From Asterochloris sp. CNOR1 (lineage: Eukaryota; Chlorophyta; Trebouxiophyceae; Trebouxiales; Trebouxiaceae): 64,000 nucleotides of DNA. A program made the position numbers and the translations under genes. Of the stretch, positions 1-64,000 are shown piece after piece. Every line of letters starts with the position of its first letter. Positions within the stretch are counted from its first letter, which is position 1. The notes beneath the pieces are model-generated. The model saw nothing but the letters and a program-made list of their open reading frames with translations. It was not told the DNA's origin and searched no databases. The stretch covers positions 1,860,001-1,924,000 of the forward strand of contig OZ017746.1 in NCBI GenBank assembly GCA_963969365.1. Reading direction: 5' to 3'.

Positions 1-105
1 TGTTGTCCTCTTTAGATCTCAGGCCTGCATCGTTCAGCAAAAGTTTCAGGGCTGGCTGTAGGCCTTGCACATGCTGCTCAGCCACCACATCCCACCTTGC
101 TGCAG

Positions 106-3100
106 ATTTGCTTTGAGCGACCAGTCCGTCTTACCCGGATTCACGTTGGCTCGGCGCCCGGAGATGCACAAGCTTATGTGCACCTCTTCGCCAGAGACCT
201 CACAGCGCTTGCAGGAAGCAGAATGCTGTGCCTGCATGAGCGCATCGAGTTGCCTGCCAGCGGGATGAAGGGCCTCAAGTTTGAGGTCAGTTCAGCCGAG
301 TTGCTTCATGCTGCGCTGCAATGTGCTGCGCAAGCTGCTGGCATGCTGTTAAATTACCTGCCTGGCTGACGCTCCAATTGTTGTGAGGCGGCCAATGGCG
401 TCCTTTCGACTGCGCTGCAGCATGTCACCGACTGTTTGGTGCTGCGGGGGAGATTCCAGACGCTGCCGCTGCACATATATGGCATACCTCTTCCCCAGAG
501 CCATCCCATGCAGGTGAAAGATGATGCCAAGTCACTCGTCTGATGCTTAAGCACATCTTTCAAGCAGCATTGCATCCTCTAGACACGAACAACTTCTGGC
601 AAGATGGCTGCGGTATTGGCAATGCGCCGCCTGGTGCTTGCAGACCGACCAGCAGCTGACAGCTGATGCACAGAGCCGGCTGAAGAACCTTATTGGTTCT
701 TCCCAAGCAGCAATCTCAGCAGCTGTTACAGCAAACATGCTTCTGCCGCCGCCTTCTGCGACAAGGCTGCCTGTGACGCACTTGCCAGGAGGCTACGTGG
801 AGCTGCTCAAATCCATGCTGCCGTTCTGGGCCCTGGTGAGCAGCCTCTGCAGCGCACCACACTGCAACCATGGTGACTCATAGACAGAGTACTGGTACTG
901 CATGCTGTGGCAGTACTGCATTGCTCCACCAGCTGCAACTGGAAGCATGGAAAAGCTTGCTTCTCAAAGAGCCTCAGCAGTGCAATAGCATAGGGCACTG
1001 CCCACTGTGGAGCCAGCCACAGTCCAGCGCAGCTGCCGAGGGGCCTGGCGTGCAGTTGTGTTGGAGCTGCCAGTGGCTGACGGGGTCTGGACATGTAGGT
1101 GCGCACCAAGGAGTCTGCTATGGTGGCCAACCCCATTAACCAGGAGCAGCTGGCTGCCCTGCTGGCCGCAGCCAACAGGGTCTGCAAGCAGGCCTGCACA
1201 CGGGAGGTGCGGTCGCAGACCATTGCTCCACGCGCAGCAGCCGAGCGGCAAGCCGCAGCCAGGGCTGCTGCTGCTAGGTTGCGTGAGGAGAAGGCAGACG
1301 AGCTGGTTGGGGACGCTGTGCTCCCCAGCGAGACGCTGTTCGATCTGGACCCCCCGCTGCAGGAGGCTAAGCAGGTGGGCCAACATGTCTCTGCTGCCTT
1401 TCATTGCCCTTGAAGCTTCTCGTTGCCGACTTGCTTGCCCTGCACTGCCATCGCCCTAGGTGCTTGCCAATGCCTGCATTGCGCTGCCTTGTGCCCCCTC
1501 CACTGCTCTGGCTCTCAGCGCGTGGCAACTCTCAGCGTGTTGCAGTGTCTGTGGCATGCAGCTGGCTCTCAGTTAAGGTAAGGCGCACTCTCATTGGCTG
1601 CTGCCAGACAGCCTGTGACCCCGAAAGGGCTCACACCTCTCCCTCTTGCAGGCTGCTGAGGCCCGGCAGTTTCAGCCCAATGGCTGTGGTTCAGCATAAA
1701 CAGCCTGTATCCAGAGGCTCTCTCTGCAGTCACAGAGCAAGGAACCTGCAGCCGGTGTTTACAAGACAAGTTGAGACCTTCTTTCCTGCAGGCTGCTGAG
1801 GCAGAGGCAGCAGCAGGTGCTGCCCTTAAGGCTGAGCCCCACAATGACGAGCCTGCTGCTGATGAGGACAGCGTGGGGGAGGTGGCAGCGCTGATGGCTG
1901 CTGAGTGGTGCAGCGTGTTGGGGGGCGCCTATGCCTCTGCAGAGTCTGTGGAGTATGGCATGGCTGGTCTGGCAGCCGCCATCATCCTGGCAACCAGCTC
2001 AAGGTGCACAACCCTTGCCTTGATGTGAAGTGGCAAGCCAGTGGCAGTACGCAGATGTGCTCAGGCTGCTTTGCAAGGCAGCCTAATGGTCTTCTGCACA
2101 TCAAAGTCTCCGGCCCTGAGCAGGCGTCAGCAGCACACTCTCCGGCATGGTGTGAACAAGTGAAGGCGCCTTGTGACCATCTTGGTCAGCTTCTTTTGGT
2201 AACACTTCATGTCATCCAGCGCAGTCGCTATGCTGACTCTGCAGGCATGCAGCTCAGCTGCTGGCCTTCCACAGCCTTACCTCTCTGGCATCGGTCCTGG
2301 ATATGATGCGCCCACCCAAGTCCACCATGCGCTTTGCCATTGTTCTGGCAGAGCTGCTGACTAGGTCAACCGGCGCTATGGGCTGCGAGGCTGTGCTGGG
2401 ATGGTGGACGCCAGGCGAGGTTCCCAGCGAGGTGGTGTCAGCCTCGGTGGTGGCCGCTGCCGGGTTGAGCCCCCGCCTGAGCCTGGCCTGGCAGGAGCTG
2501 GTGCTGCACCAGCAGCGCAATGCCGCTGCTGAAGCTTCAGCAGCCGCAGCAGCCGGAGCAGACGAGAGGGAGCCTGGCTCCCCCTCTGGCGTGGGGCTTG
2601 CTGCTGCCAATGACGAGGACAGGGCGCGGCGCCACAAGCGCAGCAGGCGCAACAGGGATGAGCGCAGCAGCAGGCGCCACAGCAGCCGCCACAGCGATGA
2701 CCGCGCTGCTGACCTGGAGAATGACCAGCCGGCAGCAGTCCGCCCAGAGGCTGTTCATGATGCTGGGCACTTGAGGCAAACTGATGGGCAGGCTCAGCAG
2801 CCCCGCGCGGGCAGCGAAGATGTAGCTGTGCTGGTCAAGCCTGACCCTGATCTGCCTGACTCGGAGGCACCCATGAATGGTACGTCGCACCCTCACGTGA
2901 AAGCTCTGCTTGAGCACTTGCACCGTTTTGTGAAAGGCCTGCACTGTCATGTGAAAGTACTGCTTGAGCACCTGCATGCATGCAGTGTAGCCCCATGCTT
3001 GGCACCGCTGGCACCTGTAAGCAGTCTAGCTGCTGAAATGTGTTCTGAAGGCGTCAGTTACATCTGAGTGTCTTGTTGGCCATGTTGTGCTCGCCCACAT

Positions 3101-6100
3101 TCCCAGGGTCCAGCTGCTGCTCGCAATGAGAACGCACAGCTTGTGTTTATTGTTGTTGCATGATTTTTATGTCTGTCAGGAAAAGCCCAAATATGTTCTC
3201 TGCTTCACGACTTACTGAAGTGTGGTGCACTTACTTATTTCCTGTGCCTGCTGTGGCCTGTGGCAAATGCCTTTCACCCCCAAGCTTAAGTGCGTTGTGC
3301 TGCATCAACTGCATGTGCAGGCAGTGCCAATGTCTCTGAAAAGCTGGAAGTAGCCCAAGATCAGCATCAGCGCGCAGCCTGGGATGGCTCACCACACCCT
3401 GCTGGTGAGAATTGCTGCACTGCCTCTTGCTTCTTGAACTGCAAGCATGCAGACTAATCTTAGCAGGTGGCAGAGTCACGAGGTATCGCACAGCTCTGGC
3501 GGTTGATGTGACTCATGCTGCAGGCAAATACAAGGCAAGCCTCTAATCTTTGCTCCTGTGCTGCTGTGTGCAGACTCAGAGCGGGGTGCAGACAGGAGCC
3601 GCCGCCACAAGTCACGGCGCAGCAGCCGGGACAGGGAAGGGCGATCTAGCAGGCGAGATAGGGACAGGCCAAGGGAGCATGGCAGCATCAGAGAGCCTGC
3701 CAGAGAGGCTGGGAGCAGAGATAAGCAGCAAGAGCAGCAGAAAGATCCTACTGAACATGGCAATCACAGGAGCCACCACGGACACAGCCGTGAGGTCTCC
3801 AGGGCTGATCATGATGCTGAGGTACCATCGCAAGGCAGGCCGGCTGAGGAGGCTGAGCTGAAGCGTGAGCGTTCAGGAGATGTCAGAGCTAAGGCGGAGG
3901 GTGACAGGGCGCGGGGGCTCAGTAAGGAGTCTAGCCGAAGCCTTCGACGCGGCAAAAGCCAGGACCGCAACTCCAGCAGGGACTGCAATGACAGGGATCG
4001 CCAGCGGCGAGACCACAAGCGTTCCAGGTGAGGGGGGTCCAGGAAGTGGAACTGCATGCAAAAGGTCCACATTTGTTCCAGGTGGACCTGGACGAGGGCT
4101 CAGTGGGGAAGCTGCTTGCATTGCTTCCCGCTATAGGCTGCCTGATGCAGCAGAGGGGCTTGATGTGTCAGCCTGTGGCAGCTGAGCTGCCGCTGGCGAA
4201 TAGGCTTGAGCACTGCTTGCAGAGAAGTGCTGTGTGCAGGTTCAAGGGCTTGAGCTTGCCAATGGCAAACCAGAGAGCACAGACTCAGCTGCCTTGGAGC
4301 TGTCTATGTCAGGTGCCTGAAGGCTCGAGCGGGGTTGCTTGCCTGCCTGTCTGGGCTGCTGGCCTCAGTGCGGCTGCAAGCCCATGCCTGGACCTTCTGC
4401 ATGCAGTCCCAAGTGCATGGGCCTGCCTGCAAGCCCCGAGTGCAAGTGCCAGCACAACTGCCCCTCAAGTGCGCTGTGAGCAGATCCCTCACCCAATGCC
4501 GGCAGGTCCAGGTGCGCGCGCTCACCTGGCAGCCCTGAGCCAGAAGCACAAGCGCCTCTGCCATCAGCTGCTGCCATCTGGCCTCTTTGAGCGCAGGTGC
4601 AAGCGCCGGCTCATGCCGTTGGCAAACATGACACAGGCAGCGTGTTGGGGCCTGCAGGTCCATCCGCTCCTGCTGGCCACCATTCCTGAGCCAGAGAGCA
4701 AGTGCAGCTGCCATCAGCTGCTTGAGACCTGTCTCCGTTATGCATTTGGACTCATCACTTGCCAGCTGAGACACGCAGCATGGTGTTGCCTGCAGGTCCA
4801 AGCACTCACATTCGCCCGGCAGCCCTGAGCCAGAGCGTAAGCGTAGCCGCCATACCAGGGAGGTTGAGTCCGATTGTCCTGTCTGGGCGCAGCCTGGAGA
4901 TCGATCCAGGCCAGCCTCTGCTGCAGCGGAGGAGCCGCTCAGCGCGGATGCACTGCTGCTGCAGACCTCCCTGAAGCAGGGGCTGACAGTGGTGCGGCCC
5001 AAGCAGGTGCCGGGCTGCTATGCCCCGCTGGTGGACAAGCTGCTGGATCAGCAGCCTGCACAAGTGAGCCTTGGTCACATTCCCTTGTAAATTTGGCCTG
5101 ACCCTGCCAGGTGTATCTGCTCAAAACCACCTTGCACAGGTGAGCCCTTGTTGTGACTCACCACTTCGTGCCACACTTGTCAGCTCTTTGAATCCTCCTG
5201 CTCGCCTTCCTGCTGGCTTGTTGGGGAGCAGAGATGCATTCTCCAGGCAACACCTTGCAAGATGCCTGCCTCTGCAGAACAGGCCTGATGACATTGTGGC
5301 TCATTGTCATTGGTTGGCCATGCAACCCAAGGCTGAGGTTCCAGTTCTTCTAAACTATGCGGAAGCATCAGCCTGGCACTGTCTGCGCAGGTGTCTGGTG
5401 TGGGCATCACACTGCTGCAGCGCTTGACCTTCTACCAGACCGTCACCGACTTTGCCACAGCAGCAGACAAGCTGCTGGCAGGCATTGGCACAGGGGATGA
5501 CACCGAGCAGCTGCTGGAGCTCAGCGAAAGGGTGGCCCTCCTGGAGCAGGCAGGGCGCTGCCTCAGCAAGGCAGCAGACCAGCTGCTGACTGCTGGGGCC
5601 GGTCCTGCCACACCCCATGCAGCAGTCATTCAGGCAATGGATGCACCAAGTAAGCCTGGTGCCAGTGTGACGCCCCAAGATATGACATTGCCTCTCTGCC
5701 TCTCTGCCTCACTGCCCTGCCACAAGCCATGGCAAGGTGGCATCGGCAATAACGCAGCAAGTGGATCGTTTACCTCTTTGCATCTTGTGCCTGCGGCCTC
5801 TTGCATCCCTGCCCTGCAATTGCGTGCTGCAATCTTCTGCCTTGAGCAATATGTTACTTGCCTGTTAGAGAGCAATGCTTGGAAAGCTGCTGGGTTCTGT
5901 GTGGGCTGGAGGCTGCTACAGCAGTGCCTGAGGTGCGTGGCCCTGTCTACCTGCAGCCCACGCCCTGACAGCATCGGCGGCCTTTGATGCTCCCACACTG
6001 GCTGCGCTAGGCGCCAGGCATATCCTGCAGTCCCTGGCGGCCCTGCTGCACTCCCCTTCAGTGCTCACGCAGCAGCTGCAGGCCAGCAATCAGCTGCCTG

Positions 6101-9100
6101 CCCATGTGACGGCGCAGCAGGTTCAGGCTGCACAGATGCGAGTAATTCTGCCAGGTATGTGTGCGCAATTTGCTGTGTTGCCTGCTCACAAGCCTGCTGT
6201 GTTGAATGGGCAATTGACGGGCCCATACCTTGCTGCTTTTTACGCAGGCCTGTTGCAGAAGGACATGTAGCTATCCGTGCTTGGCTACTGTCACCAAATT
6301 TCAAAGGTATAAGACGGCTGATGTCTCACACTGGCCCTTCTCCCTGCAGGTGCACAGAACCTGATTGCTGCCCTGCTGAGCACCCCGACAGGCCTTGTTT
6401 ACTTGCTCCAAAACTATGAGGCCGCTCAGGCGCTGGCTAGTGCACTGGAGTCTGCGAAGGGGACTGAAGCCACTGCAGTCAGGTGAGCATTCCTTCAAGT
6501 CTTGTCTCTTGCATCCTGCAGCGTCAATTGGACAAAGGCATGCCTGCTGGCTGCACAGCATGAAGCACATGATCAAGGCACGCATCATAGTGCTTTGATG
6601 CCCCTCAGTCGTCTTTGAAGGCCTGGGTTCAGATTCACCTGTGCAGTCCAGCACCTGTGCATTGCGCCAATGCTCTGACGAGCCATAAAGGCGTCATGCA
6701 GGTCTGATGGCCATGCTAGTCCAGCTGCAGCGCTGCAGTGCACCATGTCGGCGCTCATGGCTGCCAGGGAGCTGGCTGCAATGTCCAGCAGCACAGATGA
6801 TACTGCTCAGACTGGCAGCATGCTGCACATACTGACACTGGTTGACAGTATGGCACCAGCTGGGCGCCAGGCAGTGGCCTTGGCCTTGGCAGTGGTGCCC
6901 GGAGCACTGCAGAGCCTGCTGAATGTCCTCAAGGTGAGGGTGTTCATGCATGCTTTTGGACACCAGCGCTACAACGCAAGGCAGCACCAGCAGCAGCCCA
7001 GGGTTGTTGTGGACACCCCTTTGACGCTGCTGTCATGTGCAGCAATTGCAGCGCTGCTCACCATCAGATGGGCCCTTGCTGGCTGTCATGCAACAATTGT
7101 CAATAGCTATCCATCTGACTGACACCACGTGTCAAGCTGCATGTTGCTTTGCAGGCGTCGACCCTGCAGTCAGTTCTCCCTGCATCTCCCCCTAATAGCA
7201 TGCTGGCTGCCCAGCTTCTGCTCCAAGTGGTCAGCGAGCCACACAGCAACATCTTGGCAAGGTGGACAGGACTGCACCCATACATCAGCTCTGCCATCAG
7301 CGTGGCCCTGCAGCACGCCAGTGAGTGGCGCCCTGCTTTTGTCACAGGTCGGATGGATGTCTTTTCTTGACAAGGGTGTCGCCTTGCCTTTAAGCCCTTG
7401 ATCAATCGCCAGCTTTTGCTCAGCAACTATGCCTTTGCCTGTTTTGGGGTCAGCCATGGCTGGGCAATGCAGAGCACTGGGCCGCAGTCCATGCCCACCT
7501 GTGACATGCCTGCAGGCAGCAAGAGGCTGAAGCAGATGCTGCATGGCATCAAGGGGCGGGCAGAGGCAGCAAGCATTCTGTCAGATCAGGGTCTGACTTC
7601 TTTGCTGCACTCTCTGGCTTCCACCTTGCCCCCACTCACAAGCACCAGTGAGTTAATGCTCTCAGCCGGCGCATGTGTAGAGCACGCAGTCACGCGCCTG
7701 CCTCACTGCACGTCAGGAGCTTAGCCACCAGCAGCCCATTCTAGATCAAATGCTTGGGGAAGCGCCTGGCTGGTTCTGCGCGATTGCTGGCTGATGATAT
7801 GTAATCAGATGTGGTCAAGCTGGACCCTGTGGGCGTGCTGCAGGTGTGAAAGGGGTCAAGGAGGTTGATGGCAAGGCATGTGTACAGTTGATGGCCACGG
7901 CAGACCGTGGCAGCATGCTGATCTGCGGCTTGCAGTTGGCTGCTGGCATCTTGGAGCGTCCCCAGGCCCAGTTCCTGGGTACCCTAGTTGCAGAAGCAGA
8001 CGGCCTGCAGGTGACACAGGGAATGCTGCATTTGAGATCGTTGCATGAAACCAAAAGTGACAGATAGATCCTTCCTTGCCCATGCCCAGTGGTCATCATA
8101 CGAAAGAGCTTGACAAAGCCTCGTACGATGTGCTTGTCCTTCTGTGTCTTCTCAGGTGGCATTGTGCCAGACGGCGGTACTGTGACAAGCAGCATCAGCC
8201 AGCACACAGCTGTAGATCACAGGCAGCCTCAGGTCACTAGCAACAACAGCAGGTCTGAGTGGTGGCTGCATGCCATGAGCAGTGTAGGCAACTTACTGCA
8301 TCTCCTGCTGTGTCTGCAAGCAAGCACATTCTGATACTGGCATGGTCCTATCTGCAGGTCACTGAGCAGGCTCTGCGCATGGGAACAGCTCTGGTGCACG
8401 CATCAGATGCAGATGGCACCTGGGCACACCTGTGCGGTGACCTTCTAGATGATGCAGAGGTCATCCGAAACAGGTGCCTCAACCTGCAAAGGCTGGCTTG
8501 GCTGCCAAGAGTGCACCCTTTGCATGGCCACATGTTGCTGTGCAGCAACAACACATCACTATGTGCTGGTCACAGCGAGGGTGCCAGGACATTGTATCTC
8601 ATTGCTGCTCTCAGCAACAACCTCCTTGGCGTGCTGCTGCTGCTTGCTGTGCATCCTGTTTTGATGACTGCTTCCATTGCCAGCCTCTTCAGCATAGTGC
8701 TGCTGCCTGCAGACAACTTGCTGCCTCCTTCCTGCTAGCAGCAGCCAGACTGCTAGGGGGCCTGCTGGAGCAGCTGGAAAATCGCAGCATCAAGCTGCAC
8801 AGCATTAGCCTGATGGACGCCATGCTGGCAGCCCATGCTGCCACTTGTGCGGCAGTGGAATCCCTGGTTGCCACCAAGGGGTTGGCGCAGGGGAATGAGA
8901 CCATGCTGCAGGTAAGGCTATGCCAGCAGGGCTGTGCCTTTTTGGCAGAGCTGCAAGACCAACGTCTGCAGCGCTAGGGTCTCAGCAGCTGCTGTGAGGC
9001 TAAAAAATGCCTCACTTCAGTCTGTAGACAGTGTTGCCAGGCCACCTGACATGCCGGTATGACCAATGCACATAGAGCAGATGTTAATTACACACCATGC

Positions 9101-12100
9101 TAATGCTGCTGGGTCTTGAGCAGCTGTGGATAGCAAAAGTGCAGCGCGAGGTAGCCCTGCCCATCAATGCTGGTGTGCTGTGCAGGCTCGCAAGGCAATG
9201 GCGTCCACCATGAAGACCTGGTTTGACAACACTTCTTGGCGGCCCAAGCTGGTCACAGCTGCCTTTGTGGGGGCCAAGGTGGCAGCTTCAGAGCGCATAG
9301 AGGCGCCCTTCCAGGTCAGCACTCATCTGCACATGTGCCACTGCAAAGCTTGACAGGCATCTCTCTGCACGTAGCCTGTCTGCACGCTTAGTGTGTCTGA
9401 TTTCATGTACACACACGCCTGCACACAGCCTGCCGCCTGATGTGCTTAGCACCTGCTCGAAGCCTGCTGGGCCTTAGCTCCAGTTGTCCGATAGGCGCCC
9501 GTGCCAGCACGGGGCTGTCAGGCAACTTGTTGCACCACTGCCCTACCGGGAGCCTGTCCCTCAGCATTCTGAGCCATCTATGCCCAAGGCACCTAGTATA
9601 GATAAGCCTGTGCATGCTGGTCGACCTGTTGCACCCATATCTCTGCCAAGGGGCCTCACCAGTCCGAGGTCCTACTTGTCCTGTCTATCTATGTCCCTGC
9701 AGGCAGCCTCCTCAGTGGGCGCCACCTGGTGTCTGCTGGGCACCCTGTTGGGCCAGCCACTGCTACACCGCCACTGAGGGAGCAACCTGAGCGCTGCTTG
9801 TGCTGTCCCTTCAGGCAGCCCGTTCAGTGTACACCAGCCTGTGTCTGCTGGGCGACCTATTTCCCGCCGAGTGGCCGCCGCCCCAGGCACGGCGGGGGGC
9901 CCCGCACCCCCCACCAACCCACCGCCCGTACCGCATCGCGCTGTGTAACGCCCTGGAGCCAGTGCTGGCCAGCTTCAAGTCTGCGGTAGCCATGGCCGTG
10001 CAGAGCGAGAGCCGCGTCATGCGGGCTGTGCTGGTCCGCCTATGTGCGAGGGCTGCAGGTGGGCATCGTCAGCCATGCAGTGTGCTTTGAATGGGGGCCA
10101 TAGCTTCTTTGCCTGTGCTGGGATTGCAGCTCTGCCCAGGGCTCCTCTGCAGGGCTGTAATAGCTATGTGCACGGGCGTGTGGGTGCCTGCCTGATTGCA
10201 ATTTTTCAATGAGTTGCTAGCGATATTGGTGGAATGGTGGTGTCCCGGCAATGGTCAGTTGTCCAGTTCAGAGTTGCAGTTTGCGCTTGGCCGCACACCA
10301 CTCCTCTACCACTTCAGCGGTACTGTGTCAGCAGGTCAGCTTTTCAATTCGCACCTGCAGTCTGGGCAATGCATACCTACCTATTGCATGCGTGTACAGG
10401 ACTCGGGGGAGGCCTGGGCAGGCTGCTGGCAGAGCCCATCCTTAAGGCCATGCAGGAATCCACTGAGGCAGGCAAGAACTTGTCAGAGGCCAGGAGAGTG
10501 CTGGAGATGGTGGTGCCCCTTGCTTACAGGCCACCCCTCAAGGTGTGTACCCGTTGTTGCCCTGCCCAGGGCATGGTCCCCATGGCATGCATGCTTCCTC
10601 ATCCTCAGCCGCCTGCTGTGCTTGAGGCATGTTTGTGGTCTCGTCACCTCATCGTCGTGAATTGTCAGCTGCATGAAACATCAGCACATCGCAACCCCTA
10701 GTGCTGATGACAGATGCAGCAAGCAGGTGCCTCTCAGGTCACCAGCTTCATCATGCCGCCTGACAGTGGGCCGTCCAGGTGGCTGGCCCTTGTCCATGGC
10801 CAGCTTGAAGCTGATGTCTTGGCCGTGCAGGCCGCCTTGCTGTTTTGGAGGGTGGCTGATGCCGCACCCAGGCTTGGGGCTGTTTTGAGAAAGCCATCTT
10901 GATGCTGAGGTTGTCAAGCATGCTGCTTGGCTGGCTACCATCCATGATAGGGGCTGCTTTAGAGAGAGCCATCCTGGGTGCCGAGCTTCCCAGCCTGCTG
11001 GTTGTGCTAGCTGCCTTCCAAGCGTGCAGGCATAGGCTGAGTGCCTTGCAGTTGGCTGCTCATAGATGCCCTCTCAACTTGCCCCGGTGCAGGCTGCCTT
11101 TCTAGACTTGAAGGTGGCAGGTCTGCTGGGGCAGCTGCTGGGGCGCCTGGTCCCAATCCTGGACCGTGGTGTGGAGTCAATGGCTGTCTGCACCATGGTC
11201 TTGGAGGTCATTCTCATCTTGATGGACCCCGAGGCCTGCTGCTTGAACCCTGGGCTGGATGCTGCGCAGAGGGTCGTGGACGAGACGCCCACTATCGCAG
11301 AGGTGGGCAGCTTGTGCCCTCACTGAGCTAGCCACAGGCATGAGCCCCTTCTGCAGCCCATATCGCGGGCTGACGGTGTGCCCTGCAGTCCAGCCCGTCA
11401 CCTGTTAAGGCTGTCTGAGGAGCCCTTGTGCCCTGCATGGCAAGATGCTCAGACGTGACAGGATACCTCCAAACAAAGCCTGCCCGTTGGAGCCATCATG
11501 GGGCGCTGCTCCAGTAGGTGGGCAGGCCCGCTACCGCTGGCATTGCAGCACATGCACATACAGCAGCCGCCGGCTGCAGGCGGCGCACGTGGCGGCGGTG
11601 CTGATGGCCTCGCTGTCTCGCCTGGGCGCCAATGCCCACATTGCGAGACGCATCCTCAAGAACCTGGCCATGCACGCCCCCGGGCGGGCCACCCTGCGCA
11701 CAGGGGCAGCCAAATGGCAGGCACAGGCAACTGGCAGCGACTTTGCGGCAGCAGTGGGGTCGCGGGCAGCCCTGGAGTGGGCCGCGTCCCGCCTGTGGGC
11801 TGCTGGTGAGGTTGGCGCCTGCCCTTGAAGTGGGCTGTTGTCAGCATGTGGGTTTCTGGTCACTGTCTTCGGGCCGTGGGGGGGCCCAGGTGACGCTTGT
11901 GGTGTGCAGTCAACACGCTGGCTGGAACAGGAGGCTCCCTCTTGCACCACATGTATCTCACATGCTGTGACAAGTAGTCCATAGACGGAAGCTGCGAAAT
12001 CTAGCACATCCGGTTCTGTCCACTGCTGGGTTGCTTTCATCTGCTGCAAGCTAGCAGCTGCACTCCAGCCAGCAGGAGCGCTACTAGCCCATCATGCATG

Positions 12101-14185
12101 CCCTGCAGCTGAGGAGCAGAGCTATGAGGAGAGCATCCGGGCCATCTACACAGAGATGGCAAGCCTGCTGGACCAGGCTGCTGCGCTGGAAGAGGGGCCA
12201 GGGGAGGGAGAGGATACACAGCCCACGGGGGCTGCCCCCTTACGCTTTGCAGCTGCAGTCAAGGCAGCTGTGGCTGAGGGGGCATCTGGGGCCGACGGCA
12301 GGAACGATGCCAGGTGCAATGCTGCTTGCAACTTTGCTAGACCAGGCTGGCTGCCTCTCAGCTCCATTAAGGATGCACTGCAGTGTTGCTGAGGGACTCT
12401 GAGGCTTTGTCTCCTGCATATTCCTCCCAGGCAAGGTATCAAAGCTGCTGAAGGCACAAAAGCTCAGGGCAATGCCTGACAACCCTGCCTTCGAAAACAT
12501 AGCCCAGCTCAGCCAGTAGCATGCAACTCCTTGCATCTGGATGTTTGCTGTTACACCTGGCCTGCAGCAACTTCCTCAGAACGCTGCCCCCTCTGTCCAT
12601 CATCCTGGACCCGGCCACCAACACCTTCTGGCGCAACATAGCGGCCCGTTCCGGCAGCATGCTGGTGCAGCCGTGGGGCAAAGCGCCTGCTCTGTGGCAG
12701 CCCTGGGATGGAGCAGATGTTGGCCCCATGACGCAGAGGTGGGCACTGCAACATTGCAGCAGCTGGTGTCACATCCCACCTTCCTTGTTGGCCGACCTGG
12801 CGGCAGGGACAGACAGAAGCTGAGGTTGGACCAGTAGTACAGAGGTTGGCACACTGCATGACCACCGTCAGCTGCCCCTGCCAAACCTTTGCTGATGCTG
12901 GCCAGGCTCAGGTGAGGGCTGAGGGAGTGTTGGCAGTACATCAGAGATGTCTAGCCTCCAGTACTGTGCCACTTGTGTTGCAGTAGCCTGCCAGCTGCAT
13001 CCAACCTTCTGTCTGCTGCTGCTGTGTCCTCGTTTGCACGCCCTGTAGCCTGAGTTCTCATCCTCTGCTGCTGCTCACCTTCCTGCTGCCTCAGCCTGAC
13101 GCCTGCCTTCCTGCTGCAGCCTGCCCTACCCATTAACAGCGCGCAAGGTGCCGCATGACAGCCGCATGGGCAAGGCCAAGGCCAAGAGCCTCACCTCGGG
13201 CGCCCCTGCAGCTGCGGGGGCCTCCCCGGCAGACAGCCTGGGCGGCGCTGGCAGCGGCTCGCTGGCACCAGCCAAACTGCCCTCCACACGCACCACCCCC
13301 AGCAACATGGACATGCCGGGGGCAGATCTGCCCCCTGTGCTGGCCCCGCCCAGCAGGTTGTCAAACTTGGCACTGACTGCCCAACCCATGTCTCACAGCC
13401 AGAAAGTGCACCAGCAGAGACACTCCTGCATCCCGACTGCTCACAGCTTGGGAGAGCAAGCACACACAGCAGCTGTGTCTGCAGACATCAACCCACCTCA
13501 GGAACTCCGTGCCATCCAGCAGCAGCCCCCTGCCAGGGATCAGCCTGGACCCCCAGGAGCTGGCTGCCACCAACGCGCCCCTCACCTGGCTGCAGGCCGC
13601 GCGCGAGGCAGCCCTTAGGGCGCACCCTCAACTCCACTGGACGCCCAGCCTCCATGCACGTTGACGATTTTGAGAAGTCTGCGGCCACGCCGCCAGCCCA
13701 GGGCTCCGCCTCCCTGGTCACACTGTCTCCTGCAGCCCCAGGATCTGCACCTGGGGCACTGGGCGGGGGGCGGCCCACAGGTGCGCACACGATCAGGGGA
13801 GGCTGCAGCTGGCAAGCACCAACAGTCTGTCACCCAGCTGCTGGCGTGGTCTCTGTCACCTATATCAGCAAGAGTCTTGAGTGGGCCAGTTGTGTCTGTC
13901 CTGGCGCAGCTTGTTGCCTTGTGCACACAGCTGCTGTTTGATGCCCAGCAGGACGCTGCATGGCAGCCATCCCAGCTACTCCCTGTTGCAGGGAGGGACC
14001 CCAGACAGGCACAGGCTGGTGCAGGACCCGCTCAACCTCCTTCAGGACCCTCCCCGGCAGAGCAGCAGGCGCTATTTGCTGCCCTCATGCAGGGCGGCCC
14101 TGCTCTGCAGTCATACCTGGAGGCACACCCGCAAATGAGGATGCACCTTGTGCGTTTGAAACAGCAGCTTGGGATGCCCACATGA
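106..14185 (+). CDS. VIR: VIRILIZER homologue, scaffold subunit of the m6A mRNA methyltransferase complex (5' partial)
   Basis: Scaffold of the nuclear m6A writer complex. The first exon seen (106-285, FERPVRLTRIHVG) and the next (421-513, LVLRGRFQTLPLHIYGI) match the start of the plant Virilizer N-terminal domain; about 25 residues upstream lie outside the window. Exons: 106-285, 421-513, 644-835, 1099-1374, 1792-2003, 2245-2879, 3574-4027, 4796-5063, 5391-5649, 5957-6154, 6350-6482, 6702-6933, 7155-7320, 7516-7647, 7844-8010, 8358-8473, 8713-8911, 9186-9314, 9815-10058, 10400-10542, 11093-11302, 11580-11805, 12109-12313, 12431-12515, 12568-12738, 13120-13356, 13485-13780, 13992-14185, about 2,017 codons, near the usual family length. 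GCEAVLGWW precedes an Arg/Ser/Asp-rich insert (2245-4027). The rest is mostly helical. GRPASMHVDDF near 13640 is the conserved plant C-terminal motif. Phases agree at every junction except 12313/12431. Start and some small exons are uncertain; family is secure. Confidence 0.9.
1637..1812 (+). repeat. Acceptor-side exon echo in VIR
   Basis: The real acceptor and exon start at 1779-1812 (GCAGGCTGCTGAGGC) has an earlier copy at about 1637-1671 in the same intron, with the same 15-bp core and a pyrimidine tract. Confidence 0.75.
4500..4850 (+). repeat. Three-copy acceptor/exon-start repeat in VIR
   Basis: The start of exon 4796-5063 is echoed at about 4500-4571 and 4654-4725, spaced roughly 140-155 bp. 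Each has CAGGTCC, then a CTGAGCCAGA block 30-odd bases later. Sequence upstream of the acceptor is also repeated. Confidence 0.8.
9590..9866 (+). repeat. Acceptor/exon-start echoes in VIR
   Basis: The start of exon 9815 (GTCTGCTGGGCGACCT) has diverged copies at about 9700-9757 (GTCTGCTGGGCACCCT, with its own CAGGCAGCC acceptor) and 9590-9635 (GCATGCTGGTCGACCT). Confidence 0.75.
10815..11115 (+). repeat. Acceptor echo in VIR
   Basis: Exon start at 11093 (GTGCAGGCTGCCTTTCT) resembles intron sequence at about 10826 (GTGCAGGCCGCCTTGCT), both followed by a GGTGGC core about 25 bp on. Confidence 0.6.
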
Positions 14186-14850
14186 AAGTATTTGCTTCAG
14201 TTTGCTTCTGTGAACTGTCACCTGTCCTTTAGCAAACGCTGCTCGGCAAGTCTTTCTCATAAATCACACCACTCTGCTGGCAACCCTCTCTGGTCTCAGT
14301 ATGCAAGCAGTCCTGACTTGACTGGATGCCACATCCTAGACTGGGAACTTGACTCGTCAGAACAGGCGTAGACACTGGGACGAAATCTCGACTGCTGTGT
14401 TGGGTGAACCCTGAATTGGAATGAAAGCTGTGAGCTCCAAGTCATTGTGCACCCAAGCTTGAGCCAGACAGCTTGAGCAGGTGCTGTTGCGTCCAAATAA
14501 GCATCCTAGGCCACGCTGTCCATAGGCCAGTACGGCAGGAATCTACTCAGTGCGCGCCCTCCCTCTCTGACCAGATAGGAGGAGTATTCTCTGTGCAGGA
14601 GAGTTTCTACATGATAGTCTATCCCCCTCTTGCTGGCAGCCAATGTCGGGATGGCAGGAGGGTCTCTGGGGCTGTCATCAAGTCCTTGGTATTCTGAGAG
14701 CTGCCTGTGTTTGTTCCAAAACCGACTTCGACAGTCAAACGTCGATGTTGACCCAAAGATGGCTCAGATTCGAAGGTTGATCACTTGATGATATTGACAA
14801 AGCAAATCATGGCTGTATATAACCACATTGCAGTGGTCCCAGGGGTTTGT
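14186..14850. other. Convergent intergenic spacer between VIR and CYC1
   Basis: About 665 bp between the two stop codons. It must hold both 3' untranslated regions. I see no conserved reading frame, RNA gene or repeat in it. Confidence 0.6.
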
Positions 14851-17195
14851 TCAGTTGACAGCATCCAGGACCAGCCTGCGACTTTTGATGGGGGCCCACT
14901 TCCAGCGCTTGTAGTAGACGGCGGTAATCCAAACCAGCGTCAGCACAAACACCCACTTGACGCCCATCAGCTTCCTGTCATCATGCTCTGGCTCAGCCGC
15001 CCAGGACAGGAAAGTGACGACATCCTGCAGCATGTACGTGGGATGCTGTGAGCCTGCTTTGGCACCCTGACACCCCAGCTGCAATTGTGGCTCTCAGCTA
15101 GCTGCTGCTTTCCTATGTTCAGTCTGCAAGCTTGTGTCCAGCTTTGGCGTCGACTACACACAGTCTCAGGCGTAGTGCGCTGTAGTGGACCTGGACTGCA
15201 GTCGGGTCTGTGCCTCCACACGCAAAAGCACTGTTGTGCACTGACACCGTGACGCACCTTGGCTTGCTGCGCCTCAGTTGGGTCGGTGCCATCATCATAC
15301 TCAGTGCCACCGTCAGCCAGCATCTTGGGCATGGCGATGGCGCCGCCTGGGAAGTAGGGGTTGTAGTACAAGCCCTCCCTCACCTGCAAACAGCAGCAGG
15401 TCAGCACACAGAAGGGGGCATCCACTCCTATCAGAATCAAGTGCTTGACAGTTGAGCATTCTGGTGTGCGCTGCGCCAGCAGCAGGGCCAGATCTGGTCT
15501 GTTGAAACCTCAGCTAGCAGTGCAGCAGCAGTGCGAGGCACCCGACTGATCCTGTACCAGCCAGTCTGACTGCCGCAGGAAATTCTCAGGTGCGCCCGGA
15601 GCAGACTGCTTAGCCCGGTGTCTTGCACAGAGACCCCTGCAATCAAACACTTCAACTGTACCCAGGAGTGCACGCATCTGACATGCATGCTCGCAGGGGC
15701 ACTGCTAGCCCAGCAGCATGAGCTCTGCCATTCCAATCCACAAATAAAGTTGCATTCACCAGCCCACCAGCAAGTATCTGGCTGGTCAGGCCAGACACGC
15801 AGCACTCACATGCACGCCCGCGGGGGGCTCCCGGTAGCCCAGCAGCAGGGCAAACACATAGTTTGCCCCATCGTGGCGGGCTTTGGTGATCAGGCTCAGG
15901 TCGGGCGGGTAGGCCCCGCCGTTGGCATAGCGCGCTGCCTCCTCGCTGGTATATGGGCGGGGCAGGGGGTCGCTCAGGCGCCCGGGTCGCTCAAACTCCT
16001 CACCCTCCTCGTTGGGCCCATCGGTCACCTCAGTCTGCAGGCACGCCAGGGCAAAGCAACCTTCTGAGTCTGGGAAAGCCATGCTTGCGATGCAGAGGCC
16101 ATGTCAGCGTAGCTTGTGCGCTGCGGAGCTCGAATATGGTAAAGTGTGAGTGTAGGTTCATGAAGGATGCAGTGTCAATGCAGAGCACGTCGTGGAGCTG
16201 GCCAGCAGGCTTGCACCGCAACAAAGCTGCTGAGACGGGCCTACACGCAGCAACAGAACCCACCTCTTGCCCCAAAAGCTTCTGCACAGACCAGTTTGCT
16301 GCAGCACCTTGCAGGCACCCACCTCGGCAGCCATCTCTTTAGCTTCTTCCTCTGTGTAGGCCACCCCCACCAGGTTGCGGTAGTGCAGCTGCTGCACGCT
16401 GTGGCAGGCTGCACACACCTGCTGGTACACCTGGTGACCTCTGCACAGAGGCGCAGCAGATATTTCTGTAAAGGGCTGGTGCATTGACAGGCTGCCAGCA
16501 GGCATAGCCGCCAAGATCTTGCCTGGCACAAGGTGCTGAATTTGGGGCGCTGCCAACAGACATGAGAGGACAGTGCTCATGTCAGGGTGCTGCCTCCATG
16601 CCAACATGAGATGAAAGCAGGGCTCCAGGCCAGGGCGCGGCCCCAAAGCTGGCAATGACAGCCTGTGGGATGTTGCAGGGAATCCTGAACGATCAGCCAG
16701 ACTCACCTGCGGATGCTGGCGTGGTCAAAGGCGCTGAGCCACCCATGGTGGGACCATGGGTAGGAAGGCGCGGCCAGGCCATGCTCTGCCTCATCGGCCA
16801 TTGCAAAGGTCAGGCCAGCTGCAGCTGCGCCCACACCTGCCACAGCCAGCACCCCGCGGGACCACTTGCGTGGCTGCTCCTGCTGTGTGCTGCCGCTGGC
16901 CGCAGCAGCTGCCTCTGTGCTTGCATTGGCAGCCTGGCCTGCTGCTGGCGCGACCTGCAGGCCGGACAGAGCATGAGCAACGGGCGAGCTTACAGCAAGG
17001 AAGAGGGCTTGGGCCAGCATGACCATTGCATGCCGATAACCTGGTGGCCTGGCCCACTGTGGATGGCCTGCACCCTGTGGCAGTCTCAATTGCTTGCATG
17101 TGTACACAGGGCTGGAGCCTTGCCTGAGAGCCCACAGATGATGAACCTCCCTTGAGGGCCCTGGATAGCAGCTTGCTGCCAGAGCCTCGCAACAT
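14851..17195 (-). CDS. CYC1: Cytochrome c1, haem subunit of mitochondrial complex III
   Basis: Carries electrons from the Rieske protein to cytochrome c in the inner mitochondrial membrane. Exons on the minus strand: 17195-17124, 16954-16707, 16440-16323, 16034-15810, 15383-15258, 15024-14851. These total 963 nt, giving 320 residues, the normal plant length. The N-terminus is a basic, Ser-rich mitochondrial presequence followed by a hydrophobic Ala/Gly stretch. The covalent haem site CAACH is at residues 116-120, the axial methionine is in GGAIAMPK (about residue 239), and a C-terminal membrane anchor ([19 protein letters not shown]) is followed by a basic tail. The start ATG at 17195 gives [17 protein letters not shown]. 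Intron 1 needs a GC donor (CTCAG/GCAAGG) to keep frame. It is divergent from PI4K gamma. Identity is secure. Confidence 0.97.
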
Positions 17196-17780
17196 GGCGA
17201 CGGATTGAGCACCTCCGGTGCTGTGATGGTGTGGCAAATCTATTCAAAAATTCTTAATTGTTCTATGCTTGTTAGGCAGTTGGGCCCATTGCCGGCTGCC
17301 CTGGAGTTTTGAGTATCTGCTCAGCAAGCTACTTCACACTGCAGGCACGCCGAGCTCTCAAGCATTGTTACCTCCACTGAAGCTATTCAGGCGCTACAGC
17401 CACACTGCAGGGGGACCGATACCCTTGAAGTGCTTCTGTGTCCCCCATCAGCAGCTCCACAGCCCACGCTCATTGCGACACCCTGTCCGGAACTGCTCTG
17501 CTCTGCCGGAGGTTGTGAAAAGGTGCATCAGACCTTGTCAGTCTGACTCTGTCACTGCCTCAGCCTGAAAGCAGGCACTATAGGTGAGCTGCTTGTGAGG
17601 GGAACAGAATGATCTGCTCATGAGCAGTGCTTTGAGCTAGACCGCCGGAGCACATGCATTGTGCTGTGCCTGACACGCTGCTTCTTCAAGGCCATTGGGC
17701 TTCAGCACCGGCCGTGCACTCTACAAATTGCTGCTAGAGCTGACGCTTTGTCTTCACTTGATCATGCTGCGCTCCTGCAG
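17196..17780. promoter_or_regulatory. Divergent promoter region, CYC1 / PI4K gamma
   Basis: About 585 bp between the CYC1 start and the first supported PI4K exon. A short AT-rich patch lies near 17237-17262. No core promoter motif is convincing. The unresolved 5' exon of PI4K gamma may be here. Confidence 0.4.
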
Positions 17781-20700
17781 GGCCCCTGTGGACCAGGCAG
17801 CCAGGCCGGTCAGGCAGGGCACCTGCGCGCACTGGCACAGTCTCCCCTGATGCTCCCAGCACCCGCGGCAGACCATGTGCGCGTGCAAGGCTTTCACATT
17901 GGGGCCCACACCGTGGGCCACCAGCCACAGCAGATCACCCAGGGCGCTTCCCCTCAGGGCAAGGTCGAGGCAGCAGCAGACAGGGATGGGGAGGAGGGAA
18001 AGGGCTTCAGAGGCCTCATGCAGTTGTGCACGGCAGTCAGCATGGGCAACTTCTCCCCTCAGATGGTGAGCTGCCTGCCCAGTTGCTGCTGCATTGACCA
18101 CTTCCACTTGCTACTGCCTCTTTCGTCACACAAGAGAGCAGCCTGAGGGCTCCTTGCTGTCCGTGCTATGCTTGGCTCAGCGCCACATCATACACGGGCT
18201 GCGTTGCCTGCTCTCTGATGGTGTGTGCCAGCATCATGACGCCCTGGCATGAGGTTGCATGTTGCTCTGGCGTCTGCCTATGCCAGTTGTGCCCACACTG
18301 TCTGCCTGCAGCAGAATCACGGGCGCATCATTGTGGTGGGGACGGCCAGGACCAGCCCCGGGGTGCGGCTGCTGGTCAAGTCGGTCGTGCGTGGCCTGCG
18401 GGCGCATCAGCAGCCAGAGGCCAGCACTGAGGGGCTGGGGGGAACATACTTCTTCTTGAATGAGGCCGGCTCCAAGGCAAGCCACCCACTGCCTGTCATG
18501 CCTGCTGCGGTGTCACAAGCTGCCAAGCTGCAATCTGGCCACGGCTGTGCACCTGAGCAAGCCTTGCCCAGGTGCAGAGCAAAAGCCCTGCACTGCCGCT
18601 CCCCTGCAGCCTCAGTGCTGTGCTCCACGGCAATGCACAGCCAGGATGGTGCACTACCGGAGGATGCCGTCTCCTGGCAGCTGCAGCGTCGCTGGCCCAC
18701 TGGCTGCATCTGCCCTGCAGGTGGCCATCATGAAGCCCTGTGATGAGGAGCCCCTGGCACCCAACAACCCCAAGGTGAGCATGAGTGTTGCTGCTGCACC
18801 CTGTCAGGTTGGCTTGTTGCGAGAAACTTTACCGCCCTGTGCAGCCAGCTGCTGACTCTGCATCCCATGTCACCTCCTGAGGTGGGCTGGAGCTCAGATC
18901 TGAAGCTTGGTTGAGCACATTCTTGCATCCCTGGCGCCTCTCTCTGTGGCGCACACTGAAGGCGTGGCCACCTTATGCAGGGCTATGTGGGGCGCCAGCT
19001 GGGGGAGCCGGGATTGAAGCCCACTGTGCGCGTGGGGGAGGCGGCCATGAGGGAGGTCGCAGCTTATCTGCTGGATCATGACCGCTTTGCTCACGTGCCC
19101 CACACAGTGCTGTGCAAGGTCACGCACCCCTGCTTCCACATGGCCCCTACACCGTGCGCCGAGGTGAGACGAGCATGCTGAAACATGTATCTGGAAGCAG
19201 GCGTCATGATGGCGTGTCCGGCTGGGCAACATCTTGCAGCATGGCATGCACAAGACAGGCCCTCACATTTTCAGGTATGCTTCACAGAGGCTGTCTGCAG
19301 TTGCTGATTTTCAGTGATGCCGAGCAATTCTAGAATGCGCACTTGCGGGGCTGCCTGCGGCAGCTGAGCACCTGCACCCCTGGACTGCAGTGCTGCTGTG
19401 AAGCTGGAATGCTGGTCAGCTCAGGCAGCTGTCCGCTTGCGCTGCAGGCCGGCGCAGGAGCAACGGTCTCTCCGGCAGCCTCTCTGGTCTCCCCTGAGCG
19501 CGGCAGCCAGGGCCTTTTGGGGCAGAGCCTGCAACAAATGCCTCCCAGTAACTGCTTCGCCCCAGCTGTGGCCCCGCAGCTTGCAGACATGGCCAGGCTG
19601 GAGCGCACCTCCATCTCGGAAGGGGCCAGCCCCAGCGGGACGGCTAACCTGCTGTGGTCCCAGGACCAGGCTGCAGGCGGGGGCGTGCCGGCGCCGGCCC
19701 CTGCCCCTCGCCAGCAGCCTGCGCTGGCTGCAGTGCTGCTGCGCTCCCCCAGCATGGCCGCCTTTGCCACGCCACCACCCTGCAAGCTGGGCAGCCTGCA
19801 GGAGTTTGTCACCTCTGAGGTGAGGCCTGGTGCTCAGCATCATGAGGTGTGCATGATCCTCTATTGCTTGTGCCGGTGTGGGCATGCTGCAAGTTTGGGC
19901 AGCCTGCAGGAGGCTGTCATGCCTGAGGTGAGGCCTGCCTGCTCATGCTTGCTTGACAGCTGCGTTGTGGGGCAAGGGGCCATCCCTGCAAGCAGGACAG
20001 CGTCCGCGTGGGCCATGACAGTTGCTGACCACGCTGGTGGACGTTTTCCAGCTGGGCAGCGTGCAGGAGTTGGTCACTTCCAGTATGAGGCCCGCCTGTT
20101 CAAGGTTCCTGATCGTGCACACTGAGAAGTTGTGTCCATGTCAGCAGCAGCTGGCATGTGCAGCTCCCCTGGAGTAACGCTGCTGTGTTGATCGCAGGGC
20201 GACTGTAGCGATTTTGGCACTTCTTCCTTCAGCGTGAAGGATGTCCATTCCATCGGTATCCTGGACCTCCGGCTGTTCAACTGTGATCGGCATGCAGGTC
20301 AGCAGAGTGGGGTCTGCCCTCAGGGTCAGGGGAAGCATGTTCTGAAGCTTGCCCTGACTGTCACACTGCTGCATGCTGCCCTCTCAACTCTCACAGACAT
20401 GTTGGCCACCCCGCCTTTCCCTTGTGTACGCCCTGGTCTGCTTCAAGGGCTGCTGCTGCTGCTTCTATGCTATGTGTTGCTTGCCACACAGCCAGGCAGA
20501 TGCCCCAGATCACTTATGCAGGCAACATTCTGGTTCGGCGGCCTCGGCCTGCATCTTCCTCTGGTGGGCCGCCAGCGAGGGCTCTGGCGCGGCTTCAGGA
20601 GCGCCAGGTGGAGCTGTTGCCCATCGACCATGGCTTCTGTCTTCCAGAGGCCCCAGAGTCGCCCTACTTCGAGTGGCTGTACTGGCCCCAGGTGAGGGGC

Positions 20701-23272
20701 TCAGCATGAACAGCCATGCACCGCCACCTGTCCAGCCGGCCACTTCAGTACCCAGTCATGAGGTGCAAAGTCATCAAACGCTGAACTGGCATGCGTCACT
20801 AAGCCTCAGATGCCAACATACTCCTGCAGCAGCTGCGATGCTGCAGCGGCTGACAGAGGCTGTGCATCAGAGAGCTGATGGTTCAGCTTTCATAGGACTG
20901 CTTTGTCTGCTCTGTCAATTAGCCCATGCCTGCAAGGTGCTGCTCTGCAGGCCATGATCCCCTTTGATGAGGGTGAGCTGGCCTACATCGCCTCCCTGGA
21001 TGCTGCCCGCGACGTAGCTCTGCTGAAGCAGGAGCTACCTGCCCTGCGGGTGGAGTCCCTGCGCATCCTGGAGGTGTCCACAGTACTGCTCAAGCGTGGA
21101 GCCGCGGCCGGGCTGTCCCTGGCAGAGATAGCCACCATTGTGACACGCCCTTCAGTGAGCGTGCTGCTTTGGTTGTGCTGAAGCACAGTGCAACTGCTGG
21201 TGGGGCACAATGCTGCTTGCCCACCTGCCTTGCTGAGCAGGGGTTCGCTGCTGAGAAGGGGATGTAATTGCAGACGGCAGTGCACATCAGTGAGGGGCTT
21301 GTCTGCCTTCCTGAGGCTGCTGGACTGCATGACGCAAGGCTGCTGGGAGTCATGCTGATGGCGAGGCGCCGACGGCTCTGCAGGTGGGCCTTGAGGAGGA
21401 AGCCTCAGAGCTGGAGCAGATGTGTGTGAAGGCCTGCCAGCACGCAGACTGGCGCACACGCCGGGTGGAGCAGAGCTCCGCCTGCAGCACCCCCCTGTCG
21501 GGGTGCAGCCCCCGCCTGCGCGCCTGCAATGGCTTGGCCAGCCCCACTGCCTCAGGAGGGGGCTTTGACACCCTGGAGCCTGCCGGCAAGAATGACAGCT
21601 TCAACCAGCGCATGCAAACGGCACTGCTGGACTGCCAGGCAGGGCTGGAGAGCAGGTGAGGGAGTGCATCAGCCTCTCATCAGTGCCCAGCCCTGATGCA
21701 CCTGCATGCACAGCTGTCGGACGTCTAAAAGTCTGCGCATAGCCCAGCCCCAGTGTACCCTTGAGTGGGTGGTGAACCTGTCTCATGTCTGTTCAGGGCC
21801 TTGTCCCTACGCACACTTACATGTAAAGCAGTAGGATCAGGCCGGCATCACATCAGTGCATTGGTCTTGATGCACCCCTGCATACACAGCTGGAGTGGGC
21901 ACCAATCTCACTTCTGTAGAGTAACCAGCCTCAGCGTACCCCTGCGTGTGAAGTCGCTGGACTCACGTGTGCACCCTGGACTGCTCCATTGCCCACTTCA
22001 CTGCACCCCTCTATCCAAGTGCCCCTTGCGCTGCAGCTGTGGGAGTGCAGATGGGGAGCATGCCAGCAGCGGGGAGCACCAGCACTCTAGGGACAGGCAC
22101 GCTCGTGCCTCAGGAGAGGGCAGGCGTGGCAAGCTACGCAGCAGCGCGGAGCTGCTGTTTGACTTTGAGGTGAGGACAGCTCCCCTGTGCACTGCGCTTG
22201 GCTGCTCAGATCGTGAATGATGGATTGAGGAGCAAACTGCATGCGTGGCCTTGGCACAACAGGCTGCACATGCCAGCTGAGATGTGTGCTGTTTGCAGGC
22301 TGCCAGAGTGCTGTGCTTACCACAAGCCGCTGGCCAATGTCTCAAGAGTGCTGTGCTCAAAGCTGCTGGTTTCTGCCTGGACCGCGGCAGTGGCAACCCC
22401 TTGCCCGTGCGCAGCAGTAGCTTCCAGGCAATCGACCACACTGTGTCAGGCAGCACTGCAGGGCTCTTTGCAACCTTGCATCCGCTGTCTTGCAGGGTGG
22501 CAGCGGCACCTCCACACCTCTGCGTAGCAGCAGCCCCCCGTCTCATGGGGCGCAGCTCTTGCCAGATGGCAGCGCTTTAAAGGGGCACCCCCCCATCCTG
22601 CAGCACGCTCACTCCCAGCTTCAGGCTGTGGGTGCCAGCACCTTTGGCTTGGCGGAGCCAGAGGAGGTGTCCCCAGACTCTGTGGTGTCCCACCTGGATC
22701 TGCCAGCTGCTGTGGCCCGTGCCGGCGGGCTAGCGATGCCCCTGGAGGAGAGCAGCGAGGGAGAAGGCCAGCCCAGTCCCTGGGAGCCTTGTGGGCCAGG
22801 CGCAGCGGGCTCAGCTTTTGCGGGCAGCGGCCTTTCCGGCTGCCTCAATTTCCGGGCCAGGTCACGCAAACAGCCTGCCAGCGTGAAAGCACGTGTGAAG
22901 CCGAGGCTGGGTACCTTGGTGAGTGCTGGTCCCAGCATACTTCTTCACCCCTCACAGTGCAAGTGCCAACGTTTGCACTGTGCAGCTGCCAGGGCTTCCC
23001 GACAAATGATGCAGCTGACAGGTAATGTGCAGTCTCGTGTTGGCATCTCAATGTACGGATGCGTGCAGGGGCGACTTGCACCGGTCCAGATGGAGGTCGA
23101 GCCCCGGCCTGTCTCAGAAGTCTTCAAGAACATGGACCTCCATCAATGGCGTTGGTTCATGCAGTCCTTCACTGATCAGATAGAGGCACTGATGGACAAT
23201 CGCCGGCAGCAATCTTGTCGGCAGAGGCTAGGAGCATCCAATGTGTTTGGCTCCGCTCCAGTCCGTTTTTGA
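17781..23272 (+). CDS. PI4KG: Plant-type phosphatidylinositol 4-kinase gamma family protein
   Basis: Member of the plant type II PI4K gamma family, predicted lipid or protein kinase at membranes. Exons: 17781-18065 (tentative), 18312-18476, 18721-18774, 18981-19163, 19448-19819, 20198-20297, 20522-20691, 20951-21154, 21384-21655, 22037-22169, 22299-22427, 22496-22918, 23069-23272. Kinase signatures in order: EGLGGTYFFLNEAG (ATP-binding region), VAIMKPCDEEPLAPNNPK, GYVGRQLGEPGLKPTVRVGE, REVAAYLLDHDRFAHVP, catalytic LFNCDRHAGNILVRR, and activation-site LLPIDHGFCLPEAPESPYF. The long Ser/Gly-rich C-terminal tail ends in a conserved short helical block (HQWRWFMQSF). GC donors are needed after 18476 and probably after 22427. 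The 5' exon and start codon are unresolved, and no ubiquitin-like domain, usual for this family, is visible on the plus strand. Exons 18312-23272 give 802 residues. Confidence 0.92.
19784..20100 (+). repeat. Donor-side three-copy exon echo in PI4K gamma
   Basis: The end of exon 19448-19819 with its donor (about 19784-19830) recurs at 19891-19938 with donor intact (CTGAGGTGAGG) and at 20049-20100 with the donor GT lost. All share GGGCAGC then TGCAGGAG. Confidence 0.85.
21691..21950 (+). repeat. Tandem duplication inside a PI4K gamma intron
   Basis: About 90 bp around 21691-21780 (TGATGCACC, CACAGCTG, GTACCC) recurs diverged at 21866-21950 in the same order. Confidence 0.6.
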
Positions 23273-23371
23273 GTATGACCCTCCCCCAAGTGTATCTGAG
23301 AGTTGAGAGAGAGCGGGAGTTGATGCATTCCATTTGGGCACATGTGAAGGCCTGCAGCCTTGCTGCAGCCG

Positions 23372-24573
23372 TCACTGCCACCCCCTTACTTGGCAATGGA
23401 CTCTGGCAAGAGCTGCCATGTAATCTCCTGAACGCTTTGCATACCGAGTTTGTGTGCTTGCGACAACAGCCCGCCGGGCATTATGTGGTTGGCCCTGCGC
23501 TTCATGCCACAAGCCCTTGTAAAGCAGGGCATAGAAGCCTGAGCTGCCCTGGGGATCTTGTATTGCCATGTCCTCCAAGGGTGCTGGCTCCGTCCCTTGT
23601 TCAAAGCACTGCTGTGCCAGGCGCATGACCAGCCTCGGATCCCGGCCTACCTGCATTCAGGCAAGCCTTGGCATGCTGAGCTGCCAGGCAGCTGCAGCAG
23701 CACAACAGGTGCAGGCAGCTGACCTGCAGAAATCTGAGTCGGGCTGCTTCCGGGGAACCCTCCAGGGCAGCCTCTGCCAGGAAAGCCCATATGGCCTCCT
23801 CAGTGTCATCTGGATTCACCTGATAGCAAGAAAATTTTCCTGTGTCACTGCAGCCAGGACTGCAGCTGAGGGCAGGGGCAGGGTGACAACAGTGCCTGTG
23901 TCAGTTGTCTGCAGGTGTGCGGGGTGAGGGATGACACCAGCAGTGCTCATCAGTCTGATCTGGCCTGGCACACCCACCGCAACATCTGCACGAAACTGCT
24001 GAGCAGCTGCCTCAAACTGCTCCATGTAGTAGAGGGTCAACCCCCTGCGCTGACAGCCAGGACAGCTTGTCAGGTGCGGGTGCAGGAGGCCACACAGCCA
24101 TTGCACCACGTCCCTGCCTTTGCCACATGTAAGGGCGGATGTCAGGGTCTGCAGCAATGGCTGCGTCAAACTGCTGAAGAGACTCTGCCAGCTTGCCCTG
24201 CAAAATGCACAAACTCGTGCTGAGAGGAGCTTGCTGGCGGAAAGGAACGAAATCCCCTGACCTTTTTGAACATCTCCATGCCCCTCTTGGTGAGGGCAGC
24301 AGCTGATCGTCCACTGCTGGCAGCAGCAGCTGTGCCTGCTGCCATAGTCAACACCAGACCTCCAGCAGCAACAGCAAGCAGGGTGTCGCCTGCCTGACAG
24401 AAGAGCTGGCGCCTGTGCATTAGTTGAGTTAGAGGCCGTGTTGTCAAGATGTGCTCTAGAGCTCATATAAGAGGCTAGGCAAAGTGCCCTTACCTTCTGG
24501 GATTGACAGGAGGTGCCTCAAGACAAGCACTGAGTCGCAGCAGAGGCACAGGCCTGCAGCAGCGAATATGCAT
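23372..24573 (-). CDS. TPR-like protein with plastid transit and twin-arginine lumen signal
   Basis: Exons: 24573-24494, 24412-24262, 24197-24118, 24044-23978, 23819-23724, 23650-23372, giving 250 residues. Exon 1 encodes a basic, Cys/Leu-rich transit-like peptide. After the join there is a triple arginine (VNPRRRQLF), a hydrophobic Ala/Gly/Leu core and Ala-rich cleavage-like residues, which together resemble a bipartite signal with Tat-type thylakoid import. The mature part has TPR-like helices (ESLQQFDAAIAADPDIRPY; LYYMEQFEAAAQQFRADVAV) and ends DYMAALARVHCQVRGW, a pattern I recognise from plant chloroplast TPR proteins of unknown function. Intron 3 needs a GC donor (CAAAG/GCAGGG). Its stop is 98 bp from that of PI4K gamma. 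Lumen location is inferred; molecular role unknown. Confidence 0.83.
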
Positions 24574-24799
24574 GATCTGAAATGCAGACATTTTCGCGTG
24601 AATGGCAATTTCATCTATCCCACAGCCAACCTCAAATGCAAACAAGCATAGTCTGATTGGGCTTTTCCCGCAGCACATGACCGGCAGCATCACTGCAAGA
24701 CATCCAGATTGCCTGAAGCCTTGCCTAACAGCGGCCTGGAGGTCGATCATTTCGAGGCCCAGGCAACAGAGATCTGGTAGAGGGTCCTTAGCCATAAAG
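24574..24799. promoter_or_regulatory. Divergent promoter, TPR lumen protein / redoxin
   Basis: The 226 bp between the two start codons must contain both promoters. No TATA box or other motif is convincing. Both products are small and one is predicted plastidial, so co-regulation is possible but not shown. Confidence 0.4.
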
Positions 24800-25976
24800 A
24801 TGGTGCGGACTGAGAGTAACACTCAGATCCCTCTTGGCAGTCAGGCACCAAGCTTTAAGGCGAGCCTGCTCATGCTCATTTCTTGCTCTGTGGCTGGCCT
24901 TTGTTGCTATGCTGTGCATGTCTGGACAGCATGTAAGCCATGCATGCATGTGCACGCAGCAGCCATGACTTGAGGAGCGCCCTGTCTGCAGCTGCCAGAG
25001 CCACTTATTGATAGAGACGTCAGCCTGGCTGAGTTCAAAAGCCCAGGCACCAAGGCAGTTGTAATCTGCTTTATTTGCAACCACTGCCCGTTTGTGTTAA
25101 ACCTGCTAGGCAAGCAGCTTGCTAGCAGTTGCTGTCAATTCATCAATTGTGGCCACCCACGCAAGCCAAGCAGCCATGCAGATCTGGTCTGTGTCTGCAG
25201 CAGCCATGGTCGAAGGTGCCATGTGCTGCAGATGGCATCGTGCAGCTGGCAGACGACATCAAGGGCAAGGGAGTTCCTGTCATTGCCATCAGCTCAAACT
25301 CTGTAAAGACACACCCTCAGGCAAGGACTGCATGGTCACTGGTGGTGTGACACCTTGCACTATCGCCCACCTGACACACCACCATGTTTACGCAGGATGG
25401 CCCTGACAAGATGGCAGATCTAGCCAGGTCGAAACGTGAGCAGCCCCCTGTGCCTCAGCTGCCACCTGCAAGTTGATGTCATTTACTCAGCCCACCTCCT
25501 GCTGCAGGCTTCGGTTTCCCCTACCTTTTTGATGAGAGTCAGGAAGTTGCTAAAGCTTGGGGAGCTGTGTGTACGCCAGAGGCAAGATGCACAATCATGT
25601 GCAGGAGTGTGCATGTCTGTGAGATGCTCGGCCTGTAGCTTTGACAAAACTCTCCTGCATTGAAGCACTTGTGCACTTGTACTTCCTCATGCTGCAGTTC
25701 TATGTTCTCAATTCTGACCACAATCTGGTGTGGCATGGGCAGTTTGACGACTCCCGCCCCGGCAACGAGAAGGCGGTGACAGGTGTGTGAGGGTGCACAT
25801 CGCTGAGGCATAGGCTCTGATGTGTCTGCACAGACGGCATCATCATCCAACCATCTGTCTTGCTCGCTGCAGGTGCGGACATCAGGGCTGCCATTGAGGC
25901 AGTGCTGTCAGGTCAGACTCCGCCAGCTGGCAAGCCATCCATTGGCTGCTCCATCAAATGGCACCCACAGCATTGA
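24800..25976 (+). CDS. AhpC/TSA-type thioredoxin-fold redoxin
   Basis: Small thioredoxin-fold protein of the AhpC/TSA (redoxin) superfamily, expected to act on thiols or peroxides. Exons: 24800-24859, 24992-25109, 25232-25320, 25396-25435, 25508-25581, 25698-25782, 25873-25976, giving 189 residues, typical for the family. The active-site CNHCPF motif follows the first strand (AVVICFI). ISSNSVKTHPQ, DGPDKMADLA, GFPYLFDESQEVAKA, GAVCTPEFYV, WHGQFDDSRPGN and the C-terminal SIGCSIKW block all match, with no transit peptide seen. Introns 1, 2, 3 and 5 each need a GC donor to keep frame. The start ATG at 24800 is the last one before the conserved LGSQAPSFK segment; an upstream in-frame extension is possible. 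Confidence 0.92.
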
Positions 25977-26294
25977 CAAGACCTGGGTGAGGCAGCCGCT
26001 CAGACTGCCTGCTTCAGAGAAGCCCCTCATTGTGACAGGTGCAGTGAGACCAGTGAAAGACATCTTCTCTTCATGAAACATATGCATTGCAAGGCATGTC
26101 CTGCCCTTGCGCCACCTCTGAGTCTCCTCCAGCACCTCTTCTCTTGTTAAGAGGCAGGCTCTGAGGTGGGATCTGTCAACAATTTTGAGTGTCATGTAAG
26201 GCTGGGAGGGTGGTGAAGATGTTCACGACACAGACATGAAATCAATGAAAGCAGTTTAACTATGGCGTCTGCAGCTGCCAGGGGGTCAGTCTAC
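25977..26294. other. Convergent spacer, redoxin / TFIIIC subunit
   Basis: 318 bp between stop codons, presumably two 3' untranslated regions. A TGTAA, the usual green-algal poly(A) signal, occurs near 26195. Nothing else is recognisable. Confidence 0.5.
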
Positions 26295-29200
26295 TCAGAA
26301 CCTGCAGTGCTGCCTGAGGACTTGCTTGGCCAACTGGCCTGCGCCACTCCCCTGGTAAATCTGCGATAGGTTGTGAGCTGCCTCCTGCTTGAGGTCATGT
26401 TCCTCGACATCCTTGACAGCCAAAACTCTCTCGTAGTACTGTGCAGCAATGTGCATCATGCCCAGGAAGTGAGTAGCGCGGGCCATGTTATAGTCAGCCT
26501 CAAGCTGGTTCCCACAGCGCCTGCCATACTCCTGCACGTATGTCACAGGGCGCACGCATGCCTTGAGCCTATCAACTCACAAGCAACTGCTTGTGAGGGC
26601 CCCACTGAAGGGACCATGAAGGCAGGCATGAAGATGCCACACACAGGAGGCAGCAGTCACTTCCTGGCAGGGATTATGCAACAGCAGGCGCTGCACATCA
26701 CTCTGCTCCACGGGAGCCGCTATTGCAAGCGGACAAAAGCTTACAAAAATTTGCAAACGCATTCTGCAAAGTGCAACGCATTTGAAGTGCATCCTGGTAG
26801 CAGAGTCCACCTGCATGAAGGCAAAGGCCTGCAGGATGATTTTGTTGCGGTCCTCTGCTTTGCGCGACATGGATTTCTGGAGCAGAGCCACGCTCAGGCA
26901 CAGCATCACCAGGGGCTCCTCCTTGGCCAGTTGGTAGGCCTGGAACAGCTCGTGCAGGGCCAAATCCCACTGACCCTGCAAGCACGATTTGGTCCAGTGT
27001 GGCCTGGAACAGCTTGTGCAGTGCCTTCCTGCCGGAATTGTGCGGCGCAGGGAGGAGTTAAACAGCTTGTGCATGGCTTGCTGCAGGCAAAGCGTGTTCA
27101 GGCTGCGCCGCTCCTGCTGCTGCTGGTGCATATCAAGCATGAAGAACATGATGCAAGGCATGCAGCAATGCACCTGCATGAGATAGGACTGCCCCGCCAG
27201 CAGGAGCAGCGGGAGGCTTCTGGGGCAGCGCGTCTTCAGTGGCAGCAGAAATTTGCTGGCTTGCTTGATGCCGCCCATCGAAGCCGCCACCCTGCAGCAG
27301 CATACTTATGTCATTGACCTGCAGCCGGTTGCTGAAGGACAGCAGAGTGTCTTCAGAACTGGCTGCAGGATCCAGAGTGTGGCTTATGGCAAGATTGCTG
27401 ACAGCCCTCAGCCCCGCACGAGGGACGATCAGAGCCCCAAGCATTTGGGTGCTGCCCCCCGAGTGCATGCCAGGAGGCCCTGCTCTGCGGTTTCCAGCAG
27501 GCTGCTTTGGTTGGGCCCCACCAGGCTCTGACACAGAGGAGCACGTACATGGAGGCACAGTGGAGCATCCTACATGTTGGTATGGGCTGCACTGGCTGGG
27601 CTTTACCAGGTTCTGACGCAGGGCAGCATGCATGATGGTTGGGCATGGCGGGAGACTGACCTGCTGTACATGTTCCAGCAGGGCACGCTGGTGGGCCAGC
27701 GATCCGTGACGCAGCGCAACAGGGCCAGCGCATCCAGGTGGTCCCCCCTGGCCTCCGCAATCTCTGCCAGGATCATGCGCAGCACGTCGCGCTTGCTCCT
27801 GTCCAGCCAGCGCCTGCACACAGAGACTGGGCAGGTAGGTCTCCTGACGCTTGGCAGCCAGAGCCAGGTGGGTGTGCAGATCCAGCGTCTGCACAGCACG
27901 TCCCAAAGTGGGTTTGCATCCGCGCATGCATGCCCAGCACAGCAGGGCACAGGAGAACTTGAAGCCCACTCCTGCACCGCCCTTGCCCTCTCAGATGGGC
28001 AATGGGCCCGCTGTGCAGTCAGAGCCAGGCAGACCACACAAGTTCATACTAGCACATGCCACTATGCCCTTGCAGGCAGGCAGCTGGCAGTCAGCAGTTA
28101 CCGGCAGCGCTGGCACAAGTACATACAGCCCTTACTAGAGTCCGACACCTCTGAGTGAGAAAGTGTTTCCCATCACAGACTGGCATAGCCACTGCTGAAC
28201 ACTATCTAACCCTGGGTGGCAGCAGCAGTGACACTCCAGGTGGGCAGTGTCACGAGCCGTCTTGTGCAGACTACATAACCTGCTGCCGCTGGACAGGATG
28301 ATCACCATCACCCAGTTGGCATACTGCAACACAGGCCGCATGGCATGTCGCAGCCAGGGGTGCTGACACAACGGTCCCACCACTCACTTGGCAAAGGTGT
28401 CCAGGCTAGCATGCACGAGCTGCGTGGCCTGCTTCAGCTGCCCCTGCTGGGCCAGGAGACGGCAGCTCTGGACCAGCGCCTCAAACTCCTTCTGTCCCCT
28501 GAAAATGCCCATCAGCACCATTGTCTCTGCAGGGAGGGAGGTGCCATGAATGTTGACAGGGACTTGAGCCTCGTATTGCTTTAACCCATGCCCGTCTGGA
28601 TCCACCTGCCTGCACAAGCCTCTGGCAAGGGACCAGTGCAGTGAAGTCCATGAACATGGGCAATCACAAATTCATGGGCCAGCAGTGGTGCAGCTGATGT
28701 CTTGGCCCGGATGAGAGGTACAAAGTGGTCAACTTGCAGCACACCAAGAATGATGGATGCAGCCGTCAGCTTGCCTGACACAGCATACCTCAGGCCTGTG
28801 CACAAACTTGTTCACAGGAGCCGCTTGCAAGAGGCGCTGCCTGCCCAAAGCAGGTGCAGCAAGGTCGACCTGCAGCATTGCCGCTCTCAGGCTCAGAGTC
28901 GCTCATCAGCTCATGAGGCGCCACGCCCACGGCAGCAGCTTCCTCCAGCAGCCTGCTGTCCCTAGCCTGCTGACGGAGCAGGCGGGGGTCCTTGCTGACA
29001 TACCCCTGCAGCCAGCATGTGACAGTTATGCTGGCATGCCTGGAACATCAGCCGTATGCAGACACTGATAAACTGGATCTGCAGCCAGCATGTCCACGAG
29101 TCTGCAGGAGGCCTTTGAGAAGGGGGCCAAGGACCTGCCAAGTGATCTGGACACAGCCCTGAACATGCAGCATCATGCACAATAGCCTGTGCCGCTGGTG

Positions 29201-32200
29201 ATGGCGAGTGAGGGGCACACTGCCTGGCACCAGGGGGCGTCACCAGCAGCACATCTGCACAAGCATGTCACTGGGAATGCAGCACACAGCAACTGCAGGC
29301 AAAGTGCTAGAGGCGTGTGCGGTGATTGGGTTCCTGGCACTCATAATCTAAGGATGCCGCCTGTGTCTCGCTGCTGGTGGTGTGGGGCACCAGTGCCTTC
29401 ACAAATGCTGCACAGCGTTGAAAGCAAGCCAGACAGGGAAGCACCATGAATAGATGGGCTGAGAATGGGCAACGACACCTTCCAAGATGCTGGCTGCATC
29501 CTGCTGCTCGGCGTCTCCTGCATGTGCTCGCATGCATCCTGGTCACCAGGCGTACCACCACCTCCACAAACAGCACATCACCAAACCTTGAAGATGTTGG
29601 TGGTGTCCTGCTGCTCAGGTGCTGCCTGCATGCGCTTGCGTGCCAGCTTGGCCCGCCTGCGCAGGGCAGCCTGCGCTGCCTTGGTGCCAGTGACAGCGGT
29701 GGCGCTCATTCTCTCCAGCTGCCCAAAGTGCTTCAGGGTATTAGCCAGCACTGGCAGCATCATGTCCAGGTACGCCTCCTGGAGGGGAGGCAGAAATCAG
29801 CTGTGTGGATTGACAAGCTGGCTTCCTCATATGGCAGAGACGGCAGCCCAGGTAGGAGACTCTGCTTCTGCAGCAGGCCAAGACAGCAGACAGAACAGGA
29901 GGATGCTGTGCTGTCCAGGGACACAGCCCTAGTGGGCCTCATCTCAGTTGCGGTATTGCATTTTGAGCACCCAGAGAAGGAGACTGCCAGGGCTGCCAAG
30001 GAGCACACTGAAGTCAGCACAGCAGGCTGCTGCACATCCTGAGCACCTTGTGGTCTGGATGGGTTGGGGACTGCGCTCTGTAACATTGCATGGCGGAAAT
30101 AAGTGCGACAAGCAGACTGCAATTCCATTCCACTACACGGACTCCAGTCATGAGCAACCACTGTGCTGGCTGCGCACCTCATGACCCAGTTTGAGCACCA
30201 TGTCTGCCCGCCGCAGGAGCACTTCAGGACTGTCAGCACGGCTGTGGTTAGCACCAGGGCCCTGCAGCCTCTGCAGCGCAACCTCTGCCCGGTGGGGCTG
30301 CCCCTGTGCAATCAGGGCCTCGACCATGGCCAGAACCAGGTCTGTGCGATCTTCTGCAGAGAGTTCAGGTCCTGCAGGGCAGCATGGTGCATCGCAGGGG
30401 AGCAGTTCCGACGCCTGTGCCAGGAAAGACACAAGTTCCCGCAAAGCGGCATGGCAACAGAGATGGCAAAATGTGGTCCTCGGCAAAGGCGGAAAGAGAC
30501 CCTGGTAGGGAACCAATGTTGCAGTGGTGCTGCTGTTACTGCCAGCCTCAACAGTGCTGCAGCCCTCATGTCCCCAATGAAAAACCTGGCTATCATGTAT
30601 CTGCACCAGCGCCAGCGCCAGTGGCAGGGCAGGGCAGGCTGCCAGTGTGACGGCCATGCACGAGGCTGGGTTGGGTACCGGCAGTGATCTGCAGGCCGGC
30701 TGCAGACACACATGTGCACCAAGCCTCTGGCGGAGCAGCGCAGCATGCCACCGATGGCAGGCAGCAGCAAGGCAGTGCCAACTTCATGCCTCTTGTAGAC
30801 TCACTGTCAACAATGGACTCGTAGACTGTCACAGCCGCAGCTGGTTCCCCGTTCTTGAGGTGGCACTCTGCCAGTTGGCGGCAGATGTCAGGGGTGTCAG
30901 TCTCTGCACACCCATGCAGTGGCTCTAGGAAGGTGATTGCCTGCAGCAAGCAAAGGGGCCAGTACATACGCAAATTACTTGCAGGGGCATAGACGGGAGC
31001 ATATGCACCTTGCTGGTTGTCTGCCAGATATGCACTCTCTCAGGACTGCTGTCTTGGTGCTTCGCTGCCCGTCACTTGAGCCTTGGCTTGCACATCAGCA
31101 GCTGAGCTGCCCCTGCAGCAGGGGCACTGTCCTTCTAGCTGTGCAGGCTTACAGAAACAGATAGTGCCACGGGGACCGGCAGACACACCTCACTCGCTAC
31201 GCAGGTGGGTGCTCCATGCTCCATTCTTGCTGCAGCGAGAGGGCAGGCACACCCACATGTCCAATCATCACCCACCAGGGGGTAGTAATGCAGCCCCTGC
31301 AGCGACTTGGCAGCGCTCTCATATAGGTCCCCATTCTGATCCACAGGCTCCATGAGCAGGTGTTTGAGGTAGTCCAGCGCTTGATCCAGGACAACGCCTG
31401 AGGAGGGGTCCTGGGCCAAGTGGGCGCAGCTTAGACCAGCCTTCACCTGCAGGGAGCAGTGCCAGCTCGGTCGCGGCGCAGTGATCTGAGGAGCTGATGC
31501 GCACAGCCTAAGCATCCTTGAAGCTGCAGATGGCAAAGCTTTGCTGCATAGGGGTTTGTTACCCTTGTGGCCAGGGCAAGACAGGGGTTGCAGGCAGCTT
31601 GAACGAGCCTCAACCTGCAGCTGGCAGGCAGCAGGGGCCTTCTTTGCAAGGCAGCATGACTCAGTGACTGAGTGAATAAACAGAGTCCTTTTGTCCATGT
31701 AGCCAGACTGAGGGACCTGCTTCAGGGAGGCACAGCTCAGTCCTGCTTCATGTGCGTCAGGCGTCTTGCGGGTTCAGCCCAGCCACTGAACAATGGATCA
31801 GGTCCCAGCTGTGTCTCATGCACAAAAAGGCACCAAGCACCTCTGGACGGCCATGGCTCTGCCAAGAGCACAACTGCTGCTGCCAGCCACTCTTGCAGTA
31901 CGGAGAGGTACACATGGAGTGGTCAGGAAGGCAGTACTGTGGGTGATGCACAGTATCTGAGGGATGACCACCAGCTTCCTAGCACGCCCCACTGGTGCAC
32001 TGCAGAGGCATACAAAGGTCTCATGCGCAGCAGCGCAGCTGTTGCAGAGGTCAATGGATCAACCGAACAGGGCTGCATTCAGTACACTTGAGCAGAGAGA
32101 GAAGCCCACATGCTTTATGTGTCAGTAATCTGAACAGCGTTGCACTTCACACTGAGTTGATGGGCAATACCACAGGCCAACGTCTGGAGGCACCGCCCAC

Positions 32201-35200
32201 CCAATCCAGCACAGCCGCTGCACTGATCCAGCGAAGCAGCATACATACAGCCCACAGGCAGACATGCATCTCACGCCTTGCTCTACAGTGCCTCAACACA
32301 TTCGTGCTTTGATCTTTGCTTGATGGGCAGCCCTTCAGGCCCACCCCTCTGCTGCCTCAGGCAAGGATGTACGGCGGCATAAAAGCTCACGCTGAGGTCT
32401 ATGGGCAACCCCTCTGCCCCGCACATCAGCTCTTTGGCGCGCTCCACCCACTCCAGGACCTTGGCCCAGTCCCTGCGCTCCAGGAACAGCTCGCACAGCA
32501 TGTTGTAGTGGGTCAGGTCAGCCTCCGCCTCAGGGTGGGCCAGGAACGCCTCCAGGGTTGCGCAGGCCCCGGGGAGGTCCTTCAGCTCGTAACGCTTGCG
32601 CGCCAACTCCTGAGCCACCTGCCCACTGGCAGGGTCCAGGCGCCGTAGCTGGTCCAGGGAGCGAATCGCCTGCAGCAATGAGTTTTAGGTGCTTGAGCCT
32701 TTGTCTCACTGGTGGGCATGACAATTCAGGCACATGAGGGCCTGGAGGGCCTGTGCAGTGACAGATGGCTGAGGCAGCTGCTGGTATAGGGAGCACGGCC
32801 TGCAGCAGCGACTGGGGTCAGCTTGGGCACCATGCTGCTATCAGGCAGGCTAGCGGCAAGCTCACGCCCTTGGCTGGGTGCACATGCTGAAGGTGTTCAG
32901 TGTGGGGTGATGCAGTAGCCAACAGGGAGGTCACACGAGCAGGGAGCTGTCACCTTCGGCGTGACCAGCAGCTCCCCCTTCCACACCTTGGGCAGCTGTG
33001 GTGCATGCTGTGCAGCTCAGTGTGTGTGGTGCTTGCCAGCAAACAGGCCAAATTCAGCAAGCCGCAGACAGGAGGTCTGGGCCAGAGTATCTGCCACAGT
33101 CATCTGCTTTCAGTGCAGGTGCCTACCTTGCGTGGCTCCCCCAGCTCCCCGTACAGGACTGCACGGTCCCAGCGAGCGCCAGCGTCCTCAGGCCACCGAG
33201 CCAGCACCTGAGCAGTACAATCGCAGTCAAGCAGGCAGGTACATGCAGTCAGACAACAGGCATCAGCTCCACAGTCAGGCAGCAGCCCAGCCATGGTGAT
33301 GCACTGGCCGCCAAAGGGAGCAGCTTCACAGGTGCACAGCATGCAGGCTTTGGCCCAGACAAGCTAAGAGGGTCTCTTACAGGTACTGCCTGCTTGTTCA
33401 CAGTGTGCAGGCTGCCAGCATGCCATGCAGGGCTGCAGGGCACGCTTACATTGTCCAAGCAGTGGATGGCCTGGCGGTAGTAGTTCAGCTGGATGGAGAC
33501 GTTGAAGAGGCGCTTCCACAGCTCACGGTCCTGCAGCTTTAGGAAACCCTGCTCCGCAACCCCAAGCCAATGCTCAAAACAGGCTTGACAGCACTGCAAG
33601 CAGCCTCGATAAGCCTGAGCCAAGATGTTTTGCAGACAGGTGGAATGGATGGTGTCAGCAGAGGGGGTGCCATGGTGCCCTGCCAACCTCAGGCTCAGGC
33701 TCTGATGACCTTCATACGCTGCCGACTTTGGCCCATGTACCCCTGAGCTCTGAAACCCCAAACTTGGATATTTTTGACTGGATGCTGGTGGCACCCTGTT
33801 ACCTTGTTAGTGGCTGCCAGGGTGCACACTCTGCCCACACATCCTTATGGCCTCACAAGTCCGACCAAGATTGGCTGACACTGCTGGCACCAACCTTTTT
33901 CTTAATGGTGGCTGCCAGCATGAGGGCATTCAGGGAGCGGCGCAGGTCCTTCTGCTCCTCATAGATGATGCCCAGCCGCTCATAGCCGTCAGAGAAGTTT
34001 GGCGCCAGCCGGATGACCTCCTTGAGGCGGGGTATGGCCTCGTCAAACCTGCAGCAATTGTTGCTTTTCTCACATCTACAGACGTACGTGAAGAGTTGAG
34101 TGTCAATGCGGACATGGCATCATCTGACCTGCAGCCCGCCAGTTATTTGCACTAGTTGCAGTGTCATGAGCTGCCAAGCACAGCTGGCTGTGGGATTGTT
34201 TGAGTTTAATACCTTCACTCAGAACATGCGGGCACAGCAGTGATGTCTTGGCAGGGCTTGCTGCAGCAGGTCAGCTGTCCCAGAATGCAGCACGCCGGAG
34301 GGTGTGCATGCAAGTGGTCAATTGCAGGTGTGAGCAGCACTCACTTGCCCTCAGCATACAGCAGGGATCCGGCCGCCAGGTGGGCTGCAGCCTCCTCTGA
34401 CATGGCTTTGGAGCGGCTACCCTTGCCCTTGACTGGCCTGCAGAGCACAAGCGACACCCTCTTGCCCGCAGGCAGACAGCGCAGTGAGCCAGAAGCACAT
34501 TTCAAGCCCACTTCTCGTGTCTGCATGCCCCAGTTGACAGCGCTACTGGGAGATCAAAAGCAAGCAGCCTGCCAAGCAGGACTCCAGATGCAGTCGATGG
34601 CACCAGTGGGACTTGCTGCAATGTGAGCAATCTCTGAAAGACCCATCCCATCAGGCCTGACTCCAGCCCCGCCTCACCCTCCACCCTCTCTTGTGGACCT
34701 TGCCCCAAAGCAGAGAGGAGCCTTGAAACATGCTGGCTGTGGCCAGCCTGCATGCCTCACACCCTGTTCTGGCCTCACCTCCCTCTCTTGAGGCCTTTGC
34801 CGCGCCGTCGTGGCTTGGGCCCCATGCCCAGGTGAGCTGCCACCGCCTTGTTCCTGCAGGCAGCAAGGCCATGGTTGCACACAGACATGCACATTGAGAG
34901 GGACCCAACCAAAAACAGGATCATGGTCCATGCATGGCAAGTAGTGGCTCTGGCCGTGTGATGCACAGCCTGGAACAGATGCCTTACACGAAAGCATTAG
35001 TGGCAGCCATCCTCACCAGACGTCATCTGCCCCTGGGTCAAACGCTGAGCTCCCTCTGGAGCCCCGCTTCCTGCCCCCTTGAGAGGCCTGCAGGAGCAGG
35101 CAGGTGCTGACCACTTCTGGCGTTGCCAAAAGGCACAGTGGCCCTCCGGCGTACTGGTTTCCCAGAAGGAGGCTCCTGCTCCTGCAGGCCTAGATGGTCA

Positions 35201-36912
35201 TTGAGCTGCAGCCTGCGCTTACCTGCTCCTCAACATGCAGTGGCACATGCTTGCAGGCAGACTGTGCTGCCTGCAACTCAAGAAGCACTGAATATATTTT
35301 CACTTTGCAAGCGCTGGTCCCCTGCAGGCAGGTGGCTCTGCTTGGAGTTGACAGTAGGACTTTCGTCCATCTGGCACCCCATGCAGTCCTGTCCCTGCGC
35401 ATCTGTCTTGCTAGGATGGCGAAGCATTCCTTCCTGGCCCCGATGCAGCTGACAGCTATGCGATCTGCATCCCCTTGCTCCCAAAGCGCCATCTTTCCTC
35501 TTCTCTGCCCTCAGTCCCCATGCTCAAACTCTCCCCCACGATGGCTTTCTGTGCACATCCCAAATGTCCAGTAGATCCCCCTTGGCAACAGTCTTCCGGT
35601 GGCTGCCGCACCACTTCAGTCTGGTCTCTCAATCTGCACACACAATGGAGCTGATCTCTGCGCCCCTGCGTCCTCCACCTGCCCTGCAATTCCCTCATCT
35701 TCGCCGGCCCCTGCCTGAGGGCCACGTCAGGCCTCAAGTGCGCATCCTGACCAGTACTGGGTACCCTGGGACCTGACACGCAACCCTAGCGGTTACGTGG
35801 CACTTCCTGAGACCCACTTTCCTCCCTCACCAGTCGATGCGGTGCATAGGATGGCCACCGACTCCTTCAACACGGGTGCAACCTGTTGGCTTCACATGCA
35901 GCCCTAACTGTCTTGCAGCCCATCCTGCCCACCTGCTGTGCAGCGCCCTCTTCTTCTTGAGCTCCCTCTGCCCCTGTGCCCTGCCAGTCAGTGTCTGTCT
36001 CGACCTCGGCCTGAAGGCGCCTGCGATGGCTGCGCAGCACCTCAAAGGGCTGTTCTCCCTGTTCAGCAGGATCCAGGGTGGCCTGCTGCTGGTTCCCCAG
36101 GTCCTGCAGGAGGCTCAGGGCCTCGTAGCCAGACTCAAACATGTCCTCCGCATCCATCTCGCCCCCGCTGAGAACGCCCTCTGTTTCAGCACCTGCACCC
36201 AGGCAGGCAGCCTTAGTCGAAGTTGTCCGTGAGACACAGGTGTGCATGCATAGATGGGCGCACAGAGCCAGGATAGTGACAGAATGGCTGCAATGCCAGT
36301 TTGCTTCCAGACTGCTGGCGGCCATCCTGGCTCCATCTGTCAGCCATCCATGCAGAGCGAGCCTTCTGTAAATTGCAGCCATGCCTGTGTTGTATCCGCT
36401 CTCGTAGCCACTCTGACTTCTCAGGATCTCCTCGTCACCAAGCTCCGCCCCATCCTGGGCTGCCTTATCCTCCTCCTCCTCCTCTACCTCTTCTGCCTCA
36501 TCTTCATCATCAGGCTCTTCATACGGCTGCAGACGGCAATGTGTTGCTGAGTGTGAACGCAATTGATGACTTGCACAGCTGCCTATGGCAGGAGCCTGAG
36601 CCAGCAGAGGCTGTCCCTGTGCCCCTTGGACGGAACATCCGCCTGGAAGGTCCAGGGCTACAGGAGCCCCCTGGCCAGTGGGTGGCAAGCTATTGTTTCA
36701 TGGCCCGACAGCCGGCCCGGTCAGATCTTGCACAGCGCAGCCAGGCAGAGGGAAGCAACCCGTAGTTGCAGCTGACTCAAGCCATGGCATTTGCCTGCAT
36801 TGTCAAGGCTGCTGCGGGCTCAAGGGTTGCGTTTTCTGCAGCAGCATGTCTTTGAGAGCCAATCCCATGACTGGCAGGCAAATCTTGCCTGGTAATCCTC
36901 GTCATCATCCAT
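26295..36912 (-). CDS. GTF3C3: TFIIIC TPR subunit (TFC4/Sfc4/GTF3C3 homologue)
   Basis: TPR-rich subunit of general RNA polymerase III factor TFIIIC, which recruits TFIIIB to tRNA and 5S genes. Exons (minus): 36912-36889, 36526-36385, 36192-35933, 35087-35017, 34853-34779, 34437-34345, 34048-33895, 33530-33450, 33207-33127, 32669-32391, 31446-31276, 30940-30805, 30371-30178, 29778-29587, 29005-28870, 28526-28388, 27813-27661, 27397-27319, 27233-27174, 26975-26811, 26531-26295, exactly 974 codons (973 residues). The start MDDDEDYQ leads into a strongly acidic region (EAEEVEEEEEDKAAQDG), then a basic stretch (GPKPRRRGKGLKRG), then TPR repeats (FDEAIPRLKEVIRLAPNF; LWKRLFNVSIQLNYYRQAI; YNMLCELFLERRDWAKVLEW) and the C-terminal QEAAHNLSQIYQGSGA block. 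Introns 1 and 2 use apparent GC donors. Family assignment is from TPR order and flanking motifs. Confidence 0.9.
26936..27088 (-). repeat. Three-copy exon-start echo in the TFIIIC subunit gene
   Basis: The coding core AACAGCTCGTGCAGGGC near 26943 recurs at about 27007 (AACAGCTTGTGCAGTGC) and 27061 (AACAGCTTGTGCATGGC), the outer copies lying in the intron upstream of the exon. Confidence 0.8.
27506..27638 (-). repeat. Tandem duplication within a TFIIIC-subunit intron
   Basis: Roughly 45 bp at 27506-27551 (TTGGGC, ACCAGGCTCTGACACAG) recurs at 27591-27638 (CTGGGC, ACCAGGTTCTGACGCAG), about 85 bp apart. Confidence 0.75.
29000..29096 (-). repeat. Acceptor echo in the TFIIIC subunit gene
   Basis: The acceptor of exon 29005 (CTGCAGCCAGCATGT on the plus strand, about 29006-29020) recurs at about 29079-29093. 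Confidence 0.6.
29472..29620 (-). repeat. Donor-side exon echo in the TFIIIC subunit gene
   Basis: The end of exon 29778-29587 with its donor recurs 110 bp into the intron (29472-29515). On the minus strand both share GAGCAGCAGGA, then CATCTT and a potential GT donor. Confidence 0.8.
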
Positions 36913-37104
36913 GCTGGCAGCTGCAAGCTTTCAGAGCACAGCAGGAGAGCCTCAGGTGCCCTGTCTTGAAATGGATCCTTGAATGTGGCAGTGCAAGCCT
37001 ACTCCCGGCCTATTGTGGGGACAATAGGGGAATCTGAATACCTGGTGAGGCCAAGCTGGTAGACTCTCTCATACGTTTTCCGTCACTGCTTGAGGTGCTG
37101 CAGC
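36913..37104. promoter_or_regulatory. Divergent promoter, TFIIIC subunit / NAA38-like
   Basis: 192 bp separate the start codons, so both genes share one short intergenic promoter. No specific element is identifiable. Confidence 0.4.
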
Positions 37105-37720
37105 ATGGCAACTGCGGAGGAGGCAGGGGAGCATGCGACCATCAAGCGGGCCAGGCAGGTGCTGCACAAGCGCATGAAGGTCGGTCCTACTGCTAGCTGT
37201 TGATCCTGCCACATAGGCAACGACTGATGTCTCTCAGCTCTGCATGTTGCAGATTTGTGTGAAAGACGGGAGAATCCTTGTGGGCGACCTCCTCTGCCTG
37301 GATCAGCAGGGCAACATCATCTTGGGCAACACCTGCGAGCAAATTAGCAGCGATGCCAGGCAAGGCGCCGCAATGCTGCTCTGTGGCGGTTCTGCCAGAT
37401 TGTCCGAGAAATGTGCGGCCCTTCACAGCTGCAGACCTGGTTTGACGGCACATCTGCCTTGCACTGGCAGCTCTGCTTCTCATATCAGTGATTGTCACGC
37501 TCATCCTGGTTGCAGTGGGCAAGACCAGGTGGAGGAGAGGCACATGGGATTGGTCTTGGTGCCCCGCCTGCACAGGGTGTCCGCACACTTCATGGTGAGA
37601 GCAGTATTCCTCCGAAAAAAGGATTGTCCAGCATGCAGGCGCTCTGCAGAGGAAATTTCTGTGTTGCAGGCGGTTCAGAGCCAGCGCAAAGACTTGGAGG
37701 AGATTTTGGCAGCCACGTAA
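37105..37720 (+). CDS. NAA38: NAA38/LSMD1-like Sm-fold protein, predicted NatC auxiliary subunit
   Basis: Short LSm-domain protein of the NAA38 (LSMD1) type, an auxiliary subunit of the NatC N-terminal acetyltransferase. Exons: 37105-37179, 37253-37359, 37516-37594, 37670-37720, giving 103 residues. Sm1 is ICVKDGRILVGDLLCLDQQ followed by GNIILGNT, and Sm2 is MGLVLVPRLHRVSAHF, the characteristic NAA38 spacing. The N-terminus is a short helix rich in Lys/Arg. Intron 2 needs a GC donor (GCCAG/GCAAGG). A generic LSm protein is the alternative. It is divergent from the TFIIIC gene. Confidence 0.8.
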
Positions 37721-37881
37721 TCTTTCAGCTGGCATTGTGACAAGGGGAGGGCACTGCAGCAGAGGATATGCAGCACAGGGTCTCAAAGGCGGGAACGCTG
37801 GAATGCCAATTGAGAGACCCAGGCTTGGGCTGGGATGGGAAGCCGGGCTGACCCGCAGAAGCTTTGATAAGGTAGACCAGT

Positions 37882-38791
37882 CTAAGCAGTTTTGTGGTCA
37901 TACATGCTGTTTTCCATCTTCAAAAGCTGCAAGCCAGCCAGCATGACTTGATAATGCTTGCGGCAGTACTGTTGCTGTGCAAACAGGAGGCAGCTCACCT
38001 CCTGGTCAATGCTCCTCAAGGACTGAATGACGTACAAAGCTAGAGCGCTGTATCCCAACGGAATGACAGCAAGCCAAAGATATTGAACAGCCCCTACCTG
38101 CATCAGGTACAATGTCTTGCTGGTAACCTGAACATCCTCAGAGTAGCAACAGCTTACCAGGGTGTCATCCTGCCACCTGCTGGCATGCCAGATGGCTTGT
38201 AGCCAGTACACTGCCAAAATCACAGCAATGCCAATGATCCCTGCTGGCATCAAACGTGCTGTGCTTGATGCTGGTGCTCTGGAAGCTGCTCTCCGTTGCG
38301 GATGGTGGTACAGATCATGGCCCAGCATGGCAGCTGATGCAATCAATATTGCGGCTGACCCTGCCTCTGCCAGGGCAATGCTGCGGGCACTGGACGTGCC
38401 TGCAGTGGAAGGAGCGTTGACAGACAGTCCAGAGGCGCCACTGCAGCAGTCCAGTTGACCAGCAAGGAGCAATCCAGAACCTTGAAAGTAGGAGTGATGC
38501 CTCATGGACCAGGGATCCGAGGTCTGCCTCCAAGCGCAGCCCAACAGCACTGTGGCAAACACAAGCCCCAGTGCCGTGCACACAAGATGCCAGAGCCATG
38601 CTTGCTGCATGCGGGCTTGCTGTAATGCTGCCAGTACTTCCTGCTGCTCCTCAGAGGGCAGGACCTCTTGCTGCAGTGGAAGAGGCTAAGCTGTAATCCT
38701 GAGATCAGAGCAACCTGGCCAGAACCAGCATGTTCATAGAAGGAACCTGGAGGAGCTCATCGACTCGCTGATTGCCCAGTCTCTGGCGCAT
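37882..38791 (-). CDS. Four-helix integral membrane protein of unknown function
   Basis: Not recognised. Exon 1 is 38791-38747 (MRQRLGNQRVDELLQ) and exon 2 runs 38670-37882, giving about 277 residues if read straight through. A Gln/Glu-rich helix (QQEVLPSEEQQEVLAALQQ) precedes four hydrophobic segments: around WLWHLVCTALGLVFATVLLG, IALAEAGSAAILIASAAM, GIIGIAVILAVYWLQAIW and YLWLAVIPLGYSALALYVI. Two internal stretches with good donor and acceptor signals, of 60 and 72 nt, are multiples of three and free of stops, so they could be retained introns; the true protein may be shorter. Location and role cannot be inferred. Confidence 0.6.
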
Positions 38792-39221
38792 GGTGATTGG
38801 TGATCAGTCAGTCAGAATGTCTCGATTTGCGCAAGGTTGACCAACCATAGTGGCAGTTTTCGTGCAGCTCTGGAGGAAAGAGCAGAGCAATTCGAACTTG
38901 ATTTTCACCATTCACACAAGGATTGAGTTCGAATGACCATCACTGGCAGGTTCTTGCCTCAACAACTCAATTTGCTATGGCCTCTGCAAGCAGCCCTGGC
39001 ACATCACTGCAAACACCGGGCAAACAGTCTGCTTCTGTCCTCGTGAGGAACTACAATACGTCCAGCTTGACAATCCAATACGCAGTCTGGCAGCTGTAGA
39101 GCAGATGGTCAGGTCGCCTCTGTGGTGAGGTAATCGAGACGACTTCTCTTTATTTGAGTGGATTCTCTTGTGCTGACCCAGCTCTTTGCTGCAAATGCGG
39201 CTGCAAAGGCAACTGGGGGTC
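38792..39221. other. Intergenic spacer with a short inverted repeat
   Basis: 430 bp, more AT-rich than its surroundings, between the membrane protein start and the kinase stop. A perfect 9-bp inverted repeat (ATTCGAACT at 38890-38898, AGTTCGAAT at 38926-38934) encloses a 27-nt loop. No coding frame is supported. Confidence 0.5.
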
Positions 39222-42200
39222 TCAGAAGGTCCTGTCTGTTATGCTGAGCTCCTCATTGTCCATGACGTCGTCGATGTAGTCTGCAGCGTTATCCACATCG
39301 TCATGGAAGACAGGGGCGTCAGAGTTGGCAAAGCGCACAGTTTTGGCCTCCTGCAGAGCAGCAGATGACAGGTCCTCGCCAGCCAGCCTGGCTTGGTACT
39401 GGCAGGTGAGGCAGCACAATTTGCGTGTCTAGCACTGTCCCCTTACAACTGCTCAGCTGAGCAGGCAGGCAGGGTACCATTGGCTGGCTACACGCTACTT
39501 AGAGGCCCTGTGCACGAAGGGCAGCTAGGTGGTTCTATACAACATAAGGTGCCATACCTGGACAATGGCCTTGATCTGGTCTTCGCTTTGGCTGCCAACC
39601 ATGCCACTGGCCCTCTGCTGAGCCAAGCAGATGTCGTTGAAGCCAGTCAGGCCCGGGGGCAGGTCCTGCTGGTACCAGGGGTGCCTCTGCATCTCCTGGA
39701 TGCTCATCCGCTTGGCTGGGTCAGCCACAAAGATTCGCCTGCACCCAGAAGGGCAGGTTGGTCAGCGCCAGAAGTTCAGCCAGGGACATGTGCCCCACCT
39801 GTGATACTCGGCATGGCCAACCAGTGCAGCACAGAACAGCTGCTGCCCATCTGGGGAAAGCAGAGCGCTCGGGCAATCAGGGCTGCAGGTGCATCCCGGC
39901 GGGGCACCCGAAGGCCACCGAAGCACACAGCAGATCAGCCCTACCTGATAAGGTCCTTGACCATCTCAGAGACAGGACCATGCGGGCTACTGGCTGGGAA
40001 CTGATAATCAACGGCAATGATACGGTAGAGAACCTTCTGAAACCTGCAGATACGGAGGACAGGTGTGTAGCGCTGGCAGCAAAGCCTGAACACTGCAGAC
40101 CAGCAGATGGGACCAGGGATGTCTGCATTGCAATTTTGGTCCAGAAAGCGCATAGAGTCTCTGGGAACATGCTGCTATGGGTGGCAAGTTGGCAGCAAGG
40201 ATGGCGCATGTGTCCCTCCATGCAGAGCAAGCAGCCCATGATGAGGGCATGCGACACAGGCAGTCTATTGCAGCTAGCAGCGGGCACCTGTTGGTCTCCT
40301 TTTTGTCCTCCGGCCGCTCAAAGGGATACTGGCCAAAGAGCATGACGTACAGCATAACACCGCTGCTCCAGATGTCAGCCTTCACGCCATCGTAGTGCTT
40401 GCGGTTGGAGATCACCTCCGGCGCTGCAGGCAGGCAAGCAGGCAGGCAGTGACAGCAGTGCAGAGCAACCAGGCCCAGTGCCTTCAGTGCATGGCAACCC
40501 CAGCTTCAGGCAGTGCGTGTGCAGACTGACACCCAGCAGCTCAGCTACATCACAACATCCCACTGCCTAGAAGGTGCCTGCGTCGGCAAGAAGGCAGGAA
40601 GGCCATGAGGATGAGCAGTCACCTGTGTACCCTGGTGTGCCCACTTTGGACTTGGGCAGGGAGTCCTTGGCATGCTTGGAGTACCCAAAGTCGCACATCT
40701 TCACCAGGGGACGCTTGCTGTTGTCCAGCAGTGTGTTCTCCTGCGACACCACGGGCCGCTGAAAGTCCAGCAGGCAATTCTCCTGCGCATGCAGCCGGCG
40801 CAGTGTTGGTCCCAGTACGGGACTGCCCTACACGCGCAGTGCTGACAGGCATCCAGGCGGGCAGTGTGCTCAGGCTCATGCAGGGGCAGGCGCAGCGCCA
40901 GTGCAGCACACGAGCGGGATGCCGGTGCAGGCAACAGGCCGATGTGGTCCAACTTGGCCCAGGCAGACGTAAGCTGAGCCCTGGTTCTCGTTCTGCTCAC
41001 CAGCTTCACCTGCAGCAGACAAGGGGGAGATCAGCAAGGTTCTTCCAAGAAAGCATGCATCAGGGGGCACAGCTGCCTGCCAGAACGCATCGATGCAGAA
41101 TTGCTGCGCTATCCTACAGCTTACATCTCTGGACACCACACCAAGACGATGGCAGTAGTCCAGTGCGACGATGAGCTGCTGGAAGAACCAGCGCGCCTCA
41201 TACTCCTGCAAGCCACAAGCTGTCAATTGAGTTGAGGGCTGCAGCGTGGCGCGGGACCGCAGCTCAGGTGCAGATGTGAGCAAGGGATCAAAAAGCTTGT
41301 GGTAAATCAGTCCCTGTTGGCTGCAGAGCGGGTCGTGACAGAGCAGACGCCCTACATGATGCTGCAGCTGAGTGGCATTCCGCATCTTACACTGAGCAGC
41401 CCCTGTGGCACAGCACAGACAGGCAACCAGTCCAAGCTTGCCGCAGTGCATGCATGGCCACAGCAACCGGGCGCTAAGCAGTGCCCAGCATAATGCTGCA
41501 GCAGCATGTTGGCAGCACGCCTCGTGCACAGAGCAGCCCCCGTGCCACCGCACAGCTAAGCCACCAGAGTTCTACAGATGTGGCAGTGCGCGCATGACCA
41601 TGGCAGCCAGGGGGCTCACCTGCAGGCCGTTGCGCTGCTTCACATACTGAAACATGTCACCGCCTGGGGCATACTCCATTGCAATGCCCAGGTACTCATT
41701 TGTGAGGAAGACCTGCGAGAAAGGGAAAGCACCTGTCAGCTGCTCATTGAGCAGATCTTTTGAACATGTAAAGTCCAGGCAAGCCCTGCAGTGCAGGGGT
41801 GCCAACCAATGACCCTGCACACGCGCGCCCGATGTTGCTGGTTCACGTGCCTGCACGCCTGAAAGGCCTGCATGCTTGGCACACGGGGCACCTCCAGCTG
41901 GGCAAGAGCCTGCGCAGCAAACCCAGCAGTGGAGTGCTGCCATCTGATGATCCTGCACATGCACAGTCATTGCTGCTTCCCCTCAGACATGTACGCACAG
42001 CACCTTGGGCACGTCCAGCTTGAGTGAGGGCCTGCCATACCTCCCAGCAATGCAGTGGTGCTGGCCTGGCATCCCTGCATTCCTCACCTCGCGGAACTGC
42101 ACAATGTGAGGATGCAGGAGCCTGTTGTGATTTAGTAGCTCCCGCTCCACGTACTGCAGCACAGCCACAATGAGTTCTCAGCAGCAAGGCCTCCAGGGCT

Positions 42201-42700
42201 GCACAATGCAGCACAGCCATGGCAGCCTCAGGGCATATGCAAAGACTGGACACAAGATAGTGATCTGCCATCAGCAGCGGCCGCCAGGCATGCAGCAGGA
42301 GGCCAGGTTTGCAAGCTTCTGTGCCATCCTACAACAGGATAGTCTCAAGAAATTGCACCACCATTGCAGGTGCCTCAGACAGCAAGGTGTGCAGCTTGCC
42401 TTTGTGACCTTCTCGCCACGCTCAATGAACTTGATGGCGACGAGCTCGCCTGTGCGCAGATCTTTACACAGGTACACAAAGCCATAGCTGCCAGAGTTCA
42501 ACGCCTGCACAGCAGCAGCATGCAGGTCAGATTCAAGCAAGGTACCAGCATGCCTGCCCATGGTTCCCATGCACGGAATATAGCAGTCAGATGCAGCAGA
42601 AATGGGCTCTGGTCACCTGGATTTTCTGAAAGCGGGTGTTTCCTTCAAGAGGTTCACGCTTCTGCCTCTGGGACTCGCCCTGAGGAGACCGTGAGGTCAT
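39222..42700 (-). CDS. SnRK2-like serine/threonine protein kinase, copy 1
   Basis: Plant SnRK2-type kinase (abiotic-stress/ABA family in plants). Exons (minus): 42700-42617, 42504-42409, 42153-42088, 41712-41620, 41205-41125, 41009-41001, 40740-40623, 40423-40288, 40043-39945, 39738-39558, 39398-39222; 1,140 nt, 379 residues. Features: P-loop LNSGSYG (first glycine replaced by Asn), VAIK lysine 53, VERELLNH with the alpha-C glutamate, VSRDVKLEN catalytic loop (His of HRD replaced by Ser, Asp140 kept), DFG at 160-162, [22 protein letters not shown], and an acidic C-terminal tail ([14 protein letters not shown]) like the SnRK2 Asp-rich domain. Exon 6 is only 9 nt and encodes Val-Lys-Leu. An in-frame echo of exon 7 sits just upstream (40741-40782) and could be an alternative acceptor. 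Same-strand neighbour of copy 2. Confidence 0.92.
40741..40782 (-). repeat. In-frame echo of kinase-1 exon 7
   Basis: The 42 nt directly upstream of exon 7 resemble its start: both begin GCAGGAGAA on the minus strand. Translated, [12 protein letters not shown] parallels [13 protein letters not shown]. It carries its own CAG acceptor, so its use would insert 14 residues in frame. Confidence 0.8.
41786..41962 (-). repeat. Diverged duplicate in kinase-1 intron 3
   Basis: About 40 bp at 41786-41826 (GTGCCA, CCAATGACCCTGCACACG) recurs at 41922-41962 (CTGCCA, TGATGATCCTGCACATG). Confidence 0.55.
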
Positions 42701-43888
42701 TGCGTCATGAAGAGCTCCTCAAGCTGCAGCTACCACAAGACACCATCCAGGAGCTGCATTAGACAAGGGTAACAGGCTGCACTGCTGACTGTCTGAGAAG
42801 CGATTAGTCCCAACCTGCTCTATTGAGCCCCACTCAGGACGTTAAGTGCGGGAGCGCTTCTCGAACCCGGCAGGGAAGAGAGAAAGGCCTCCAGGCAAGG
42901 AGTGGCCCGCGATCCAGGCACTGAAGGCGATTGCAGTATGCACGGCACGCTATTGCGGTTAGACTTCCGGCAGTGGCACAAAGGTGGCTCGGATGGGCAA
43001 CAGTGCGAAGCTAGGTTCCTTTGCCTAAAGCCCTCATGACCTACCTCTGTTCGTTGTTGGCCATTGCCCTTCACAACAGGCGGGTCTGCCGCTTGGGTTT
43101 GCTTCGCCTCACGGCTTCGCTGGCAAGCTCAGCCAGGTTGCAACTGCTTAATATCCAGAGTGAATTGGTGCTATCTTACCATGTGCCAAGTAATGTAGTG
43201 ACTGCTTGAGCCATTGCAGGCCAACAGCAGCCCCTCTAAGTTGAAGCTCTGGGGGACCTGTGATGCCACATGGCCAGTCCTTGGAGCAACAGCAGACAAG
43301 ATGCAGGACTCATGACGAGGCCAGCCTTCAGTGTTTGTTCAAAATCCTGCACCTGCCTTGTTCAACAGCCTGCACCTGCCAGCCAGCTGCTTTGCAGCCA
43401 AAGGTCATGGTCTGGCTTGAGGACTTTGCATGGCAGGTTGCTGTGGAGTGTTGCAGGCAGGCGTGTGTCGTGTGCAATTACTGTGGAGGCAGCCTATCTA
43501 TCATTCATGAAAGCGATTGCTGGTCACTAGCATGCAATACACATGGGGCCTGGAGGGGACCTGAACTCTCGTTCTGCCTTGTGTGCACTACAAGTGCAGC
43601 AGGCTCACAGCAGGGAGCAACAAGCTGTGTCTGTCCTGCAAAGAATGGCAGGTACTTCATTTGCCAGCCAAGTTGCTCAGTTGATGTTCAGACAGGCTGA
43701 TCTGACATTTGTAAAAGTTGCCTAGTGCCAGACAGAAGCCTTCAAGGTCATGGCTGTCTCTCTGAAAGGTTTAAGGAGAAAGTAAGGTGGCTTGCAAGCG
43801 ATATATTGTTGAATTGACCTTGGGGCCTGGCAATTGCAAGTTCACATTCTGATAGGCACTACGGTAGTGGGCCTGTTGCAGGTGAATT
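42701..43888. other. Spacer between the tandem SnRK2-like kinases
   Basis: 1,188 bp containing the promoter of kinase copy 1 and the 3' region of copy 2. A 146-codon Cys-rich frame (43260-43700, +) is open but has no family match or splice support, so I do not call it. No RNA gene or transposon relic is recognisable. Confidence 0.5.
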
Positions 43889-46800
43889 CTACCTGAACTC
43901 AATCTCCTCATCAAAAGCATCCTGGAAGAACCCATTGCTGTTGTTTGGGCCTTTCATTGCTTCTCTGATGATGGTGCGAATCTCCTCCTCAGTCTGATGC
44001 CCAGCCGTGAAGCCCTTCAGCTTCAAGCACTCCTCGTTCATGGACGTGACGCCCGCGGGGAGATCTGTGCGGTACCACGGGTGCGCCTGCAGGTGGGCAA
44101 CAAACACTACAGAGCTGTGGAGCATGCATCCGGTGAATGGAATGTGTCTTGGACGTGACGCCTGCATGCAGGTCCGAGCGATTCCATGGTGCCCCTGCAG
44201 GCGCACAAATCTTTACAAAATGATAGAGTATGCATTTTGTGAATGGAAGGTGCCCCACTGTGCTCTGCGGGGCAGCTAATCTACAGAGGTTGGGGCAGCA
44301 TGTTGGAGCCAAATTTGGGAGGGGAAACAAAGTACAGTCAGACAGGGAACAGGATCATGGAGAGGGGACAGACACAGCTGGCAGCAAACAAAACCGGACA
44401 GATACGCCCTGCTCCAGAGGGACCTCCACTAGAAAGCAGGGCTGCCACTGTGCAAGGGAGACCTGGTGAGGCTGCATAAGGTGAGCGCGCTGTGTGAGTG
44501 AGCTTTGGGGGTACGCGTGGTGAAGTGCAGGTACTGCACAGGGACATGTGTCGCCTTGGAGGCTCCAGGAGTCACAACCGCATGGAGGGCCTCCTACATG
44601 CCTGGCACAGTGCACTGCACAAACCTGCACTTGCTGGATGGAAGGTTGCCTTTTGATGGCTTCACAAGCCGCCAGCGATATGCACAGCTTCCCACGTGCC
44701 AAGCACTGAGCATCTCACCTGGACTTGCTGGACGCTGGGGCGCTTTGAGGGCTCCAGGACAAGGATGCTTTTTATGAAGTCCTTGCATGACTGGGACACA
44801 GGGATGGATCTGGGAAACCTTCACACACGGCAGCACAGCTCAGGCCCACAGCTATTGACTTGACAGAACCAGCGCCACAGCACATTGCAGCTAGTTGCAG
44901 GGCTTTCTGGCTCAAGCATGCAGCTCGGGCAAGGCAGCCGTTGGCTCTGCAGCACAGTGCAGCCCTCAGCTGCACGAAAGCACCACTGGGAAGACTGCTC
45001 AATAATGCAGGGACAGCCAGCTCTGGCAGCCAGCCACGCAACACACGCACCGCGTAGGTGTGCAGAGACACCATCATTTGCAGCAGGTTCCTGGTAAGGC
45101 ATATCTTCTCTGTGCAGCGATGAGCAGTGGGCAACCCCCGTGAGCTTGTGTGGGTGGGCCTGCCCAACCTGTAGTCCAGCCTTTTAGTGCGCTCCAGCAT
45201 CTTCTGGAACTTGTGGGGGTGCTGCTCATCCTCCGGCCGCTCAAAGGGGTACTCGCAGAACAGCATCACGTACAGCATGACCGCGCTGCTCCAGACGTCA
45301 CACTTGGTCCCATCATAGGTGCGGCCATTGGACAGCACCTCGGGCGCTGCAGGCAGGCAGGCACTGAGCAACTACCGGCCCACCAGGCGGGCAGCTATGT
45401 CAGACTGCAGGCAGGCGGACAGGTCTGTGACACCTGAAAACCCAAGTTACGCCCACCAGGTGCGTGGGACAGCACCATGCGTGCTGCAGGCAGGCAGGCA
45501 GCTCCATCTATTGACCTGGCTGTGCGGCTGCAGGGCCACCCGCCACTGCAGGCAGGGGCACCTCTGTGAGCGACGCGGCCCAACTGGAAGACCCTCATCC
45601 ATCTCACCACAGAGGTGGCAGGCAGGCAAGCGGCACACTGCGTAGGCTCGAATGGACCAGACCAGCAATGCCAAAGCACTTGCAATGCAGGCAGACAGGC
45701 AGCTTAGTGTGTGAGACGCACATTCCCAAGGAGCAGCCTGCATCGCCAGCACCTCAGGTCTTGAGAGCTCTCGAGGAGGTGCAGCCTGCCTGCTTTAGCC
45801 AGCTGCCACATGTGCGTTACCTGTGTAACCTGGCGTGCCCACCACCGACTTTGGCAGGCTGTCCGTGTCAGCCTTTGAGTAGCCAAAATCGCAGAGCTTG
45901 AGCAGGGGCCGTCTGCTGCCGTCCAGCAGCGTGTTCTCCAGCTTCACATCACGGTTGGACACACCCAGGCCTGCACCACAGCAACAGATGTCATTCACAT
46001 GTCTGTCGGCACCGCGTTTTACAGCTTGACATGACCAGGGGGTGGTGGAGGGCACCCTGCCTGCACTAGCGCAGCATTTTGGTCAGCAGCATGTTCTCGT
46101 GGTCAGACACGCTTGTGCCTGCACCAGGCAATGGCTCAAGTGGTGCTGGCCGTTGAAATTGCTTGAAGGCGCCCCAGCCTCATTCAGGGCAGCACATCTG
46201 AATCACACGTGTCTCAGCAACATGTTCTGCAGCTTGCTGTTGATGTTGTATAAAGCCAAGCCTGCACCAGGCAGATGCTGAGCTCAAGCCCGTTACTGCC
46301 GGCCGAACATTCTGCTGCAGTGCGGCGGCGAGGAATGTGTCATGCCAGGCAGCCTATGTTGGCCCCATCTGTGGCAGCCCAGTGCATGGCGCTCAGCAGT
46401 TCAAAGCTCCATATGCGAAACCAGCGCTTTCGTGGGCTGCTTCAACAGTAATTTAGGCGGGGTTGGCAGCAGCCTGGTGCAGCCTGACCCTGCAGCCATG
46501 GCTTACTGTGCATGTAGTCCAGCGCGATCATGAGCTGCTGGTAGAACCAGCGGGCATCTGCCTCCTCCAGGCCCCCAGAGCGCTTGACATGCTGGAACAT
46601 GTCGCCGCCAGCTGCATACTCAAGCACAATGCCCAGGTGCACAGGGGTGAGGAGCACCTGCACAGGCAGGGAGCAGGGAGTCAGTAGCAGGGGTGTCGTG
46701 CTGGCCAGCTGGCTGATACACCTGACAAGGAGCACCCAGTAAGACGCTCATGTTGGGGCTGTGCTGCAGGGCTGCTGAGCACACATACCCACAAGCTGGG

Positions 46801-47630
46801 CAGGTATCTGGCAGGGCCACAGGTGCAAGGCTCACCAATGTATGCCCAGCAGAGCAAAGAGGTGCACGAGCTGAGCATCTCTGAGGCATGACCACAAGAC
46901 AAGCAAAGCAGAGGTGCGTGCACAGCGGAGCAGTACAGGCAACCAGCAATGCAGGGAAGGCCTGCACGGCAAGACAGGGGGGGCATGTTAGCTGAGCTGA
47001 GCGTGCATGGTGCATGCCTGCCTCAGAGGCAAGGCTGATCTGCCCGCCTAAGTATGCCTAAGTATGTGAGCTGGATGATGTCGCAATGTGGCGACCCAGG
47101 CCAGCAACGTGCATCTTGAGCAGGGGCGTCAGGAATAGCAGGACTGCTGTATGCAAGGTGATCTAGAGTGTGGCTGCACTGTCTGTGCCAACCTCCTTGA
47201 ACTGCACGATGTGTGGATGGAGGAGCTTGCTGTGGTTCATGACCTCCCGCGCCACAAATTTGGTGATGCCATGGCCACGCTCGACAAACTTGATGGCAAC
47301 CTGCTCCCCTGTGGCAATGTTCACTGCCAACTGGACCTGGCCAAATGCTCCCTGCCCAAGCTCTGCATGTCATGCAGAAGCTTCTTTCAAGCGGCAATCG
47401 CGGTCAGATGCGACACAATCTGGCGGCATCATGTTTCGGCACAGTGCCAGAGGCAGCAACGAGAGCACGAGGCAATCTCGTTGCCGACAGGCAGCATAGC
47501 CAATGTGACCCCTGCAGCCGTGCAGCACTTGCAGGCTGGGATGCAGCCGTGCAACATTCCCACCTCGCACGCTCCTGTACTTGGAATTGCCAGCCAACGG
47601 GTCGCTGCTGTTTTTGGGCATTGCTGGCAT
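43889..47630 (-). CDS. SnRK2-like serine/threonine protein kinase, copy 2
   Basis: Tandem paralogue of the kinase at 39222-42700. Exons (minus): 47630-47564, 47362-47193, 46657-46507, 45970-45821, 45346-45169, 44809-44719, 44086-43889; 1,005 nt, 334 residues. The N-terminus [16 protein letters not shown] has a complete P-loop; catalytic lysine 47; catalytic loop [10 protein letters not shown] (His of HRD replaced by Asn, Asp137 kept); DFG at 157-159; [49 protein letters not shown]-lobe end [19 protein letters not shown]. It lacks the long acidic tail of copy 1 but ends Asp/Glu-rich. It has fewer introns than copy 1: the segment [10 protein letters not shown] is one exon here and three in copy 1. 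Two or three echo copies of exon edges sit in its introns. Confidence 0.9.
44041..44258 (-). repeat. 109-bp tandem duplication across a kinase-2 exon edge
   Basis: Unit 44041-44149 contains the first ~46 bp of exon 7 plus its acceptor and adjoining intron. Unit 44150-44258 is a diverged copy entirely in the intron. Both share GGACGTGACGCC, a CCTGCAG acceptor and GAATGGAA near the end. Confidence 0.85.
45336..45495 (-). repeat. Acceptor echo at kinase-2 exon 5
   Basis: The acceptor region (CAGCACCTCGGGCGCTGCAG, about 45334-45353) has a copy near 45468-45487, each followed by GGCAGGCAGG runs. Confidence 0.65.
45940..46273 (-). repeat. Three-copy echo of kinase-2 exon 4 start
   Basis: Plus-strand cores GTGTTCTCCAGCTTCACATC (exon) and ATGTTCTCGTGGTCAGACAC (46085-46135) and a third copy at 46214-46273 each run into CCTGCACCA, the acceptor region on the minus strand. 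Confidence 0.8.
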
Positions 47631-47955
47631 TGCTGCCAACCTCCTTCACGCTGCAGCAACTGGAGCTTGCATGCTAGACCACAATGAGCTGGCTGGCACC
47701 CTGCAGATCATGTAACATGAATTGACTTCTGCAGCACGCTTCATCAGCAAAACCAGGCTGCAAAGCAGTGAGCAGGGGCCCTGAGACAGCTCTTTGTCAT
47801 GCAGCATGCAAATCAAGAGTGTCAACGGGCGACCTCACCCCTGCTCGGAGGGCCAGCTGACGGATCCTGAAGTTTAGATGTTGTAGAAGCCTGCAATTCG
47901 CAGGGAGCTGTGGGCTTCAGGGGTTCGATTTAGATGTCCTTGATTCGTTGTGACA
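47631..47955. promoter_or_regulatory. Divergent promoter, SnRK2-like copy 2 / C9orf78-Tls1
   Basis: 325 bp between start codons, presumed bidirectional promoter plus 5' leaders. No defined motif. Confidence 0.4.
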
Positions 47956-49634
47956 ATGACAAAATTGAGTGAGGAGCCTGCCCCAAGGAAACGCAAGAAT
48001 TTCAGGAAGAGGCCAGCCGCAGAGTCAGAAGAGACAGATGGACAGGATTCTTTTGACGTGGGAGTCATCCAGTGAGCGAGACGCCTGCCCTCCTGCTAGT
48101 CCCTTGCGCACATCACCCTGACATGGCAGTGCCATGTAGGGACCAGATTGCTGAGCGCAAGGCGGCACAGCAGCAACGCATGCGCACGCAGGCAGGTTGA
48201 CGCCCTGGCAGATGCTGCGCACGCCCAGACGCCAGCTCAGTAAGCGAGGCATGTGTCTGCAGGGTGCCAGAAATGAGGTGCTCGCAGCTGGCCTGGACAA
48301 GTTGCAGGCAGCCCAGGTGGGAGTGCTGCCTGATGCATAGGTGCAATGCGTGGCTGCTCATTGGAGCCACGCGCAGCATGACACTGCGTAGGGAGCACCC
48401 AGGACTAAACATCGACACACAACTTGAGCTCTGTTTCATGTCCTGTGCAGGCTGCTGGTCTTTCCAAACGGGAGAGGAATAACATCATGAATTCATATGT
48501 CAAAGAGCAGGTTGACCAGCACACAGAGACAGATCCCCACATGTGAGCGGCTTGACTGGTTTTCTCGCACAGTGCAGCCAATGGCAAGCTTTGTGTGCAT
48601 CCTCTGAGAAGCTTGCTGGACTCAGAGCCTGTAGCAAACAGCACCAGTTTGTTGCCTTGTCACCTCTTGTGAAGCCCCGGGTGAGCTGCTGCAGGGAGGC
48701 TTGGATTCGGGAGCAGATGGCCAAGCGTCTGGGGCAGGCCCTGGGAGAGGCGGAGCAAATGCACCCTGATGATGAGCTGTATGCTGTGCCCAAAGATTTG
48801 CAGGTTGGCGTTTACTTAATCAGGCAGCCTGCTGATGTGCTAGTAACCCACTGAGCGACATACAGACACACCCCGAGACAGAGAGACACACACACCACCC
48901 CTGGAGTCACCTTGCTGATGAGTGGCCAGGCTGTCCTATCAGCGCACAGGGGCGCAAGTGCCAGGAGGCCTTTGTTGTGCATGTCTGCAGGGGCAGAACA
49001 CCAAGCCAATGGACCCTGGAGCCTGGGCCACCGGCATCGTGGAGGTAGCGCTGCCCATGGAGTACAAGATGCGCAACATTGAGCAGACAGAGGCCGCCAA
49101 GAGGGAGCTACTCAGCAAAGCCAGGTGGGTCAATGTGTGACGGGGCTGTTGCACAGCAAGGCCATGAGTGCCAAACGCAGCGGCTCAGCAAGGTAGGGCA
49201 TGCCGACGTGCACCTGGTCACAAGCGTGACCACCTTGGTTGGGGCAATTGCACAGCAGGGCCAGGGCTCATGTCCTGTGTCTCACTGCGAAGCCTGCCAG
49301 ACCCTGGTGGCGATTCTGTGAAGGTCCCTCTGCCTTATAGCTTAGCATACTCAGGTGCTCCAATGTGTATAGCTCAGCACCTTCAGCATGTGAGCTGGCT
49401 GTTGCTCGGTTTTTGTTGAGTCCAGGCAAGAATCACCTGTTGCTCGCTGCCTCTAGGCCTGGACTGGATGATGATGAAGTGGGAGCCACAGCAGCTCCAC
49501 TGAGGCGAGGCATATATCCTGTCGACTTTGGCAAGATGACGCCGCTTACTGCTCCGAAAACCGCAGAGGACAGCACCTTTGTGGCAGACAAGATGCGGCA
49601 GGAAAGGCGCAGCAAGCAGAAGAAGGGCAGATGA
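47956..49634 (+). CDS. TLS1: C9orf78/Tls1 family protein (hepatocarcinoma-associated antigen 59), spliceosome-associated
   Basis: Family includes fission yeast Tls1, human C9orf78 and Arabidopsis CSU2, disordered spliceosome-associated factors. Exons: 47956-48071, 48140-48191, 48263-48316, 48451-48542, 48695-48803, 48991-49124, 49457-49634; 735 nt, 244 residues. Features: basic/acidic N-terminus (APRKRKNFRKRPAAES), RKAAQQQRMRTQ helix, SKRERNNIMNSYVKEQVDQH, HPDDELYAVPKDLQ, and the family core WATGIVEVALPMEYKMRNIE, ending in a Lys/Arg-rich tail (QERRSKQKKGR). Exon 2 must leave through a GC donor (CGCAG/GCAGGT) to keep frame. Nuclear role inferred from the family. Confidence 0.9.
49142..49273 (+). 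repeat. Duplicate in the last TLS1 intron
   Basis: About 30 bp at 49142-49172 (GGCTGTTGCACAGCAAGGCC) recurs at 49239-49273 (GGCAATTGCACAGCAGGGCC), 97 bp apart. Confidence 0.65.
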
Positions 49635-49777
49635 GGGTCCACCACTCCTTGCAGTATCACATGAGCTTCACAGCCTGCCCCACCCTTGCTCCAATGGTCG
49701 CATTGGAACCCTGCTGCATTGACAATAAGCAAGGCGCAAGTCAGTGTACAAAGTGTGTTGGTGTCACCAGTCTTCTT

Positions 49778-52700
49778 TCAAAGTTTGGTGTCAATCGAAT
49801 GGGGGGCCCAATCAAGGTCTGCCCAGTGAGGAGCAGGGCACTCAAATGTCCAGTCTGGTGTGGAGTATCGATGGGCATGCAGCCACATGGGCACCAGCTC
49901 AGTGGGGTACCCATCGGGCACCAGCCAGGGGCACTGCCAGCACAAGTCGTCTATCAGCTGCTCAGGCACCACAAACTCATCTGGCTTGACTCCCAGGCTG
50001 CCAACTGCCTGCAGCCTGGCGAAGTCCACAGCTTCATCAGGCTGCATGCCCTGGCTGCTGCAAGCAGTCAGCATTTGCTGCTGGGCAGGCTCCATAGGGT
50101 CCTCAGTGCTAGAGCATGTGTGGTTGCTGGCAGCAGCAGCTGGAGTGTCTGCCTCACATCTCTGACGCTTGGCAGGCTGCTCGTTGGTTGGCTGACCCTC
50201 TGTCTCCCTCTCCCACCTGCCGCGCATCTTGATCTGAGTGGGGCCTGGGTAGGTGCCGCCATACTGCTCATCATTAGCAATGGGGTGCCCTAATAGCTGC
50301 AGGTGCACCCTGCAGCAAAGGGCGAAGCACACCCTCAGCACATTGATGCGCCAGCGTGGGGACACCATTGCATGTTGCTTATACAGGAAGTGCAGCAAGC
50401 TGATGGCATTGGGACGCACTGGCAGCTGCAGCAAGCACCAGCACTGACATGGGCATGCATTGTGCAACCTCCATGACCATGCAAAGATTCCGGCGGCAGT
50501 GGGCTGGCAAACGAGTCAGGTGCTGGGCTGACCCTGCTGGTCCAGGGAGGCCATGCTCATTCCATGTGCACAGAGGTGCCCTGTGCGCACCTGAGCTGGT
50601 GCGTGCGCCCAGTGAGCGGCCGGCATTGCACTACGCTCGTCAGCCCATCGGAGGCCGCCCCCAGCAGCCTGAACTCGGTCACTGCATCCTTCCCCTGGAT
50701 GTTGTTGCGACGCTCAAGGTCCTCCGCTGACAGCTTGTCCCCTCCGCTGTGCAGCCCATACTTTTGCAGCTCCTTCAAGTTGGGCACAGGCTGAGGGGGC
50801 CCCCCTACTGGCGGCATTGCCATGCTGCTCGCTGAGGCATCCTGGGTCTGGGCTCCTGCGGGGCGCGCCCTGGAGACCCTGCCACCTGCAATACTGCCTG
50901 CTGGCATGCCCTGGCCCTGGGCTGCTGCAGGAGCACCCTGAGGGGCACCGCCCTCAGCAGCTTGTTTTGCTGGCGGTGTGACAGCTGCAGGCTGTCCTGC
51001 CCAGTCGCCTTCCAAGTCCGCCTCCCGCTGCTGCTGCTGGTGCCCATCACCTGGTGCAGCAGGCTGAGCAGCGGCATCCTGGACGGCTCCCAGCGCTGTG
51101 ATGGAAGTCACAAAGGTGTGGTTGGTGCGGGCATCCCAGGCCAGTGCTGCGTGCACCTTGATGCGTCCCAGGGGGAAGGTGCCCACCACTCGGGCCAGGT
51201 ACACTTTCTCCACATCCTGCCTGTTCTGCAGCGGGGGCACACGTGAGGCACTGAGCTTGTGCCTTGCACTACTGTGCCTTGATCTGCCAGGAGCTGTTTC
51301 CACCACTTTGACAATGCCAATGGCCGTGCCTGGAGGCAACTTGCAGGGTCAGCTGCCTGTGGCGAGCAAGTGTGCACAGAGGCAGCATGTTCAACAATGC
51401 TCAGACTCTTTCTGTTCTGCAGGATGGGCCAACAAGGGGCAACAACTGATGCCTTGCTGCAAGCGAATGCACAGAGGCAGCTAAAAGGGAAGGTGGCAGC
51501 ATTGCCATTGCCACCCAAGAAGAGCTACGAGTGCAGCAACGACGCTCAAGTCTGAGGCTTGAGAGTTGCCACTGCCGGTGAGCGCAGCATGGCTGCAACT
51601 ACTGGTTGGCGACAGCACTGGCAGCAGCAGGACTGCAGAACCTGCACTCACATGAACACGCCACACCACTGCCACAAGGTGTGGCAGAGCTTCAGCCATC
51701 CATAACAGCAGCAGCAGGCAAGATCCTGCTAAAAATGGGACCAAGCCCAGCCTCACTGTCAGCTGGGCGCGCACCCCCTCAGCAGCTTTGGCTGACTTGG
51801 CAAAGAGCAGAAGGCCTGAGACGGGTTTGTCCAGGCGGTGCACGGGGTACAGGGAGCCCAGGTCCGGCCTGCTCATCTGCAAGATGGCGAGCACCGTGTT
51901 TTTGCGGTACTGCCCTGCCACGTGGACGGGGATGGAGGCTGGCTTAGTGACAGCCACCAGCTCGTCTGTCTCTGCGATGACCTGCAGCGGGGCACACAGG
52001 GGCCTTGTGGAGGAGGGCTCAGGCGAGTTGGGTGCCCCCGAGGAGCAAGGGTTGTACAGCGTGCTCAAAGCAGGCAGCTGCCCTGGCGCAGGGCTTGCAG
52101 ACAGCATCGTGCCCACAAAGTCAGTGAACTGCTTCAGGAAGCAGATGCCAGACTCCCCTGCTCGTCAAGCACTGCTCCCTCTGTGTGAGGAGATCCAGCA
52201 CAGGGGAGCTTTTGCAACACACAAACCTGGCACAGCTGCTCTCAGCCTCAACTGCAGGGCGGTGCCATGCCATGCCTGCCTACCTCGATGGGCAGGTCCA
52301 GCACAGGGGGCTCATGGCGGTGCACAAAATGGCGCAGCTGCTCACGCCCGTCCAGGGGGGTTGTCGCCCCGACTCCCTTGCGCTTCTCAACACGAATGCG
52401 CCCGTCTGCAAACGCCTGCTCATAGTAGCTGCGAGGGCGGGCTGGGAACTCCTGCAGCATCCACTGGAGCCTTCCCAGCTGCAGCCTAGAGCCGGGGCTG
52501 TTGTGGCACAGGTAAGGCCAAGTTCCTGGAGCCATGGCAGGCCTCAGGGCTGACAGCAAGGCATGGGCTGGCGCTCGGGCTGAGGCTGATTCCGTGGCGT
52601 GAGGGTTGTACGTGGGCATGTGGCATTGCGCACTGCAGGGAACAGGTTTGGCCCGCATGCAGGTGTTCATGGCATGCTGTTGACTCCTGGTGGAGCACCT

Positions 52701-53051
52701 CACCACTCACGCTGGAAAGCACATCTACCACAGTCATGCCCTTCCACCTGTTCTTCACGGAGCACAGGAAGTCAAAGTAGTACGGCTTGACCTGCATTTG
52801 CAGATGTGCACTGTGTTGGACTTGTGCCATCTGTGGTGCAGGAGGCTTTGCACAGTGGCCCCTCACCAAACGCAGTCCTCGCCGCCTGCAGGAAGTCCAT
52901 TGATGGATGTCAGCCCTCAGCGCAGCAATGCGAGCAAATGATCTCAGCAAGAGTCGCACCTGATGTAGTCATCTGGCTTTGCAGGAGTATCTGCAAGCTC
53001 CACCTCGTGCTGACCTGCTGCAGCTGCAGCAGCCATGGCAGACACCTTCAT
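49778..53051 (-). CDS. RPUSD2: RluA-type RNA pseudouridine synthase (plant RPUS7 / RPUSD2 / Rib2-Pus9 clade)
   Basis: Converts uridine to pseudouridine in RNA. Exons (minus): 53051-52960, 52885-52867 (19 nt), 52791-52711, 52451-52284, 51981-51757, 51225-50591, 50309-49778; 1,752 nt, 583 residues. The clade-specific N-terminal block RRRGLRLVKPYYFDFLCSVK is followed by RPRSYYEQAFADGRI (S4-like), HFVHRHEPPV, KPASIPVH, catalytic YPVHRLDKPVSGLLLFAKSA (Asp about 171), VEKVYLARVVG, CRPLTGRTHQLR and LLGHPIANDEQYGG. An insert of roughly 100 Ala/Gln/Pro-rich residues interrupts exon 6 between the conserved blocks. The C-terminal extension after GRWERETEG includes a Cys/Trp-rich end (DLCWQCPWLVPDG). The start gives MKVSAMAAAAAAG; a second ATG 15 nt downstream is possible. 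RNA target unknown. Confidence 0.93.
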
Positions 53052-53262
53052 GCCTGGCCACCGCCTCACTGAAGTCCTGCTTGCCCTGCAGAGAGGCACT
53101 AGGCTGCTTGAGGATGCCAGCTCAGGCCTCATCTGCCATGAGCTAATTGGAAGGTGAAGATGTTAGTTAGGTCTGGGGTCAATCTGCCAGTGAAAACTCT
53201 GGCGAAAGATTCCGGGGCACCAGAAATTGAGGCACAGCAGACCAGGACAAGCTCACGGTCCC
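53052..53262. promoter_or_regulatory. Divergent promoter, pseudouridine synthase / coiled-coil protein
   Basis: 211 bp between start codons. No recognised element. Confidence 0.4.
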
Positions 53263-55517
53263 ATGTCAGCTGTTCGGCTGGAAGTGGTGGAGCGCCAGCA
53301 AAACACAGCAAAAGTCAACGGCAGGGCATCCCTGAGCTCTGAGCGGGGCTCTGAGAAACTGGAATTCATTGAGGGAGACCTTGCCAGCCATGAGCGCTTC
53401 ATGATGCTGGTAAGCGCTCTGACCCCAGACTGCCTCGCTAACGGTGGCTCCGATGTCTCTATGCATGCAGGCCCCTCCCAATGCATGTGCAGTCAATACA
53501 AAGACTATGTAATGTCTCCTTTGCCAAGAAGTCTTCTTTGCCAAGCTGGCAGGCCCTCAGTCATACTGTCCACATGCATGCTGGCTGCTCTGCCCGGACA
53601 TGTGAGTCGTTGCAGCATGGCCAGGCTTGTAAATGGGGTGTCCACCCTGGCTGTAGCTGGCTGAGCGCCTAGCAGAGGCTGAGGACCAGATTGCCAACCT
53701 TCAGACCGAGCTCCAGGCTGAGGCGCAGGGGCGCCTGGAGATTCAGACAGAGCTGCAGGGGCGGCTGCCTGCGCCCCCCACCCCGCAGACTGTCCGCATT
53801 CAGCACCGCCCTGCCGCTTACTTTTTCAAGTTGCTTGTCTTCAAGGACAAGTGAGCCTGCCGCCTGTAACAGTCTGCCCTAATTTGCCTCTGCCTGGCTG
53901 ACATGCAAGCCCTGCTCAACAGCAATTTCAAGGACAAGCAAGCCCCTTGCTCAGCTGCTGCATCTTGCCAGCACGCCAAGCCCTGCTGCATGACCACATG
54001 CTCAGCTCTGCTGGCATGCTCAACAAGCCCGAGGTAAGCCCGCTGGCTGCTCATGATATTCTTTGCCTGGCTGACCTGCATGCCAAGCCAGGGTTGCCCA
54101 TCTGCAGGTGGCTGAAGAATGGCGTGGAGCCCACTGGGAAGCGAGGAGAGGCGCTGCTTGCAGCCTTCCGGCTGCTGCTGCCTACCCCCATGGTGTCAGG
54201 GCCGGAGGCAGAGGAGGCGCCTGACAGTTGCGATGCAGTCTCATACGTGAGCCTACGGGGTGGCATCTGTCTGACCTCCCTGATGCACAGGTGGAATGAC
54301 CTTCTGCTGTGGGTGAGGCCTGCCTGCACCCAATTGCTGTGACCTCTGCCTCCTGCAAGTGCTTATGACTTCAACATCTGCGCACCATGACAAGAGCAGC
54401 GTCAGCTGGCCCCGTTAAGTCAGACCAACTGCAACTGCACATCACAGACATTGCTGGGGTTTGCAGGTTCACAGCAACCCCATGGAGTGGAGCTACACAC
54501 GAGCATCACGGCACGACGCGTTCAGGGATCGCCTGATTGCAGATATCGCCATCTCGCTGCACCGGGAGCTGCTCATGGTTGAGGTGAAGGTCAAGCAACA
54601 GCTCTGCCCCACTGCAGCAGCTGCAGCAGCATCCCTCGTGCTTGTCAGGTTACACAACACAGGCACAGACTTTTGCGCTCACATCAGGCGGGTGCTTGTG
54701 CCCCGCTGTGTGGTGCCAAGGGGAAATGACAGCCTACGTTGTGGTTCAGGGGTAGACGCGCTGCACCCTCGACGCCCACACCTGCGCTGCAGGGGGTCTT
54801 CACAAGCTGCAACCCTCAGTGCGCAGCCAAGCATGTGGCCGCCGCCATTGAGTCTGCCTGGCAGCCGGCGCTGCTCCCAATGGCGTCCCACCCTGACCTG
54901 TTGTCCCTGCCTGCTGAGCTGCCTGAGACGGTCAAGCTGGGCCTGGCAGAGCAGTGGACACGTGGCAGAAGGGATCTGCAGGTCAGCCCAGACACTTAGG
55001 CAGCAAGAGCATGCTGATCCGAACCTGCCTGTTGCTTCTCAGGGCAGCAGGCAGCAGCTTCTCTGTGTGTGTGAGCTTGGTGCCGTTGCTGTGGAGGACG
55101 TTGGCTGTGCTGGTGGCCAGCTAATGCCTTTAAGCCGTTCTTGATTTGCTGATGATGCTTGTGCGGTCTGCCTGTCCACCCATTGCCTTGGCTTGTGGCA
55201 AACCTGTTGCTGACACCTTGGCTGCCACTTTACTTGACCGCTTTGTGCTGGCTGGGCTGCAGGAAATCGCCCTTCCGCGCTGCTGGGACGCGGTTCTCTC
55301 GAGTGGCCAGGGCTACATGAGCTGCTTTGCTGACTATTCAGATGTGGATGGCCAGCTGGCCTTCTTTGAGGAGGGTGACTCTGTGAGCTCACGCATGAAG
55401 TTCTCACAGGAGGAGAAGGCCATGCTGCAGATGGCCATGCACATCGACGATGTTTGGATTGAGAACCCCCAGGTTGTCGCATCAATAGAGGAGAAGTGGC
55501 CCAACCTACTTAGATGA
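53263..55517 (+). CDS. Unidentified protein with N-terminal coiled coil
   Basis: Not recognised. Exons: 53263-53409, 53657-53850, 54108-54312, 54467-54583, 54793-54981, 55263-55517; 1,107 nt, 368 residues, and phases agree at every junction. After a short basic start (MSAVRLEVVERQQ) comes a coiled coil with heptad-like Glu/Gln/Leu pattern (LAERLAEAEDQIANLQTELQ), then RPAAYFFKLLVFKDK, a mixed helical region (RHDAFRDRLIADIAISLHRE; AAAIESAWQPALLPMASH), and a C-terminal segment GYMSCFADYSDVDGQLAFFE ending WPNLLR. No catalytic motif, signal or membrane segment is seen. Exon 3 reads through a weak internal donor/acceptor pair at 54247-54290, which would break frame if spliced. A diverged echo of the exon 2 end lies in the next intron. 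Confidence 0.65.
53840..54090 (+). repeat. Donor-side echo and intron duplicate in the coiled-coil gene
   Basis: The exon end TTCAAGGACAAGTGAGCC near 53840 recurs near 53927 as TTCAAGGACAAGCAAGCC. A second pair, TGGCTGACATGCAAGCC near 53895 and TGGCTGACCTGCATGCC near 54068, lies in the same intron. Confidence 0.75.
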
Positions 55518-55844
55518 TGGTTTTTGGGCCCATGCATCCTGCACAGGCCAGCTTGCTGAGCAGGCTGCACTCTCTCCTTTGTTTCAGAGACTAATGGAAG
55601 ACCATAGTTTTGTCATTGACACCAATTTTGTAACCACAGCACCCATGTACATTGCAAGTGTGTGTCCCCAGCCCTGAACCCCTTTGCCTTGCTTTGTATA
55701 TATGACGCTTTGATTTCAGCTATTCATGCTCGCGCAGGCTTTTTGCCATGGACTCAGTGTCAGTTATTTGTGGTTATGGTTAGTGACGTCAACAGCATGT
55801 GAACACCAATTTCACACAAGGCAGGGGGTTTGAGGGCGGGGCAA
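55518..55844. other. Convergent spacer, coiled-coil protein / Crooked neck
   Basis: 327 bp between stop codons. A TGTAA near 55627 on the plus strand could be the poly(A) signal of the upstream gene. AT-rich near 55690-55790; nothing else seen. Confidence 0.5.
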
Positions 55845-58800
55845 TCAAGCGGCTGCTCGAGCATCTGCTTCCAATTTGCGCCGCTTCCAGGCCTGAGCAG
55901 CCTCCAGCAGCTTGAGGTTGGGTGCTGCAGCCCCCTCATCAGGGAAAATGTCTGCAGCAGAGCACAGCCACTTTGGAGCCAGACCCCCCGCGGAAACCTA
56001 TTGCCCTGGCTTGGCGACGCATGCGCAGGCTCACTGCACACCCAACAGTTGGCCTCACAGCAACATCATGCAACTACCAGCTTACAGTCACCATCCCCAG
56101 CAAGGCGTGCAGCCCACTGAGCAGCATGCCACACGTTGCCACCAGGCACAGCTTCTGCAATGGGGCACAGCAAGACATGACATGCATTTCTAGCCCACTG
56201 AAGGCTGCCACCAAACCATGCCACTGGCAACCATGCACAGACAGACAAAGCAACAACAGCATCTTGGCACTCACAGTCATAGTACTCTTCCATTCCAGCA
56301 TCAGATCCATCATCAGTCTCAATGCGGCGCTTGCGCTTGACACGCTTGGGCATCCTCTTTTCAACGGCTTCCACCGCGGCCTGCAGCAGGGCCACCATTG
56401 CAGGTCAGCAAGAGTAAGATCACATTATCAACAGCACCCGAAGCGTAGGGCATCGTGCACCAGCGCGACAGACGATGCAGGTCCCTGCCTCACAGAGAGC
56501 AGTTGATGCTGCAACAGGGGAACAATCTGTGACCCACCTGTTGCTGTGCAGGGCTGCTTGAGTTGCTCTCAGCTTCAAAGGCACGCCATGCTTCCAGCAG
56601 CATTACGGCTTCCTCCTTAGCATCTGGTTGTGACTCCCGCAGGCTGAAGAAGGCACGAGAGTATACACTGCAGCGCAATGATGCAGAGCCTGGCCGCAGC
56701 ACTGTGGAGCCATAGAGCCTGCTGAAGCAGAAGGCCATGATGTCCAGGGCAAGGGTGCCAGCGGGTCCTGGAGCATTGCAGCAGTTGATTGCGCCACCAA
56801 ACTATGAGGACAGCAGCAGCAATAAGTGTGCAAGCGAGCCAGACCTCCCCCTGAAACGACACAGTGCCAACTGGTGCATCTCGGTAGCAGCAGGCATGGA
56901 CTCATTAGTTGAAGAGCTGCTTGCTGCAATCTTACAGGCACAGCACCCACATTCAGCAGCCCAACAGGTCCAGCCTGTGTCACATTGCAGGTGTGGGGGC
57001 CTACCTGCGGGCCTGCTCCTCCCTGGCAGCAGCTGCCATGGGATCCTCAGCCTGCAAAGCTGCCGCACGCCTGGCACCTGCTGTGTTGCCGTTGGCCCGG
57101 GGCTGCTCCTCTTCCTCTTCCTGCTGCTGGCCCAGCAGCGCCTGAGGAGTTGCCTCAAAGGCTGCATAGCTTATCCACACCTGGCAGAAGCAGTCGGTGA
57201 AGTAGCCTTCAGAAAACAGGAGGAGCAGCTTTGAAGAGTACCAGCTGCAAGCGCACCTATACCACAAGGTCAACAGCCCCTGCAAGTTCGAGTGTGGGCA
57301 CCTGCCAGCCTGATAAGCAAGCTGATGGCATCCTCTTGGGTGAGCATGCCACACCATCAGGCACCAGGGTGATAGTCACAAGCAGCTGCTGCTGTTTACT
57401 GATTGCAGGCTCATTGGTGCGCACCTTGACGTGCTTGGTGCGTGCCAAAAGGCGCTCATACAGCTTGCGTGCCCTGTCGCGGTTGCCCTCGCTGATTTCA
57501 AAGTCGATGTATGTCTGCAGGCAAAACACAATGCTGTCAGCAGCTGACCACCAGCAAACAGTGCATGTGAGGGGGACCCTTACGCCATGCTGAGCAGACA
57601 CTGCGTTCAAAGCTGCCTGTCTTGCAGCTGACACAAGTGATGCAGGCAATGCCGCAGGTAGCCGAGCCCCTCACCTTCCACAGGGTCCTGAGCAAAGTCA
57701 GTATGGCTGCTGCAATTACACAGCACATCCACGGGCGCCCTGATCGTGCAGAGCACCCCCGCACAACTAGCAATAGTTGCTGGTGAGGCACAGCATTTAG
57801 AAGGGTCACACCTCCCTGGGGTCCACAGAAGCATCAGGCAGCACATTCCCAGGTCTCCACTCCCACCTTCCACAGGACTTCAGGCATGTCTAGCAGCGGC
57901 TGCTGAATGGCCAGCTCAAACAGTGCTCGAGTCCTGTCTGTCTCTGCCAGCGACCGCTCCAGGTCCGCAAAGCGGCACCAGGCCTGGCAGTTTGCCGGGT
58001 TCCAGGCCAAGTACCGCTCATACAGGCGCCGGCAGCGATCCAGATTGCCCAGCTGGTGCTCAATCTGCGGCAGCAAATCATCTGATTGGCTGCCCTGCAG
58101 ATGGACCATAAGATGGCAGCAATCATCGCACAGCAAGGCCCACCACTGAGTCCACAGACACAGCGGCAAGTGTGCAAGCATCCCGCCACCCTGACCTACT
58201 TCGTCAAAACCATGTTTGCAACTGCGGCCAGCTCCTCCTAAGGGAAAGGGCGACGCACAGAATGATGCACTTCAAGCTGCAGCTCTGCAGGTTGCACCAC
58301 ATCTGCATTGCATGCCTGCAAGCGCAAACATATGACCCACCTCAATGTAGGATTTGAAGAGCTTGTCCTTGGGACACTTCCCAATGGCCATGCCAAGAAT
58401 CTTCCGCGCCGAGTCCAGCTTGAACTGCCTGATCTCGAACTGAGCTGCAAGAATCCAAATCTGCACACCACCAACAAACTGCTCTCAAAGGGGCACCACC
58501 AACGAGTATGTGCTGCACGTGCAGCTAGGTCTTTAAGGCACAGGAGTATGATGCGACTGCAGTACCTGGCTCTGACAAATTCTGGGCACAACAGCAGACC
58601 TCAGGCCACACTGCCTCGCCCTCCTGTTGCAAAAATAGACAATGCCCAACCTTCGTGGCCTGTGAAGAGGTCATGGGATTTTGAGCTTCAAGCAAGCTCG
58701 ACCGCCTCCCCTCCAGGGCATGTGTGCCACACATTAGAGCCCGCCCTACCTTGGCAAACGTGAAAAGGTCATGCGGGATGAGCTTGAGGCAGGTGCGGTA

Positions 58801-61800
58801 GACCTCGCGAGTCCTATCAGGGTCCTCTGCCTCCAGTTCCTCAAATAGGGCGTAGCAGATCCACAGGTAGATGTATCGCTGCCAGTAGCGCTTCTCCAGC
58901 GCGGGAGGCACCTGTGCCACTGCACGCTCATACACCTGCAAAGCAGCAAGGGGCCTCAGTTGTTTCTATGTCTCAAGAAAATGTGTCAAAGGACAAATGT
59001 GTTGGAGCAGGCTCTGGTACAAACACCAACGCTTCTCCAGGGCAGTTGCACAGCTCAGGCAGCTGAATCCATGCTGAGGTGGCAAGCAGCACCACCCCAC
59101 ATCGACATGCAGCAGCAGCCCAGGTCTATCTGCAGGGATTGGAGGCCATCTGGTCATTAGTGTGGTGGGGTCCAGCACAGTTCACTGGCATACAGAGCTG
59201 CACAGGCATGCAGGGAGGAGCACTGCAGCAGATCAAATAGCTGCTGAGCTCGATTTTGAAGAATCACCAAGGACCTCTAGCCCGCATTGTTTCTGAGGCT
59301 GCAGCCCAGCAGCAGGGCCTCCCTCTGGCTTTTTCTTGCTCCACACCAGGCAATGGTAACTGTCATGTGAAGTTTCATTGCCAGAGACTTGTCACTGCCA
59401 TAGCGCACCTCCCGCACCCTTGCAGGGTCCCCTGCACTCTCCTCCAGGCGCACGTAGTCGAACCAAGCGTCGTAGTTCATGGGGGAGCGGGTCACCTCTG
59501 CATCGTATTGGAAACGCCTCTCGCTCACGACCACATCCTGCAGGAGCCCATGAGCACCTTCAGCAAAGCCTGCAGGCTCGCCTTGCTGCCCCGCAGAGCA
59601 GGACAACGTGGGGCAGCTCACGCACGTCAAGCACACATTGTACCCAGCAGGGCCACAGGCAGCAACACAAATTAAGTTGAACATGCTGCTCTGTCACCCT
59701 GAGCGTCAAGGGTTGCAACATTTGCCTCCCCAAGGTGTGCAGCCTCATTTGCGGTTCAGGCAGGGCACCTGGCTTGCGGAATGCTGGCTGCAGCAGGCAG
59801 GCAAAGCTGATCTTGGGCAACCTTGCTGCATCAAGCGGGAATGGGTCTCCCAACAAGTATGCTGGTGGTGCTCACCTCAATACCCTGTCGGTCGCCATGC
59901 TGCTTCTCAAAGACGACGAAGCGCTTGTAAACTCCCTCAGCCTGGCCCCGAGGGATGTGGTCTAGCGCAAACTTGTAGATCGCCCGCGCCCGTACAGGCT
60001 CCTTGCACCGCTCCTCAAACTCGGCAAACTTGATGAACAGCTCCTCCTGCAGGTCGCAGATGCACATGGGTGTTGGTTCGTCAAGCTGTGCCTGGCACCG
60101 CCCTGACTTGTCAGACTACTCCTCCTGCAGTGCACAATGGTGGCAAAGCTATACATGTGCTCCATGCGCTGCTCCTCACATCCAGCAACGGTCATCAGCA
60201 CTGCACAGGGAGCAGACATGGTATGCCTCTGTCCACTTGCAATCATCCTTGGAAAGAAAGGCATCAACAGGACTGCACTGACATTCAGGCCCCTGTGTGC
60301 CACCCAGCAGGCACGGCACATCTTGAAGTCAGTCTGCAGTGGCGCCATCAGACAACATGGTATGCCCTGCAAGGTGCAATGGCAGTTAGTGCATGCCACA
60401 ATGGCATAGCATAGGCAGCAAGCAGGGGTGCCTTTTAGGCAAAAGCAGAGACATTTCATGTCCACCAGTATCTTTGGAGTGGTCACAAGCGTATCAAGCA
60501 AGCAGCTCAGCAGAGTCAGGCCACACCGTCTGGGCGTCCTCTCCCAGCTGCTCAATTGCTCGCTCATAGCAACGCCGCGCGAGGCCAACCTGCCCATTCT
60601 GCATCTCAAACTTGGCATAGCGCGCCCACGCCTTGACCGTGGGCAGGCACTTCACATACCGCTCGTAGATGTTGCGCGCCTTGTCAACTTCATTATAACG
60701 CAGCTCCATCTGCAAGGAGGAGTGGGAACAGCTGTCGAGCGACAGCATGTTTGCTAACGAGCAGCATGCCAGCTGCAGCACCGGCAGCACCACCTGCCAA
60801 GCACCAGCATTGAGCACAGCATGCCACGTCAAATGTCAGCAGCAACAGCTTCCAAGTCACTGCTGCCAGTGCAAGGCTTGCTACCTGAGGCAAAGGCAGC
60901 AACAGCGTGCTGGCAATCTGCTAAGCTTCATCTGCAAGTGGTGCCCGCTAGGATGATGCATTTGTGCAGCCAGCAATCAGCTATAGTGGGCAGCAGCAAC
61001 GAGCACATCTGCAGTGAGCACTGCTGTGCAGCAATGTCAGCTGCTGGATTACACAGGTGTTGGCACTCGCCGGTTCTGCAGCAAGCTTCAGAGGCCGCAG
61101 CATGGGGCCCTGACAGGCGCAGGCACATCATTGTGAACGCAACCAGGGCACGGTGCAGCTGGTGACCTTGACATAGGCTGCCCAACCATGGTGGTCTGGT
61201 TCCCACTGCATCCAGCGCTCAAAGATCTGGCGCGCTGCAGGCACATTTCCCAGCATCTCCTCCATGTGGATGTATTTGTACCAGAGTTGGTCCACGCGGG
61301 GCAGCAGAGTGACTGCACGGTCCCACACATTGCGTGCATGGTTGACAAACCTGCGAAAAGGGTGAGGGCGAAGCTTAACACTTATTGCAGCTCTCAGCTC
61401 TGCCAGCAGCAAGGTCACAGAGCAGACTCTGTATAGGACCAGTGGCTGTGTAAACGAAGGTAGCAGCCCTATGCTGCCAAGGGTTGAGAGAGCCATGCAG
61501 GGCCTGAGTGACGTGCAAGCTTGGAAGCTTACACCACAATACAATGACCAGCAAATGAAAACGCTCTGGGGTAGCCTGTGTCACAGGCACGGCAGCTGCT
61601 TCCCAGGCAGTGGCACTGGAAGCGGCAAGCAGGAGGCAGCAGCAGCTCACCGGTGCCGCATCTCCATTTCAGCATACTTTAGCCACAGGGAAACGCTGGT
61701 GTAGCTGACCTCCAGAGCCCGCTCCCATACAGAGCGTGCCCTTCGAAAGTCCTTCTGTGCCTCCTCCCAGGTGGCATACTGCAGAGCAGAGCACCATTTT

Positions 61801-62617
61801 GGGCATTGCGTCCACTCTCCTTGGCAGAGCACCATTTGGGCGTTGCTGTTGGCCCCATGCAGGCTGCAGGCAGCTCCTTTGGCAACAGCCCTGCAGCTGA
61901 TTGCGGTCTGAGGCTGATGCCATGCAGCAGGCATGCCAGGGCCTGCTTGTACACGGTGCAGGCCCTGAAGAGATACCTGCGCACAGCTGGAATGGAGCAG
62001 CCATCCTTAAAGCAGTTCAGCAGGCGTGCAGGACCTCCCCAGGTCCTGCTGGGACAGCCTACCTTGACCCAGACGCTCTGATTCCAGCGCACACGGCGCA
62101 CCAAATCTTCATACTCCTTCCGCTTGCGCAGACGGTACTCTGCAAGCTCCTGCGGATCGCTGATTTTCTGCCGCGGAGGCTTGAAATCCTGCTCCTGCAG
62201 CTCCTTGCTCTCCCGCAGGATCTGCTCAACAGTGATCTGCAGGCATGAAGTGGACAGGAGTGTGGCTCAGGCTCAGGTCGCCAGCTCAGGGCGCAGAGCC
62301 GCTGGAGAGACCTGGACCCCTGATGCATGTGCCTGCGGCAGGCAGTGGGCAGAATGGACAGCGTCTAGAGCAGCTGAAGAGGCAGCAGGCTGAAAAGGCT
62401 GTCTAGGCAACTCAGGCTGGACAGACAGCGTCCAAATCTTTGTACTGGCCTAGTGCTTGCGCTATGGCGGTGGTTGGAAAGTAGCACAGCGCGGGCACTG
62501 CAGGAAGCCTATGTCCTGCACCTGCTGTGGAGCAGGCTGCTTGTTTTTGACTTGCGTTGCCCTTGGCAACCGCATCTCTGTGTCCTTCTGCCTGACGCCT
62601 CCAACGCTGGACGCCAT
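55845..62617 (-). CDS. CRNKL1: Crooked neck / Clf1 HAT-repeat pre-mRNA splicing factor
   Basis: Core scaffold of the Prp19-associated spliceosome complex. Exons (minus): 62617-62522, 62236-62063, 61778-61651, 61350-61167, 60709-60527, 60046-59876, 59537-59409, 58935-58750, 58460-58341, 58064-57867, 57514-57425, 57180-57005, 56667-56538, 56380-56275, 55951-55845; 2,178 nt, 725 residues, the usual length. N-terminus [17 protein letters not shown], then the [18 protein letters not shown] block, followed by HAT repeats such as [78 protein letters not shown] and [20 protein letters not shown]. The C-terminus EEYYDYIFPDEGA followed by [16 protein letters not shown] is diagnostic. An Ala/Glu-rich insert ([15 protein letters not shown]) lies in exon 12. 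All introns are GT-AG. Identity is secure. Confidence 0.97.
61785..61851 (-). repeat. Acceptor-side direct repeat in Crooked neck
   Basis: GCAGAGCACCATTTTGGGC (about 61785) and GCAGAGCACCATTTGGGC (about 61823) are 38 bp apart, directly upstream of exon 3; the proximal copy abuts the acceptor. Confidence 0.8.
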
Positions 62618-63121
62618 GATGTCCTGCTCTGTTTGTCCTGTCCTCCTGGGGCCTTCAAGTGCTGCTTTGTATTGCCAGTCAGGCAACCAGCCGGGCCCTG
62701 GCCAGTCCGAAGCAGAATTGTATGTGGCTTGCGATCTGCCTGACAGGGGCCCTTGCCCGCTAATTCAGAGGCTTGTGCATGCAGCAGGCCTGCCAAAACA
62801 GGCGCTGTGCGGCTCTCAGTTCTCTCTAAATTTAGGGTTCAGCAACGTGTTCAGGGTCAGCCTTTGAGAGGCAGATTGGATATGCAATATGTCAGGCCTG
62901 CTACGAAAGTATGCAGGTGGGCAGGGACGGCAAGGCTGCCTCATCTGACATTCCTGGACCCACACTCTGGGACAAACAATATGCTCCCTGCTGCTCTGCA
63001 CTACAGAGACATATATCCATAGAGGAAGCCCAGAGCCAATCTATCATGTCATTGCGTTCATTGGTGAGGTAGCAGGGGCTCCTGCTGTGCTGAAGAGGAG
63101 CCTCGACCTCAGCTTGCCAGC
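62618..63121. promoter_or_regulatory. Divergent intergenic region upstream of Crooked neck
   Basis: 504 bp holding the Crooked neck promoter and possibly 5' exons of the coiled-coil ORF to the right. I cannot place any exon in it with confidence. Confidence 0.35.
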
Positions 63122-63529
63122 ATGATGTATACACGAACCCTCTGTGCAGGCACCTTTGCAATGATTGGGGAGTTCAGGCATCATGCATGGCTGGCAAGGG
63201 AAGGAGCCAAGCACAAGCAGGAGCAGCTGGCCAGCTTTGAGGCAGATGTGCATTCCAGACAGCAGGCCATACAGCAGCACGACCAGTCTATTAAGGGTCA
63301 TGCCCTGCGCATCCAGCAGGCACAGGAAGTCCTTAAGGTAGAGCAGCTGGCCTGCTCAGAGGCTATGCAGACTACATGAAGACAGTCAGGCCATCTTGCC
63401 TGCCTGCAGAATGCTGAGAAAGAGGAGGCAGAACTCAACGGCAAGAAGGATGCCTTGCACAACAATCTCCAGGAGGCGCAGAGCAAGCTAGAGAAGCAGA
63501 AGGCAGACCTGGAAGGCAAAGCACATTGA
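63122..63529 (+). CDS. Short coiled-coil protein, possibly 5' incomplete
   Basis: Not recognised. Exons 63122-63337 and 63410-63529 join in phase 0 to give 111 residues. From about residue 15 to the end it is one charged coiled coil (EGAKHKQEQLASFEADVHSR; QEAQSKLEKQKADLEGKAH). The ATG at 63122 is the first available, but a good acceptor (ctctgtgcag) just downstream at 63150 leaves open that this is the tail of a longer spliced gene whose first exons lie in 62618-63121. No other motif. Convergent with the tail-anchored gene, stops 113 bp apart. Confidence 0.45.
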
Positions 63530-63642
63530 GAACTACAGGGGTGACCTGGAAGTACTTTGAGAATTTGGAACACAGCATCTCTGGACCACAGTGGCGCCGT
63601 TCAACACTACTTGCATTCGTTCCATGAATTAACGGGGAGGTG

Positions 63643-64000
63643 TCATCTCAGAAAGGGCAGAACCAGCAGGGCGCCAACCAGGACCAAAACAGCCACAGAT
63701 GTGAGGTATGAGATCGGCTGACCCTTGCCTGGGCCGGCTGGGGTGGTTGAACCTTCAGGAAGTACAGGTGGCTGAGGATTTGCTGCTCTTTCCTGCATGC
63801 GAGCTGAATCTCTGAGATTAAGCAAAGTTGAGCAGAGCAGTAATGCTGCGCGAGCCAAGGCACGCATAGGATGAGCTGCAGAGGCACCCACAGGTGATGT
63901 GGCTTGCCTCTGCCAGCTGTTTTCGCCGCTCAGCCTCTTCAACCCAGTCAGGGAACAGCTTGCGAAAGGTGGGGTTCTTCAGGTTGTAGTCCAGCGACTC
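63643..64000 (-). CDS. Tail-anchored membrane protein, C-terminal part only (5' end beyond window)
   Basis: Two exons seen: 64000-63908 and 63792-63643, phase 0. The first encodes LDYNLKNPTFRKLFPDWVEE followed by a basic helix (AERRKQLAE). The second is a Pro/Gly/Thr-rich linker ending in one hydrophobic helix (SYLTSVAVLVLVGALLVLPF) directly before the stop, the layout of a tail-anchored protein. The intron joins in frame only through a GC donor (CAGAG/GCAAGC). The family is not recognised and the N-terminal domain lies outside the window, so no function is assigned. Confidence 0.6.

Follow-up and report, generated by a model that had tools for sequence, protein, structure and literature searches.

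The window is a 64-kb stretch of DNA from Asterochloris sp. CNOR1 in which copies of neighbouring sequence, here called echoes where they repeat an exon edge inside an intron, are found at exon edges or within introns of many genes. These comprise a VIR-like gene, a cytochrome c1 gene (Pfam Cytochrom_C1 match, positions 1-218 of 219), a PI4K-like gene with a PI3_PI4_kinase domain, a TPR (TFIIIC-like) gene and two kinases. Further copies were detected, by edge test or pair scan, in a TLS1/Hep59-like gene (Hep_59 domain), an unknown gene, a Crooked-neck gene (HAT/CRNKL1 domains) and a pseudouridine synthase gene (PseudoU_synth_2 domain) (Table 1). A preliminary description of this DNA had named many of the window genes as carriers, and copies were indeed found in all of those, with kinase 1 and the TLS1-like gene detected by the pair scan only; these, along with the copies 1644/1784, 44038/44147 and 45330/45467, fail the edge test at p≤0.01. 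A search with the kinase region also located paralogues of the kinases elsewhere in the genome.

Table 1. Local copies of exon edges and intron segments in the window, with positions counted from its first base.
Gene	Feature	Span	Strand	Evidence and remarks
VIR-like	Acceptor + exon start 1784-1802 (predicted exon from 1792); echo 1644-1662	1644..1802	+	Lag 140, 19 bp, 95%; pair scan
VIR-like	Intron-intron copy 2887-2922 / 2941-2976, just past donor (exon end 2879)	2887..2976	+	Lag 54, 36 bp, 83%; pair scan
VIR-like	Acceptor + start of the real exon (from 4796) in a three-copy array, with echoes near 4504-4575 and 4649-4720	4510..4875	+	Alignment; edge test p 0.0033; scan pairs 4522/4812, 4629/4767, 4685/4824, 4549/4699
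VIR-like	Acceptor edge 9804-9861 (exon from 9815); echo 9692-9749; weaker copy 9605-9630	9605..9861	+	Lag 112, 58 bp, 78%; pair scan + edge test
Cytochrome c1	Donor edge 15275-15290; echo 15199-15214 (weak)	15199..15290	-	Edge test p 0.01
Cytochrome c1	Donor-edge exon 15810-15847; echo 15683-15718	15683..15847	-	Edge test p 0.0033; intron side without similarity, p 0.56
PI4K-like	Exon end + donor 19788-19829; echoes 19896-19937 (88%, 42 bp) and 20050-20080 (90%, 31 bp)	19785..20080	+	Pair scan + edge test; alignment
TPR (TFIIIC-like)	Exon start 26937-26961; echo 27001-27025	26937..27025	-	Lag 64, 92%; pair scan + edge test
TPR (TFIIIC-like)	Donor edge 29591-29616; echo 29484-29509	29484..29616	-	Edge test
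TPR (TFIIIC-like)	Donor edge 32444-32459; echo 32197-32212	32197..32459	-	Edge test; intron side p 0.03
TPR (TFIIIC-like)	Donor edge 34781-34801; echo 34684-34704	34684..34801	-	Edge test
Kinase 1	Intron-intron copy 41356-41430 / 41493-41567	41356..41567	-	Lag 137, 75 bp, 73%; pair scan
Kinase 1	Copy 41779-41824 / 41917-41962	41779..41962	-	Lag 138, 78%; pair scan; predicted splice borders (35-bp intron, 41786-41820) doubtful
Kinase 2	Tandem unit of ~109 bp, almost complete, over acceptor at 44086: 44038-44080 / 44147-44189, 44120-44146 / 44226-44252	44038..44252	-	Pair scan; alignment
Kinase 2	Donor edge 44719-44732; echo 44625-44638, GT kept	44625..44732	-	Edge test; similarity on intron side, p 0.0033
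Kinase 2	Acceptor edge 45330-45363; echo 45467-45500 (88%); motif again at 45686-45704	45330..45704	-	Pair scan
TLS1/Hep59-like	Copy 49142-49164 / 49241-49263	49142..49263	+	Lag 99, 87%; pair scan score 15.5
Pseudouridine synthase	Donor edge 52294-52309; echo 52191-52206	52191..52309	-	Edge test p 0.0066
Unknown	Donor edge 53840-53850; echo 53927-53937; intron-intron copy 53888-53911 / 54061-54084	53840..54084	+	Pair scan + edge test
Crooked-neck	Donor edge 57864-57876; echo 57672-57684	57672..57876	-	Edge test; intron side p 0.047
Crooked-neck	Donor edge 58760-58785; echo 58662-58688	58662..58785	-	Edge test; intron side p 0.013

The sample amounts to 314 kb of this genome, the window plus 250 kb from 8 contigs, for which an unsupervised ab initio gene finder gave 50 genes with 591 introns, predicted exons shorter than 45 bp being counted as intron. 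The introns have a median length of 247 bp and are rich in CTGCAG-like motifs. In the edge test, the 40 exon bases at a border are compared with the adjoining intron at a threshold of p≤0.01, the nulls being other introns of the same genome and dinucleotide shuffles, and the queries exon-only, with their reverse complements as a control; introns below 60 or above 1500 bp are excluded, which leaves 568 of the 591. A tile profile used 479 introns (those below 120 or above 1500 bp excluded), and a cross test for intron birth used 530 (those below 80 bp excluded). The pair scan is free of annotation and collects ungapped direct pairs scoring at least 15, at near lags of 12-1000 and far lags of 3000-3988.

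Echoes of exon edges are confirmed to occur in introns above chance, as the preliminary description had claimed from the window. In the edge test 37 of 568 donor edges and 21 of 568 acceptor edges match the adjoining intron, with about 6 expected for each, and such matches are present in 14 of 16 stretches. Reverse-complement queries give 8/568 and 6/568, while exon segments lying 41-80 bp inside give 12/499 at the donor and 5/502 at the acceptor side, the match rate of deeper exon segments being 1.0-2.5% overall. Under the dinucleotide-shuffle null, a check that had been proposed at the outset, the excess stays (34/568 donor and 21/568 acceptor edges, with 4 and 4 for the reverse complement). 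The window alone has 11/115 donor and 3/115 acceptor matches against 3/115 and 1/115 for the reverse complement, and one deeper exon segment (121-160) gives 4/62. The acceptor signal thus needs the wider sample to be seen. Copies occur on both strands and at both kinds of border, as first described.

The copies are also local and in direct orientation. Near direct pairs in the pair scan number 25 for the window and 234 for the remaining 250 kb (85 of the latter fall in one 20-kb block containing an exonic 33-bp repeat), compared with 2 and 6 at far lags and 4 and 19 in inverted orientation. Chance and composition are ruled out by the other-intron and dinucleotide nulls, the reverse-complement queries and the far lags, so that the richness in CTGCAG and TGC does not account for the echoes. 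Introner elements are intron-borne repeats with splice sites whose sequence is common to many genes, whereas echo sequences are not common to different genes. When the 8.2-kb kinase region was used as a query, the matches listed after scoring of the best candidates were the region itself and 15 others, of which 14 lie over predicted exons and 1 is intronic. Since the copies are local, direct and unrelated between genes, they represent neither a transposon nor an introner family, a point on which the preliminary description was right.

Similarity is concentrated at the border itself. Tile matches fall from 5.6% and 3.8% at the exon edge to 0.5% and 0.7% at 61-90 bp into the exon, and the intron tiles (2.4-3.1% against 0.66% expected) indicate that introns hold intron-intron copies as well. 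Donor echoes are similar over a stretch that begins at about -45, within the exon, and reaches about +60, within the intron, an extent close to the median lag; the spacing of copies is mostly 60-145 bp. The effect is confined to a minority of introns, with roughly one in fifteen carrying a worn copy of the neighbouring exon's end; a strong local pair of any kind is found in 54 of the 591, and an exon-intron pair in 38. Introns with echoes are longer (421 vs 279 bp), which makes enlargement of introns plausible.

The echoes are probably the relics of short tandem duplications that took place inside introns and across exon-intron borders, sometimes leaving three or four copies. The unit duplicated would be either the exon end with the donor and the intron start, or the intron end with the acceptor and the exon start. 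Provided that the spliceosome keeps the exon-proximal site, the mRNA would remain unchanged, with the extra copy being spliced out and the intron gaining about one unit. The exon copy would then be held by selection while the echo drifts, such that the relic comes to look like an exon edge inside an intron and the exon-derived parts stay recognisable longest. A decoy acceptor may fall silent after decay of the branch-point context upstream of it.

In aggregate, the sequences support the tandem duplication put forward in the preliminary description. Of the 41 echoes tested, 13 show similarity on the intron side of the unit at p≤0.05 and 7 at p≤0.01 (KS p 3e-5), and flank similarity in intron-intron pairs is found inside the unit in 18/31 but outside it in 7/31. 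This flank analysis excluded exon-exon pairs, lags below 45 or above 400 and the L013L014 exonic repeat block, and counted separately nine pairs whose length comes close to their lag, namely 6 further intron-intron and 3 exon-intron pairs that already cover almost the whole of it. Whole units can be followed by eye at L015L016 9445/9559 (lag 114) and at 44038/44147 in the window (lag 109). Six arrays of 3-4 copies have been aligned (L017L018 18584, L009L010 7803, L015L016 19240, L033 4168, and 4510 and 19784 in the window), as against the other echoes, which by the head-to-tail criterion of minisatellites or VNTRs appear as single copies; TRF at a score above 100 returns one array of ~75 bp and 1.9 copies in the window. 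Multiples of three make up 19 of 23 clusters of exonic repeats and 14 of 39 clusters of intronic ones. Splice-site scoring, the extent of similarity, the intron-side test (with 41 of them) and the frame and codon-position counts used the 42 echoes at p≤1/300 out of the 58 at p≤0.01, and in these the mismatch rate is nearly even by codon position (0.20/0.21/0.28), a pattern like that of relics.

Erosion of the intron flank has nevertheless gone further than the plain tandem model predicts. When tandem units are simulated and left to decay neutrally, 52-85% of echoes should retain intron-side similarity, against the 13/41 observed, and among the strongest echoes it is present in only 3/13. The whole unit seen by eye at L015L016 9445/9559 itself reaches only p 0.10 in this test. 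Intron tiles score 0.43 ± 0.13 inside the predicted unit, 0.09 ± 0.10 outside it and 0.22 ± 0.13 deep in the exon, a slight excess. For exon-intron pairs, flank similarity (12/48) is no better than the outside-unit control (14/48), where simulation gives 54-80%. An earlier flank test, now superseded, had ignored that the intron part of the unit equals the lag minus the exon part, and gave 11/42 for the intron flank and 6/42 for the exon flank at p≤0.05.

The age of the copies brings a further strain. Pairs with less than 6% divergence make up 1/37 of exon-intron and 2/26 of intron-intron pairs, whereas a constant-birth simulation yields 103/298 (about 35%) and 78/211 (about 37%), respectively. 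The count takes non-redundant pairs of at least 22 bp at a lag of at least 40, with the same length cut in the simulation, and thereby excludes short near-identical pairs as well as a 42-bp match without any mismatch at lag 39 (L013L014 9946). A simple neutral clock therefore fits poorly, with young copies almost absent and the intron side more eroded than simulated. The picture of an ongoing habit with evenly graded decay is thus unsupported, because fresh copies are nearly absent. We infer that the echo is passed over by the spliceosome, with growth of the intron as a consequence, and that the duplications cluster in the past.

Could the copies instead have been short from birth? In such a scheme 25-60 bp of an exon edge would be copied through template switching or microhomology-mediated repair and placed 60-140 bp away beyond an unrelated spacer, so that the homologous block is short from the start. 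The intron-side p value exceeds 0.05 for 10 of the 13 strongest echoes (9/13 in the earlier flank test), flank signal is kept far more often in simulated tandem units than in the real pairs, and strong cores may lack flank similarity altogether, as at L019L020 13967/14099 and at L031 607/815, where 27 identical bases at lag 208 have flanks without visible similarity. Such short insertion is nonetheless unlikely, given the multi-copy arrays, the pairs that cover nearly their whole lag, the flanks of intron-intron pairs inside the unit and the aggregate similarity of the intron side. Rather unlikely, too, is a broader departure in which the echoes are not decayed tandem units, and either a distinct process yields copies that are short (25-60 bp) and imperfect from the outset, at a spacing of about 100 bp, or only the exon-like part stays similar. 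If true, this reading would account together for the near absence of young copies, for blocks that are short and stop close to the splice site, and for the lack of similarity in the flanks.

Among echoes that reach the border, the splice-site score of 8/16 donor and 6/13 acceptor copies exceeds the 95th percentile for random positions in introns, and 3/16 and 2/13 score as high as the real site; alignments show the splice site in both copies for some echoes, and several have lost it wholly, in keeping with the decoys in various states first described. Retention by selection, as regulated alternative splice sites or as decoys, could draw on these high-scoring sites and on the better preservation of exon-derived cores than of flanks, but is improbable in view of the lost sites, the absence of a strong concentration of mismatches at third codon positions and the small number of echoes (4/42) that add an in-frame, stop-free segment. 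The last two observations also make mutually exclusive or alternative duplicated exons unlikely. That the introns arose when an exon segment carrying AGGT was duplicated in tandem, as in the Rogers model, is very improbable. The start of the downstream exon is similar to the first 70 bp of the intron in 10/530 cases and the end of the upstream exon to its last 70 bp in 4/530, with about 5 expected for each, so that the cross test at p≤0.01 is without clear excess over these 530 introns; moreover, echo and original have the splice site on the same side, a feature not predicted by this model. Hence, where the preliminary description had introns enlarged or created, enlargement stands as plausible and creation is unsupported. 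An artefact of TGC/CTGCAG richness or of gene-model error is scarcely credible: the models are ab initio, with a few doubtful borders such as that in kinase 1, and the introns are rich in CTGCAG-like motifs, yet the excess is seen with exon-only queries and survives the intron and shuffle nulls, reverse complement and far lags are at chance, and Pfam matches support the order of exons in the cytochrome c1, kinase and HAT genes, as does a PDB match over residues 39-305 for cytochrome c1.

The mechanism itself is already known from single cases. In the potato RdRp gene, a tandem genomic duplication over an intron-exon border copied the 3' part of an intron with the 5' part of the next exon, including the acceptor, and a new intron arose with the copied exon part entering the mRNA, a single young case based on phylogeny and reads; the same gene has an 83-bp duplication within an intron (Ma, Lan and Niu 2016, PMC4974935). 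The Asterochloris echoes resemble this case in being direct nearby copies that include the splice border. They differ in that the old site appears still to be used, the copy stays intronic, the copies are old and many genes are involved. A duplication of the potato type should show homology over the whole unit, with length equal to spacing; here the intron side is similar in 13/41 echoes, three exon-intron pairs are nearly as long as the lag and single full units can be followed by eye, a yield well below simulation. The Rogers model shares with the echoes a local tandem duplication with splice-like sequence in genes of many eukaryotes, though it derives the intron from exon sequence between two AGGT copies. 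In Drosophila, tandem duplications lie behind 5 of 31 novel intron positions (Lehmann et al. 2010, PMC2891723). There, too, the tandem duplications are regional and take in coding sequence that has proto-splice sites, but they concern new positions, and the part of that account used here describes no relics of exon edges layered within introns already present. In our literature search, no description turned up of such relics forming a fossil layer throughout a genome.

One of the questions to which such a fossil layer speaks is the cause of long introns in compact, intron-dense algal genomes. Core-Reinhardtinia (volvocine) algae have median intron lengths of 198-343 bp with no peak at 60-110 bp, and the selective advantage of introns well above the minimum length is stated as unknown for Chlamydomonas (Craig et al. 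2021, PMC8226300). The median in Asterochloris falls within this range, although the lineage is in all likelihood different, and the core-Reinhardtinia account, in the portion consulted, offers no duplication mechanism. The scarcity of young copies raises the question of whether the duplication process stopped, and why. The echoes give natural pairs of true and decoy splice sites in the same exon context, from which the rules of site choice may be learnt, and a fossil layer of border-crossing duplications would represent a concrete, countable route to longer introns with the protein unchanged.

In a minority of introns the end of the adjoining exon recurs as a worn local copy, or echo. This was established on 314 kb of the 56.4-Mb genome (21 contigs), made up of the window (GC around 58%) and 250 kb from contigs 1, 2, 3, 5, 8, 11, 13 and 15, which is the basis of all counts unless stated. 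The 40 exon bases adjoining each border were aligned to the adjacent intron and the score ranked against 300 equal-length intron pieces from other genes. At p<=0.01 a match was found for 37 of 568 donor edges (exon ends before an intron) and 21 of 568 acceptor edges (exon starts after one), donors being the more frequent (Fisher p 0.042), with about 11 of the 58 expected by chance; reverse-complement queries gave 8/568 and 6/568. Deeper exon segments range together from 1.0 to 2.5%, with 12/499 upstream and 5/502 downstream at 41-80 bp from the border, 7/388 and 7/397 at 81-120 bp, and 4/267 and 7/276 at 121-160 bp. Matches occur in 14 of 16 stretches, and the pattern noted in the preliminary description holds up against dinucleotide-shuffled introns (200 each), where 34/568 donor and 21/568 acceptor edges match against 4/568 for each reverse complement. 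With 30-bp tiles in 479 introns (expectation 0.66%), the first three exon tiles from the edge inwards give 5.64%, 1.54% and 0.49% at donors, 3.76%, 2.85% and 0.73% at acceptors, and the fourth and fifth lie at 0.87-1.50%. Tiles inside the intron also stand at 2.4-3.1%, so that local copies occur throughout introns and the exon edge adds to them.

The sequence itself served to train the hidden Markov model behind the gene models; started from weak supplied motifs (agGTgag and ctgcAGg, weight 0.5), it converged on the donor AG/GTGAG and the acceptor CTGCAG/G and predicted 50 genes. After predicted exons shorter than 45 bp had been merged into introns, 591 introns remained (median 247 bp), 572 starting with GT; the model allows GC, and 19 have a non-GT start. 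Across all stretches the acceptor motif (C)TGCAG/G is very strong (positions -5 to -3: T 89%, G 93%, C 97%) and the pyrimidine tract is scant; the strength of the motif may be partly self-reinforcing, the model having begun from a weak form of the same motif. The models are supported by Pfam matches to an almost full cytochrome c1 profile, a whole protein kinase domain, Crooked neck HAT repeats, Hep_59/TLS1 and pseudouridine synthase, and in the window also to PI3_PI4_kinase and TPR repeats. The VIR-like gene, named from the first reading of the sequence alone, gave no Pfam match in the 410 residues tried, nor did a Pfam search with the window's unknown gene. The best PDB match of the cytochrome c1 gene is chain 8bel_E, a plant entry, which makes a green alga the likely source of the sequence.

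Local diverged copies also emerge without annotation. In an ungapped self-comparison (8-base seed, +1/-1.5, score >=15), the window has 25 direct pairs with a lag, the spacing between copies, of 12-1000, and the other 250 kb has 234; at far lags of 3000-3988 the numbers are 2 and 6, and for inverted pairs at 12-1000 they are 4 and 19. The excess in the window lies mostly at lag 50-300. Independent events are fewer than 234, since 85 of these pairs stem from one 20-kb block with an exonic 33-bp repeat. All but one of the 15 added stretches have at least three near pairs against 0-2 far ones, the exception, L029, having 1 against 0. Another stretch, L032, is unlike the others in having 10 near inverted pairs against 3 direct; it also contains a 2928-base open frame.

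Table. Coordinates of individual features (G000, the genome under study; C, its contigs; L, stretches or joined pairs from it, in their own coordinates)
Feature	Location	Observation
Adjacent kinase genes	window 39222-47720	two genes
Kinase 2 intron stretch	window 45061-45156	75% DNA match to G000:C20:60643-60737; sole non-exon match listed for the kinase-region query
Kinase paralogue match	G000:C8:2563848-2565175	
Kinase paralogue match	G000:C1:1104193-1108845	
Kinase domain match	G000:C19:10167-10916 (L001)	profile positions 3-263; 713-residue open frame; 43-kb contig; top-scoring in genome search
Putative duplicated unit	window 44038/44147	lag 109; whole unit by eye
Putative duplicated unit	L015L016 9445/9559	lag 114; whole unit by eye; intron-side test p 0.10
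Acceptor array	L015L016 19330-19470	three copies; in the middle copy most differences from the others are of the C-to-T or G-to-A type, a number of them at CG
Identical match	L013L014 9946	42 bp; lag 39
Exonic tandem repeat	L014 ~6520-7390 (L013L014 16520-17390)	33 bp = 11 residues, many copies
GC donor	L031, border 820	preserved in its echo

What process gave rise to the echoes? Among the 42 at p<=1/300, the lag is 78-139 bp in 17 of 26 donor echoes and 42-145 bp in 14 of 16 acceptor echoes. Tandem duplication across exon-intron borders, as first proposed, would copy a unit as long as the lag, and donor echoes do extend from some 45 bp inside the exon (40 being the query) to some 60 bp inside the intron, near the typical spacing. 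Arrays of 3-4 copies occur in six introns, some with partly shared intron flanks, and nine additional pairs, six intron-intron and three exon-intron, are almost as long as their own lag. Among 31 intron-intron pairs, 18 have similar flanks inside the unit and 7 outside it. At acceptors, intron-side similarity dwindles within some 20-40 bp. Also in favour of tandem duplication, similarity on the intron side of the supposed unit reaches p<=0.05 in 13 of 41 echoes (donors 11/26, acceptors 2/15) and p<=0.01 in 7. The share of 13 in 41 is nevertheless far below the 52-85% obtained for equally strong echoes when tandem units were simulated under neutral decay with several indel regimes. In a pair-based test the intron-intron pairs (58%; simulated 56-87%) match the indel-rich settings, whereas the exon-intron pairs do not (12/48, about the outside-unit control of 14/48; simulated 54-80%). 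These shortfalls count against a simple form of the tandem model. The deficit is greatest at acceptors, where, on one reading, an upstream decoy would be harmful as long as its own branch-point region functions, so that this region would be rapidly lost; the decoy AG itself would then do no harm, an idea in keeping with the 6 of 13 acceptor echoes still scoring as good sites.

The decay, described earlier as being in graded stages, is not evenly graded. Divergence below 6% is seen in 1 of 37 non-redundant exon-intron pairs and 2 of 26 intron-intron pairs, against 103/298 and 78/211 detected in a simulation with constant birth, no loss, ages uniform to 0.45 and lags of 60-140 (binomial chance about 3e-6 and 8e-4, by hand calculation). 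Fresh short duplications are not entirely missing, as the identical match in the table, under the lag cut of this count, demonstrates. Recombination removing young copies would not explain the deficit, the youngest class remaining the largest under constant birth; it may instead reflect greater past activity, copies imperfect at birth, or near-identical copies collapsed in assembly. The middle copy of the tabulated acceptor array hints, as one case judged by eye, at methylation-driven decay; over all 42 echoes transitions are not dominant (113 to 152).

Only 4 of the 42 echoes could give an in-frame, stop-free addition, and mismatch rates by codon position (0.20, 0.21, 0.28; p 0.053) are as would be expected for a copy drifting against a constrained exon. 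For 21 of 45 clusters of exon-intron pairs the lag is divisible by three (p 0.08, all stretches), a weak excess that may reflect a few real coding repeats or misplaced borders. Echo-bearing introns are longer (421 against 279 bp; rank test p 1e-5), as are introns with pairs in the pair scan (450 against 235 bp), which supports the proposed enlargement of introns but does not prove it, since longer introns offered more room for copies. Of the two kinase genes, kinase 2 has a 474-bp intron with echoes ahead of the matching exon start, where the kinase 1 model has one of 199 bp.

The nearest described event is a tandem duplication across an intron-exon border that created a new intron in a potato RdRp gene (PMC4974935). 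Among the full-text matches listed, no title or opening of an abstract describes relics of exon edges in pre-existing introns as a feature of a whole genome; with most subscription journals lying outside the scope, this silence is weak evidence of absence. In the sample, 54 of 591 introns contain strong local pairs with a lag of at least 40, 38 of them an exon-intron pair; if the sample is typical, several thousand introns genome-wide would carry strong local pairs. The reading frame is kept in 19 of 23 clusters of exon-exon repeats but in 14 of 39 of intron-intron repeats, which suggests that exonic and intronic repeats are products of one mutational process under different selective filters.
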